Positions 1 through 39,028 of a stretch of 39,028 nucleotides of DNA are shown here, in pieces (position 1 is the first letter of the stretch; the number at the start of each line of letters is the position of its first letter). Below the pieces are notes generated by a model, which ran no database searches, had not been told where the DNA came from, and was given only the letters and a program-made list of their open reading frames with translations. The translations under genes were made by a program, and so were the position numbers. Origin of the DNA: a virus; the IMG/VR virus record IMGVR_UViG_3300046753_000530, positions 1-39,028 of that record, one strand, 5' to 3'.

Positions 1-76
1 AAGCATGAGCTTCAGGAAGCTGAGGACCAGTCATGCACACGAGTGCAGCAGCGGCAGCAGCGAAAGGTTTAAACAT
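1..76 (-). CDS. Exported protein of unknown function, N-terminal fragment
   Basis: A leftward reading frame begins with ATG at 76-74 and stays open to the window edge, giving 25 codons. The product starts MFKPF, then six alanines, a short hydrophobic stretch (LVCMTG) and PEAHA. This has the shape of a Sec signal peptide: a basic residue near the start, a small hydrophobic core, and a possible AHA cleavage site. What follows lies outside the window, so the function cannot be told. It is divergent from the structural genes that start at 816 and is separated from them by about 740 bases. I see no clear Shine-Dalgarno site and no good copy of the phage -10 motif at the expected distance. It could be a phage gene of another module or, less likely, flanking host DNA. 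Confidence 0.5.
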   Translation of the reverse strand, partial: MFKPFAAAAAALVCMTGPQLPEAHA

Positions 77-107
77 ATATAAGTGATAAAGAACATAAGA
101 AACGAAA

Positions 108-123
108 GCACCCGATAGGGTGC
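108..123. repeat. Hairpin GCACCC-GATA-GGGTGC
   Basis: A perfect 6-bp inverted repeat around a GATA loop lies in the leader of the leftward gene that starts at 76. On the minus strand it is followed by a T-rich, not pure-T, stretch. It could be a weak terminator or a 5' leader hairpin. Confidence 0.4.
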
Positions 124-206
124 ATAGGTAAGAGAAGTAGGGGGGTAGGGGTAGGTAACCGTTAGTTGTCGAAAGACTTCATAAGTTACGCACTAGTTAC
201 GACATG

Positions 207-224
207 TATCTCTAACGAGAGATA
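207..224. repeat. Hairpin TATCTCT-AACG-AGAGATA
   Basis: A perfect 7-bp inverted repeat with a 4-base loop lies in the non-coding region. There is no adjacent T-run, so a regulatory or RNA-structure role is more likely than termination. The function is unknown. Confidence 0.35.
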
Positions 225-758
225 GACATCGGAATAACTGTGTGCTTACAGAAGTTGAGCGCAAGATAAGACAAACGTTACAGATAACTGTTCGCAATAA
301 TAAATAACTATTGAGAATCGTTTGTCACTTGCGTGAAACAAAAGTATAAACTGAGCTCGAACTCAAAGAGTTCACGAGCGAATCAATTGTTACTGATACA
401 AACGAAGCAGACAGCTGTTGCTGCAGTTGTTATATCCCAGTTTATTTTTTTTGTTCCACCGACAAAACGGGTACAGAGGGTATTAAACATGTCAAAAATT
501 CTGTACCAAATTTAGCCCCCTATAGCGGTTTTTTCGGCAAATAAGCAGGCTAAGAATATATTTAGTTTTCCACAAGTACTACCGATACGTTGTATGGCTG
601 CGTGGTGCACTAAATAAAACTTAAAGCGCTGCTTGTAAAAGGTCTGATTTAGAGTCAGACACAAAAGCTACACTAACTACCGTAGTTTTCTATATACCCC
701 TTTTTTAATTCCCCCTGTCCCCCTACTAATCATTTTTTTAAGGAGTTTATAGGAACTA

Positions 759-790
759 GCGTAGTAAGCGTAGTTTTTGTAGTTTGTAGA
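759..790 (+). repeat. Iterated GTAG units before the first structural gene
   Basis: GTAG recurs at 761, 770, 779 and 786, giving steps of 9, 9 and 7 bases. The first three units read GCGTAGTAA, GCGTAGTTT and TTGTAGTTT, and the last merges with the TAGAAT hexamer at 787. They occupy the place where a -35 box or activator site would lie. This looks like a small direct-repeat operator, but chance is possible in such T- and AG-rich DNA. Confidence 0.35.
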
Positions 791-792
791 AT
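787..792 (+). promoter_or_regulatory. -10-like TAGAAT promoter
   Basis: TAGAATA begins 29 bases before the ATG at 816, the spacing shared by the recurring phage promoter motif. No -35 consensus is visible. Confidence 0.6.
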
Positions 793-815
793 AAGGTTAA
801 AGTCTTTAGTTAGCG

Positions 816-1967
816 ATGGAAAACAATTCAACAATTGGACAAGATTGGGAAGTTATTAAACAGAAGCTGCTAAACCCTATGGGAAATTGGCTGCAAGATG
901 CAGCAAAGAGCGGTAATCAAAATAATTCAAATATGAATTCAACGCAACAGGCGTTATATGAGCGTAGGTATGGGAAAAAGCCCCCTGCTAGTAAAACTAA
1001 ACCTGCTTCTTCACCTGCACCTGCACCTAGTGTCCCTGGTCAGAGTTCAGCTGCTCGTCCTGGTCAAGGACGTATGTCTAATCTCGGTCCAAAGTACAAA
1101 CAGCAAGAAATAGACATCGGAAAGAAGGCAGAAGAATTTCGCCCCGGTGCTGGATTCCCTGGTCAACAGGCAACTGGTCGTGGAGCCGGTGCTCCTGATG
1201 GAAGTGGTGCTAAAGGAACCCAGACAAGCCCCCGTCAAATGACGATGGATGATGCAAATAGCCTGCTTTCTGACGGATATAAAATGACGAATCCGTTCTC
1301 AAGTACGCAATTGCCGGACACATCCGGTAGTCCTTACTTTGGCGAGGCCGCAACACCCACATATCGCAGCGATGCGCTTGTTGATATTTACGATTCGGAG
1401 CTTTCACGGGACTTGACCACTGGATCACCTTTTGTAGAAGGCGATTACAACTTCGAAATCCCCACGAAAACCAATATTGACTACCTTCAGCTGTCTGGTG
1501 CCCCACTAACCCAGGAAAGTGGCGTCGTTAAGGCGTCTGAAACCACCGAAACTGCAGCTCAAGCGCCGCAATCCAGAATTCCTAAGCGTCCTCGGGGCGA
1601 AAGAGCCGCCGCTGCGTGGGATCGCAAGTACGGTCGCATCAATCAGCAGCCTGAACCCACCGAGTCCAAGGGATTCTCCATCGATAAAGCGCGTCGTGAT
1701 GCTTTCTTCTCTGGTGAAAACGTAATGCAGGGCATGAAGAACATGGATTCCATGTATGGCTTCAAATATGCCGGCGGTCAATACAACATGGTGAACCCAG
1801 ATAAGAATAAAGATACTGATCCGGACTTCGTCAAGATGGATAAGCAGGATTATCGGGACTTCAAAAACAAAAAGATCAAAGCAGAGGAATTGAAGAGCCG
1901 ATATATGGAACGAGTGGGCAAATCTAAAGATGAGCCGGAAGATACTTCTACGTCCCCTAAGAAATAG
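816..1967 (+). CDS. Probable virion protein, disordered, with two ERRYG-type motifs
   Basis: This 383-residue protein is rich in Pro, Ser, Gly, Gln and Lys and looks largely disordered. I do not recognise a family. It contains an internal repeat, QALYERRYGK at about 46-55 and AAAWDRKYGR at about 266-275. Related ERRYG or ERNYG endings occur at the C-termini of two other proteins in this window. The C-terminus is highly charged (many K, D, E). A TAGAAT promoter lies 29 bases upstream and an inverted repeat with the next promoter follows its stop. It is the first gene of the rightward structural array. A minor virion or assembly protein is the best guess, made from position only. Confidence 0.6.
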   Translation: MENNSTIGQDWEVIKQKLLNPMGNWLQDAAKSGNQNNSNMNSTQQALYERRYGKKPPASKTKPASSPAPAPSVPGQSSAARPGQGRMSNLGPKYKQQEIDIGKKAEEFRPGAGFPGQQATGRGAGAPDGSGAKGTQTSPRQMTMDDANSLLSDGYKMTNPFSSTQLPDTSGSPYFGEAATPTYRSDALVDIYDSELSRDLTTGSPFVEGDYNFEIPTKTNIDYLQLSGAPLTQESGVVKASETTETAAQAPQSRIPKRPRGERAAAAWDRKYGRINQQPEPTESKGFSIDKARRDAFFSGENVMQGMKNMDSMYGFKYAGGQYNMVNPDKNKDTDPDFVKMDKQDYRDFKNKKIKAEELKSRYMERVGKSKDEPEDTSTSPKK

Positions 1968-1979
1968 CACGAATATAAA

Positions 1980-2010
1980 GTATCTACAATAGATAAAGGT
2001 TTGTAGATAC
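1980..2010 (+). promoter_or_regulatory. TACAAT promoter inside a 9-bp inverted repeat
   Basis: TACAATA (hexamer 1985-1990) starts 32 bases before the GTG at 2017. It lies in a perfect 9-bp inverted repeat, GTATCTACA (1980-1988) and TGTAGATAC (2002-2010), with a 13-base spacer. The repeat could be an operator over the promoter or a transcript-start hairpin. Confidence 0.6.
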
Positions 2011-2016
2011 TTAATC

Positions 2017-4581
2017 GTGAGCTTAGAAGACACTCAAAAGCTAATTAACGGTGCTGAAGTCATCGGAGCGGGTAGAACGCTTGGAATGACAGACGATGAG
2101 ACGCTTGAAACAAAACGAGCCACTCTTCGTAGGGATATTGAGCGTCGTCGTAAGCAAAGAGCAGATAGAGAAGGTAATCGAGCGCAAGCTGAGCAATTCT
2201 TAGCTGATGATGATGCTTCTTTCCAGACAAAAGGAAGAAATCGAACATCTGATCAAAAAGTTCGTGGTGTTCGGGTAGATGAAGACTTTCCAGATCCGTT
2301 TGGAAGCTTTGAAGAGCGTATATATGACGATGATGGCGTTTTGCGTGAAACACGTAAGGCTGAAGAAGATTTTCAGACGTATGACGCGGATGAAACAGAA
2401 AGATTTGGCATTAAAGGGGAATCATCTCGTCGTCGTGGTGAAGCTGACCCCGGATTGCTACAAGAACGCGGTAATTATGTAATTCTGAACCGTGACACGC
2501 CTCAAGAGAAACGATATTGGCGTGAAGGACGCAAGGTTGCACAGACTGGCATGAGAGATGCTGCTTCTCGTGCAGAACGACCAGCTCAACCTCGGTATTA
2601 CAAAAAACCAGAGAACGCTGCTGGTTCACGACGTCCTGATTTTGGTAAAGGCAGTCAGCGTGACATTCGTATTGCACCAAATGCAAATTCTGCACAAGAA
2701 GCTATTTCAGAAGCACGTAGAACACGTGAAACAGGTAAAGCATTAGTCCAAGGAGACAGCGGTCGGTTTAGTCCTACTGCTCGTGCTGCGAGTGATTCAA
2801 AAGCCTTCTCTGAAGCTCAGGAAATAGGTCGAGACTTCACTATTAACGGCAATCTTGGAATTGGCGACGAAAACATCGGTTATATCCAAGAAGTGCGTTC
2901 TCTTGGCACTGCTGGACCTGCTGGTCACGGATTTACCGGAAATATCCAAGTCGTTACTCCAAACAACGCAAATAACTTTGGAATTGCAAGTCCTCTGACC
3001 CGTGAAGATCAAGTTGTTGGATATTACGGCGAAGAAGACGGTGCGATGGTCCAACTGGGTGAAATCAACTCACCTGGTACTCGACAGGCTCTGAATGTTC
3101 CTGAATTCACTCCTGGTCAAGAATGGGTGGTTGGAAACCGTCCAAACATGGCAACACCTGGTGGAACTAGCTTCGGCATGCCTCAGGTGAACATCAAAGA
3201 GCAAATCGGCTTGTTTGGTGAGCGCATGCGCGGTATGGGAATGGGTATGGAGGGATTTGGCAATCCTCGTAGTCTTCCTGAGTTTGAAGCTGCAGTTTCC
3301 TCAATTCTGGCAAGAGGTCAGCAAGCAGGTAAGACTTTCTACCGCTTTGATGAAGCTGCTGGTAAAAACGTCGTGGTTCCTCAGCCTGGCATCGACGATG
3401 TGCTTTATGGCATGCGTTATACGGCGCAAGAGAAGCAAGCGTTGGCAAATGCCCTTCTTCAGCTGGATACCTCACTCAATCGTGACGTAAACCTGGACCG
3501 CAAGGAAGCGTTCCTTGATCGTCGTCCTCAGACCCTTAGTGAGCAGCCGATCTACAAAGGTGTTGATCCAGTGAGCTCCACGCCACTAGAAAAAATTAAA
3601 AATGAGAAAGTAGGTAGGGGTAAGAAGCGTGAAAGCGTGGGAGCTTCTCTGCGTGCACTGAATGAGGAAGCTGTAGTCAAATCTCTGATAGAGAAAGGTG
3701 AATTCGCCACTGAAGATGGTGTGATGCTGCCAAACGCTGCTCGTGACATCCAAGCTGCTCGTGATGCACGTGACGATGCCAAACGTCCTTTCTACGGAGC
3801 AGTTGCAGGTGAAGGCGCTCCCCGTGCTCAGTTCATCCGTGGTGGAGACAGAGGCAAGAGCCTTCAAGAGCTACAAGGTCAGTTCGGTGAAGAACAGGGT
3901 CGTATTGCGTTTGAGGTAGAGCAACGGGCACTTAAGGATGAAGAGCGCAAGCGCACCGCTCCGACTACAGATCCGTTTGCAGCTAAACAGCGTGCAGCCG
4001 ATGCCAGCTTTGAAGCACAAGGCAGGCAAGCAGCTCGTGACTTCGAAGACGTTGAGATTGCCAGGTTGTATTCCTTGATTAAGCAAGGCAAGCTGCAAGT
4101 ACCTGCTGACAGTGAGTTTGTTGACCCCAACCTCTTTGCCACTCAAAAGCAATCTGCTGTAGCCGCTGATCCAACACCTAAGACCCCAGGTAGCTGGATG
4201 GGTGGACCTGGATCTGGAAAGGTTGTAAGTGCTTGGAACAGGGATCCTGATCCTAAGCCCACTCAACGTATTGAACAGGCTCCAGTGCCTAATTCAATTT
4301 CACCTGATCCTTGGGCATCCTCCGCATCCTTTGATGCTGCTATTGGTAGAGAGATTCAACGACGTAGTCCACAACAGACTTCAAACAGTAAGTCTTACAT
4401 GGCACTGCCTGATGGTCCTAAATCAAAACCATCTGAAGGACGCAAGCGCCGTGTTATCTCTGATCAAATTAACCGGACAAATAGGTTTAAAAGAGGTGGC
4501 GCCATAAGTGCTGCTGCACTAGGAACAGTTCTTGGTTTAAGTACCATGGGTAAAGACGAAGAGGAACGCAACTATGGCTGA
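2017..4581 (+). CDS. Large probable virion protein (854 aa)
   Basis: This 854-residue, strongly charged, Arg/Glu/Asp-rich protein has no family I recognise. The first 250 residues look helical and disordered (TLRRDIERRRKQRADREGNRA). A more folded-looking Gly-rich part spans about 270-420. The C-terminus changes to a basic stretch followed by a short hydrophobic Ala/Gly segment (GGAISAAALGTVLGLSTMG) and ends EERNYG, an ending shared with other proteins here. The start is GTG, chosen because it sits 32 bases after a TACAAT promoter. It overlaps the next gene by 8 bases, so the two are probably co-translated. The hydrophobic tail and the Gly-zipper neighbours suggest an internal or ejected virion protein. 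This is an inference. Confidence 0.65.
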   Translation: MSLEDTQKLINGAEVIGAGRTLGMTDDETLETKRATLRRDIERRRKQRADREGNRAQAEQFLADDDASFQTKGRNRTSDQKVRGVRVDEDFPDPFGSFEERIYDDDGVLRETRKAEEDFQTYDADETERFGIKGESSRRRGEADPGLLQERGNYVILNRDTPQEKRYWREGRKVAQTGMRDAASRAERPAQPRYYKKPENAAGSRRPDFGKGSQRDIRIAPNANSAQEAISEARRTRETGKALVQGDSGRFSPTARAASDSKAFSEAQEIGRDFTINGNLGIGDENIGYIQEVRSLGTAGPAGHGFTGNIQVVTPNNANNFGIASPLTREDQVVGYYGEEDGAMVQLGEINSPGTRQALNVPEFTPGQEWVVGNRPNMATPGGTSFGMPQVNIKEQIGLFGERMRGMGMGMEGFGNPRSLPEFEAAVSSILARGQQAGKTFYRFDEAAGKNVVVPQPGIDDVLYGMRYTAQEKQALANALLQLDTSLNRDVNLDRKEAFLDRRPQTLSEQPIYKGVDPVSSTPLEKIKNEKVGRGKKRESVGASLRALNEEAVVKSLIEKGEFATEDGVMLPNAARDIQAARDARDDAKRPFYGAVAGEGAPRAQFIRGGDRGKSLQELQGQFGEEQGRIAFEVEQRALKDEERKRTAPTTDPFAAKQRAADASFEAQGRQAARDFEDVEIARLYSLIKQGKLQVPADSEFVDPNLFATQKQSAVAADPTPKTPGSWMGGPGSGKVVSAWNRDPDPKPTQRIEQAPVPNSISPDPWASSASFDAAIGREIQRRSPQQTSNSKSYMALPDGPKSKPSEGRKRRVISDQINRTNRFKRGGAISAAALGTVLGLSTMGKDEEERNYG

Positions 4582-4876
4582 CTTCACTAAAGAATCCCTG
4601 ATGCAGGGACGTATGAATCAGGATCAATCTATGGAGACTCCTGAAACATTCGCCACCATAGATGGTGCAGCACAGCCTAGTGTTGGCACGAATATGGATA
4701 CCGGCAGTCAGCGTATGGCCGGCAAGGTTGGTGCACGTGCTATGTCACTAATGACCAATCCAGAAGAGATTGCTCGTACTGCTGAGTGGATGGCTAAGTT
4801 TGAAAACAACGCCCCACAAGCCTTTGATTGGAAGCAAGCTAAAATGAATAGTATGGCTCAACAACCGATGCAATAA
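4574..4876 (+). CDS. Small probable virion protein
   Basis: This 100-residue protein is Met- and Gln-rich, with residues 1-60 probably disordered and a possible helix at about 55-85 (NPEEIARTAEWMAKFENNAPQ). It starts inside the last codons of the 854-residue gene and is followed after one base by the next ATG, so it belongs to a tight operon of structural genes. I do not recognise a family. A small internal virion or assembly protein is plausible from context. Confidence 0.55.
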   Translation: MADFTKESLMQGRMNQDQSMETPETFATIDGAAQPSVGTNMDTGSQRMAGKVGARAMSLMTNPEEIARTAEWMAKFENNAPQAFDWKQAKMNSMAQQPMQ

Positions 4877-4877
4877 A

Positions 4878-5480
4878 ATGGCCGCACCACTCTTAGCTTT
4901 ACCCGCACTTGGCAAACTAGGTGCAGCATTAAAAGGATTATTTGCAGCAAAGAAAATTGCTGGTGCTACACAGCTAGCTATTCCTGGACTTACAGCAGCC
5001 GGAAAAACTGCTGCAGCAACTGGAGCCAAAACAGGACTTTTGGGTAATGCCAAACGGATGGCCGGTCAAGTTATGACTGAATACTTAGGCGGACCTGCTA
5101 CACCCAGGAACCTTGCCATGAACTTTGGTCTTGACGGAGCCTTTGGTGTTATGGCTGGTATGCAAGAACCAGGTGATCTTGGAGATAAGTTGATTAGAGG
5201 TCTTACGGTTGCAGGTGCTGGTGGTATTGGTGGTATAGGCGCAACCGTTGGTGTTGGCAAACTCACAGGAAGAATGCCTGATGGACTGCTGCGTCAAGCA
5301 ACTGAGGTTGGTGGTGCACTTCTTGGAGATCAAGTTGGATACTCGATGGCTGATGGAGTTCAGAGAGCAAAGAACGGTGGTATGACTGCATGGGAGAAAG
5401 AATCACTTAGGCAACAGATGGAAGATATGTATGCCTCAGGTAGAGGTGATCAGTTCCTTTATCAGAATGGCTTGGGATAA
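4878..5480 (+). CDS. Gly-zipper membrane-active virion protein candidate
   Basis: This 200-residue protein is dominated by Ala/Gly/Leu hydrophobic stretches: residues 1-45 (LLALPALGKLGAALKGLFAAKK and on), about 85-100, and about 108-130 with repeated GG and GxxxG spacing (GAGGIGGIGATVGVG). The C-terminal 40 residues are hydrophilic and helical. Such glycine-zipper segments are typical of proteins that enter membranes. Next to other proteins of the same type and to a transglycosylase protein, it fits a phage DNA-ejection protein that forms part of a channel across the host envelope. No homology to T7 gp14, gp15 or gp16 is evident. Its stop overlaps the next ATG (TAATG). Confidence 0.6.
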   Translation: MAAPLLALPALGKLGAALKGLFAAKKIAGATQLAIPGLTAAGKTAAATGAKTGLLGNAKRMAGQVMTEYLGGPATPRNLAMNFGLDGAFGVMAGMQEPGDLGDKLIRGLTVAGAGGIGGIGATVGVGKLTGRMPDGLLRQATEVGGALLGDQVGYSMADGVQRAKNGGMTAWEKESLRQQMEDMYASGRGDQFLYQNGLG

Positions 5481-6631
5481 TGAATCTGCAATCTGCACTT
5501 GATGCACTTAATCGCAGTCGTAAAGGATTTGTAAGATCTTACGGAGAAGGGCGTGAAGATCATCGTGAAGCGATGCGCCGTGGTCGAACTGAACAGATGA
5601 AAGAGGTCGAGGGTACTCGTATCTCTCAAATGCTTGGATCAAACAGAAGTGCAACGTTACTTAGAGAGTTAACAGGTACAGCAAACGAGGCACACAAGAA
5701 AGCTCGTGATTCGATGGGCTTAGGTCTAGATAAAGACAGAGCAACTCGTACTGGACAAATACTTGGAACGATTGCATCAGACATTACACAAGATAGGGGT
5801 CGTGAACTGTGGTGGCTGCTTAATGCACCACAGGCTGTTGCTAGTGTTGGTCAGGAAATTGGTCTAAAGAAGTTTGCTCCTGATCTGTTTAAAACTAAAC
5901 AGGTAATAGACAGTAATGGTAATGCTGTACGCACTTTCAATAAAGCTCAGGAAATGGGCTTAGTTGATGATAAGGGTGGAACTAAGAAAGGTATTTCACG
6001 TGGACAGGGTGGTGTATATCAGCAACGTCTTCATGAACCAGGACATGTAGATTCACTGCTTATTCCGTCAGGGATTGCAATCAACTCTGGACTAGGACTG
6101 CTTAACTTCTTTGGTGGAGCTGAAGGATACAAAGCTGCTTTGCCTAGCGAAGAAGATCCAACTAAGACATCAAATGTGCTCGGAGAGATTGCTGCGAAGT
6201 ATGTTCTTGGTAGAACAGGAAACCTGTTGAACTGGGAAGACTTTAAGAAAGTAAGACCTGATGTCTCCAAAGATGAGTACATGAGGTACAAAGGGTTTAA
6301 GTTTGATAATCGTATGGATTTTGATCCAACTGACGGTGACCTGAGCGTCTTACCTATGGGCGTCTTAAAGTACACGAATGAAGGTATCCATGGTCCAGAG
6401 GTACAGTTCCTTGGACGTAGTCTTCCTTTAGCAACAGCAATACTTCCAACAGTAGGTGCACTTGCTGGTACATCGTATGGTGCAGCAAGAGGTGGAGTAC
6501 GTGGAGGTCTTATTGGAGGATTGAGCTCTCTCGTTGCTTCCAAGATTGCAGGTAGCGTAATTGAGGATGAACGTCGTCGAAGAAATAAGGCTGAAAACGA
6601 AAGAGATCAGATTGGTACAATTGGTATGTAA
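5480..6631 (+). CDS. Probable virion protein with C-terminal Gly-zipper segment
   Basis: This 383-residue protein has a basic helical N-terminus (about 1-75) and a mixed central part. Near residues 315-365 it carries a hydrophobic Ala/Gly segment (LPLATAILPTVGALAGTSYG, then RGGVRGGLIGGLSSLVASKIAGSV), followed by a very basic tail (EDERRRRNKAENERDQ). The arrangement of a soluble body with one or two C-terminal zipper helices resembles its neighbours at 4878, 6645 and 7116. It is translationally coupled to the upstream gene (TAATG). I infer an ejected or internal virion protein; the family is not recognised. Confidence 0.6.
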   Translation: MNLQSALDALNRSRKGFVRSYGEGREDHREAMRRGRTEQMKEVEGTRISQMLGSNRSATLLRELTGTANEAHKKARDSMGLGLDKDRATRTGQILGTIASDITQDRGRELWWLLNAPQAVASVGQEIGLKKFAPDLFKTKQVIDSNGNAVRTFNKAQEMGLVDDKGGTKKGISRGQGGVYQQRLHEPGHVDSLLIPSGIAINSGLGLLNFFGGAEGYKAALPSEEDPTKTSNVLGEIAAKYVLGRTGNLLNWEDFKKVRPDVSKDEYMRYKGFKFDNRMDFDPTDGDLSVLPMGVLKYTNEGIHGPEVQFLGRSLPLATAILPTVGALAGTSYGAARGGVRGGLIGGLSSLVASKIAGSVIEDERRRRNKAENERDQIGTIGM

Positions 6632-6644
6632 AAGGTAAAGTCAA

Positions 6645-7085
6645 ATGAGATTCGCAGGTACACGTATTGCTGATTTTGCCCAGACACCTGGCGTAGAATC
6701 GTTCATGGATTCACAACGACCTGACATGGGTGAAATATCTATGGCAGGAGATAACCTAAGAGCCAACGAAAATGTAAAGGCTACAGATCTCATGGGTCAA
6801 ACTACGGCCAAAGGTATTAGTTCTGCAGGTGAAGTTGAAGCTTCAGGGATCCTTGCAGAAGCAGGAGCAGCTTACGCTCAGGCACAAGGTAATGCAGCCA
6901 TTATGGAAGGTATTGGAGGTATTGCTAGTTCTGCTATTGGTGCAATTCCTAAGATGGGTGGTGGTGGTGGTGGTGGTGGTGATATTGGATCAGGAGTTGG
7001 CAATACTAGCTGGGGAGATTTAAGTAGTCCTAGTTATTTACAGCTGTCACAAAAAGTTCCAGCATCTTTTAGTTTCATCAACTAG
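6645..7085 (+). CDS. Small virion protein with hydrophobic Gly/Ala segment
   Basis: This 146-residue protein begins MRFAG. It has an Ala/Gln/Glu-rich helical middle (about 45-90), then IMEGIGGIASSAIGAIPKMG followed by seven or more glycines encoded by GGT repeats at about 6958-6980, and a Ser/Tyr-rich tail. The GGIASSAIGAI segment closely matches GGIASAAIGLI in the next protein, and both proteins start with RFAG. The two look like diverged copies of one ejection-type protein, here without the S74 chaperone. It is preceded by AAAGG about 10 bases before the ATG. Confidence 0.6.
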   Translation: MRFAGTRIADFAQTPGVESFMDSQRPDMGEISMAGDNLRANENVKATDLMGQTTAKGISSAGEVEASGILAEAGAAYAQAQGNAAIMEGIGGIASSAIGAIPKMGGGGGGGGDIGSGVGNTSWGDLSSPSYLQLSQKVPASFSFIN

Positions 7086-7088
7086 ATA
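7083..7088 (+). promoter_or_regulatory. Weak -10-like TAGATA
   Basis: TAGATA overlaps the upstream stop codon and lies 33 bases before the ATG at 7116. It is a poorer match to the recurrent motif. An ACTAG-ATAAA-CTAGT inverted repeat (7081-7095) surrounds it. Confidence 0.3.
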
Positions 7089-7115
7089 AACTAGTAAAAG
7101 ATTAGCAGTAATGTA

Positions 7116-7817
7116 ATGGCACGTTTCGCAGGATCAGTTTCATTATCAGTACCTAACTTTGGACGTAGTGCCCAGGTAAAGGTAGACGGTTGGCAAGGTC
7201 AGATGGCTGGTCAAACGACTGCTGCTGGTAATGCTGCAGATGCTGTGAGTGTAGGTAACCTCTACGGAAGCCTTCGTAAGAATGCACCTGACTACTCAAA
7301 GATCACGCAGGTTGGACTTGGAAATAAGTCTGCAGAGAAACTTGCAGGATGGAACGCAGCAGCCAACATGACTGCAGCAGGTATTGACGCTGCTAAGAGT
7401 ATTGCTGTTGCCAAGAATCAGGCAGAAGTCTATAACGAACAAGCTTCTGCTGCGAGCAAAGGTGGAGCTATGAGTGCAATCGGTGGTATTGCTTCCGCTG
7501 CTATTGGTCTGATCAGTGATGAGACTACAAAGCATACGATTGATCAGATTGATGATGCACTAGATACACTGCGTCAGCTGCGTCCTGTTACCTTCTTCTA
7601 TAAGGATGAGTACAGTGCACAGCCTGAGCGTATGCATTACGGGTTCCTTGCACAGGAATATCAAACCGTGATGCCCGATGCGACTTACTTCGATGAAGCC
7701 ATCGGCAAGATGTGTATTGACACCAACGAATTGATTGCACTGCTGGTGCGTGCTAATCAACAACTCGAATCCCGTGTTGTAAGGCTTGAAGCAAAACAAG
7801 CTTTAGCAGCTGTGTAA
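7116..7817 (+). CDS. Gly-zipper virion protein with S74 self-cleaving chaperone
   Basis: This 233-residue protein has two parts. Residues 1-133 resemble the preceding gene product: RFAG start, Ala/Gln-rich helix, and a zipper segment SAIGGIASAAIGLI. Residues 134-233 match the peptidase S74 intramolecular chaperone pattern: SDETTKHTI with the Ser134/Lys139 pair spaced as in SDxxxK of the family, then LRPVTFFYKDE, HYGFLAQE, and a final helical coiled coil (ELIALLVRANQQLESRVVRLEAK). S74 domains normally help trimeric fibres or spikes fold and are then cut off just before the catalytic Ser, which would leave a 133-residue mature protein. Finding one behind a membrane-active segment is unusual. 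It may assemble a trimeric ejection or tail-tip component. The domain call is confident; the role is inferred. Confidence 0.75.
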   Translation: MARFAGSVSLSVPNFGRSAQVKVDGWQGQMAGQTTAAGNAADAVSVGNLYGSLRKNAPDYSKITQVGLGNKSAEKLAGWNAAANMTAAGIDAAKSIAVAKNQAEVYNEQASAASKGGAMSAIGGIASAAIGLISDETTKHTIDQIDDALDTLRQLRPVTFFYKDEYSAQPERMHYGFLAQEYQTVMPDATYFDEAIGKMCIDTNELIALLVRANQQLESRVVRLEAKQALAAV

Positions 7818-7820
7818 AAT
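7815..7820 (+). promoter_or_regulatory. -10-like TAAAAT
   Basis: TAAAATAG spans the stop of the upstream gene and starts 33 bases before the ATG at 7848, close to the usual spacing of the motif. Confidence 0.45.
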
Positions 7821-7847
7821 AGTAAAAGCACACCCTGTGTAAATATA

Positions 7848-8513
7848 ATGTCTGATCTTTATTTGACGCCAGCAGAAAGAGCAAAACAACTCAGAGATTC
7901 AACTCGTACCGGTAACTGGTTTCAGGATACGTTTACTGACATCGTTACCCCTGGTATCACTAAAAAAGAAGATGGTAGCATCAGCAGGGAAGGTGCCGCC
8001 TGGTGGCTCCAGGGTCTAACTCCTGGTGCAGACTCAATCGCTGATCAAAAGCAAGAACTTGATGAATCAAGAGTAATTCATAGGGAAGTCCAGAATTCAC
8101 AACTTACACCTGCTCAAATCAAAGCGGCATCTGGTGGTCAAAAGCTGACCTCTGGTAATGTTGGTGGAATTATTGCGGAGGGACAACGAACAGTCACCGA
8201 TCGACTTTCACCTGCAGAAAGAGCACAGATTAGCTACCAAAAAGATAGCCTTGGCGCAACAATTGCAAGCACGAATTCAACCAACGAAAGACTTCTGCAA
8301 CAAGGTGCACAGTCCCATCAGTTGGCTTTGATCCAAGCTGCAGATGCACGTGATGCAAGTGCACAATCACTTGCTTTGCAACAACAGCAACTTATCCGCG
8401 AAGATCAACGCTACAACGAGCGTATGGAGCAGCTCGATCGTCGTGATCGTAAGCAAGGACGTCAATCACTTATTGCTGGACTAGCCGCACTTGGTGCAGC
8501 TTTTGCCCTGTAA
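7848..8513 (+). CDS. Probable internal virion protein with C-terminal hydrophobic helix
   Basis: This 221-residue protein is hydrophilic, with a Gln-rich helical second half (about 140-205: QSLALQQQQLIREDQRYNER). It ends in a short hydrophobic segment, SLIAGLAALGAAFAL. Single-helix tails of this kind recur in this gene block. It is the last rightward gene before the leftward transglycosylase gene, and the two stop codons abut (8513/8514). No family is recognised. A membrane-anchored or ejected virion protein is inferred from composition and context. Confidence 0.6.
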   Translation: MSDLYLTPAERAKQLRDSTRTGNWFQDTFTDIVTPGITKKEDGSISREGAAWWLQGLTPGADSIADQKQELDESRVIHREVQNSQLTPAQIKAASGGQKLTSGNVGGIIAEGQRTVTDRLSPAERAQISYQKDSLGATIASTNSTNERLLQQGAQSHQLALIQAADARDASAQSLALQQQQLIREDQRYNERMEQLDRRDRKQGRQSLIAGLAALGAAFAL

Positions 8514-9392
8514 TTAAAAGTTATTGTAACTACCGTTGGTATAAGCACCCCAAGCTCCCCAACCTTGTTGCTGATAAATCTTATGGGCAGCTTTCATATT
8601 AGTAAGCGGATCATATAGCTCTTCATTTGAGGTTAGACCAAACTGAGAACGTCGCTCTGGTCCCATATCACCCAGCATATTAATTTGCATGATTCCGTAG
8701 CTTTGATCAGCACCCTTGCCGTTAAAAGCCGTAGGATTACCGCTACTCTCACCCATAGCAATTTTTGCTACAAGAGGTGCATCTTTTTGTGAGAATCCTC
8801 CTTGCACTGCAAGTGCCTCAAGTTCTTGTTGATTGTAGATTTTACCTGGTTTGGGCGGAGTGTATGAAGTTGAACCACTACTTCCTGAATCAGAAGATCC
8901 TGAAGGTCCGGAAGATCCAGGCAATTCAATAGGTTTGTATCCGCCCGTAAGATCTACTTCTTCAGCTTGCGTTCTAAGCTCTTCAGCTTTGGTTTTATTC
9001 GTTTCAATAAGTGCGGCGTAACCCTCAGCACTTTCACCAACATTTCGTTTGGTACGTGACTCTTGCCCTAACTTATCACCAGCATCAGCAACAAGCTGGC
9101 CACCAGCAGCAAGTACACCAGCCTTACGTTTACTCTTACGGTATTTCATCTCACCGTCTGTTTTAATCTTGTCAGACTTGACGTCTGCAGCAGCTTTAAT
9201 GCCACGTGAGGTGATTTCACCTTTGATCTTCATCGCAGCAATCTTTTCTTTTGCACGAATGGTATCAGCAGCAATTACTTGCTCATCAGCTTTCGGTGAG
9301 TACGAACGTGCTACATCAAAGGTATTTTCAAAATCACGAGCAACCGCTTTACCTGATTGAGAGTAATCACTAACTCTTGCGTTGAACTTCAT
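8514..9392 (-). CDS. Virion-type lytic transglycosylase (SLT-like) protein
   Basis: This 292-residue leftward gene has three parts. Residues 1-150 are a helical, charged N-terminus with a small Gly/Ala segment (AGVLAAGGQLVADAG). A Gly/Ser/Pro linker spans about 155-182. Residues 186-292 form a lysozyme-like transglycosylase SLT domain with Glu215 in GESSGN as the likely catalytic residue, QSYGIMQINM, and a WGAWGAY C-terminal motif. It should cut peptidoglycan glycan strands. The helical N-terminus and its place among ejection-type genes suggest a virion-carried enzyme that opens the wall during entry, comparable in role to the SLT domain of T7 gp16. It could instead serve lysis. The start is supported by a minus-strand TAGAAT 29 bases upstream. 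Confidence 0.8.
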   Translation of the reverse strand: MKFNARVSDYSQSGKAVARDFENTFDVARSYSPKADEQVIAADTIRAKEKIAAMKIKGEITSRGIKAAADVKSDKIKTDGEMKYRKSKRKAGVLAAGGQLVADAGDKLGQESRTKRNVGESAEGYAALIETNKTKAEELRTQAEEVDLTGGYKPIELPGSSGPSGSSDSGSSGSTSYTPPKPGKIYNQQELEALAVQGGFSQKDAPLVAKIAMGESSGNPTAFNGKGADQSYGIMQINMLGDMGPERRSQFGLTSNEELYDPLTNMKAAHKIYQQQGWGAWGAYTNGSYNNF

Positions 9393-9415
9393 ATCCGTAG
9401 ACGTGACTTTCTACC

Positions 9416-9421
9416 ATTCTA
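9416..9421 (-). promoter_or_regulatory. -10-like TAGAAT promoter (leftward)
   Basis: The minus-strand TAGAAT starts at 9421, 29 bases before the ATG at 9392. With the plus-strand copy at 9440 it forms a divergent promoter pair. Confidence 0.6.
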
Positions 9422-9439
9422 TTAATTCTTTGAAAAATG

Positions 9440-9445
9440 TAGAAT
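9440..9445 (+). promoter_or_regulatory. -10-like TAGAAT promoter (rightward)
   Basis: TAGAATAGAAAT begins 30 bases before the ATG at 9470. The longer TAGAATAGAAAT form also occurs at 37764. Confidence 0.65.
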
Positions 9446-9469
9446 AGAAATATTGATAGCGCTTGCAAA

Positions 9470-10654
9470 ATGAGTAGGTTTAATGCAAATCAGTTGCTAA
9501 ACGATTTTTATAGCTATAAGCCTGATGAAGACGATACTGTAGGGCAGATGCAGAAGAATGCCTATCAGGGCAACTTTGTGCAGTCTATGGTTGATACTCA
9601 GAATGCTATGGCACTGGGTAAGTTCAACCAAGCTCTGGCTCAGGGCAACATGACCCAACAGGCTGACTTGGAGCAAAGGAACCAAGCCGCTCTGATGAAA
9701 GATGAGTTTGCATATGGCATGGAAGCCATGTCAGCTCAGGCAGATATTCAGAACAACGCAGCTAACCAGCAGCACACCCGTGACCTTGGTATGACTGCTG
9801 CACAAGGTGAGCAGCAACGTAAGAATATGGAGAGGGCTGGGCAGCAAGACCGACTTGGAACAATTGTGGAAGGTGAGCAAGCGCGTGCTACTAATAACTT
9901 AAACAACCAGTCATCTGAGCGTATTGCGTCTGGTCGGTACGACGCTGATCGTTACGAAGCAGATAAGTCAGCAAAGGCCACTATGTTTACTGCTAGCAAG
10001 CAGGCAGATGCACAAATTAAATCCGCTCAAGAAGCTGCAGGGGCATCTCGGTTCGGATCAGAGCAGGCAACAATTCAGTCTGGTATTCAGGCAGGGGCAT
10101 CAAAGGATGTTGCAAGAACTCAAGCGGATGCGTCTAAGTTTGGAGCCAAGACTCAAGCAGATGCATCAAGAGATGTAGCAGGTACTCAGTTAGAAGGTAC
10201 AAAGTACACCGCTGCTAAGCAAGCTGAAAGTGCTTTAGGCGTGGCTGATATCCAACGTGATGCTGCACAGAATGTGGCAACTATGGAAACCCAGGCTTCT
10301 ATCACAAATACAGATCGCTCAGCTTCTGCATCTGAGAATGTTGCTAACACTCAAGCAGGTGCTCAGCGTGATGTTGCTTCCACTCAGGCAGATGCATCAC
10401 GAGACGTAGCGCGTACACAAGCCGATGCTGATGTGAGTGTGGCTGATACCACTTCATCACGTCAGTTGGAAGGGACTAAGTACGGTGCTGATAGGCAACT
10501 GGATGCAACCAAGGATACGAACGTGACGAGCACACGAAACATCGGTGCAACTGGTGAAGAGACCCGTAAGAGCCAAGACAACGAACAGCGTCTGAGGGCT
10601 AAGGATCGAGCCAACATGCATCAATATGCTCGTGGCACTGCGAGGGCATACTGA
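9470..10654 (+). CDS. Virion protein with long array of 11-residue repeats
   Basis: This 394-residue, Ala/Gln/Asp/Thr-rich protein has almost no hydrophobic core. From about residue 164 to 350 it is built of 11-residue units in strict register. The clearest are AGASKDVARTQ (208), ADASKFGAKTQ (219), ADASRDVAGTQ (230), ASASENVANTQ (285), AGAQRDVASTQ (296) and ADASRDVARTQ (307). Eleven-residue periodicity is known from hendecad coiled coils and from LEA- and apolipoprotein-like amphipathic helices. This protein is therefore probably a long helical rod or a membrane- or DNA-binding amphipathic helix. Its position between the transglycosylase and the terminase genes suggests a virion or assembly protein. 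It starts 30 bases after a TAGAAT promoter, and the next ATG begins within its stop region. Confidence 0.7.
   Translation: MSRFNANQLLNDFYSYKPDEDDTVGQMQKNAYQGNFVQSMVDTQNAMALGKFNQALAQGNMTQQADLEQRNQAALMKDEFAYGMEAMSAQADIQNNAANQQHTRDLGMTAAQGEQQRKNMERAGQQDRLGTIVEGEQARATNNLNNQSSERIASGRYDADRYEADKSAKATMFTASKQADAQIKSAQEAAGASRFGSEQATIQSGIQAGASKDVARTQADASKFGAKTQADASRDVAGTQLEGTKYTAAKQAESALGVADIQRDAAQNVATMETQASITNTDRSASASENVANTQAGAQRDVASTQADASRDVARTQADADVSVADTTSSRQLEGTKYGADRQLDATKDTNVTSTRNIGATGEETRKSQDNEQRLRAKDRANMHQYARGTARAY
10091..10519 (+). repeat. Tandem 33-bp coding repeats (11-residue units)
   Basis: Thirteen consecutive 11-codon units lie in exact register from residue 208 to 350, the best matching (A/G)DASRDVARTQ. 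Some more degenerate units extend upstream. Synonymous divergence between units is high, so the protein periodicity is old or selected rather than a recent slippage product. Confidence 0.8.
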
Positions 10655-11196
10655 TGACTACGAAGTCAGATACGAAAACCGGTAAGGTCTATCTCAATCT
10701 GGTAGATCAGTGGTTGGATACGTTGCCTGCATCTGAGTCTGAGGACTTCAAAGAATTTGCTGAAGTCACTCCAAGCATTATTGAGATTTGGGTATATGCC
10801 GGTATCGTCGGATATGAGGGAACATTCAACGATTTAAGTCGTTGGGTGAAGATGAAGTATAAGAAGCTCAATCGCCGCGAGATCCTGAATAGTGAGATTA
10901 GCTTGCTGCATGCAGATATTCAGGAACTACGTATGGCTATTACGTCTGGAGACGTTAGAGGAGATAACGGTGCAGCACGACTGGCAGCATTAGAGAAAGA
11001 ACTCCGCTCACATATCGAGACCAGTGATCGGATGAACCGCATGACAGACAAGAAAGGTTTGATCCTTGCTGGTGCAGACCGTGTACTCCGTGAGATGACT
11101 GCCATCTTTAAAGATGATCCGCAGTTCTCTGAGGCAATCGCTCGTGCAAACGAAGCGGTGTTTGCCAAGGTGTATAGCGAGTTGAGTAATGCGTGA
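10654..11196 (+). CDS. Candidate terminase small subunit
   Basis: This 180-residue, mostly helical protein has an N-terminal region (about 20-80) with a WVYAGIVGYEGTFNDLSRWVK stretch that could form a helix-turn-helix. A long charged helix follows (about 78-125), then a C-terminal part ending AVFAKVYSEL. Small terminase subunits have this layout of a DNA-binding N-terminus and a coiled-coil oligomerisation segment. The gene lies one small gene upstream of the large terminase. It overlaps the upstream stop and the next start by a few bases, indicating translational coupling. No diagnostic motif is visible, so the call rests on position, size and predicted helices. Confidence 0.45.
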   Translation: MTTKSDTKTGKVYLNLVDQWLDTLPASESEDFKEFAEVTPSIIEIWVYAGIVGYEGTFNDLSRWVKMKYKKLNRREILNSEISLLHADIQELRMAITSGDVRGDNGAARLAALEKELRSHIETSDRMNRMTDKKGLILAGADRVLREMTAIFKDDPQFSEAIARANEAVFAKVYSELSNA

Positions 11197-11485
11197 TTTT
11201 GAAAAGGCTCTAGAAGTTGCATTAGAACTACCGGATATCTCTTATCCGGATGGAGATATCAGGTCTCTGCGTGAACAGACAGCAGTCATGATCCGCTTGC
11301 CATCTATTCCTGGTGCAAGCATCGAACGCTATTACGGTTCTAATCGTGCAGAAGAGGCAGCAGAATATGCAGCCGCTATTGGTGCAGCATATGCAGAAGA
11401 TCGTAGGCGTGCAATTATTATGCGAGCAAAAGCAAGAGTAGAAGCAAGGCTTGCTCAGGCATATGCAGAAGGAAGAATTAGATAG
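11189..11485 (+). CDS. Small helical protein before the terminase
   Basis: This 98-residue protein is Ala/Glu/Arg-rich. Its C-terminal half (AEEAAEYAAAIGAAYAEDRR and on) is almost certainly a long amphipathic helix. It contains IERYYGS, related to the ERRYG motif of other proteins here. It overlaps the end of the candidate small terminase by 8 bases and precedes the large terminase by 26 bases. It may be a packaging cofactor, but no family is recognised. Confidence 0.55.
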   Translation: MRDFEKALEVALELPDISYPDGDIRSLREQTAVMIRLPSIPGASIERYYGSNRAEEAAEYAAAIGAAYAEDRRRAIIMRAKARVEARLAQAYAEGRIR

Positions 11486-11491
11486 TTAGAC

Positions 11492-11508
11492 TAATACTAA
11501 AAGTATTA
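11492..11508. repeat. Inverted repeat TAATACT-AAA-AGTATTA before the terminase gene
   Basis: A perfect 7-bp inverted repeat with a 3-base loop ends four bases before the terminase ATG at 11512. It could restrict ribosome access or act as an operator. A similar AGTATT lies just after the TACAAT hexamers at 17313 and 17826. Confidence 0.4.
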
Positions 11509-11511
11509 AGT

Positions 11512-13050
11512 ATGGCTATTGCAAGTTCTTCGTTAGCGTTAAAACGTGCCGCTTTGATGACGGCTACGAAAGTAACAACCAAACCACCTAGCGAAGAAGT
11601 TCTAAGAGCAAGAGATGATTTCCATGACTTCTGTTGCTTTATGGGTAAGAAGCCTGCAAAGCACATGTTGGAATGGCACAACGAACTATGCACAGGAGAA
11701 GATAGTGAATGTCTAATAGGAATCAGCGGACCCAATACATCGATCCTCGCACCACGTGGATCTGCGAAAAGTACTGTCCTTGGTTTGTATGCAGCCTGGA
11801 TGATCGGGAGACATGCTGCTGCCAAGCAAATGCTGCGCATTCTGTACATCGCATACATGGTGGATATTAGTCGTGCAAAATCAGCAACCATCAAAGGTAT
11901 TCTCCAAAGTAATAAATATCGTGAAGTCTTTCCTATGGTTAGACTTTCGAAAATCAAAAGGTCTGACGAATACTGGTCAATCGACTACGAGTTTGCGGGA
12001 ATTGATACAGCAGGTGAGGAAGCTTTCACAATTGCGTGTGGTGGTCTCAAAGGTGCAATCACCTCTAAACGATCGCAGTTGGTGCTTATTGATGACCCTA
12101 TCAAATCTGCCGCTTCAATCAACAACCCAGACATTCGCCGTGAGATGGAGCAGACGTGGTCTAACGTTATCGCACCAACGATGTTCCAAGGTGCACGGGC
12201 TATTTGTCTGGGAACGCGCTTCCACTTTAACGATATTCACGCAACACTCTTTGTGCCCAAGAACAATTGGAAGCAGATAGTTCAACAGGCGGTAATTACA
12301 GACGCTGACGGAAGGCAACGTAGTTACTGGCCTGAGTTCTGGTCGATGAAGTACCTGAACGAACGCAAGATGGAAGACCGTGTTGCATTCGCTTACCAGT
12401 ACCTCAACACCGCAGTCAAGACAACAGAAGTTGGTATCTCACCAGAGCTGATTGTCAAAGGAGAGATCCCTGAAGACTACGACTGCCTAGGTGTAGGTAT
12501 TGACCTTAGTGCTGGTCTATCAGAAAAGAATGACTGGACAGTTATGACGTTAGGGGGAATTAAAGATGGAAAGATTTATATGATTGACCAACGACGTGAG
12601 CGAACGATGGGCAACATCCAAAAGATGGACACGCTCTGTCAGATGCTTGCTGATTGGAACATCTTGCTTGAGAACGATGATGGTCAGTTCTTCCCGACTA
12701 TGTCACCGTGCATGATCTGGCCTGAAGCAGTTGCATATCAAACATCGTTCGAGGGTGACTTCAAACGAATTATGCATGAAGACCGTTCACTATATAACTT
12801 GTCAGTATCACCAGTGAAAGGATTCAAAGGTGACAAGCTTGCTCGCTTGCGTGGTGTCCTGGGTGTATATGAGCACAAAAAAGTAGTCTGGAACAAGTGG
12901 CGTAAGTGGACTGTACTTGAAGATGAACTACTGAACTTTGGTCATTCACAACATGATGATGCTGTGGATTCGATGGTGTTAACTATGGGCGGATTGTTGA
13001 GAAGGGGAAGTTTACAAATTGACTACAATAGTGATAGCTTTGAACTCTAA
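11512..13050 (+). CDS. terL: Terminase large subunit
   Basis: This 512-residue protein is the ATP-driven DNA packaging motor and nuclease. The ATPase part carries a Walker A-type P-loop LAPRGSAKST at residues 79-88, a Walker B LVLIDDPI at 190-197 with adjacent acidic residues, and a coupling motif CLGTRFHFND at about 232-241. The C-terminal nuclease part has GVGIDLSAG with Asp331, and near the end GHSQHDDAVDSM with clustered Asp residues, as in the RNase H-like fold of large terminases. Length and motif order are complete. It stands in the middle of the structural genes rather than at their head. The start ATG is preceded by an inverted repeat instead of a clear ribosome site. Confidence 0.9.
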   Translation: MAIASSSLALKRAALMTATKVTTKPPSEEVLRARDDFHDFCCFMGKKPAKHMLEWHNELCTGEDSECLIGISGPNTSILAPRGSAKSTVLGLYAAWMIGRHAAAKQMLRILYIAYMVDISRAKSATIKGILQSNKYREVFPMVRLSKIKRSDEYWSIDYEFAGIDTAGEEAFTIACGGLKGAITSKRSQLVLIDDPIKSAASINNPDIRREMEQTWSNVIAPTMFQGARAICLGTRFHFNDIHATLFVPKNNWKQIVQQAVITDADGRQRSYWPEFWSMKYLNERKMEDRVAFAYQYLNTAVKTTEVGISPELIVKGEIPEDYDCLGVGIDLSAGLSEKNDWTVMTLGGIKDGKIYMIDQRRERTMGNIQKMDTLCQMLADWNILLENDDGQFFPTMSPCMIWPEAVAYQTSFEGDFKRIMHEDRSLYNLSVSPVKGFKGDKLARLRGVLGVYEHKKVVWNKWRKWTVLEDELLNFGHSQHDDAVDSMVLTMGGLLRRGSLQIDYNSDSFEL

Positions 13051-13058
13051 ATAGTCAG

Positions 13059-13598
13059 ATGTCAGAAAAAAGAATGGCGGGCGATGCGCTTCGCGATCCC
13101 AATTTTGTCGCCCGTACAAAACTATCTGACGACCCTGAGAAGGCAGCAGAACGTGCTGCAAAGGTAGGCGGAAGATATGACGTTTCAGGATATTCAGATA
13201 GAGATATTTCTATGGCCCTTCAAGGAGATTCATTCCTTGAGGATGATTATTTTCGTTTGACTGGTAAGCGTCCTGGTGGCGACAAGAAAGAATCTGCACC
13301 AGCACCTACTTCAGTTACGCCTCCTAGTGATGACGGTGGCAGCGATACCCCTGCCCCGGTGTCTCCTATGCCGACCAGCAACGATCCAACGTTTGAGATC
13401 ACACCTATTGTTCCTGGTCCTGGAATCTTTGGCGGACAGATTCAGAACGTTCAGCAAGATAATGACATCAACCAGACGATTGGTGACAACAACGTCGTTA
13501 CCAACAACGTAGACAATTCAGTTAGCCAGCAGAACGGATTTGGATCTGCAAATCTGTTCAAGAGCAGGTTTATGAAGGAATACGATTTCTTCAACTAA
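13059..13598 (+). CDS. Probable virion protein with Asn/Asp-rich repeat motif
   Basis: This 179-residue protein has a charged N-terminus (about 1-75, with GYSDRDISMALQGDSF), a Pro/Ser/Thr/Ala linker (about 80-120), and then the motif NVQQDNDINQTIGDNN followed by VVTNNVDNS at about 129-153. The same motif recurs in the next gene at almost identical nucleotide sequence. Alternating Asn/Asp/Gln/Val/Ile like this suggests a short beta-solenoid or amyloid-like zipper. I recall similar stretches in marine cyanophage structural proteins but cannot name a family. It starts only 8 bases after the terminase stop. Confidence 0.6.
   Translation: MSEKRMAGDALRDPNFVARTKLSDDPEKAAERAAKVGGRYDVSGYSDRDISMALQGDSFLEDDYFRLTGKRPGGDKKESAPAPTSVTPPSDDGGSDTPAPVSPMPTSNDPTFEITPIVPGPGIFGGQIQNVQQDNDINQTIGDNNVVTNNVDNSVSQQNGFGSANLFKSRFMKEYDFFN
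13444..13520 (+). repeat. Asn-rich coding repeat, copy 1
   Basis: This 77-bp stretch is repeated 540 bases downstream (13984-14060). The core GACATCAACCAGACGATTGG is identical and the differences are mostly at third codon positions. Confidence 0.8.
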
Positions 13599-13599
13599 G

Positions 13600-13605
13600 T
13601 ACAAT
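13600..13605 (+). promoter_or_regulatory. -10-like TACAAT promoter
   Basis: TACAAT begins 29 bases before the ATG at 13629, matching the spacing of the other copies, although it is followed by TT rather than A. Confidence 0.55.
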
Positions 13606-13628
13606 TTAAATAACGCCTAAATACTGAT

Positions 13629-14498
13629 ATGTCAAACTTTACTCAGCCCAATCAAAATTACTTTGCAGATGCAGCAAAGCGCCACAAGATTACTAGTGGT
13701 CAAGGCGGTGATGCAAAATGGCTAGAAGAGGACTTTAAGAATAAGACAAAAGGTCTTGATCAAGATCTTGCTTTTAAAGCCTTGGATGGCGGACGCATGT
13801 GGGGTGCTAGTGACCAAGCCCGTTACGACAAAATGGTTGCAGCCAAGGGTAAGGCTCAAGCACATCAGAATGGATCAGGCAAAAACAATCAGATCAACGA
13901 CAACATCACCCCTGGCACGGGTCCCAATAAGCCATCACCATATAACAACGATCAGAAGAACGAATCAACCAATACTCAAGAGCAGAACGTCCAGCAAGAC
14001 AACGACATCAACCAGACGATTGGTGATAACAACCTTGTGACCAACAACGTTGATAACTCGATTCGTCAGTTTGGTGGTGACAACCGTTCCATGCAAATCA
14101 ACACCAACGGCAAGGGTTCACTAACTGAACAGCTTGATGGTTCTGCAACTGCTGCCACGCTGGGTGGTTTCTACGATGTGGATGATAGCCCTGCTGCTCA
14201 AGCCAAGTTTCTAGACATGCACAATACCCTTAACAGGGACGCACAGAAAGGATTTAAAAGTGCATCTGATTACTCGAACGCAGCAATTAAGCGTGCCGAG
14301 AAATTCACTAAGATGGACTCCAACGCTTTTGACAAGCGTGTAATGGCTCGTACCCGTTCCAACGAAGCATCTGCACGGATGGCATACACCGATCTGTTCG
14401 GTGATGGAAACGCACCTGATTGGCAACGTCCTGCATCTCCCAAACCAACCCAAGAACCGGATTGGGATGACATGTACAACAAATTTACAGACTTCTAA
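13629..14498 (+). CDS. Probable virion protein with Asn/Asp-rich repeat motif (paralogous segment)
   Basis: This 289-residue protein has a charged helical N-terminus (about 1-75), an Asn/Pro-rich linker, and the shared motif NVQQDNDINQTIGDNN plus LVTNNVDNSIRQ at about 119-145. RQFGGDNRSMQ, a Gly/Ser patch and a helical C-terminus (DSPAAQAKFLDMHNTLNRDA and on) follow, ending in an acidic WDDMYNKFTDF tail. Only the motif is shared with the upstream gene product; the flanks differ, so it looks like a mobile or functionally constrained module. It sits between terminase and portal. A head or portal-associated structural protein is plausible; the family is not identified. Confidence 0.6.
   Translation: MSNFTQPNQNYFADAAKRHKITSGQGGDAKWLEEDFKNKTKGLDQDLAFKALDGGRMWGASDQARYDKMVAAKGKAQAHQNGSGKNNQINDNITPGTGPNKPSPYNNDQKNESTNTQEQNVQQDNDINQTIGDNNLVTNNVDNSIRQFGGDNRSMQINTNGKGSLTEQLDGSATAATLGGFYDVDDSPAAQAKFLDMHNTLNRDAQKGFKSASDYSNAAIKRAEKFTKMDSNAFDKRVMARTRSNEASARMAYTDLFGDGNAPDWQRPASPKPTQEPDWDDMYNKFTDF
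13984..14060 (+). repeat. Asn-rich coding repeat, copy 2
   Basis: This is the second copy of the 77-bp segment at 13444-13520, in the same relative reading frame and about 90 percent identical by eye. Confidence 0.8.
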
Positions 14499-14504
14499 TA
14501 AAGA

Positions 14505-14510
14505 TAGATA
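14505..14510 (+). promoter_or_regulatory. Weak -10-like TAGATA before the portal gene
   Basis: TAGATA lies 30 bases before the portal ATG at 14535. The position fits the recurrent promoter but the hexamer is a weaker match. Confidence 0.35.
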
Positions 14511-14534
14511 GACTGTAAAAAAGAGTAGTTAAAA

Positions 14535-16751
14535 ATGAACACACAAGAGAGTGGATTTAAACAGATACTGTCTGCTGCTAAAGAGCGTAGAGGAGACTTA
14601 TCTGTAGATACCATGATTGTGTCATCGCATCTTGCACAGATGCGTATGTTCATGCTGCGTCGTGGTATTGAGTTCTACGCCGAGCAAGATAGTTACGGAT
14701 ATCGCAAAGACTTTATTGCCAAGGTGTGCGAGCAGAACATGCTCGACATGAAACTGGACAGCATCGTCGACCACTTCCTGTGTGACGGTCAAGGTCTCTT
14801 CTACTTCCGTCCTTCAGGTGATGAGTACCAGCTGCTGTACTTCCCAAAAGACAACTACCGTGCATACAGGGATCAAGATGGCAACATCAACAGTGTTGTG
14901 CTGACTTATAGCTTTAACGTTCAAGATAGCCAGCAAGGCTTTGCTGCATACACTGAGCAAAATCCTCGTGGTGGCAAAAAGAAATACATCCGCTTGAAAG
15001 TCTATAAAGACCGTATTGAGCAGACTATCTCAGACGAGAAGATCAGCTTTGATGATCAGATACAGCAGATGAGTAATCTGGCTGGCAAGACTGAGACCTT
15101 CATCAACAGTCTTGGCTTTATTCCAGCCGTTGAAGTCTTCAACTACATGGACTGTACCGGTGAAGCGACTGGTAACGGTGAGTTTGAGTGGTTGGCTAAC
15201 CAGATCATGTATCACGATGAGCTGGTCAAGAACGTTCGTAAGAACCTGAAGTTCTTCGGCAACCCCACACTGATCTCTAGCCGTCCTAAGCACGACATTA
15301 TTGAGAGTGGGAATGAGAGTGAGTTCCGACCCACGATCAGTTCCCAGGCTGGCTTTGCTGCTATGGGTCGTTCCAGCACTCGTGTCAGTGAACCGTTCGG
15401 TGGTGCCTCACCTATCGACGGACAGATCCGTGTGCCTCGGGTGATTGCAAACCTGGAGCCCACTGACCGTATTGGTTACCTCACACCAGACAGCGTGAGT
15501 GGTGACCAGAACATGTACATCAAACAGTACCGCTCTGAGATCCGTCTCGCTCTGGGTGGTGTAGATGATATCGACTTTGGTACAGCAGCTACTGCATTTG
15601 AAATTAAGACGCTCTACGGACGTGTTGCATCAACTGCAGAGAAGAAGGCACGTGCACTATTTACGTACGGACTTTGCCGTCTGTTCGGTCTGATGATTCT
15701 GCACGAAGAGCGCATGTTTAATGAAAGCTTTGCAGCAGCTATTGGTCTGACTAAGCCTCAAATTCCCCTTCAGGAAGAATTCCAAGATCCGGAAGAGTAT
15801 ATGAAGGCGAACGAGAAATATATGAAGGATCTAGCTAAGTTTGAAAAACAAAGGAATGATGAGCTTTCTGCTACACTTGAGTCAGGCGATATGCCTCCAG
15901 GTGTTACTGGTCTAATCCCCGACGGCAGCACGAAAGTTGACTGGCGTTGGATGGGCGAAGTCTTCGAAGAAAGTTCCGACGAGATTCTGCAAAACAGCAT
16001 CGTTGTTCGTAACCTCCAAGAAGCAGGCGTCGGTTCTATCGAAGCTCTCAAATATCTTTTCCCCAATAAAACGGAAGAAGAAAGAGCAGCGATGATGTCC
16101 GGCTTCCCATTCAGGATTGTTAAAGAGACACAATCAAGCATTAATTCATTCATCGGTTTGCTGGGTAATTTGTACCAGCTGCCTCATCCTCAGACACCCG
16201 ACAAACCTTTGGCGTCTGATCCGAACCTTGATATCACAGGGTTCCTCTATAGATCACTCGATTATTTACGTAAGGAGTTAAGTTACAGTGGAAAGTACAA
16301 GCCAAGCAGTAGCGACACAAGCACCAGTAAGCTCAGCGCCGCAGACGAGCGCCGCGCCGCAGCAGGTCAGCCAGTACGCGACGAACGCACCCCAAGCATT
16401 CCAGGCATCACCGATGGGCCAAATGCCCCAAGCTCCGGTGGCGCCCCAGGCACCGGCCCAGGCAGCGCAGGCTTCGGCTCCGGCGGGGAATCCGTGGCAG
16501 GAGGCGTTTCAGGCACTCAGCGCCAGCTTGAATACAAGCAGCCTCTCCCCGGCCCCGGCACAATTCTCGGCTTACCAGACTCCAACACCGCAGGCCCAAA
16601 TGCAAGCCAGTTGGGGTTCAGTAGCCCCAACCCAGCAGCAAGCCCAGTATTCGGCTCAGGAGATTTACAGTCCCCAAGTTTCAACCCCGGCTTACTCTCC
16701 CAGTCAGCTGCAACAACTCCAACAAGAAGCCGTAAGCGCTCCCGTAAGTGA
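14535..16751 (+). CDS. Portal protein
   Basis: This 738-residue protein forms the head vertex ring through which DNA passes. Evidence is its place after terminase and before scaffold and capsid, its length, and portal-like segments: an N-terminal MRMFMLRRGIEFYAEQDSYG, VCEQNMLDMKLDSIVDHFL, a wing/clip-like FIPAVEVFNYMDCTGE, and a long-helix region ANQIMYHDELVKNVRKNLKF with FGNPTLISSRP. A later segment reads YIKQYRSEIRLALGGVDDID. Residues after about 580 become Ser/Gly/Pro-rich and disordered and end RSRKRSRK. That tail overlaps the start of the next gene in another frame over 464 bases. The core therefore ends near residue 585 and the tail is probably dispensable or newly evolved. Confidence 0.85.
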   Translation: MNTQESGFKQILSAAKERRGDLSVDTMIVSSHLAQMRMFMLRRGIEFYAEQDSYGYRKDFIAKVCEQNMLDMKLDSIVDHFLCDGQGLFYFRPSGDEYQLLYFPKDNYRAYRDQDGNINSVVLTYSFNVQDSQQGFAAYTEQNPRGGKKKYIRLKVYKDRIEQTISDEKISFDDQIQQMSNLAGKTETFINSLGFIPAVEVFNYMDCTGEATGNGEFEWLANQIMYHDELVKNVRKNLKFFGNPTLISSRPKHDIIESGNESEFRPTISSQAGFAAMGRSSTRVSEPFGGASPIDGQIRVPRVIANLEPTDRIGYLTPDSVSGDQNMYIKQYRSEIRLALGGVDDIDFGTAATAFEIKTLYGRVASTAEKKARALFTYGLCRLFGLMILHEERMFNESFAAAIGLTKPQIPLQEEFQDPEEYMKANEKYMKDLAKFEKQRNDELSATLESGDMPPGVTGLIPDGSTKVDWRWMGEVFEESSDEILQNSIVVRNLQEAGVGSIEALKYLFPNKTEEERAAMMSGFPFRIVKETQSSINSFIGLLGNLYQLPHPQTPDKPLASDPNLDITGFLYRSLDYLRKELSYSGKYKPSSSDTSTSKLSAADERRAAAGQPVRDERTPSIPGITDGPNAPSSGGAPGTGPGSAGFGSGGESVAGGVSGTQRQLEYKQPLPGPGTILGLPDSNTAGPNASQLGFSSPNPAASPVFGSGDLQSPSFNPGLLSQSAATTPTRSRKRSRK
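16272..16277 (+). promoter_or_regulatory. Shine-Dalgarno AAGGAG inside the portal gene
   Basis: AAGGAG ends 10 bases before GTG 16288. This strong site inside a coding region decides the start of the overlapping scaffold-like gene. Confidence 0.75.
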
Positions 16752-17283
16752 GTCTTACCTGAGCCAGATTTCTGACGACAGTCTGGAAGTTCTTGAGCAC
16801 TTCGGTGCTGAGGCTCCTGCTCTCCTGAACACCTATGCCTGTGCCGTTGAGGATGCCCTCATCGAGCAAGTGCAGCGTGGTCAGTCCCAGGGACTGCTCC
16901 TCGAAGCAGCTGGTGAAGAGCGTGCAGCCATGAACATCATGCTGACCGACCCTGACGTGCTTGCTGACTACGTCAACGAGTTCTATGGTCCTAACGGTCC
17001 TTATCCGACCGAGACCCCCGCTGAAACTCAACAGCGTGCTGAGTACGAAGCCCGTGCACAGTTCGAAGCTGAGATCGAAGCTCAAGAGCAGGGACGCGTT
17101 CCTCAGTCCTTCAGCCGTCCTGAGATGGAAATGCCTACTCCCGGTCGCCAGCAGAACGCTGCTAACGACTTCTGGGGTCAGTTCAGCGACATGATGGATT
17201 CTTCTCCTGAGAACGCCTGGCAGTATCTGTCCCAGGCTCCTGGTCAAGCCTTCCAGTCGAAGATGCTGGTTCAAGACCTCTGA
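16288..17283 (+). CDS. Scaffold-like protein overlapping the portal gene
   Basis: This 331-residue frame starts at GTG 16288 with AAGGAG 10 bases upstream. Residues 1-150 are Ala/Pro/Gln/Ser-rich and disordered. Residues 155-220 are helical (DSLEVLEHFGAEAPALLNTY). Residues 220-270 are very acidic and Glu/Gln-rich (AEYEARAQFEAEIEAQEQ), and the C-terminus is helical (NAANDFWGQFSDMMDSSPEN). High charge, helices, disorder and position between portal and capsid fit a scaffolding protein that shapes the procapsid and leaves it. It overlaps the portal gene by 464 bases in the +1 frame, and beyond 16751 its codons become strongly C-ending, as in the capsid gene. A hairpin terminator follows. Function is inferred from context. 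Confidence 0.7.
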   Translation: MESTSQAVATQAPVSSAPQTSAAPQQVSQYATNAPQAFQASPMGQMPQAPVAPQAPAQAAQASAPAGNPWQEAFQALSASLNTSSLSPAPAQFSAYQTPTPQAQMQASWGSVAPTQQQAQYSAQEIYSPQVSTPAYSPSQLQQLQQEAVSAPVSESYLSQISDDSLEVLEHFGAEAPALLNTYACAVEDALIEQVQRGQSQGLLLEAAGEERAAMNIMLTDPDVLADYVNEFYGPNGPYPTETPAETQQRAEYEARAQFEAEIEAQEQGRVPQSFSRPEMEMPTPGRQQNAANDFWGQFSDMMDSSPENAWQYLSQAPGQAFQSKMLVQDL

Positions 17284-17291
17284 TAACAACT

Positions 17292-17311
17292 GGGGTCCTT
17301 AATTGGACCCC
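17292..17311 (+). terminator. Hairpin terminator after the scaffold-like gene
   Basis: A perfect 7-bp stem, GGGGTCC and GGACCCC, encloses a TTAATT loop 9 bases after the stop codon. The following sequence is TTACAAT, not a T-run. It may be an intrinsic terminator or an mRNA-stabilising hairpin before the next promoter. Confidence 0.6.
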
Positions 17312-17312
17312 T

Positions 17313-17318
17313 TACAAT
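17313..17318 (+). promoter_or_regulatory. -10-like TACAAT promoter
   Basis: TACAATA begins 31 bases before the ATG at 17344. The spacing favours that ATG over an in-frame TTG at 17326. Confidence 0.65.
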
Positions 17319-17343
17319 ATAAGTATTGACTAAGAGATTTACG

Positions 17344-17820
17344 ATGCGAGTTTCTCCTTTTACTGTTGCAGAAGAAAGCCTGGGTGCATCCCTTTCTATG
17401 CAAGGCCTCGGTGGCATGGAACGTACGTCTGCACCGAAAGGACCCAATATGTTTGATGGGGCACCTCCATCTCAAGTGACTCAGAATACTCAGCCATACA
17501 ACAACGCTCGTATGCAACAGCAGGGAATCCTGCAGAACACCACCTCTGCTGCTCAGCAAGCACAGGCCGATGCTGTTCAGATGCAACGCAAGCTGCAGTT
17601 GGTTGAAAATAATGCTGAGTACAAAGCCATTAGTCAGCGCGAAACGACTAAGGCAGCAATCATGGACATGATGAACACCCCTGCCACTCTGGCTATGGGC
17701 AACATGTCTCCTCCTGAGCAAGCCAAGATGCGCAACGATGTTGCTGTGGGTAAAGCACAGTCTATGGGTATCAATCCTTCTCTTGTTCAGAACCAACTTT
17801 CCGAACGACGTTACGGTTAA
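17344..17820 (+). CDS. Probable virion/assembly protein ending SERRYG
   Basis: This protein of 158 residues is counted from ATG 17344. An upstream in-frame TTG at 17326 would lie only 13 bases from the end of the TACAAT hexamer, so it is less likely. The product starts MRVSPF, has a Gln/Ala-rich helix (about 50-90: AQQAQADAVQMQRKLQLVEN), and ends LSERRYG, an ending shared in kind with the 854-residue protein. PYNNARM near residue 42 recalls PYNDARM in the protein at 24432. I do not recognise a family. It sits between scaffold and sigma factor, bounded by its own terminator and promoter. Confidence 0.6.
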   Translation: MRVSPFTVAEESLGASLSMQGLGGMERTSAPKGPNMFDGAPPSQVTQNTQPYNNARMQQQGILQNTTSAAQQAQADAVQMQRKLQLVENNAEYKAISQRETTKAAIMDMMNTPATLAMGNMSPPEQAKMRNDVAVGKAQSMGINPSLVQNQLSERRYG

Positions 17821-17825
17821 TTTAC

Positions 17826-17831
17826 TACAAT
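17826..17831 (+). promoter_or_regulatory. -10-like TACAAT promoter
   Basis: TACAATAAGTATT begins 32 bases before the ATG at 17858. A very similar TACAATATAAGTATT occurs at 17313. Confidence 0.65.
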
Positions 17832-17857
17832 AAGTATTAGTCGTAGACGATAAATCC

Positions 17858-18148
17858 ATGCGTTTAGCTGGTGAACAAACTGCATCTGATCCTGAGATCT
17901 TCCAAACTATTTGGAAGCATCTGAAGTCAGATGGTATGCCAGACCAAGCTGCTAACCAACTAACAGCTGAAATGGTTACGCATGGGGAAGACGTTGATTC
18001 TTCTGTCGAGAAGTATGAGCGTGCCTACGACAATTACAGAGAGCGTGGATATAACGAACATGCCGCACAGGCTATGGCAGTAGAGTCGTTAGAAGGTGGA
18101 GAAGAACCTAAGGAAAGTAGACGATTTGCTGGAATATACGGCAACTAA
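17858..18148 (+). CDS. Small helical protein ending RRFAGIYGN
   Basis: This 96-residue, acidic and mostly helical protein starts MRLAG and ends RRFAGIYGN. It carries the same short RFAG-type peptide seen at the N-termini of the proteins at 6645 and 7116. Segments such as IWKHLKSDGMPDQAANQLTA and YNEHAAQAMAVESLEGGE look like two similar small helical hairpins, perhaps an internal duplication. It is transcribed just before the sigma factor gene but has its own promoter. No function can be assigned. Confidence 0.6.
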   Translation: MRLAGEQTASDPEIFQTIWKHLKSDGMPDQAANQLTAEMVTHGEDVDSSVEKYERAYDNYRERGYNEHAAQAMAVESLEGGEEPKESRRFAGIYGN

Positions 18149-18172
18149 ATCACATATAGGCTTGCTAATTAG

Positions 18173-18190
18173 TAGAATATAGGTTATATT
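18173..18190 (+). promoter_or_regulatory. Possible tandem promoters for the sigma factor gene
   Basis: TAGAATA (18173-18179) lies 42 bases before the ATG, further than usual. TATATT (18185-18190) lies at the usual 30 bases. The sigma gene may have two start sites, one of the phage-motif type and one more conventional. Confidence 0.5.
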
Positions 18191-18214
18191 AAATATATAC
18201 CCAAAGAGCACTAT

Positions 18215-19153
18215 ATGTCAGCAAAAATATCAGGAGATTCCGTCCGAGCTTACTTGCGTGATATCGGGCGGATTCCCCTTTTGGAGCACGATGAAGAGAT
18301 CCTTCTGGGTCGTCAAGTACAACGTTTGATGGAAATCAAAGCATGCGAAGAGCTTGCTAGTACCAAGACAAAAGAAGATTTAGCAGGTGTACTTGGGATA
18401 ACATTAAAAGAACTTCGTCGTGAGATTCGTCATGGAGAGAAAGCAAAAAATAAGATGGTCACAGCAAACCTCAGGCTCGTTGTTAGTGTTGCAAAGAAAT
18501 ACACCAAGCGGAACATGGAACTCTTGGACATCATCCAAGAAGGGACGATTGGTCTCGTCCGTGGTGTTGAGAAGTTTGATCCTGGTCGTGGTTACAAGTT
18601 CTCTACTTACGCTTATTGGTGGATACGGCAAGGGATTACTCGGGCGATTGCGGAAAAATCACGTGCTATCCGACTACCGATCCACGTTACTGAGAACCTC
18701 AACAAACTTAAGAAAGCCCAGCGTGAGCTGAGCCAACTCAACGGCGAGCTGCCTAATGTCTTCCAGCTGTCTGATCACCTTGGCTTGACAGTCGACGAGA
18801 TCAAAGACTTGATGTGCAAGGCACGTCAGCCAACCTCCCTTGAAATCAAGATTGGCGAGAACCGTGATACTGCTCTGATCGATCTACTTGAAGACGAGAC
18901 ACAGTTGCCAGATTTACTGTTAGAGCGTCAATTCATCAAAGAAGATATCCGCGAACAGATCAGTGAGCTGCCAGAGATGCAAGCTGCTGTGATCTCTATG
19001 CGCTACGGCATCGGTGAAGAAGTTCTTGAGCCTATGTCGATGACTGCTATTGGTCAGCTGCTCAATATGTCACGTGATCGCGTGCGTACTCTTGAGCAAA
19101 AAGCAGTACGTGCACTGCGGGAAAAACAGGCTGAGCTAAAGGGTTATCTGTAA
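18215..19153 (+). CDS. Cyanobacterial group-2-type sigma-70 factor
   Basis: This 312-residue protein is a complete primary-like sigma factor that would direct RNA polymerase to promoters. Region 1.2 is at about 7-40 (VRAYLRDIGRIPLLEHDEEI). Region 2 at about 80-155 carries the polymerase-binding NLRLVVSVAKKY, LLDIIQEG and FDPGRGYKFSTYAYWWIRQG, the DNA-melting and -10 recognition part. Region 3 is at about 156-235, and region 4 at about 248-305 has a helix-turn-helix at SMTAIGQLLNMSRDRVRTLE. No long region 1.1 is present, as in group-2 sigmas, and the wording is cyanobacterial. It lies inside the structural block, so it probably drives late transcription from the recurrent TA(G/C)AATA sites. 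T4-type gp55 is unrelated in sequence. Family call very sure; target promoters inferred. Confidence 0.95.
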   Translation: MSAKISGDSVRAYLRDIGRIPLLEHDEEILLGRQVQRLMEIKACEELASTKTKEDLAGVLGITLKELRREIRHGEKAKNKMVTANLRLVVSVAKKYTKRNMELLDIIQEGTIGLVRGVEKFDPGRGYKFSTYAYWWIRQGITRAIAEKSRAIRLPIHVTENLNKLKKAQRELSQLNGELPNVFQLSDHLGLTVDEIKDLMCKARQPTSLEIKIGENRDTALIDLLEDETQLPDLLLERQFIKEDIREQISELPEMQAAVISMRYGIGEEVLEPMSMTAIGQLLNMSRDRVRTLEQKAVRALREKQAELKGYL

Positions 19154-19155
19154 AT

Positions 19156-19161
19156 TACAAT
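19156..19161 (+). promoter_or_regulatory. -10-like TACAAT promoter
   Basis: TACAATAGAAGGTAGG begins 31 bases before the ATG at 19187, three bases after the sigma factor stop. Confidence 0.65.
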
Positions 19162-19186
19162 AGAAGGTAGGTTATGCGCGACTGTA

Positions 19187-19867
19187 ATGAACGTTACTGC
19201 CGAGATTAATAAAAAGATTACACAATACGGCGGTAGCGGAAGCAGTCGTCAAGATTACTTGTCTTCGAACAAGTCGCTAAACCTGAACGCCAGTGCCAAC
19301 AATATCAACAGGGCAACTGGTCCTAATATCAGTGCAATCCCTGTTAGGTACAACATAAACGATGAGGTTGGCTTGTTTGGTGCAGAGAATAACTTCACTA
19401 AGATTACTGTAAATATTCAGAACGCTTCGACGTATTACAAGAATAATCCATTCCCTGAGAATGATTATTTCGATCTATGGATCACAAACGCCACAGCTAC
19501 TGTTAATGATTTCGAAACAGGCATTATTGATAATGCTAGGGATCAGACCACAGTTAACACGTTTAACCCTGCAATCATTCAATCAAGTCTGTCTTCATAT
19601 GCAAGACCAGTTATTAATGTATCAGTGAAAAACCTTAAGAGTGGTAACCAGTATCTGGATAACTGGCTTGACTACCAAGTATATGACAGCAAAAAGAATC
19701 CATATGATTATGATGACTTCTACATCTTTATTGAAAGTAGCTTCTATCTAGGATTTCACGCAAGAAATACCAAGCGTCTACCTGTCAACTTCCAGGTAGA
19801 TATTGGTACTGAGTTTCTTGAGTTTCAACAAATGACGCCTGATCAGAAGAAACGCCTACTGACTTAG
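19187..19867 (+). CDS. Probable structural protein, beta-rich
   Basis: This 226-residue protein has an Asn/Ser-rich N-terminus and many aromatic and beta-prone segments (YFDLWITNATATVNDFETG, DDFYIFIESSFYLGFHARN). It has no signal or membrane segment. It follows the sigma gene and converges on a leftward gene, their 3' ends overlapping by 4 bases. A virion surface or neck protein is plausible from composition and position; the family is not recognised. Confidence 0.55.
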   Translation: MNVTAEINKKITQYGGSGSSRQDYLSSNKSLNLNASANNINRATGPNISAIPVRYNINDEVGLFGAENNFTKITVNIQNASTYYKNNPFPENDYFDLWITNATATVNDFETGIIDNARDQTTVNTFNPAIIQSSLSSYARPVINVSVKNLKSGNQYLDNWLDYQVYDSKKNPYDYDDFYIFIESSFYLGFHARNTKRLPVNFQVDIGTEFLEFQQMTPDQKKRLLT

Positions 19868-20259
19868 GACGGTTCGTATTCTTTGATCGTACGGGTAAGA
19901 ACAGATCCACCTGAGATCTTAGAGAACTGATATTCCTTATAAATAGTATTATCGTTTGGAGCGAACACTGCAACACGCTCAGTAGTTCCTTTAACTGGGA
20001 AAGTAAAACCACCATCACCGTTGTGACGGATCTCAAGGGTTTGAGCACCGCCGTCCACAGGGATGACCAAGCGGAGATCACCAAAAGATGTGGTGCTCAC
20101 CTTGAAAATTGCACACTCAACATAAGCAACCGTGCCCTTCTTATTCCACCAACGAGGGAAACGATGAGTTGAACCTTTGGCCGGACGCACTAACAGCATC
20201 TCGTCACCAGTCTGTCCAACTACATTAGCGCCGCCCTTGTATGTAAGTTTATCGGCCAT
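19864..20259 (-). CDS. Small beta-rich protein of unknown function (leftward)
   Basis: This 131-residue, mainly beta-strand protein has many Gly, Thr and Val residues (GDLRLVIPVDGGAQTLEIRH, GGFTFPVKGTTERVAVF). It has no signal peptide or catalytic motif I recognise. The minus-strand promoter TAAAAT lies 31 bases upstream, inside the end of the HNH gene. It may be a capsid decoration or other small virion protein. Its leftward orientation among rightward head genes suggests it entered as a separate cassette with, or near, the HNH endonuclease. Confidence 0.55.
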   Translation of the reverse strand: MADKLTYKGGANVVGQTGDEMLLVRPAKGSTHRFPRWWNKKGTVAYVECAIFKVSTTSFGDLRLVIPVDGGAQTLEIRHNGDGGFTFPVKGTTERVAVFAPNDNTIYKEYQFSKISGGSVLTRTIKEYEPS

Positions 20260-20268
20260 TAGATTACT

Positions 20269-20655
20269 TTAAATACCTTCTTCTATTTTAGACATCTTTT
20301 GATCTGCGCGTTTCGTCCACTTTAAATTGTCCACCCGATTGTTAGTCTTGTTACCGTCTATATGTTTAACAACGCTGCATCCTTTCTTCTTCCCATAAGG
20401 AGTAGGTGGCAGACCAAGAAAAGCAAATGCAACCAACGTGTGAATAGGAATGGTCATTAGTTTCTTTCGTCCAATACGTTGCGTCAGATTGACAACAGGG
20501 TATCCAGTCTTTGCAATCTTAGGTTTAAGAATACGTTCGATAGTCCCTTTAGTGCTTTTTATGTCACCTTTGTCGTTTACGTAATATTCAATACAGCACT
20601 CAAATCCTGGCAGAGTATGAACAGGAATCCACTTATTGCTATCAATAAATTCCAT
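20269..20655 (-). CDS. HNH homing endonuclease (NUMOD4/HNH type)
   Basis: This 128-residue protein has an N-terminal NUMOD4-like DNA-binding part (NKWIPVHTLPGFE, YYVNDKGDIKSTKG). The HNH_3-type nuclease core carries IPIHTLVAFAFLG with His72 and VVKHIDGNKTNNRVDNLKW with His98 and the following Asn residues. Such enzymes nick or cut DNA at one site and spread their own gene between related phages. It is free-standing and leftward, directly upstream of the major capsid gene, a region where homing genes are often found. A minus-strand TATACT lies 30 bases upstream of its ATG. No intron or intein boundary is apparent around it. Confidence 0.85.
   Translation of the reverse strand: MEFIDSNKWIPVHTLPGFECCIEYYVNDKGDIKSTKGTIERILKPKIAKTGYPVVNLTQRIGRKKLMTIPIHTLVAFAFLGLPPTPYGKKKGCSVVKHIDGNKTNNRVDNLKWTKRADQKMSKIEEGI
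20285..20290 (-). promoter_or_regulatory. -10-like TAAAAT promoter (leftward)
   Basis: The minus-strand TAAAATAGAAG starts at 20290, 31 bases before the ATG at 20259. It lies within the last codons of the HNH gene. Confidence 0.5.
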
Positions 20656-20679
20656 AATATCCTTGGGTATTCATATCTA

Positions 20680-20685
20680 AGTATA
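20680..20685 (-). promoter_or_regulatory. -10-like TATACT promoter (leftward)
   Basis: The minus-strand TATACT starts at 20685, 30 bases before the HNH ATG at 20655. It is closer to a standard sigma-70 -10 box than to the TA(G/C)AATA form. Confidence 0.4.
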
Positions 20686-20709
20686 TCTAAAATAGGTAAC
20701 ATCTAATTA

Positions 20710-20752
20710 TGTGAGTAAGTCGAACTCACAATATTCTTTTATAGCTTTGGAG
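20710..20752 (+). promoter_or_regulatory. Leader of the capsid gene: hairpin, AT-rich -10-like sequence and GGAG
   Basis: A 6-bp inverted repeat, TGTGAG (20710-20715) and CTCACA (20725-20730), runs into CACAATATTC, a near match to the phage motif. TATAGC lies at 20740, and GGAG (20749-20752) lies 10 bases before the ATG. A real Shine-Dalgarno site is uncommon here and fits high capsid expression. Confidence 0.5.
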
Positions 20753-20762
20753 TTACGATCCT

Positions 20763-21917
20763 ATGTGGATTGATAATGACTTTCCGAAGCTCCTTGGTGC
20801 TGAACTGTATCGCCCTCACCCGGCATACATCATCGAGATGGCAGTAGAGCCTGTTGTGGTTCATGACTTCTCGAAACAGCCCGGTCAGACTGTGCAGCTT
20901 GACCGTTATCGCTTCTGGGGCAAGCCCGGAACCAAGGAGTCTCGTGAGCGTACCGCTGATCAAACCCTCGGTACCGCATCTGCACGCAACATCGTTAAGG
21001 ACAAGGTCCTGGTGACTCTCCGTGAGTACACCGGTCCTGCCGATACCCGCGATTCTGCTCAGCCTTCCACCTTCAAGGTGGCCCGCGAAACCCTCATCAC
21101 CGCTCAGCGTCTGCTGCTTGATACCGGCAACCTGAACGTGTTCCACCAGTCCATCGGTTCACTGACCCTGCTCGACGACTACCGTCGTTGGCGCGACCGC
21201 GTGTTTGCTAACGAACTGCTGAAAGCAGAAGCAAACGGTCAAGCCTCTTCTGAGCAAGGTGGCTACTACCTGCCCGGTGGCAAAGAAAAGGGCAACACTG
21301 GCGGAACCTTGGGTGTGACCTACGAAGCTGGCGAATCCGCCAAGTTCGATGTCACCACCGACCTCCTCGAAGTCGTCAAGGACATGCGTAAGCGCAACGT
21401 CCCGACCTTCGCTGATGGTTACTACCGCTGCATCGTGGATCCGACCGCGATGATGCACCTCCGTCAGAACTCTGACTTCCGCGAGATTGCTCGCTACCCA
21501 GGCTCCGGGATGATCAATCCTATGCAGCCTAACCAGGCTCCCAACGCCAACTTCTACCAAGGCATGGGTCCTGCATACGGTCAGGCTGGCTTCGTTGCCG
21601 GTCAACCCGTGATGCCAACTGGCTTCCTCTTCGAGGGTGTCCGTTGGTTCGAGTCCACCAACCTGCCTGAAACCTCTTACAACCTGGTGGTTACCGATTC
21701 TGATTCCACTACGAGCGCTTCCGACTTCGGTGCCTCCCAGTTGATCTTCTTCGGTCCCCAAGCTGTGGGTGTGGGTATTGGTGGTAACAACGCTCAGATC
21801 TTGTTGAACAACAACGACGACTTCAGCCGTTTCATCATCATGATCTGGTCCTTGTTCGCCGGTTTTGAAGTACTTAATAAGGACTTCATCACGGTTGGTT
21901 ACTCTTTCGTTTATTGA
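20763..21917 (+). CDS. Major capsid protein
   Basis: This 384-residue protein is assigned as the major head protein. It lies downstream of portal and scaffold. It has a typical length, an N-terminal part with LDRYRFWG, a central long-helix part (DLLEVVKDMRKRNVPTFADGYY), and a C-terminal beta-rich part with FFGPQAVGVGIGG. The last of these is a common kind of ending in HK97-type phage capsids, where the capsid names itself as the default antigenic strand. Codon choice is strongly biased to C-ending codons, unlike most neighbours, and a GGAG site precedes the start, both signs of very high expression. A downstream partner gene shares this bias. The call is not from a named family match. Confidence 0.8.
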   Translation: MWIDNDFPKLLGAELYRPHPAYIIEMAVEPVVVHDFSKQPGQTVQLDRYRFWGKPGTKESRERTADQTLGTASARNIVKDKVLVTLREYTGPADTRDSAQPSTFKVARETLITAQRLLLDTGNLNVFHQSIGSLTLLDDYRRWRDRVFANELLKAEANGQASSEQGGYYLPGGKEKGNTGGTLGVTYEAGESAKFDVTTDLLEVVKDMRKRNVPTFADGYYRCIVDPTAMMHLRQNSDFREIARYPGSGMINPMQPNQAPNANFYQGMGPAYGQAGFVAGQPVMPTGFLFEGVRWFESTNLPETSYNLVVTDSDSTTSASDFGASQLIFFGPQAVGVGIGGNNAQILLNNNDDFSRFIIMIWSLFAGFEVLNKDFITVGYSFVY

Positions 21918-21918
21918 T

Positions 21919-21923
21919 AGGAG
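21919..21923 (+). promoter_or_regulatory. Shine-Dalgarno AGGAG
   Basis: AGGAG lies 10 bases before the ATG at 21934 and just after the capsid stop. It marks a second strongly translated gene in the same transcript. Confidence 0.65.
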
Positions 21924-21933
21924 TTAACTAATC

Positions 21934-22509
21934 ATGTCCGTAATTTTTCCTGGTAACTACGTAGCTCACCTGAACGCTTATCGCGATCAAGGTGTGGCCG
22001 CCCTTCCTGGCGTTGAGTTCTATCAACTCCGTGGTCTGGCATATGTGACCGAAGACCAAACCGGTGGCGGTACCCTGACTCTGGAGATTCCTTCTCCCGA
22101 TCTGCGCCAAGACGACAAGCCCCGTCTGGATAAGCCCTTCGTGCTTCCCGCTGATGGCTGCACCGTCTACCGCACCGCTATCAACGTGCAGAACCTCGAA
22201 GCTTCTGGCACCGATACCGTGTCTGTCTCTGGTCTGAGCACCACCTCCGGTACCCAGGCTTCCCTGGCTGCTGCTGATGGTGTGTTCGACGAAGCTGGTG
22301 CTTCTACCGTCTTCGACGGCTTCAACACCATGTCTGCTGAGACCGGTTCCGTGACCATCAGTGCTGCCTACTCTGGCGCCCTGACGATCGTTAACCCTGA
22401 CGACCAAGCCATCGTGATGGTGGAAGTCTGCTTCTTCGTTGACGCTCCTGGTCCCGAAGCCGACGACTACAACCTGTCCTATAAGGTTGAAGCTGGTCAA
22501 GGCTATTGA
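21934..22509 (+). CDS. Abundant virion protein, probable capsid-associated protein
   Basis: This 191-residue protein is Thr/Ser/Ala/Val-rich and beta-strand-prone (VTEDQTGGGTLTLEIPSPDL, GSVTISAAYSGALTIVNPDD). It ends in an acidic, Tyr-rich tail. Codon use is as strongly C-biased as in the capsid gene, an AGGAG site precedes it, and a strong terminator follows. Capsid and this gene therefore form a two-gene high-expression unit. A head decoration protein, or a tail or neck tube-like protein, are the main options. No family is recognised. Confidence 0.6.
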   Translation: MSVIFPGNYVAHLNAYRDQGVAALPGVEFYQLRGLAYVTEDQTGGGTLTLEIPSPDLRQDDKPRLDKPFVLPADGCTVYRTAINVQNLEASGTDTVSVSGLSTTSGTQASLAAADGVFDEAGASTVFDGFNTMSAETGSVTISAAYSGALTIVNPDDQAIVMVEVCFFVDAPGPEADDYNLSYKVEAGQGY

Positions 22510-22534
22510 TCTAGTCGTTCATATAACAGAAATG

Positions 22535-22560
22535 GGGGCTTAATTAGCCCCTATTTTTTT
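22535..22560 (+). terminator. Rho-independent terminator of the capsid unit
   Basis: GGGGCT and AGCCCC form a perfect 6-bp stem around TAATT, followed by TA and seven T residues. It lies 25 bases after the stop of the gene at 21934 and just before the next promoter. Confidence 0.9.
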
Positions 22561-22563
22561 GTC

Positions 22564-22569
22564 TATAAT
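22564..22569 (+). promoter_or_regulatory. -10-like TATAAT promoter
   Basis: TATAATA begins 29 bases before the ATG at 22593 and directly follows the terminator's T-run. Confidence 0.65.
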
Positions 22570-22592
22570 AATGAAGTGAGCATTACCCCAAT

Positions 22593-23024
22593 ATGAGTAA
22601 TTTATTCCAAGATACGAAGACCGGTAAGTTAGTCGAATTCATCCATAAGCATGACAAAGAGTATGCGATGGTTCGTGACGCTAGCGGTAATATCACCTAT
22701 GTGACCCTTGATCAACTCGTTCCTTACAGCAAAGAAAAGGGACGTCTTGCAAAAGTCGCGGCACCACAAATCCAACCAGAACCGGAAGAGCAAGCCCCTG
22801 CTTCTGTTGTCCCGATTGAAGACACCCGTCTCAATCTCAACACTGCACCTCCTGAGCAGATTGCAAAGCGCCTGCCTGGTGTTGGTTATGCCACAGCTAA
22901 GCGCATCGTTGAACTGCGTATGTCACTCTCAGGTGAGCGCTTTAGCAACCTCAAGCAACTTGAAAACATTCCCCGCGTTAACTGGGAACAGTTGATTGAG
23001 GAAGACCTTATCTTCATTAGTTAA
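22593..23024 (+). CDS. Helix-hairpin-helix protein in the head-completion cluster
   Basis: This 143-residue protein has an N-terminal half that looks like a small beta barrel (TGKLVEFIHKHDKEYAMVRD, NITYVTLDQLVPYS). An acidic Pro-rich linker follows. The C-terminal part is a ComEA-like double helix-hairpin-helix with LNLNTAPPEQIAKRLPGVGY, ATAKRIVELR and FSNLKQLENIPRVNWEQL. HhH motifs bind DNA backbone without sequence preference. In a block of head-completion genes it could contact packaged DNA at the head vertex or act as a head-tail adaptor. Its domain is clear but its phage role is not. Confidence 0.75.
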   Translation: MSNLFQDTKTGKLVEFIHKHDKEYAMVRDASGNITYVTLDQLVPYSKEKGRLAKVAAPQIQPEPEEQAPASVVPIEDTRLNLNTAPPEQIAKRLPGVGYATAKRIVELRMSLSGERFSNLKQLENIPRVNWEQLIEEDLIFIS

Positions 23025-23026
23025 AC

Positions 23027-23036
23027 TAGATATAGT
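23027..23036 (+). promoter_or_regulatory. Weak -10-like TAGATATAGT
   Basis: Overlapping TAGATA and TATAGT lie 25 and 21 bases before the ATG at 23052, closer than usual and only partly matching the recurrent motif. Confidence 0.25.
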
Positions 23037-23051
23037 GCTACTAGTAAGATA

Positions 23052-23453
23052 ATGCTGACGCCACAAGAAGCTTTACTTTTTCAAGCAGTTAAGGACGAGC
23101 AAGCACGTCAAGAAGCTGCTGACACTGCACTATCTTTAGGTGCAATTGGTGGTGCCGGTATTGGAGTAGTTGGTGGTCAAGTACCACACATGATTGGTAA
23201 AGGTATTAATAAAATGCGGGGGCGTAAGGCTCCAGTATTTAAACCTGGACCTCGGATGGCTGGTGGTCTGACAGGAGCAATCCTAGGTGGAGCTCTTGGT
23301 GCAGGTAGTGCTGCTCTGATGAAGCAGGAATCGCAGGCTGCCCAACTGCTTGGCAAGTTGCAAGCACAAGGTGGACAGCTGTCGAAGATAGATGAGCAGC
23401 TACTGTCACAGCTGCTTGGTGATATTTATCAGAATCCTTCGCAGTTGATGTAA
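23052..23453 (+). CDS. Small Gly-zipper membrane protein, virion candidate
   Basis: This 133-residue protein has two hydrophobic Gly/Ala segments. The first is at about 27-50 (LSLGAIGGAGIGVVGGQVPH) and the second at about 72-92 (MAGGLTGAILGGALGAGSAA). They are joined by a very basic loop (KMRGRKAPVFKPGPR), with a Gln-rich helical C-terminus. Two GxxxG-rich helices with a basic loop are typical of proteins inserted in membranes. Like the proteins at 4878-7817 it may be ejected into the host envelope. Its stop overlaps the start of the next gene (TAATGG). Confidence 0.6.
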   Translation: MLTPQEALLFQAVKDEQARQEAADTALSLGAIGGAGIGVVGGQVPHMIGKGINKMRGRKAPVFKPGPRMAGGLTGAILGGALGAGSAALMKQESQAAQLLGKLQAQGGQLSKIDEQLLSQLLGDIYQNPSQLM

Positions 23454-23950
23454 TGGAACTAGACGAGAATCTCAAATCGAAGACTCGATTTCACCTTGGC
23501 TATAACGCAGGTGCACAGCTGCCTGCAGGTGATAGAGCAAGGCTAGAAGAAGCGATGGCACTCATCCCTGATGAGTACTGGTATAACCAGATCGTCTATC
23601 ACCTGAAGCGCTGCGATAACGCATGGCAAGTCTCTGCCTACTTCCCAGATGACATTCTCGATCCAGAAGGTTCTGGCATCGTGAACTTCTCACGTCAAGA
23701 GGTTCTGTCTGGTGACGTGCAGAGAACAATCAGTACATCAGATCCACTGAAGGGGGATGAATATTTCCGTGAAATCTATCTTAGAGAATGTGATCGACTG
23801 GCTGAGAGTCTGTATGTTGCCAACTATCGTCGTCCTGAAGTACGGCGGTATGCGTTTGATCGTGCCGGTAGTGAGTTTATTATGGCTATTCCTGGTCCTG
23901 CCGACACTGCTGTGGGGTCACGGATGACACTACATACACACTGGCGATAA
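23453..23950 (+). CDS. Probable head-completion or connector protein
   Basis: This 165-residue soluble protein has a mixed helix/strand pattern and several conserved-looking aromatic and charged stretches (FHLGYNAGAQLPAGDRARLE, YWYNQIVYHLKRCDNAWQVS). It is translationally coupled to the Gly-zipper gene before it. Size and location between capsid and tail genes fit a neck or connector protein, but no family motif is recognised. Confidence 0.5.
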   Translation: MELDENLKSKTRFHLGYNAGAQLPAGDRARLEEAMALIPDEYWYNQIVYHLKRCDNAWQVSAYFPDDILDPEGSGIVNFSRQEVLSGDVQRTISTSDPLKGDEYFREIYLRECDRLAESLYVANYRRPEVRRYAFDRAGSEFIMAIPGPADTAVGSRMTLHTHWR

Positions 23951-23953
23951 TAG

Positions 23954-23959
23954 TAGAAT
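23954..23959 (+). promoter_or_regulatory. -10-like TAGAAT promoter
   Basis: TAGTAGAATAG (hexamer at 23954) begins 32 bases before the ATG at 23986. The same TAGTAGAATA string occurs at 18170 and 37761. Confidence 0.65.
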
Positions 23960-23985
23960 AGTTTTAGGAATCATCAGTATTAATC

Positions 23986-24432
23986 ATGCATCCAGTTTCA
24001 ACACATGGTGCTCACAAAATTACGATGAATAGTGCTGAAGCGGATTACGAACAACGCAAGAAGCAAGCCATGGCGCAGGCTGATGGTAATTCATTTGTAA
24101 CTGGAGCAAGACAGGCAGGGCAATTCGTAGGAGATGACATACGTGCTAGCCGTACTCAGATGGGTGCAGTTCGCATGATGCCTCAGGAATTGATTGAAGG
24201 AGCAGAAAGCAACTTCAAACATATCCCTTCTTCAGCAAACGTTCCTCTGAACAATCCTGAAGGAACCACAGGCAACGTCGAGCTTGGGACTTCAGCAACT
24301 AAGAGTCCTTCGAAGGATCCTTCTCAGTTCCAGACTCAAGCACTTGAAGATAAGCTCGGCATGTATGCCAAAGCAGTCAGTAATGCTGGCTATAGCTTGA
24401 ACGATCGTTACCGCAGTGGGAGTCTGAACTAA
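23986..24432 (+). CDS. Small hydrophilic virion-cluster protein
   Basis: This 148-residue protein is rich in Ser, Ala, Gln and Asn, mostly disordered, with a short helix around SAEADYEQRKKQAMAQADG. It has no hydrophobic segment and no recognisable domain. It overlaps the next gene by one base (TAATG) and begins a four-gene run to 27331. A minor structural or assembly protein is inferred from position. Confidence 0.5.
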   Translation: MHPVSTHGAHKITMNSAEADYEQRKKQAMAQADGNSFVTGARQAGQFVGDDIRASRTQMGAVRMMPQELIEGAESNFKHIPSSANVPLNNPEGTTGNVELGTSATKSPSKDPSQFQTQALEDKLGMYAKAVSNAGYSLNDRYRSGSLN

Positions 24433-24989
24433 TGGCTAATAAGAAAGAAAATGCGATGAAGATGGACCCTCAGCGGTTCCAGATTGCAAAGAACATGTCC
24501 GTCGTGCCTGGTGGTCCGATGAACAACAGCCCTCAAAACATAGAGAGTATTGGACGACAAAGTGCATCGTTGGATGGCATGACGTCTAACCCCTACAACG
24601 ACGCCAGGATGTCACTGCCTCAGATGGGTGCAGACATCCTGAACCCGATGAATGTGAACTCCTCAGGACTGCAACAGAACATGCCTGTGGGTCAACGTCT
24701 GAATTCACAGGATCCCTACGGTATGCAGAAGCAGCCCTCAGCAAACGTAGAGGAGCCGATGGAAGGCATGCGTCTTGGTCAAACTGCACAGAGCAAGGGA
24801 CTCTTCACTAGTCAGTTCATGGGTCCTGTAGGCAATCAGACCCTGATGCCTGGTGCTATGGATCCGACGCTCCCTGCTAACCGTCCGTTCTTGCAGACGT
24901 CGCAAGAGCTTGGCATGGCTCCTGATGCAGGTGGAATGATCCCTGGATCCACTCCTCGAAAAAACCCAAAGAAAAAAGGTAAGAAGTAA
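24432..24989 (+). CDS. Met/Pro/Asn-rich virion-cluster protein
   Basis: This 185-residue protein is unusually rich in Met, Pro, Asn, Gln and Gly, probably disordered, with a very basic C-terminus (KNPKKKGKK). It contains PYNDARM, resembling PYNNARM in the protein at 17344. It is coupled by TAATG overlaps to both neighbours. Composition suggests an extended internal or linker protein. The family is unknown. Confidence 0.5.
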   Translation: MANKKENAMKMDPQRFQIAKNMSVVPGGPMNNSPQNIESIGRQSASLDGMTSNPYNDARMSLPQMGADILNPMNVNSSGLQQNMPVGQRLNSQDPYGMQKQPSANVEEPMEGMRLGQTAQSKGLFTSQFMGPVGNQTLMPGAMDPTLPANRPFLQTSQELGMAPDAGGMIPGSTPRKNPKKKGKK

Positions 24990-25489
24990 TGGCAACTACA
25001 GCAACTAATAAGCAACCCCTTCTAGTTGATCGCGTATTTCATAACGTCATCAAAACAGACCAGCTGTCATCTAACGATGCAACCTCAGTCAACGTTGCAG
25101 GTACCAACTCCTCATCAGTTGTCCTGAACTGCGTTGGTAGTGACGGTGCTGTGATCGAAGACTTGTATGCAATCTCCCGTAGTGGTACGACTACATATAC
25201 AGCTCTGTTCTATTTCAGCAGTGCAACTGATTACTTGCGTTCTGATGAAGCAACGTATGTCGGTTCGATCGAATCTACAACGACGATTGGTCAGATCACA
25301 TCTTCAACCAGTCTTCCGAAGGTTCTAGCACCTGTGCCTCATGTAGCAGATGCAGATAGCAGTAACCAATTCCGAGCGCTCTATGTGCCCAAAGGCAGGG
25401 TCTTGTGGGTAACTCTGCAGCTAGATCAGCCTGTGAATGCTGACGCAAACACCCTGCCTATCGTTGGTGCGCAGGGCGGATTCTATTGA
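24989..25489 (+). CDS. Probable virion protein, beta-rich
   Basis: This 166-residue, Thr/Ser/Val/Ala-rich protein is predicted to be mostly beta strands (SVVLNCVGSDGAVIEDLYAI, YVPKGRVLWVTLQLDQPV). It has no catalytic motif. It directly precedes the 612-residue SWIM-finger gene by 3 bases. A tail, neck or decoration subunit is plausible; the sequence alone does not separate these. Confidence 0.5.
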   Translation: MATTATNKQPLLVDRVFHNVIKTDQLSSNDATSVNVAGTNSSSVVLNCVGSDGAVIEDLYAISRSGTTTYTALFYFSSATDYLRSDEATYVGSIESTTTIGQITSSTSLPKVLAPVPHVADADSSNQFRALYVPKGRVLWVTLQLDQPVNADANTLPIVGAQGGFY

Positions 25490-25492
25490 TCC

Positions 25493-27331
25493 ATGCCTAG
25501 GAAGCAGAACGGCTGGAACAATCCAGTTGATGCAACCTTCAAGAAGTTTGGTACGGACCCAAAGCAGAAAGGTGCTGCGGGTTCATATCCATCGTTTAGA
25601 CAGTACGGAAGCACAATCACCAGAACTGCTATTGAGCAGTGGGATTTAGATAGTACTTGGGCCAGGTGGCGCAAGGGGATGGAGTACTACTATCAGGCTG
25701 CTTGGTTGCCTCTGCTTACAGAGAATCCAAACTACGATTACTCGTTACCAGATCAGAGAGATCCAACAAAGCCGAACTACAACCCACGTTTTGTTACGCA
25801 GCAACTAAACACAATCCTGTATCAAGGAACGATTGTTGAAATTCCAGTCACGTTTGAAGGTTACAGATTTGCGACAAAGAATGCTGATAGCAAGACACAC
25901 TACGTTCTTAAGAGAACAATCGATAACAACGTAGAACTAGGATATATCGCAGCTATATACAACAATCGAAATCAATACAAAGAGAACTATGCAAACAAGG
26001 AACTGTGGATTGAGGTTGTAGCAGGTAGAAATATAAACAGCGACTATGCGCTTGTTAGGTCTGAAGGTGACAGGATTTCTGATGGAGAAGTATCGGCAAA
26101 CATTCTGAAGGTCCTCACATCTAATGAAAGACCTGCTATGTACACAGGTAAGAGTAGAGAGAAGGATTGCTCAATTCAGTTAGAAGTACCAAGCTTGGAT
26201 ATCCTGGCAACAGACTTTGTTGACAAGAATGGTATAGATGCACTGGTTGGAAACGTAGTCTATGTCAGAGATTTCTATGTCCAGCAACCTATTGATGCAA
26301 GTGAGGTCTTTACAGACTTCCCACGCTTCATGCAAGTGGATTCTCTTGTCAAGCAATCAAATGTATCGGTTGAGATTCTCGATGCAGGTGCAACCAACCT
26401 GCCTCCATCCCTGCTGGATATCAGCAATCTTGAGAAGATCTATGAAACTAATGCAGGTGAAACAACACTGACAGCAACGCACTTCTTTAGAAAGGAAGAT
26501 TATCAAAGATACTTTGGTATCCAGTATCTGACAGCAGAGGTGATGCAGAGCGAGGTAGATACGATCGCTTTCCCGATCATGCCGTTCATCATTCTTGGTG
26601 TACGAATAAATCAAGCAAACGGTAAGGTCGTTATTGAATCAGAACCATTCCAATCATCGATTCAACTATTCACTCCACCTGAAGCACAGCGTGTGGTGAT
26701 CCTGTCTGATTCAAGCTTTACACGTCAATCACCAGATGTTGATAGTAATGGGAACTATAACCATCAGGCACCAACTCCAGGTGAGCCTCTCTGGGAGAAG
26801 CTAGACATCGGTATCAATCCATGGATGGATGAGACGTTCATAGCAGGATCACGATTGTTCTACGGAGATATCTATAGCTGTAGCTGCCCTGCCTACTTAC
26901 ATGCAAAGATACGGCAACCTGAAGTCGTAGATGAAGAGGGCAATCTGATCAACAGACAGGCACGTATACCTCTGCCTACTTCTCAAAGTCAGAATACATA
27001 TGACGGAACAGGTACGTTTAAGGTGTCCGGTATTATCCAGTCATGGGCTACTGAGAAGTACAAGCGAGACTTTAAGATCTGCAAGCACACAGTTGCTGCT
27101 ATGTTCATCAACAAGATTCGTGTGATGGAACCCAACACACTTCCTAGCTATGAGACACGATTAAAGTTTGAAGAAAACCTGCGTGCAGACATCGATGAGG
27201 TGTCGCAGGAATTCGGTGAAATGCTTAGGAGATCTGAAGTTACAACGATTGAATTGATCTATGCGTTGTCCGAAGCACTGAACATGGATGATATCGAACT
27301 CGGATACCTTATGCAGAACGCAAACTTCTAA
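25493..27331 (+). CDS. Large tail-cluster protein with SWIM-type zinc finger
   Basis: This 612-residue protein has aromatic-rich N-terminal residues (DSTWARWRKGMEYYYQAAWL), a long mixed central part, and a SWIM-like metal site near the C-terminus. Cys463-Ser-Cys465 (YSCSCPAY) pairs with Cys530-Lys-His532 (CKHTV), the CxC...CxH pattern of SWIM fingers, which bind zinc and usually DNA or protein. A final helical part (about 550-612) follows. It lies between the neck-like genes and the tail fibres. It may be a tail hub or ejection-gate component, perhaps touching DNA. Size and position are clear; the SWIM call rests on four ligands and local sequence. Confidence 0.65.
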   Translation: MPRKQNGWNNPVDATFKKFGTDPKQKGAAGSYPSFRQYGSTITRTAIEQWDLDSTWARWRKGMEYYYQAAWLPLLTENPNYDYSLPDQRDPTKPNYNPRFVTQQLNTILYQGTIVEIPVTFEGYRFATKNADSKTHYVLKRTIDNNVELGYIAAIYNNRNQYKENYANKELWIEVVAGRNINSDYALVRSEGDRISDGEVSANILKVLTSNERPAMYTGKSREKDCSIQLEVPSLDILATDFVDKNGIDALVGNVVYVRDFYVQQPIDASEVFTDFPRFMQVDSLVKQSNVSVEILDAGATNLPPSLLDISNLEKIYETNAGETTLTATHFFRKEDYQRYFGIQYLTAEVMQSEVDTIAFPIMPFIILGVRINQANGKVVIESEPFQSSIQLFTPPEAQRVVILSDSSFTRQSPDVDSNGNYNHQAPTPGEPLWEKLDIGINPWMDETFIAGSRLFYGDIYSCSCPAYLHAKIRQPEVVDEEGNLINRQARIPLPTSQSQNTYDGTGTFKVSGIIQSWATEKYKRDFKICKHTVAAMFINKIRVMEPNTLPSYETRLKFEENLRADIDEVSQEFGEMLRRSEVTTIELIYALSEALNMDDIELGYLMQNANF

Positions 27332-27336
27332 AACTA

Positions 27337-27342
27337 TACAAT
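27337..27342 (+). promoter_or_regulatory. -10-like TACAAT promoter
   Basis: TACAATAGAAGTAG begins 30 bases before the GTG at 27367. This supports the GTG as the true start. Confidence 0.65.
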
Positions 27343-27366
27343 AGAAGTAGTGTTTTAAGTACCGGC

Positions 27367-29175
27367 GTGGCTAACTATAACAACTTTAACGACAACTACG
27401 CTGGCATTATCACTGCCTTTCAAAAGGTAAGAAAGGATGCCGGCGAGTCTCAAAAGTTTTATCAGCCTAACTATCAAGGAATCATCGAAGCGATTCTAGA
27501 TATGAACAAGTCGTGGTCTGGTACCACGCCTGGTGATTTTCCTCCTGGATGGAATCCTGTATACGACGATGAAGGGAATGTAATTGGTGGTAGTTGGCAG
27601 CCTGGTTATGAGCCAGCTCAAGGAAACTTGTGGTTCGACGAACGTCAAGGGCGTTTGATGGTTTACCTGGATGATGCTTACTATCAGGCAAACGGAGCCG
27701 ACGTTCTAACCAAAGTTCAAGTTAGTCAACCTGCACCAGATGTACCAGGTGCTCTTTGGTACAACCCAGACACAAATGATCTGTACATTTTTGACGGAAC
27801 GATTTGGGTGCTCGTTTCATCGACAAGTGTCAGCACGCTGACCTTGCCGCTGTCAAACCCAACAGAGGGTGGTTCAGAAGATGCACGTGTGCTGCCTGAT
27901 AGCAGTGGACTGCAAACTCAAGCAGACTATAACCAGTGGATCTTTGGAGCACTTTCAGCACTCGACGAAAACCTGGGCGGTAATGCAGATGTAGTTATTT
28001 CTCCAACACCGCCGACAGAAGCAGAAGAGGGTGACCTTTGGTATTCATCACGAGATCTAGAGCTGCTAATTCACTATGACAGCTACTGGGTACCCGCAAC
28101 CTTACCGTTGGCATTAGACAGTGATCCAAACTTCTTAGAACTAGTAGCTGATTTTGAAGACAGTAATGCTGCTTTTACATATCAGCTAGATGCCGTAAAT
28201 ACCAGGATCACCTCATTACAAAATGAGGAACTCAGAAGCTATGACCTAAGTATTGATAATGAGCTCCTCGGCATTAAGTTGACTGATGACCTAGGCGCAT
28301 CAGAAACTGTACCGCTCGGAGGTACGGGTGGTATTTCAGTAAATGATGTAAATGGAGTAATTACAGTTGATGGTTCAAGCCTTGAAACTGCAATACAGAA
28401 TATATTTAATGACTACACTACAGCTCAGCAGCGATCCGAACTAAATGCAACTGATCTAATTCAATCTCAAAGGATCTCTGCATTAGAAAATGCCAGTCAT
28501 GTTTCAGTAAACGAATTTACTCAGCTATCTACAACAGTCGCTAACTTGCCTACGCAAGCTGACCTTGCAACAAAGCTTTCGACTACAGGAGGTGAGCTGA
28601 CTGGTGAGTTGCAAATGAATAACTTCCGTATTGGCGATCTGGGACCTGCACTACATGCAAACGATGCAGTTAGAAATACTGAATTTCAATCGTTTAAGCA
28701 AGAAGTAGCAAGTAACTACATACCAATATCAAACCCTGTATTTAATGGATTGGTTGTAGAGCGAGATGATATGGGCGTAGCAGGTATCAAAATTACAGGA
28801 GGTGCTGCTGGTGGTTGCAAAGCAATCGAGATTAATACCAATAGGTATACAGGTACTAACGCGACTTTTGGGCAAACGGCAAATCCTGGCGAGGTTGCAT
28901 GGCAGTTTGGCGGCGATGAAAACTTTAGTTGGATACACGAGACAACTGGAAAACAGTTGCGTATTGACAAAGATGAAGTTGTTGCAGCTAAATTGACGAT
29001 AGGTTTATTTAGCAAAGACGTTAACGGTAACGATGTTATTACGAATAAAATAGATGTGAAAGAGCAGCTGATTGCACTACAAACAGCACTTCAGGGTGTT
29101 CGTTCTGCTCTTAGTAATTCAACGTCGTTTGAAGAATTCAAAACGGCTGTACTGACCCCCCTGATTGGTATTTAA
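27367..29175 (+). CDS. Tail fibre or baseplate-proximal fibre protein
   Basis: This 602-residue protein contains modules I know from marine cyanophage fibres. GNLWFDERQGRLMVYLDDAY (about 85-105) and PGALWYNPDTNDLYIFDGTIW repeat a 'value / window' strand pattern, with a third, weaker copy EEGDLWYSSRDLELLIHYD. The middle (about 255-400) is helical with heptads (LNATDLIQSQRISALENASH). The C-terminus is a beta-rich tip followed by a final helix. Trimeric phage fibres have this build. The start is GTG at 30 bases from its promoter, and the stop overlaps the next ATG. It probably attaches the fibre set to the tail. Confidence 0.7.
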   Translation: MANYNNFNDNYAGIITAFQKVRKDAGESQKFYQPNYQGIIEAILDMNKSWSGTTPGDFPPGWNPVYDDEGNVIGGSWQPGYEPAQGNLWFDERQGRLMVYLDDAYYQANGADVLTKVQVSQPAPDVPGALWYNPDTNDLYIFDGTIWVLVSSTSVSTLTLPLSNPTEGGSEDARVLPDSSGLQTQADYNQWIFGALSALDENLGGNADVVISPTPPTEAEEGDLWYSSRDLELLIHYDSYWVPATLPLALDSDPNFLELVADFEDSNAAFTYQLDAVNTRITSLQNEELRSYDLSIDNELLGIKLTDDLGASETVPLGGTGGISVNDVNGVITVDGSSLETAIQNIFNDYTTAQQRSELNATDLIQSQRISALENASHVSVNEFTQLSTTVANLPTQADLATKLSTTGGELTGELQMNNFRIGDLGPALHANDAVRNTEFQSFKQEVASNYIPISNPVFNGLVVERDDMGVAGIKITGGAAGGCKAIEINTNRYTGTNATFGQTANPGEVAWQFGGDENFSWIHETTGKQLRIDKDEVVAAKLTIGLFSKDVNGNDVITNKIDVKEQLIALQTALQGVRSALSNSTSFEEFKTAVLTPLIGI

Positions 29176-29429
29176 TGATGACCGCTTTCAATTTTCCCGA
29201 CCCTCAAGTTGAAGACGGTGCGGAAGTAACTAATCCTGTCACAGGAATTACCTACCGATATCAATTAAATCAGAATCGTTGGTTTGCAATTAAAACTGAT
29301 TTATCGAACGATGTTATGTGGGATAAGCAGGATGCTTTGACAGCATTAGCTCAAGCCCAGCAAGATATAATAGAACTAAAGTCTAAAGTTAATACTTTAG
29401 AACTCACATCATTCCTTATTTTGGAGTAA
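29175..29429 (+). CDS. Small fibre-associated protein
   Basis: This 84-residue protein starts FNFPDPQVEDGAEV and has TGITYRYQLNQNRWFA, a short strand module. A heptad-patterned coiled coil follows (AQQDIIELKSKVNTLELTSF). The opening resembles the small protein at 37793 (INFPVATADGQVF, TGVVYTYVG). Both look like one-module fibre adaptors. It is coupled to the upstream fibre gene (TAATGATG) and ends one base before the next start. Confidence 0.6.
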   Translation: MMTAFNFPDPQVEDGAEVTNPVTGITYRYQLNQNRWFAIKTDLSNDVMWDKQDALTALAQAQQDIIELKSKVNTLELTSFLILE

Positions 29430-29430
29430 T

Positions 29431-30735
29431 ATGGCTTCCAATAAGCTTTCTGCTCTATCAGCAGTAAGTGGCTCACTTACATCTGATAGCCTCGTTTATA
29501 TTGCTGACACTCAGGATAGCGGTTCTTCCTACGCAAGTAAGAAGATCACAGTCGCCAACCTCCTCAGCGATGTAGCTTCTACAACTGATCTGGGAACCTT
29601 CAGCGGTTCTACTATTGATAACAACCAATCCATCAAGGCTGCTCTTCAAGCCTTGGAAACTGCCCTTGAAACAGAGACATCTAACCGCGCTACTGCAATT
29701 AGCGATTTGGTTGATGGTGCTCCTGCCCTGCTTGACACTCTGAATGAGCTTGCATCAGCAATCAACGATGATGAGAACTTCGTCACCACAATCACTAACC
29801 TGATTGATGCTAACGAGACACACATCGATAACGTTGCAACCCTGACTGGTGTTGCTAAGGACAGCGCAAACCTTGGAATTTTTACCGGTTCAACTATTGC
29901 TGACAGCAGCACAGTAAAAGCTGCTATTCAAGCAATTGAGACAGCTGTTGAAACCAAGGCAAGCAGCGCAGTTGTTTCTGAAATCGACGCCAACGTTGAT
30001 GACCTCATCAGCTTGAGTGGTGTTGCTGAACAACAGACTGGACTTGGAACCTTCACTGGCTCCACCATCTCTGACGGTGCAAACATTAAAGATGCACTGC
30101 AAGACCTTGAGACTGCTGCTGAAGCTGCAGCCGCTGGTTCTGCCGTTGCTGATCGCACCAAAACCATTACTGGTGATGCAAACACCAATCACTACCTGAC
30201 CTTCGTTGCCGACGACAACAGCACCTCAACTGCTGAGACTGTCTTCACCGATGCCGGTATCAAGTACAACCCCAGCACGAACATCCTTGATATCTCTAAC
30301 GGTACTGTTCATGCTCAGTATTTGACACTTGATAATGTCAACCTGAATGCAACTGCTACAGAACTGAACGTTCTTGATGGCATTACATCAACGACAGCTG
30401 AACTCAACATCCTCGACGGTGTGACTTCTACTGCTGCTGAACTGAACATCCTTGATGGTGTAACTTCCACGGCTGCAGAACTCAATATCCTCGATGGCGT
30501 TACTGCCACTGCTGTTGAGCTGAACTATGTGGATGGCGTGACCTCCAACGTTCAGACCCAGATTGATAGCAAGGTTGCTACTGGCGCTAATGTCAACACT
30601 TTGGTTGGTACTACGTCTGCTCAAACTGTGCCTGTTGATGGCAACGGTGATGACAACTACCTTTTCTTGGTAGTCAACAAAGCTACCGGTGCTCTGACTG
30701 CAGTTGATAAGACCTTCCTGGAAGCTGAGGGCTGA
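29431..30735 (+). CDS. Tail fibre protein with tandem ELNxLDG repeats
   Basis: This 434-residue protein has an N-terminal part with three diverged copies of LGxFxGSTIxDxxxIKxALQxLETA, near 52-77, 147-172 and 204-229. A beta region follows, then five 13-residue repeats of the form GVTSTAAELNILD at about 311-371. TELN.LDG repeats are familiar from cyanophage fibres and are thought to form a shaft. The C-terminus (about 390-434) is a short tip. It is most likely a trimeric tail fibre shaft. No chaperone domain is present, so another protein may aid folding. Confidence 0.75.
   Translation: MASNKLSALSAVSGSLTSDSLVYIADTQDSGSSYASKKITVANLLSDVASTTDLGTFSGSTIDNNQSIKAALQALETALETETSNRATAISDLVDGAPALLDTLNELASAINDDENFVTTITNLIDANETHIDNVATLTGVAKDSANLGIFTGSTIADSSTVKAAIQAIETAVETKASSAVVSEIDANVDDLISLSGVAEQQTGLGTFTGSTISDGANIKDALQDLETAAEAAAAGSAVADRTKTITGDANTNHYLTFVADDNSTSTAETVFTDAGIKYNPSTNILDISNGTVHAQYLTLDNVNLNATATELNVLDGITSTTAELNILDGVTSTAAELNILDGVTSTAAELNILDGVTATAVELNYVDGVTSNVQTQIDSKVATGANVNTLVGTTSAQTVPVDGNGDDNYLFLVVNKATGALTAVDKTFLEAEG
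30361..30543 (+). repeat. Five 39-bp coding repeats (ELNxLDG)
   Basis: Units start at 30361, 30400, 30439, 30478 and 30517. Protein identity is high, and third bases differ between copies. Confidence 0.85.
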
Positions 30736-30738
30736 TAA

Positions 30739-30942
30739 ATGAAAGAGAGGAAGTTCTTGTTATTTCTTCTCTGTGGAATTTTCGTGTTCCAGGCCGGCAT
30801 CTTTGGTGTCGGTCTTCTTTTTTGCTCGAAGAACGGAGGAATAGAAGCTTGCCCACAGTTAGGTGAAAGATATGAGCAAACATTCGGCGTAATGATTGCA
30901 ACCACGCTAGCATTATTAACAGGTAATGGCATAAAGATGTGA
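30739..30942 (+). CDS. Small two-helix membrane protein, holin candidate
   Basis: This 67-residue protein has a basic start (MKERK), a first hydrophobic helix (about 6-28: LLFLLCGIFVFQAGIFGVGL), a short loop with CSKNGGIEACPQLG, and a second helix (about 48-63: TFGVMIATTLALLTG). This size and topology suit class II-type holins, which make the membrane lesion that releases endolysin. The usual placement beside the endolysin is absent here, since the C39 gene is 7 kb away. It overlaps the start of the NblA-like gene. Another small membrane role is possible. Confidence 0.4.
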   Translation: MKERKFLLFLLCGIFVFQAGIFGVGLLFCSKNGGIEACPQLGERYEQTFGVMIATTLALLTGNGIKM

Positions 30943-31172
30943 TGTTTAAATCAGATGATTTCAACTTATCTCTAGAGCAGGAACTAAAACTTCGTGTTGT
31001 CAACGACGAAATAGACAACTGCACAAGTGTTGAATCACTCCAGAAAGAACTGAAGTCTGCGACAACACTCCTCATGAAATATCAAAAGATAATCAATACA
31101 CTAGTCAAAAATCAGATCACAAGAGACCTGGCAGATTTCGGATTAATTGTAGAAGAAAGAGGGTTAAAATAG
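30942..31172 (+). CDS. NblA-like small protein (candidate phycobilisome-degradation adaptor)
   Basis: This 76-residue protein is counted from ATG 30942; an in-frame GTG lies 3 bases earlier. It is almost all helical. Its core LSLEQELKLRVVNDEI, a second helix with SVESLQKELKSATTLLMKYQ and IINTLVKNQI follow the NblA layout: LSLEQ plus an LR helix, a turn, then a long helix with LM and Y spaced before a basic C-terminal region. NblA guides ClpC protease to phycobilisomes during nutrient stress. If true, the phage would make the host dismantle its light-harvesting antennae and free amino acids. The similarity is by eye and short, so other small helical families remain possible. It lies between fibre genes and is coupled to the putative membrane protein. 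Confidence 0.4.
   Translation: MFKSDDFNLSLEQELKLRVVNDEIDNCTSVESLQKELKSATTLLMKYQKIINTLVKNQITRDLADFGLIVEERGLK
31165..31170 (+). promoter_or_regulatory. -10-like TAAAAT promoter
   Basis: TAAAATAG spans the stop of the NblA-like gene and begins 32 bases before the ATG at 31197. A small hairpin GTAGG/CCTAC (31172-31186) follows in the leader. Confidence 0.45.
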
Positions 31173-31196
31173 TAGGAGACGCCTACATTTTGACAG

Positions 31197-31715
31197 ATGC
31201 CATTAGAAGGTGAATTTAGAAATAGATTTAACAGGAACTACATTTGGGTGATTCCAGACAATCTGGGACCTGGTACTTGGCGTTTGACTGCTGACAGTGA
31301 GGAGGTTGAACCGCCTACTCCAGAGGGTCTCTTCCAAGCAATTGTAGATGAAAACTCACCTACCATTCAGGAAGGTCAGCTCGTTTACATCACTCCTTCC
31401 GGTACAGCTGCTCTAGCTTCGTCTTCGTCAATTGCTACAGGACGACCAGTGGGTGTGGCAGCAAACTCTGCTACTCCAAACTCACTTATTAATATCGGAG
31501 CAAACAAGGTTGTCAGCCTGACAGACATAAGCGTTGTTGTAGAAGGTGCCCCTACTCAATTTGAAACTGGTAGATACTACTGGCTATCAACTGAACCTGG
31601 CAAATTTACGAGAGATCCTGATACGACTACTTCAGGCTCGGTACTGATTCAGTGTGGTCTTGCTGTATCTACTAGCGAGATGCAAATTGAAATCCAAAAA
31701 CCCTTGGTAATTTGA
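31197..31715 (+). CDS. Fibre-cluster structural protein
   Basis: This 172-residue protein has a basic, aromatic N-terminus (FRNRFNRNYIWVIPDNLGPG) followed by beta strands rich in Thr/Ser/Ala/Val (GQLVYITPSGTAALASSSSI, YYWLSTEPGKF). The strand-rich middle resembles short repeats found in phage fibre and spike proteins. It lies between the NblA-like gene and a five-repeat fibre and is followed by it after one base. A small fibre or fibre-attachment subunit is the most likely role. Confidence 0.55.
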   Translation: MPLEGEFRNRFNRNYIWVIPDNLGPGTWRLTADSEEVEPPTPEGLFQAIVDENSPTIQEGQLVYITPSGTAALASSSSIATGRPVGVAANSATPNSLINIGANKVVSLTDISVVVEGAPTQFETGRYYWLSTEPGKFTRDPDTTTSGSVLIQCGLAVSTSEMQIEIQKPLVI

Positions 31716-31716
31716 C

Positions 31717-32778
31717 ATGGCTGATCGTCGCATAACAGTACTGAACCCTGACGGGTACACAGAGGTGCTTCAGACTGCTGATCGCTTGTTTGTTGACAGT
31801 AATTCTCAATTAGCACAGACAGATTTTTCTGGCAACCTTACAGGTACTAATGGTGCTTTTAGTGGGAATCTGACTGTACAGGCAGTTCCTACAGCATCAA
31901 AAGATGTTGTCACCCTCGACTTCGTAGAAGATGTCATCATCAATCTGACACTCACAGCTGACTTGCCGGTCACGCTGGTCAATCAAGTAATTGCAATCAA
32001 TAACGCAACTGAAAGCACAGTCGGTGCAGCCCGTTTTGCAACAGATGTAGAGGTAGCTTCACGTGCAGATGTAGATGCGGCTGTAAAGCCAGATCAGTTG
32101 GAGTCTGTGCTCGACACGATTGAAATTATAGGTGTTGCTCCAATACAAATTACAGAGGATCCAACCAATACTTGGACCGTTGATGTTGATTATGCAACGA
32201 ATAGCACTGACGGCACCATCAGAATTGCAACTGACAGTGAGTCTGAGGCACGTACTCTTGAAACAGTTGCAGTCAACCCTAAGCAAGTCGCTGATCGTAT
32301 TGCTGATATTCCATATGCAAGTACTGCAACTCCTGGTCTAATTCGTTTGGCTAGGGCTTCAGATATTACCGCTAGAACCAATACAGATAGATCTGTATCC
32401 CCTGCTCAGCTTGCTCAAGAAGTTGATACAGTTGGTGTCACAGTAAGTACTCCGCTGACCGTAGTTGAAACAGACAGGGTATTTGACCTGGACATTACTT
32501 ACGCAACGGACACAGCTGAAGGAACGATTCGTATTGCAACTAGTGCTGAGCTAGAAGCGGGTACATCGTCAACAGTATGTATCACGCCATCTCACCTAGA
32601 AACACGTCTTGGTGGTCTAGAGATTCAAGATGGTACAACGACTGAAAAAGGTTTTGTTCGATTCGCAACTGGATCTGAAACAGCAACTGGAACAGAAACT
32701 GATGCTGCAGTTACACCTGCAGGTCTGCGGTTTGCTCTTGATCAAACAACGTATGTATTAGATGGTGGCACTTATTGA
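31717..32778 (+). CDS. Tail fibre protein with five TP-type repeats
   Basis: This 353-residue protein contains five copies of a repeat of about 35-65 residues whose core is GxIRxAT..E..A....... followed by VxPxQL. Examples are VGAARFATDVEVASRADVDA then VKPDQL, DGTIRIATDSESEARTLETV then VNPKQV, and EGTIRIATSAELEAGTSSTV then ITPSHL. This is the pattern of the phage tail-fibre repeat seen in lambda- and P2-type side fibres. The repeats usually stack into a trimeric shaft. There is no C-terminal chaperone, and the final residues (FALDQTTYVLDGGTY) form a short tip. A TAGAAT promoter follows the stop. Confidence 0.75.
   Translation: MADRRITVLNPDGYTEVLQTADRLFVDSNSQLAQTDFSGNLTGTNGAFSGNLTVQAVPTASKDVVTLDFVEDVIINLTLTADLPVTLVNQVIAINNATESTVGAARFATDVEVASRADVDAAVKPDQLESVLDTIEIIGVAPIQITEDPTNTWTVDVDYATNSTDGTIRIATDSESEARTLETVAVNPKQVADRIADIPYASTATPGLIRLARASDITARTNTDRSVSPAQLAQEVDTVGVTVSTPLTVVETDRVFDLDITYATDTAEGTIRIATSAELEAGTSSTVCITPSHLETRLGGLEIQDGTTTEKGFVRFATGSETATGTETDAAVTPAGLRFALDQTTYVLDGGTY
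32011..32743 (+). repeat. Five degenerate fibre-shaft coding repeats
   Basis: The copies share an IRIAT...VxP pattern in the protein but are strongly diverged at the base level. Confidence 0.65.
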
Positions 32779-32779
32779 G

Positions 32780-32785
32780 TAGAAT
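32780..32785 (+). promoter_or_regulatory. -10-like TAGAAT promoter with long leader
   Basis: TAGAATATA lies 45 bases before the ATG at 32825, about 15 more than usual. The leader contains GGATTTTTATCC, a small inverted repeat, and two TTTTT runs. Confidence 0.5.
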
Positions 32786-32824
32786 ATACATAGGATTTTT
32801 ATCCCGTCGTAAGGGTTTTTACCG

Positions 32825-34963
32825 ATGAAACTACAGTTAAAGCGTTCAAATGTCCTGGCAAGCGGTGGCGCCAAAGAACCAACAGCAGCACAGTTGGAGT
32901 ACGGCGAACTTGCCATTAACTACAACAAAGATGATCCGGCAATTTTCCTAAAAGACAGCAACAATAATGTTATTCGTATTAGCGGTGTTAACAATATTGC
33001 TGATGACGGGCAAGTAGAACTGCCTGAATCCAGCACGCCTCCAGCCAATCCTCTGCCTGGAAACCTTTGGTTTAACTCAGAAGACGGACGTCTCTATATC
33101 TATTACAAGGATCCAGATACCGAGCAGTGGGTCGATGCCAGTCCTGACAGCTGGGATCCTACAAGCTATCCCAACCTGGCTGACGACACTGCGCAGGCAG
33201 GAACATTAGATGATCGATATCTGATGCTCAATACTGCCAACAATCCAGTTACTGGTGCAGTAAATATTAATAATAAAATTAATCTGGCTACAGACGGTAG
33301 TGGTGACTTTGATGCAAACGTCACTGCAAACCGTTTTATTGGACCTCTCACAGGTAATGTGACGGGTAACGTAACAGGAACTATTACTGGTAACGCTGAT
33401 ACTGCAACCAGAGCACTTGATGCAGATAACGCTGACAAACTCGGCAATCAGACCCCTGCTTACTATCGCAACGCAACGAACATCAACGCAGGTACTCTTA
33501 ACGACGACCGTTTGCCAGCAACGATTAGTTCAAACATTACTGGTAGTTCAGCCAGCTGTACTGGTAACTCTGCAACTGCAACGACAGCAACTAACATAGA
33601 CCGTAAGCAAATTACCACGAGCAATAACTCAGCATATAGAATTCTTCTAGGCGATCCTAGTAATAATGCTGGTCCGTCACAAGCAAAGGTTGTTACCGAC
33701 GCATCACGTTGTTATTACAATCCCAATACAAATGTCCTCGCTGGTATTGCAAGATTTACTGGTAAATCAGACACAGCAGGCGATGCAGATGACTCTGCCA
33801 AACTGAATGGTCAGAACGCTGCTTACTATCGCAACGCAACAAACATCAACGCTGGTACGCTTAGCGACGCTCGTTTGCCTAACACGATCAGCTCAGATAT
33901 TACTGGCACTGCAGCTGACTCAGATAAACTAAGCGGACAAGTCAGAACAGATGCTGCATCTGGAGATACTGTTGTCAGTAGAACTGCAAACGCTGATGTT
34001 AATGTGCGCTTGATAAGATCAAATTTCGGAAATCAAGCCACCATTTCAGGTGGAATGGTTTTCAGGGTTAATGATAGTAGCGATAACTATTTACGTACCT
34101 GCAACGACACCGCAGCGATTCGTACATTCTTGAATGTCCCGACAAGGACTGGTGGCAACGCTTCAGGTACTTGGGGCATCAGTATTACTGGCTCTGCAGG
34201 CAGCGCTACTAATGCGACTAACTGTCGTATTGATCACGACACTGGCAACGCTTGGCATCGAATCGTAATGATTGACGACGGAAAGGATTCCGCAAGTAAT
34301 AACCGATTGAAGACAGATAGTGCTTCAACTATTGCTATTAACCCAAGCACCAACCAAGTTCGTGCAACAACCTTCGTCGGTGCCCTGAGTGGTAACGCAA
34401 CTAGTGCTACTAATGCTGGCAAACTAGATAACATCGATAGCACGGCGTTCCTCCGTAGCAATACAAGCGATCAATTTACTTCTGGAACACTGAGATTTAA
34501 CGATAACTGCGTCCTGGGAATGGGTAGTGGTACTGATGCAGAACTCTTCTGCAACGGCTCTCATCTTTACCTTGATTTGAATAGTGGCATCGGTAACTTT
34601 TATATCCGCGATGGTACGACTACTCGTTTTACCTTTGATGACGCAGGCAGTTTCACTGCCACCGCAAACATCACTGCATACTCTGATATCTCACTGAAAG
34701 AGAATATTGAGACGATCCCGAATGCACTCGATAAAGTCCTTGCCTTGCGTGGTGTTGAATATAACCGTATTGATTTGGAAGAGAAGCCTCGTCAAATTGG
34801 TGTCATCGCACAGGAAATTGAAGAGGTCATCCCTGAAGTTGTTTTAACTGATGAAGAAGGTATCAAGTCCGTAGCCTACGGTAACTTGGTCGGTCTGCTT
34901 ATTGAATCTGTAAAGGAACTCAAAGCAGAAGTAAATGAGCTGAAAGCAAAACTGGAGGGTTGA
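32825..34963 (+). CDS. Tail fibre with C-terminal S74 chaperone domain
   Basis: This 712-residue protein opens with MKLQLKRSNV and EPTAAQLEYGELAINYN, FLKDSNNNVIRISG, an N-terminal module known in T4-like marine cyanophage fibres. The shaft has two near-identical 42-residue repeats (DADNADKLGNQTPAYYRNAT and DADDSAKLNGQNAAYYRNAT, each with NINAGTL.D.RLP). The C-terminus from residue 619 is an S74 chaperone: YSDISLKENI with Ser620/Lys625 as the autocleavage pair, IGVIAQEIEEV, VAYGNLVGLLIESVKEL and a final coiled coil. It trimerises the fibre and is then released, giving a mature protein of about 619 residues. It is probably the receptor-binding fibre. Confidence 0.85.
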   Translation: MKLQLKRSNVLASGGAKEPTAAQLEYGELAINYNKDDPAIFLKDSNNNVIRISGVNNIADDGQVELPESSTPPANPLPGNLWFNSEDGRLYIYYKDPDTEQWVDASPDSWDPTSYPNLADDTAQAGTLDDRYLMLNTANNPVTGAVNINNKINLATDGSGDFDANVTANRFIGPLTGNVTGNVTGTITGNADTATRALDADNADKLGNQTPAYYRNATNINAGTLNDDRLPATISSNITGSSASCTGNSATATTATNIDRKQITTSNNSAYRILLGDPSNNAGPSQAKVVTDASRCYYNPNTNVLAGIARFTGKSDTAGDADDSAKLNGQNAAYYRNATNINAGTLSDARLPNTISSDITGTAADSDKLSGQVRTDAASGDTVVSRTANADVNVRLIRSNFGNQATISGGMVFRVNDSSDNYLRTCNDTAAIRTFLNVPTRTGGNASGTWGISITGSAGSATNATNCRIDHDTGNAWHRIVMIDDGKDSASNNRLKTDSASTIAINPSTNQVRATTFVGALSGNATSATNAGKLDNIDSTAFLRSNTSDQFTSGTLRFNDNCVLGMGSGTDAELFCNGSHLYLDLNSGIGNFYIRDGTTTRFTFDDAGSFTATANITAYSDISLKENIETIPNALDKVLALRGVEYNRIDLEEKPRQIGVIAQEIEEVIPEVVLTDEEGIKSVAYGNLVGLLIESVKELKAEVNELKAKLEG
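33419..33543 (+). repeat. Fibre repeat, copy 1 (125 bp)
   Basis: This is similar to 33782-33906 and encodes the YYRNATNINAGTL module. The high base identity makes recombination between copies possible. Confidence 0.75.
33782..33906 (+). repeat. Fibre repeat, copy 2 (125 bp)
   Basis: This is the second copy of the segment at 33419-33543, offset by 363 bases and therefore in frame. Confidence 0.75.
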
Positions 34964-34966
34964 TAA

Positions 34967-35986
34967 ATGACAACACCAACTGGAACTATTAGCGCCTCTA
35001 ACGTCAATAGTGAATTAGGTTATCCAACTACTCGCACCTTGACTCTGAATGATTCAGCGGTGCGTGCACTTGCTGGCAAACCTTCAGGGGCTATTTCATA
35101 TAACAACTTACGAGGTAAGAAAAATAAAATCACTGCAAGCGGTGGCAACTCAGTATTTGACTCTGGTGGTTACAGGGTGCACGTCTTTACATCACCAGGC
35201 AGTTTGGTAGTGTCTAACGCTGGTGTTGGTCAGCCTATTTCATACTTCGTCGTTGCCGGTGGTGGTGGCGGTGTAATGGGTGGTGGTGGTGCCGGTGGTG
35301 CGAGGCCTGGCTCATTCACAGCAAGTGCAACTACCTATCCAGTCACCGTTGGTGGTGGCGGAGCAGGAAGAGCCGCACCAAGCGGTCCTGGAGGCAACGG
35401 CGGATCAAGCAGATTTGGTCCAATTGTTTCAACCGGCGGTGGTGGCGGAGCTGGTACTGGTCCCCTTGGTGCATCACAACCCGAAACCGCAAACCCTGGT
35501 GGTTCCGGTGGTGGTGGATATAAACGCCCTGGAGGTAGTGGTACATCAGGGCAAGGTAATAGTGGTGGTGCCGGTAATTCCAGTCACCCAACTGCTGGTG
35601 GCGGTGGTGGTGGTAGAACTTATGCAGGAAGTGGAAGTACAAGCGGAGTTGACGGCGGTAAAGGTGGCGGCGGTATCAAACAACCTTGGAGTCCTGGTTC
35701 TTACGGAACACCTAATGGATATGGTTGGTGGCCCAGTGGATACGGCAAAGCACCATCAGGTCGTTACTTCGCTGGTGGCGGTGGAGGCGGTGGCGGCAAC
35801 ACTGGTTCAAAAACGAACTACGGTGGCGCAGGCGGTGGCGGCCAAGGAAGTTTTAACCTCCAGGGTCCTAACTCAAATGGATCAGCAGGTTCAGGAAACA
35901 CTGGCGGCGGCGGAGGCGGCAACGGCTCACCTGCTACAGGCTGGAATGGTGGTTCTGGAATAGTTATGATTAGGTATCCGTTGTAA
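34967..35986 (+). CDS. Glycine-rich adhesin-like tail protein
   Basis: This 339-residue protein has an N-terminal helical/strand part (about 1-60: PTGTISASNVNSELGYPTTR, LNDSAVRALAG) and a beta part leading to YFVVAGGGGG. Then about 230 residues of glycine-rich sequence follow with many G-runs, and a short C-terminal strand (GIVMIRYPL). Polyglycine-sandwich adhesins at T-even fibre tips (gp38 type) have comparable composition and decide receptor specificity. The gene directly follows the S74 fibre by 3 bases, so it may form its tip or act as its specificity factor. Low-complexity DNA makes it prone to slippage and length change. Confidence 0.7.
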   Translation: MTTPTGTISASNVNSELGYPTTRTLTLNDSAVRALAGKPSGAISYNNLRGKKNKITASGGNSVFDSGGYRVHVFTSPGSLVVSNAGVGQPISYFVVAGGGGGVMGGGGAGGARPGSFTASATTYPVTVGGGGAGRAAPSGPGGNGGSSRFGPIVSTGGGGGAGTGPLGASQPETANPGGSGGGGYKRPGGSGTSGQGNSGGAGNSSHPTAGGGGGGRTYAGSGSTSGVDGGKGGGGIKQPWSPGSYGTPNGYGWWPSGYGKAPSGRYFAGGGGGGGGNTGSKTNYGGAGGGGQGSFNLQGPNSNGSAGSGNTGGGGGGNGSPATGWNGGSGIVMIRYPL

Positions 35987-35991
35987 TAAAT

Positions 35992-36462
35992 ATGGCTCAT
36001 TACGCAGAACTAAACGAACAAAATGAAGTTATCGAAGTCCTCTATGTAAGTAATGATGTCATTACTAACGAAGCAGGAGAGGAGGTCGAGCAGTTAGGTA
36101 TTGATCACCTGCATACCCATCATGGTGCTGATCGCATCTGGGTTCAAACTTCATACAACGCTAGTTTTCGTGGCAATTATGCCATGATTAGTGGTGCATA
36201 TCTGACAAATGTACGAACTCTTGGTGAAGAATCTGCTGATATATTTATCGAGCCAAAACCGTTTGCATCTTGGCTGATTCACGAATTAGAAGCACGATGG
36301 GTTTCACCTGTTGGTGATGAACCTGAATTAACTGAAGAACAAGAAGCATCCGAAGAGTTCTACATTTGGGACGAAGAAGCATGGCAGGAATCTACTCGCT
36401 CTGGAAATGCAACAGGCTGGGTGCTTGTTAATGAGACCACAGTACTTACTTACCTCGATTAA
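35992..36462 (+). CDS. Conserved cyanophage fibre-adjacent protein
   Basis: This 156-residue acidic protein begins MAHYAELNEQNEVIEVLYVS, contains WVQTSYNASFRGNYAMISG and FIEPKPFASWLIHELEARW, and ends with an acidic stretch (EPELTEEQEASEEFYIWDEE). This order (MAHxAELxExNxV..., QTSYN, R.NYA, PKPxxSW) is familiar to me from proteins next to fibre genes in marine cyanophages. Its function is not established as far as I know. It may be a fibre chaperone or minor tail protein. It begins 5 bases after the adhesin stop. Confidence 0.6.
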   Translation: MAHYAELNEQNEVIEVLYVSNDVITNEAGEEVEQLGIDHLHTHHGADRIWVQTSYNASFRGNYAMISGAYLTNVRTLGEESADIFIEPKPFASWLIHELEARWVSPVGDEPELTEEQEASEEFYIWDEEAWQESTRSGNATGWVLVNETTVLTYLD

Positions 36463-36470
36463 TATATAGT
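36460..36470 (+). promoter_or_regulatory. Weak AT-rich -10-like TAATATATAGT
   Basis: TAATAT (36460) and TATAGT (36465) lie 27 and 22 bases before the GTG at 36487. Neither is a good copy of the recurrent motif. Confidence 0.25.
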
Positions 36471-36486
36471 TAATGATATTAATAAC

Positions 36487-37110
36487 GTGGCGCTGCAATC
36501 AATTTGGTATTACACTGATTTAAATCCTGAAATAGTAAAGACTATTGAAACAGATTTAAAAGACAAGTTTGATGACGAGATGAAAGATTCCCAGATTGAT
36601 TCTGGAGCAGTTAATAAAGAAAAACGCAACTCACATAATGCCTGGGTGCCTACTACGCACTGGCTCGGTGGATTTATGTGGCACTACATTCAACGTGCAA
36701 ATCGTGAGAACTTCCTGTATGACTTAACTGCTGTTGATGGTGAAGCGATGCAATACACAAGATATAGCGAAGGGCAGTTCTATGGATGGCATAACGATTC
36801 AGATTTGCCAGGACATTACAAACCCATTTCGTCCAACACGAATAATTTGGAAGAAATGATTGGAGACTATCTGCATACAAATACAGAATATATACGCAAA
36901 CTTTCGTTTGTCCTACAACTATCTAATCCTGACGACTACGAAGGAGGCAACCTCCAACTAATGGATGAAGAAGGTGCTTCTTATATCGCTCCTAGGCAGC
37001 AGGGCACAGTCATCTTGTTTGATTCACGAACACAGCATCGAGTACAGAAAGTAAGAAGTGGTGTGCGTAAGTCAATCGTGGGCTGGGTTGTCGGTCCACG
37101 TTGGAAGTGA
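36487..37110 (+). CDS. 2-oxoglutarate/Fe(II)-dependent dioxygenase (PKHD type)
   Basis: This 207-residue enzyme is predicted to use Fe(II), oxygen and 2-oxoglutarate to hydroxylate a substrate, often a prolyl or other residue. The iron ligands are visible: His102 and Asp104 in FYGWHNDSD, and His184 in RTQHRV. Arg194 in VRKSIVGW is the likely 2-oxoglutarate anchor. LSFVLQLSNPDDYEGGNLQL is the typical core strand pair. It starts at GTG 36487. Similar enzymes are common in marine cyanophages, near fibre genes, with unknown substrates. A second one follows within 10 bases of the stop. Confidence 0.85.
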   Translation: MALQSIWYYTDLNPEIVKTIETDLKDKFDDEMKDSQIDSGAVNKEKRNSHNAWVPTTHWLGGFMWHYIQRANRENFLYDLTAVDGEAMQYTRYSEGQFYGWHNDSDLPGHYKPISSNTNNLEEMIGDYLHTNTEYIRKLSFVLQLSNPDDYEGGNLQLMDEEGASYIAPRQQGTVILFDSRTQHRVQKVRSGVRKSIVGWVVGPRWK

Positions 37111-37118
37111 GGTTGACG

Positions 37119-37757
37119 ATGACTGAAGAAGAAGTGCTGCTTTCAGAAAAGAAAAATACTGGAACAAGTTGGACTCGTAACGAAGACTTTGACAAGAACG
37201 GGTATGTAGTTATCAAAGACTTGTGGGATGCTTCGGAGTTATACCACCCAGTGCCTGAAATAAAAGGTCAATATAATTACAATTCAAAAGACACTAGTAT
37301 TTTCAATCACGTTCCTAATGAAGGGCAGGTAGAAGGCTCCACTTCTCGTTATTGGCATCCACAGTATCGTGCTATTCATTCAGGCATACGTTTAAAACTA
37401 GAAGAAATTATTGATCGTAAACTCTATAACACTTACTACTACGATCGTTTCTATTTTGCAGGGCAAGAACTTACGAAGCACACTGACCGCGATGCTTGTG
37501 AGATATCCGTATCAGTTCACGTAGGCACAAACTTGGAGGGAGATGATGCTGATTGGCCGTTCTGGATTAAAACACCAGATGGTGAGGAACGTTCAGCCAT
37601 ACTGAAGCCTGGTGATGGTTTGCTTTATAAAGGATGCGAACGTCCACACTGGAGGGGCAAGATGCCAGGCTCCAGAACAGACAATTACTATCATCAAATC
37701 TTCTTTCACTATGTCTTGCAAGATGGCAATAGAGCTCACTGTGCTTGGGACAGATGA
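37119..37757 (+). CDS. Second 2-oxoglutarate/Fe(II)-type oxygenase
   Basis: This protein of 212 residues is counted from ATG 37119. GAGG lies 7 bases upstream, and an upstream in-frame TTG at 37101 lies inside the previous gene. Metal ligands are likely His121 and Asp123 in LTKHTDRDACEISVSVHVG and His177 in ERPHWRG, with the core FYFAGQEL and PGDGLLYKGCERPHW. It is not a close copy of its neighbour and belongs to another branch of the double-stranded beta-helix dioxygenases. Two such enzymes in tandem after the fibres may hydroxylate different targets on fibre proteins or host components. The 2-oxoglutarate-binding Arg is not obvious. Confidence 0.7.
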   Translation: MTEEEVLLSEKKNTGTSWTRNEDFDKNGYVVIKDLWDASELYHPVPEIKGQYNYNSKDTSIFNHVPNEGQVEGSTSRYWHPQYRAIHSGIRLKLEEIIDRKLYNTYYYDRFYFAGQELTKHTDRDACEISVSVHVGTNLEGDDADWPFWIKTPDGEERSAILKPGDGLLYKGCERPHWRGKMPGSRTDNYYHQIFFHYVLQDGNRAHCAWDR

Positions 37758-37763
37758 AATTAG

Positions 37764-37769
37764 TAGAAT
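37764..37769 (+). promoter_or_regulatory. -10-like TAGAAT promoter
   Basis: TAGTAGAATAGAAAT (hexamer at 37764) begins 29 bases before the ATG at 37793. It is one of the best copies of the motif. Confidence 0.7.
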
Positions 37770-37792
37770 AGAAATATCTTAAAAGAGTAGAA

Positions 37793-38065
37793 ATGGCTCA
37801 GATTAATTTTCCTGTTGCAACTGCAGATGGTCAAGTATTTGAAGCACCTACTGGTGTTGTATATACGTATGTAGGAACGCCTCCTAATGGCTATTGGTCT
37901 GGCACATTTCAGTCCCCAGTTCTTACCGATTTTGATACCCGTTATCTGAAGCTTAATACCAGCAATATTGCTACATACGCTGATGACACAGCCGCTGGAA
38001 CTGGTGGTCTTGCAACAGGTGATATCTACAAGACCTCTACTGGTGAACTGAAAGTCAAGCTGTAG
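37793..38065 (+). CDS. Small fibre-type protein
   Basis: This 90-residue protein starts MAQINFPVATADGQVFEAPT with TGVVYTYVG and NGYWSG, and ends TGGLATGDIYKTSTGELKVKL. The first half matches the one-module adaptor type at 29175. The second half is a strand motif common in marine phage structural proteins. It probably caps or links a fibre. It has its own promoter and ends facing the leftward C39 gene, their stops 18 bases apart, with no clear terminator between. Confidence 0.6.
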   Translation: MAQINFPVATADGQVFEAPTGVVYTYVGTPPNGYWSGTFQSPVLTDFDTRYLKLNTSNIATYADDTAAGTGGLATGDIYKTSTGELKVKL

Positions 38066-38083
38066 TAGCTAGCTCAACCTCTT

Positions 38084-38797
38084 CTACTTTTTTGCAGGAT
38101 CACGGATGTCAAGGTACCATCCATCTCCTTCACCTCCAACAATCCAACGGGGGTTGAAGTTCTTGAAGCTATAGCTTTGATTAGCTCCATTCTTGCTAGC
38201 GGCGTATCCACCGGGAACAAGGTTAGCTTCACCGTTTGGATCATTCATAATCCAAGAGCCAGGCTTGAAGCCAATAACAACAGACCAGTGACCACCACCG
38301 CTTGGTGCAGATACAGATCCTTTATGAAGCCAACCAACTGGAACAGGTCTACCTTGTCTAATAATTCTGCGAATGTCGTTAGTCGTACCCGTCGTTACGA
38401 ATTTTGCCTCTAGACCTAGTGCACGCAGAGCTTGGACCTGTGCACCAGCGTCAGTGCTATCTCCATATTTTGCACGTACAAGATTGTATTCATCATCATT
38501 CAGCACCTTGCCGTAGTACATAGCAACCATCGCACAGCTACTGGAGAAGCACTCTCGATAGCCAGTGCCTGATGCATTATCCAACTGAGACTGATATGGA
38601 ACATCCAGCTGAATACCATCAGTAGGTTCAGGCTTAGGCTCAGGCTTATTCCTATAAGTCTTAATCCACTCAGCATCTTCATCTTTAGATGCTAAATCTA
38701 AATTTCTATAAAGTTCTTCGACACCAGCCCTTTGGTGGTCCTGATCTTGATAATACTTGAAGAAATTTCTAAAATCTTCTAGGGTAATCTGTGCCAT
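38084..38797 (-). CDS. C39-type cysteine peptidase, endolysin candidate
   Basis: This leftward protein of 237 residues is counted from ATG 38797. An upstream in-frame ATG at 38821 would lie on the promoter hexamer, so it is rejected. Residues 1-35 (TLEDFRNFFKYYQDQDHQRA) look like a small helical cell-wall or targeting part. Residues 62-237 are a papain-like C39-family fold: DVPYQSQLDN with Gln69 or Gln71, ECFSSSCAMV with Cys88, GGGHWSVVIGF with His170 and NDPNG with Asp186. It should cleave peptides, most likely peptidoglycan cross-links for lysis. Such proteins are known in cyanophages. No signal sequence is present, so a holin would be needed. Confidence 0.75.
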   Translation of the reverse strand: MAQITLEDFRNFFKYYQDQDHQRAGVEELYRNLDLASKDEDAEWIKTYRNKPEPKPEPTDGIQLDVPYQSQLDNASGTGYRECFSSSCAMVAMYYGKVLNDDEYNLVRAKYGDSTDAGAQVQALRALGLEAKFVTTGTTNDIRRIIRQGRPVPVGWLHKGSVSAPSGGGHWSVVIGFKPGSWIMNDPNGEANLVPGGYAASKNGANQSYSFKNFNPRWIVGGEGDGWYLDIRDPAKK

Positions 38798-38819
38798 AAT
38801 AATTACAACTCTACAGGAC

Positions 38820-38833
38820 ATTCTATCTACAAT
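38820..38833. promoter_or_regulatory. Back-to-back divergent -10-like elements
   Basis: The minus-strand TAGAAT (38825 to 38820) lies 28 bases before the C39 ATG at 38797. The plus-strand TACAATA (38828-38833) lies 29 bases before the ATG at 38857. Only two bases separate them, so the two promoters should compete. Confidence 0.65.
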
Positions 38834-38856
38834 AGTGTTATTAAGAGTTATTTTCT

Positions 38857-39028
38857 ATGACTACTGATGAACGCAAGGCATTTTGGGAAGATGTAGAAGG
38901 TGGAGATAATCCACTACTTTCTGTGATGCACGGTCTTGTAGAGAAATGGGGTTTGCCGGCAATAATTATGTGTCTTGGAGATATCTCAGAAGTTCTCTCC
39001 GAGGACGCTGTTGATGCCAAAAACCTTA
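38857..39028 (+). CDS. Hypothetical protein, truncated by the window end
   Basis: An open frame from ATG 38857 runs 57 codons to the edge. The product begins MTTDERKAFWEDVEGGDNPL and has a short hydrophobic piece (WGLPAIIMCLG). It has a TACAAT promoter at the standard 29 bases, which supports it being real. Too little is visible for a family call. Confidence 0.55.
   Translation, partial: MTTDERKAFWEDVEGGDNPLLSVMHGLVEKWGLPAIIMCLGDISEVLSEDAVDAKNL

Follow-up and report, generated by a model that had tools for sequence, protein, structure and literature searches.

A putative late promoter class and its candidate sigma factor in an uncultured marine virus related to Synechococcus phage S-EIV1

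The window analyzed here is the whole 39,028-nucleotide stretch of IMG/VR record IMGVR_UViG_3300046753_000530, a contig from a marine virus related to Synechococcus phage S-EIV1 (KJ410740). Within the phage collection the latter is its nearest isolate, with identities of 67% for the capsid and 55.6% for the terminase, and the cyanophage clade to which the window belongs was encountered here solely as metagenomic contigs. Annotation yielded 47 hand-called genes, and an Rfam scan of the window returned no matches. Positions 18215..19153 (+) encode a full-length sigma-70 factor of 312 amino acid residues, possessing regions 1.2, 2, 3, and 4, which is close to picocyanobacterial sigmas and is proposed below as the reader of the late promoters. 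We take it to be of the group-2 type, following the annotation of phage relatives. The preliminary description of this DNA makes no mention of this gene. The comparison set consisted of the window and 11 relatives, the longer relatives comprising seven with a sigma gene and four without; no Sigma70 region-2 match was present in any of these four. On the capsid tree sigma carriage occupies one side of one branch, so that presence versus absence constitutes a single evolutionary contrast. Relative L085 was considered as an independent gain of sigma and rejected, as its long branch falls within the sigma clade. L052 was left out as a twin of L053 in the ortholog box survey, the upstream and sigma region comparisons, and the capsid tree.

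The preliminary description proposed that TAGAAT, TACAAT, TAAAAT, TATAAT, or TATACT recurs at a fixed distance before about 20 genes; all 20 hexamers that it named were found again, at the same positions and on the same strands. Thirteen of the 14 copies of TA(G/C)AATA (TASAATA) in the window are located on the coding strand 20–50 bases upstream of a start codon, where 0.26 are expected for the 47 genes (p=5e-22); the 14th, at 8528(-), is found within the 3′-end of gene 8514-9392. By form, the upstream zones hold 8/12 TAGAAT, 9/16 TACAAT, and 4/13 TAAAAT, whereas neither TATAAT nor TATACT is enriched (1/5 each, p=0.09). Neither coding sequence nor the opposite strand matches this frequency: gene interiors (60 bases trimmed per end; 32,031 bases) contain no TASAATA, sense or antisense, and five sense and two antisense copies of TASAAT, and in the upstream zones TASAAT occurs 17 times on the coding strand versus five times on the opposite strand. 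De novo search of 24 window gaps recovered the box as TA[A/C/G]AATA(G/T)(A/T), with a score of 50.5 versus 24–28 in four shuffles.

The putative late promoter -10 elements described next match the matrix. No orthologs were found for the genes 816-1967, 2017-4581, and 7848-8513, which follow the plus-strand sites 787..795 (TAGAATAAG; predicted +1 A at 799), 1985..1993 (TACAATAGA), and 7815..7823 (TAAAATAGT), respectively. The site at 7087..7095 (+, TAAACTAGT, gene 7116-7817; box in 1/2 orthologs), a TAAACTA copy, is new to the list, as is that at 13024..13032 (+, TACAATAGT; 2/2), which is embedded in the terminal part of the terminase gene, ahead of gene 13059-13598. A divergent pair is formed by 9413..9421 (-, TAGAATGGT, gene 8514-9392; 1/1) and 9440..9448 (+, TAGAATAGA, gene 9470-10654; 0/3). 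Further sites on the plus strand are 17826..17834 (TACAATAAG, gene 17858-18148; 24/36), 27337..27345 (TACAATAGA, gene 27367-29175; 4/6), 31165..31173 (TAAAATAGT, gene 31197-31715; 6/6), 32780..32788 (TAGAATATA, 45 nt before tail fibre gene 32825-34963; 10/16), 37764..37772 (TAGAATAGA, gene 37793-38065; 2/2), and 38828..38836 (TACAATAGT), the last preceding a gene that begins at 38857 and is cut by the contig end.

For five genes the box is kept by the sigma-clade orthologs as follows: 41/41 for the minus-strand site at 20282..20290 (TAAAATAGA, gene 19864-20259) and, on the plus strand, 22/22 at 23954..23962 (TAGAATAGT, gene 23986-24432), 37/39 at 19156..19164 (TACAATAGA, gene 19187-19867), and 20/22 at 23022..23030 (TAAACTAGA, gene 23052-23453), together with 12/12 at 17313..17321 (TACAATATA, gene 17344-17820), which lies directly 3′ of the hairpin GGGGTCC/GGACCCC; all five putative elements match the matrix. 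That at 23022 is another TAAACTA copy new to the list. Three genes that are box-free in the window have mostly box-free orthologs too (box in 0/47, 2/44, and 1/32), and for the capsid gene the count is 1/47. The survey covered 50 sigma-clade targets, a label that includes contigs too short for the sigma gene and placed by capsid identity of at least 87%, and 25 sigma-free targets; since no orthologs of the late-box genes were detected in the latter, the ortholog comparison between the two groups is not like for like.

Two sites are of lesser standing. The candidate at 13600..13608 (+, TACAATTTA, gene 13629-14498) is below the matrix threshold and outside the 19 window matches, and the copy at 38817..38825 (-, TAGAATGTC) is doubtful, as it shares bases with an alternative start codon (ATG) of 38084-38799/38821, a gene on the minus strand for which no orthologs were found. 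Spacings of 28–33 bases to the start codon had been reported for 18 sites; 17 of these fall at 29–33, the exception being 38825(-) at 26, where the start of the gene is ambiguous, and the longer distances of 42 and 45 bases at 18173 and 32780 were reproduced. The promoter-like sites at 22564..22572 (+, TATAATAAT, TATAAT), directly 3′ of a terminator-like hairpin and before gene 22593-23024, and at 20677..20685 (-, TATACTTAG, TATACT), before gene 20269-20655, carry T at position 3. Because these forms are not enriched and the sigma-clade orthologs score 0/50 and 6/50, respectively, both were assigned to another promoter type, outside the late class; the preliminary description had counted them with the other copies. 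Gene 22593 has 22 orthologs among the 25 sigma-free targets.

Alignment of 119 copies reveals an element that looks like a -10 promoter box lacking a -35 box. The base 12 past the first T, that is, the purine expected as +1 seven bases after the hexamer, is A in 107/119 copies (16/19 in the window), and this column took no part in finding the sites. The hexamer conforms to TANNNT on the coding strand at a plausible leader distance, as in sigma-70-type promoters; a TG extension occurs in 9/119 sites and no strongly conserved upstream column is visible. At least five matches to TTGACA were found in 6/119 sites versus 12/119 in a control stretch, and no SigA-type TTGACA-like signal is seen 16–18 nt upstream of the late boxes, which agrees with the earlier claim that no -35 box is shared. 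In 87/119 sites the distance to the start codon is 29–33 bases, giving predicted leaders of 17–21 nt. The predicted consensus is thus TA(C/G/A)A(A/C)TA(G/T)(A/T), with neither -35 box nor TG extension and with a start at A. As judged from the motif, the +1 A, the lack of a -35 box, and ortholog conservation, the proposed promoter class for single genes and short operons is supported in part, save for the two T-type sites and the copy at 18173.

The last is explained by the sigma gene itself, which possesses its own promoter: a -35 element TTGCTA at 18162..18167 (+) followed after 17 nt by a -10 element TATATT at 18185..18190 (+). A -35 box, 17–18 nt, and TANNNT are present in 37/37 distinct upstreams of this gene under a lenient -35 pattern, and in 0/42, 3/22, 2/38, and 1/34 when four late genes are examined in the same manner. 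The TAGAATA at 18173 falls in the spacer between these two conserved elements and was therefore rejected as the promoter of the sigma gene. The -10 of the sigma gene is nevertheless TAGAAT in 10/37 upstreams, which indicates that late and sigma-gene -10 forms overlap; the sigma gene may be autoregulated. In a quick midpoint-rooted tree, which carried a long-branch warning and no reference SigA-E rows, the phage sigma groups beside picocyanobacterial sigmas, and it probably descends from their group-2 lineage. Its regions 2.3-3.0 are nearly identical to those of host group-2 sigmas, giving no reason to expect a new -10 preference.

The seven longer sigma carriers possess 11–19 upstream copies of TASAATA each, where 0.5–1.0 are expected, and the four sigma-free relatives 0, 4, 3, and 3, a mild enrichment in three of the four (p 2e-4 to 8e-3). 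In the carriers a box precedes 88/145 structural-arm genes with a gap versus 74/351 others, so that the concentration before virion genes is one of rate and is not exclusive; one carrier, G006, exhibits a weak arm contrast (p=0.14). The corresponding figures for the sigma-free relatives are 5/60 and 17/209. Early genes of the carriers show no excess of TTGAC plus spacer plus TANNNT (3 versus 3 of 249 on the other strand). The accepted motif search was gap-based with dinucleotide-shuffle controls; a search on whole-genome background was dropped, as it drifted into AT-rich noise in 10/12 genomes. The gap-based search placed the late box first in 5/12 genomes (the window, G001, G004, G006, and G010), a hairpin motif in G003 and G005, and some other motif in G002 and the four sigma-free genomes, that of S-EIV1 being loosely -10-like; from the pooled arms of the seven carriers it again yielded the late box. 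The sigma-free structural arms also contain TANA[AC]TA, 13 forward and none reverse in 64 gaps of three genomes (G007, at 59% GC, omitted), with A at +1 in 12/13. The presence of similar boxes in these relatives indicates that host polymerase can probably use them unaided.

Taken from sequence comparison, the reading that we consider probable is that the boxes constitute a late promoter class opened by host RNA polymerase together with the phage's own sigma factor. The -35/-10 promoter of the sigma gene suggests the order: host holoenzyme would transcribe the phage sigma gene, and the phage sigma would then open structural single genes and short operons late in infection. Transcripts would start at the A 12 bases past the first T, producing short leaders mostly without a Shine-Dalgarno match. 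We infer that the boxes are active promoters used late and read by the phage sigma, the product of 18215-19153 being the likeliest reader. More tentatively, and with somewhat more doubt than conviction, it may be proposed that a captured host group-2 (stress-type) sigma has turned into a dedicated late-gene switch, whose own -10 preference, C/G where the host favors T, would exclude the host holoenzyme from the late genes, with single-gene units, a fixed A start, and short leaders lacking Shine-Dalgarno sequences.

The boxes could instead be ordinary host-type -10 promoters, read throughout infection by the host primary or a group-2 sigma, the phage sigma doing other work, for instance reprogramming host gene expression or boosting transcription as a whole. 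This appears unlikely, yet it deserves serious weight. Host promoters of S. elongatus likewise have no -35 consensus, a -10 of Ta-aaT, and a preference for A at +1, according to the promoter sections of PMC3219970, and PMC5780444 describes the three promoter classes of Microcystis phage Ma-LMM01, a phage without gp55, as all resembling SigA sites. The boxes of the sigma-free relatives show the same +1 A, and the phage sigma agrees with host group-2 sigmas in region 2. Against this, in the gaps of the widened arms the boxes are rarer in sigma-free relatives than in carriers (TASAATA 3/93 versus 72/246; the looser TA[ACG]A[AC]TA 14/93 versus 111/246), they are fewer in the remainder of the carrier genomes, where early genes should be, and a -35 box, missing from the late genes, is retained before the sigma gene.

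The third base of the box also bears on this alternative. In the phage arms the forward/reverse counts of TA?A[AC]T are C 36/3, G 40/5, A 22/9, and T 13/4; in a proxy host, Prochlorococcus, which may not be the true host, they are C 8/19, G 20/12, A 105/104, and T 57/29 (600 kb, tandem gaps only). Third-base C is thus strongly favored in the phage and under-represented in the proxy, although TAGAAT is strand-biased in the latter as well (17/8). Prochlorococcus HNLC1 shows little or no strand bias over its first 200 kb (TANAAT 93 versus 93). In five cyanobacterial genomes the 10-mer TASAATAGAA is no commoner than its reversed control, which also argues against host-type promoters. Exact TTGACA-N16-18-TATAAT gave 0/6 cyanobacterial genomes. 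An unguided motif search of the 600-kb proxy gaps returned a pyrimidine-then-purine motif instead of a -10. Cyanobium sequence (68% GC) and a Synechococcus stretch (57% GC) were dropped as host comparisons, containing too few TANAAT sites.

It is highly improbable that the element, instead of being a promoter, is a translation or leader-RNA signal some 30 bases ahead of the start codon. The tight distance to the start would suit such a signal, as would the Shine-Dalgarno match in 13/118 box-bearing genes versus 45/92 operon-internal genes, but the operon-internal genes tested mostly lack the box, and where the start codon is at least 34 bases off the +1 A persists in 22/27 sites, whereas counting the same 27 sites from the ATG (14–23 bases back) gives no position above 12/27, so that the conserved A tracks the box and not the ATG. 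Chance AT-richness of the gaps, or a preceding gene's stop codon (TAG/TAA), for which the overlap of the box at 7815 with such a codon might speak, can be dismissed, since TACAATA, stop-free in that frame, is equally enriched, dinucleotide shuffles of the 47 upstreams hold a mean of 1.0 TASAATA (maximum five in 500) versus 13 observed, as the preliminary description had surmised in finding AT-richness insufficient, and the scrambled TAA[GC]AT is unenriched upstream in the window (0/23) and in all 11 relatives.

The T4 late box is TATAAATA and not the TASAATA of the window, in which 0/1 copies of TATAAATA lie upstream; the largest upstream count among the relatives is six (6/13), in G002. T4 gp55 is, furthermore, small and diverged, without a full region 4, and works with gp33 and a clamp, whereas the window sigma is full length, from region 1.2 to 4. 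T4-type late promoters, inferred also for marine cyanophage S-PM2, are otherwise alike in having a phage sigma, a -10 box, and no -35 conservation, as summarized in the relevant part of PMC2988020. Cyanobacterial type 2 promoters, like the window boxes, have only a -10 hexamer, and the review excerpt in PMC2758279 relates that a mutant psbA promoter with nothing but a -10 was used in vitro by the group-2 sigma SigD but not by SigA. The same excerpt notes that type 2 promoters may need an activator such as NtcA, with which SigA reads some of them; the window boxes have no strongly conserved upstream column, and here one phage arm is largely built of -10-only boxes.

Group-2 sigmas in cyanophages have been on record since at least 2009, as the pertinent section of PMC2784084 indicates. 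The cyanosiphoviruses P-SS2, S-CBS1, S-CBS3, and KBS-S-2A carry group-2/RpoD-type sigma genes too, according to annotations and the sections concerned of PMC2784084 and PMC3751600; those sections describe no dedicated promoter class, and in the former the P-SS2 sigma is proposed to read canonical sigma-70 promoters. The window sigma is ~34–38% identical to those of S-CBS1, S-CBS3, and KBS-S-2A. S-EIV1 has no match to it, nor to Sigma70 region 2 or 4, and few boxes (TASAATA 3/14 upstream).

In the present case a promoter set and its candidate reader are found side by side, with sigma-free relatives as a natural comparison. The result is a map of the promoters plus a concrete model of their regulation that can be tested at single-base resolution, and it suggests that transcription starts of uncultured phages are predictable by comparison alone. 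The virus probably switches on many of its particle-building genes with a sigma factor acquired by its ancestor from a host.

The nearest isolate in the phage collection to this 39 kb contig from an IMG/VR virus record is Synechococcus phage S-EIV1, the capsid protein and terminase of which are 67% and 55.6% identical to those of the window. Many IMG/VR contigs are far closer, with capsids 80-96% identical (best 80 of at least 598 matches). The window is a structural arm, encoding terminase, major head protein, a large head-and-packaging protein (14535-16751; its place suggests, as a guess, the portal) and tail fibre families, together with a single sigma-70 factor (18215-19153) possessing regions 1.2, 2, 3 and 4. 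The 3′-terminal 464 bases of gene 14535-16751 (16288-16751) also belong, in a different frame, to gene 16288-17283, which has a GTG start with AAGGAGTTA shortly before. Of the 47 window genes called by hand, the home-made gene caller recovers 40; the number of agreeing starts rises from 30 to 38 with refinement.

The preliminary description proposed a TA(G/C)AATA promoter class before about 20 genes, and all 20 hexamers that it named are in place. TASAATA (S = G/C), the core of what we term the late box, occurs 14 times in the window, 13 of these 20-50 bases before a same-strand start codon (0.26 expected); after dinucleotide shuffling, the 47 upstreams gave a mean of 1.0 and a maximum of five in 500. 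The remaining copy, 8528 on the minus strand, lies inside a gene, at its 3′-end. Equal frequency inside genes would speak against such a class; TASAATA is absent from both strands of 32,031 bases of gene interior (genes minus 60 bases at each end). TATAAT and TATACT, also counted as members of the element, are not enriched (1/5 each upstream). A de novo motif search of 24 window gaps returned TA[ACG]AATA(G/T)(A/T). At the divergent gene pairs at 9413-9448 and 38817-38836 the boxes are compact and back-to-back, the minus-strand box of the latter being doubtful.

Alignment of the window's 19 boxes with 100 found in structural arms of seven relatives, 119 in all, reveals an A 12 bases past the first T in 107, including 16 of the window's own, a column not among the nine of the scoring matrix, the thresholds of which were set by eye. 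If the hexamer spans -12 to -7, this column would be +1. Where the start codon lies at least 34 bases from the box, the A still occupies its fixed place relative to the box in 22 of 27 cases, which supports a transcription start and argues against a translation signal. The predicted leader is 17-21 nt in 87/119. No -35 signal was found in the 119 boxes (five or more TTGACA matches in six versus 12 in a control stretch), and only nine have a TG extension. Shine-Dalgarno-like matches precede 13 of 118 genes behind a late box versus 45 of 92 operon-internal genes (window plus seven relatives).

Among 55 targets of the sigma clade, the side of the capsid tree with the sigma gene, orthologs of nine genes keep the box in 41/41, 22/22, 37/39, 12/12, 20/22, 24/36, 6/6, 10/16 and 4/6 cases; these rows, like the pooled counts, are related by descent, so they do not represent independent events. 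Further genes gave 2/2 (two genes), 1/1 and 1/2, and gene 9470 gave 0/3. Orthologs of three genes boxless in the window are mostly boxless too (0/47, 2/44 and 1/32 with a box), and the capsid gene has one in 1/47; genes 14535 (13/27) and 11512 (4/16) lack a window box and show some ortholog matches. The third base of the box tends to be gene-specific. In 25 sigma-free targets 2/125 orthologs score, a contrast that is not like for like since the late-box genes have no detected orthologs there.

The sigma gene is present in seven of the 11 longer records, and was not found in G007, G008, G009 or S-EIV1. A search of seven records gave no Sigma70 region-2 match in these four; the region-4 search turned up a single sub-threshold match, interrupted by internal stops, in G008. 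Of the best 80 of at least 598 capsid loci, 41 carry the gene. The 15 sigma-negative loci with capsids at least 88% identical extend no more than 1.8 kb upstream, which leaves no room for it; 24 loci at 80-83% are without it, 19 of them with more than 3 kb upstream, and one locus at 82% (L085) carries it. In the capsid tree one branch (support 98/78) separates all 41 carriers, together with 15 undecided contigs, from 19 non-carriers and five undecided, S-EIV1 being far out; the tool's tally of 12 changes treats undecided rows as a separate group. In a quick sigma tree (55 of 119 rows, midpoint root, long-branch warning) the phage proteins form one group (99%) adjoining picocyanobacterial sigmas, with 57-60% identity to the closest. 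Regions 2.3-3.0 of the phage sigma are nearly identical to those of host relatives; the region 4.2 helix reads RDRVRT in the eight phage sequences displayed and RDRVRN or RDKTRN in the five picocyanobacterial ones. Two MAG contigs, labelled Crocinitomicaceae (L130) and Blastopirellula (L131), encode phage-type sigmas (84% and 78% identical) and are probably misbinned phage contigs.

Counted 18-60 bases upstream of automatically called genes, TASAATA is upstream in 12 of 14 copies in the window and, among the carriers, in 16/27 (G001), 19/28 (G002), 16/23 (G003), 17/29 (G004), 12/22 (G005), 11/17 (G006) and 15/22 (G010). The non-carriers gave 0/0 (G007), 4/12 (G008), 3/9 (G009) and 3/14 (S-EIV1); the zero says little because G007 is 59% GC, and the other three show mild enrichment (p 2e-4 to 8e-3). 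At a matrix score of at least 8, boxes precede 88/145 gap-preceded arm genes of carriers versus 74/351 outside the arm, and 5/60 versus 17/209 in non-carriers. The contrast is significant singly in six of seven carriers (p 0.02 to 8e-6; G006, p=0.14), and high-scoring boxes at the usual distance are nearly absent from the replication arm of G003 (1-23 kb). TATAAATA, the T4 late box, lies upstream of genes 6/13 times in one relative, G002 (p=1e-6).

The sigma gene itself has a -35-like box, 17-18 nt and TANNNT, 27-32 bases before its start, in all 37 distinct upstreams; the -35 pattern is lenient, 33 containing TTGA or TAGACA. Four late genes gave 0/42, 3/22, 2/38 and 1/34 under the same test. 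The copy at 18173, previously listed with the element, belongs instead to the -35/-10 spacer of this promoter. Its -10 is TAGAAT in 10/37, and +1 shows no preference for A (15 A, 16 T, 6 G).

Other elements were observed. Upstream of the capsid gene (20703-20762, plus strand) lies a small hairpin whose loop hardly varies and whose stem covaries (alignment A1). In 31 chosen sigma-clade rows the loop GTCGA is invariant; 97.8% of 186 stem cells are paired and 17 are changed on both sides versus 3.0 in shuffles, while the number of pairs with both-side change (three) is not unusual. Sigma-free relatives have, by eye, different hairpins here. The hairpin might be a leader structure of the capsid mRNA. 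G003 and G005 each contain 21 TAAC-loop hairpins, mostly in replication arms (loci L096-L099 and L105-L108). The loop is often closed as CTAACG or TTAACA; with one exception the hairpins lie on a single strand, T runs often come after them, and the next gene is often 40-50 bases on. The window has none, and six other tetraloops gave at most five hairpins per genome. An intergenic repeat, CTACACTAACTAC...TATATACCC (668-699), recurs in full in G005 (three copies) and G010 (one), and in shorter form in G001, G002, G005 and G010. At 22535-22570 a terminator-like hairpin and T run are immediately followed by TGTCTATAATAA; of the 26 closest rows shown, 25 have such a hairpin and TATAAT ahead of this gene, and one has TATACT.

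From the box we infer its reader: late-box promoters are probably opened by the phage sigma with host RNA polymerase. That they are ordinary host-type -10 promoters read by host sigma appears unlikely, though in part the box may be merely a host -10. S. elongatus promoters are described as Ta-aaT with no -35 consensus and A favoured at +1 (PMC3219970), and the 64 arm gaps of three sigma-free relatives contain 13 TANA[AC]TA boxes, 12 of which have A at +1, versus none on the other strand. In 600 kb of Prochlorococcus, a proxy that may not resemble the true host and differs in GC (29%, first 200 kb), TAGAAT is also strand-biased (17/8 forward/reverse); however, the most biased form there is TATAAT (43/20) and TACAAT is under-represented (8/16), whereas the phage arms favour TAGAAT (34/2) and TACAAT (29/1) over TATAAT (9/3). 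The TAGAAT in the sigma gene's own -10, its bias in the proxy and the unequal ortholog contrast slightly lower our confidence in the phage sigma and raise the host alternative.

A phage sigma with late promoters lacking a -35 is already known from T4 (PMC2988020), as are group-2 sigmas from cyanosiphoviruses (PMC2784084); among the matches listed, open-licence PMC titles and abstract starts gave no late promoter class for S-EIV1-like phages. According to a review (PMC2758279), a psbA promoter with just a -10 element was used in vitro by cyanobacterial SigD but not by SigA; other promoters of this type are read by SigA together with NtcA. The SigD result and the host-like regions 2.3-3.0 make it plausible that a captured group-2 sigma could act on -10-only promoters without new specificity. 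More tentatively, and judging from sequence, the captured sigma may be a dedicated late-gene switch with its own -10 preference, which would keep the host holoenzyme off the late genes.

Follow-up and report, generated by a model that had tools for sequence, protein, structure and literature searches.

Given that a phage genome appears to be read in two frames over several hundred bases, we asked whether both frames are truly coding, which proteins they specify, and whether this arrangement is a peculiarity of one genome or a property of a whole lineage. The window analyzed here is the complete IMG/VR virus record IMGVR_UViG_3300046753_000530 (39,028 nt). On its plus strand, a portal protein gene of 738 aa (14535..16751) encodes a core (aa 1 to ~585) followed by a low-complexity, basic-ended tail (aa ~586 to 738), and a scaffold-like gene of 331 aa (16288..17283) opens inside it at a GTG. 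Position 16288 lies one base past the portal frame, such that the first codon position of the second gene is the second codon position of the portal gene (+1 frame); the two frames share 464 nt (16288..16751), and the second gene extends ~530 nt 3' of the portal stop. The preliminary description of this DNA, made from the letters alone, had given both frames and their boundaries correctly to the base. Its remarks on composition were likewise borne out: the GC content is 0.67 to 0.69 at 16300 to 16600 compared with 0.43 to 0.48 immediately upstream, and across the window’s clade (below) the portal tail is rich in Gly, Ser, and Pro, while the overlapping part of the second product is rich in Ala, Gln, Ser, and Pro. 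The reading that we consider likely is that the 464 bases form a genuine dual-coding overlap between two same-strand virion-assembly genes, the second of which most likely encodes a scaffolding protein. Within this reading, what was computed directly comprises the overlap and how far it is conserved, the conservation of the start, and the selection on both frames.

The upstream gene had been taken for a portal gene, and this identity is supported by its predicted fold. In sequence comparisons, the open reading frame matches the PHROG family phrog_20475, “virion structural protein” (E 1.7e-181), and weakly the head-tail adaptor family phrog_449 (E 0.008); it has no match in Pfam and none in the PDB, whether searched as a single sequence or as a profile, and among the PDB searches only the one by fold succeeded. 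In that search (Foldseek), the top 26 matches of the model are all portal chains or assemblies that contain a portal (best E 6e-6), including those of T7, P-SCSP1u, 80alpha/SaPI1, PaP3, and others, some of them portal-containing tail complexes. Since the AlphaFold model is of low confidence (pLDDT 48, pTM 0.41), the fold agreement is of moderate strength, and the portal call rests on these consistent matches of weak geometry together with gene order: the gene lies in the head module just 3' of the terminase gene (11512-13050; phrog_38, E 1e-66), with two open reading frames intervening. On this basis, the upstream gene very probably encodes the portal protein. The two intervening frames (13059-13598 and 13629-14498) share the motif NVQQDNDINQTIGDNN[VL]VTNNVDNS[VI] and match no family above chance.

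Relatives gathered by searches with the portal core fall into four clades: one around the window, in which the second gene starts with GTG, one around Synechococcus phage S-EIV1, in which it starts with ATG, and two more, at 43 to 50% portal identity, that were reached via phage contigs in MAG bins. Once duplicates and contig-edge cases were dropped, 267 distinct loci were left, with portal identity over the whole set going down to ~43%. Both frames are open together in 266 of these, over 446 to 638 nt and starting at the same portal motif. The overlap measures 446 to 566 nt in the window’s clade (86/86 loci), 545 to 638 nt in the S-EIV1 clade (57/57), 515 to 539 nt in the third clade (57/57), and 467 to 524 nt in the fourth (66/67), and the portal tail ends at a similar position in every relative. 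The preliminary description had stated that a stop in either frame in related phages would speak against it; no such relative was found, bar the sole exception (L359), where an indel just 3' of the second-gene start shifts both frames and leaves both open reading frames intact afterwards. In one further locus (L018), the second frame is lost, but only after the portal stop has been passed. Two contigs had been set aside: L201 carries a frameshift in the portal core and retains a 527-nt overlap despite it, and L134, which at first appeared to be without most of the overlap, has a stop 9 bases before its contig end. The MAG bins that hold phage contigs of this lineage (L190-L199 and L201) carry labels such as Euryarchaeota, Bacteroidetes, and Rhodobacteraceae, and mis-binning is the probable reason.

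The start of the second gene is marked by several conserved signals. In the window, the Shine-Dalgarno sequence AAGGAG, whose presence ahead of the GTG had been reported and is confirmed at 16272..16277 on the plus strand, lies 10 nt before the start codon and within portal codons for Lys-Glu, and a TAA stop in the second gene’s frame (16279..16281, plus strand) lies 6 nt before it. Across the window’s clade, 81 of 84 distinct relatives carry an identical AAGGAGTTAAGTTACA-GTG string, the in-frame stop 6 nt ahead of the start is found in 83 of 84, and the Lys-Glu codons over the Shine-Dalgarno sequence are AAG in 77/77 and GAG in 76/77, though synonyms exist. The S-EIV1 clade instead carries AAAAGGAG...ATG (in fuller form AAAAGGAGATGAGTT-ATG), with an in-frame stop 3 nt ahead of the start in 60/60, the third clade carries AAAAAGAG...ATG (in fuller form AAAAAGAGGTAAC[CT]T-ATG), and in the fourth clade the site before the ATG is weak and variable. 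The start codon, which falls within a conserved motif of the portal, K-E-x-[ST]-Y-[AS]-G, is GTG in 86/86 loci of the window’s clade, ATG in 57/57 of both the S-EIV1 and the third clade, and ATG (63) or GTG (3) in 66 loci of the fourth. Because Shine-Dalgarno sequence, start codon, and upstream stop are conserved, the second protein would be made by independent initiation at the internal GTG or ATG on the portal mRNA. No sigma-70 promoter was found just 5' of the second start, and such sites are no more frequent in this stretch than in shuffled sequence. The overlap had also been proposed to fix the expression ratio of the two genes. However, the Shine-Dalgarno sequence differs among clades and is weak in one, while the overlap persists; the strength of initiation, unlike its position and frame, is therefore probably not conserved, which counts against a fixed ratio. 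In the third clade, the portal codon used just before the start is GTA and not another Val codon, which keeps a stop in the second frame.

To quantify selection on each frame, we reimplemented the OLGenie idea in simplified form, with Jukes-Cantor (JC) correction and without transition bias; SS sites were too few to be used alone. Over the overlap, NN/NS for the second frame is 0.33, 0.26, 0.25, and 0.26 in the four clades, and NN/SN for the portal frame is 0.50, 0.49, 0.35, and 0.38, with all upper bounds below 0.7 (0.44 to 0.66 for the portal frame). The controls gave higher values, namely 0.73 to 0.83 for the unused +1 frame of the portal core, 0.84 to 1.07 for portal NN/SN counted with the +2 frame, and about 2 for the unused +2 frame of the overlap. 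Since the ratios of both frames fall below these controls, both proteins are constrained in the overlap: purifying selection acts on both frames in every clade, and the second is generally the more strongly constrained. The codon-level check that had been suggested, on whether the portal tail or the head of the second gene is conserved, thus finds that both are. Synonymous diversity in the portal codons of the window’s clade is 0.35 to 0.6 over the 900 nt leading up to the overlap, drops from 0.46 to 0.6 down to ~0.25 over the Shine-Dalgarno sequence and start, and is lowest (0.08 to 0.21) where the second gene encodes a conserved helix, GNPWQEAFQALSASL (the GNPW helix). As to the suggestion that one of the two tails arose by overprinting, the two frames score equally low for codon typicality (-0.263 and -0.263), which gives no signal on the direction, and a relative without the overlap was not found among the 267 distinct loci in four clades.

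At first glance, the open second frame could be a chance by-product of the GC-rich, repetitive portal sequence. After synonymous shuffling, the +1 frame was still open in, on average, 4.5%, 0.6%, 4.1%, and 28.8% of trials in the four clades, and recoding with the genome’s codon usage leaves it open in 5%; the figure of 29% for one clade lends this idea its support, while for the window itself the frame stays open in 0.005% of trials. In sequence this rich in GC, the open +1 frame by itself is not decisive. Its recurrence in 266 of 267 relatives together with selection on both frames settles the question; the start lies at the same place and in the same phase in four clades, coding continues for ~530 nt past the portal stop, and changes in the second frame are selected against. 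We reject the chance reading, to which we assign almost no credence. It is somewhat less implausible, although still improbable, that the second frame alone is functional here and that the portal tail arises by passive read-through in a frame which happens to stay open. The tail is of low complexity, and the portal frame is the less constrained of the two over the overlap in all four clades; yet its NN/SN values, upper bounds included, lie below those of the +2-frame control, the tail carries conserved motifs in the window’s clade (EYKQPLPGPG and DLQSPSFNPG), its end point varies little among the relatives, and its C-terminus is basic in all clades (mean net charge of +5 to +7 over the last 25 residues). 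Programmed frameshifting, finally, could yield a portal-scaffold fusion instead of or alongside a separate protein: as both frames are open over ~450 to 640 nt, a frameshift at any point of the overlap would produce one. The conserved Shine-Dalgarno sequence and the start codon, immediately preceded by a stop, fit independent initiation instead, and we consider a fusion quite unlikely.

The alternative that deserves most weight accepts both frames as coding but takes the second product for a minor capsid, decoration, or core/ejection protein. In its favor, the second protein shows no similarity to any known scaffold: neither a PHROG match above chance nor a Foldseek match was obtained, hhalign against T7 gp9 returned a probability of 0.1%, and no kinship with gp9 or with any PHROG or PDB protein emerged. 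Moreover, several genes, one of them for a sigma factor, separate the second gene in the window from the major head protein gene (20763..21917, plus strand, 384 aa; phrog_1357 major head protein, E 5e-17). Nevertheless, the second gene adjoins the portal gene and lies between this gene and the one for the major head protein, and a better scaffold candidate was not noticed in the head module. Its product is predicted to have helices at residues 163 to 330 and a disordered N-half, in which the overlapped part holds a single short conserved helix (GNPWQEAFQALSASL), and beyond the overlap it is acidic (clade mean pI 4.2 to 4.5). In S-EIV1, the order is portal gene, second gene, one small open reading frame, and major head protein gene. 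Since the second protein matches no known scaffold, the earlier label “scaffold-like” holds for position, charge, and predicted structure, and from this context and these properties the second gene probably encodes the scaffolding protein, whereas the non-scaffold function is a minority prospect. The sigma-70-type factor gene between the second gene and the major head protein gene lies at 18215-19153. Directly 3' of the second gene is a strong hairpin, GGGGTCC-TTAATT-GGACCCC (17292..17311; RNA fold z = -3.87), which a scan found to resemble a terminator on the minus strand; terminators made of a stem and a T-run occur at this place in some relatives.

The only relative of the window in the annotated phage collection is S-EIV1 (KJ410740.1), which shares a homologous portal (50% aa identity), second gene (32%), and head protein (67%) in the same order, with an overlap of 554 nt that opens at an ATG behind AAAAGGAG. 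In its GenBank record, the second gene begins only after the portal stop (59863) and the overlapped N-terminal half is absent, which is why the overlap was missed. The S-EIV1 head protein frame (60859-61989) is annotated there as two hypothetical proteins, one on the opposite strand; in our set, this head region is L001:11841-13067, corresponding to KJ410740.1 60784-62010.

Phage T7 resembles the window in its order of portal gp8, scaffold gp9, and capsid gp10, in the length of gp9 (307 aa), and in that T7-type portals are among the best fold matches, but gp8 and gp9 do not overlap, the promoter phi9 lies between them, and the second protein has no sequence similarity to gp9. In the lambda C/Nu3 and Mu I/Z pairs, the scaffold is likewise encoded within the 3' portion of a head gene that lies upstream, although there the nesting is in the same frame and within a protease gene, while here the frame is another one and the upstream gene encodes a portal. 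The claim that an overlap of this length is unusual agrees with a survey covering 12,609 reference genomes of viruses (PMC8903798), in which +1 overlaps, the commonest type once 1- and 4-nt overlaps are excluded, have a median length of 14 nt (interquartile range, 8 to 26), compared with 446 to 638 nt kept across four clades here. Overlapping genes and nested scaffolds were known already; for a long out-of-frame portal/scaffold-like overlap conserved lineage-wide, no precedent was found in the open-licence papers searched.

How the two products might be made and used can be outlined from the dual-coding reading. Some ribosomes would translate the portal from the long frame, continuing beyond the folded core into the Gly/Ser/Pro-rich tail of ~150 aa with its basic end; others would start at the internal Shine-Dalgarno sequence and GTG or ATG on the same message and read the second gene in the +1 frame through the portal tail and then ~530 nt past the portal stop. 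A basic portal tail is expected to point toward the capsid interior. Since this is the site of the scaffold, the tail may plausibly contact the scaffold, or else DNA, while the procapsid assembles. Persistence of the overlap would be due to the tolerance of both disordered segments for a common biased base composition, with residues under selection in both. It is tempting to speculate further that portal and scaffold have been locked together by the ~450- to 640-nt out-of-frame overlap throughout the observable history of this aquatic lineage, the basic tail and the disordered head being coevolving partners in procapsid nucleation, a proposal that we regard as tentative and rather doubtful.

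Whereas overlaps in DNA viruses usually span a few bases, a portal gene here conceals roughly half of a probable scaffold gene, in a widespread lineage of phages related to a cyanobacterial virus and known from an arctic lake isolate and marine metagenomes (PMC5332604). The only isolate record found, that of S-EIV1, carries a truncated second gene, and the present analysis corrects the head-module annotation of the lineage. It also provides a large natural data set on two disordered proteins sharing one sequence and makes a direct test of mutual dependence between portal tail and scaffold possible.

Low synonymous diversity was also observed over the ~270 to 310 nt immediately 5' of the second start in the S-EIV1 clade (L001:10076-10343) and in the third clade (L199:7414-7726), and a near-invariant TTAGGTGTTGATAGCATTGAAGCACTGAA is common to both clades within this stretch. 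Because the other frames are closed there, the stretch could possibly be a cis-acting element, for example, an internal promoter.
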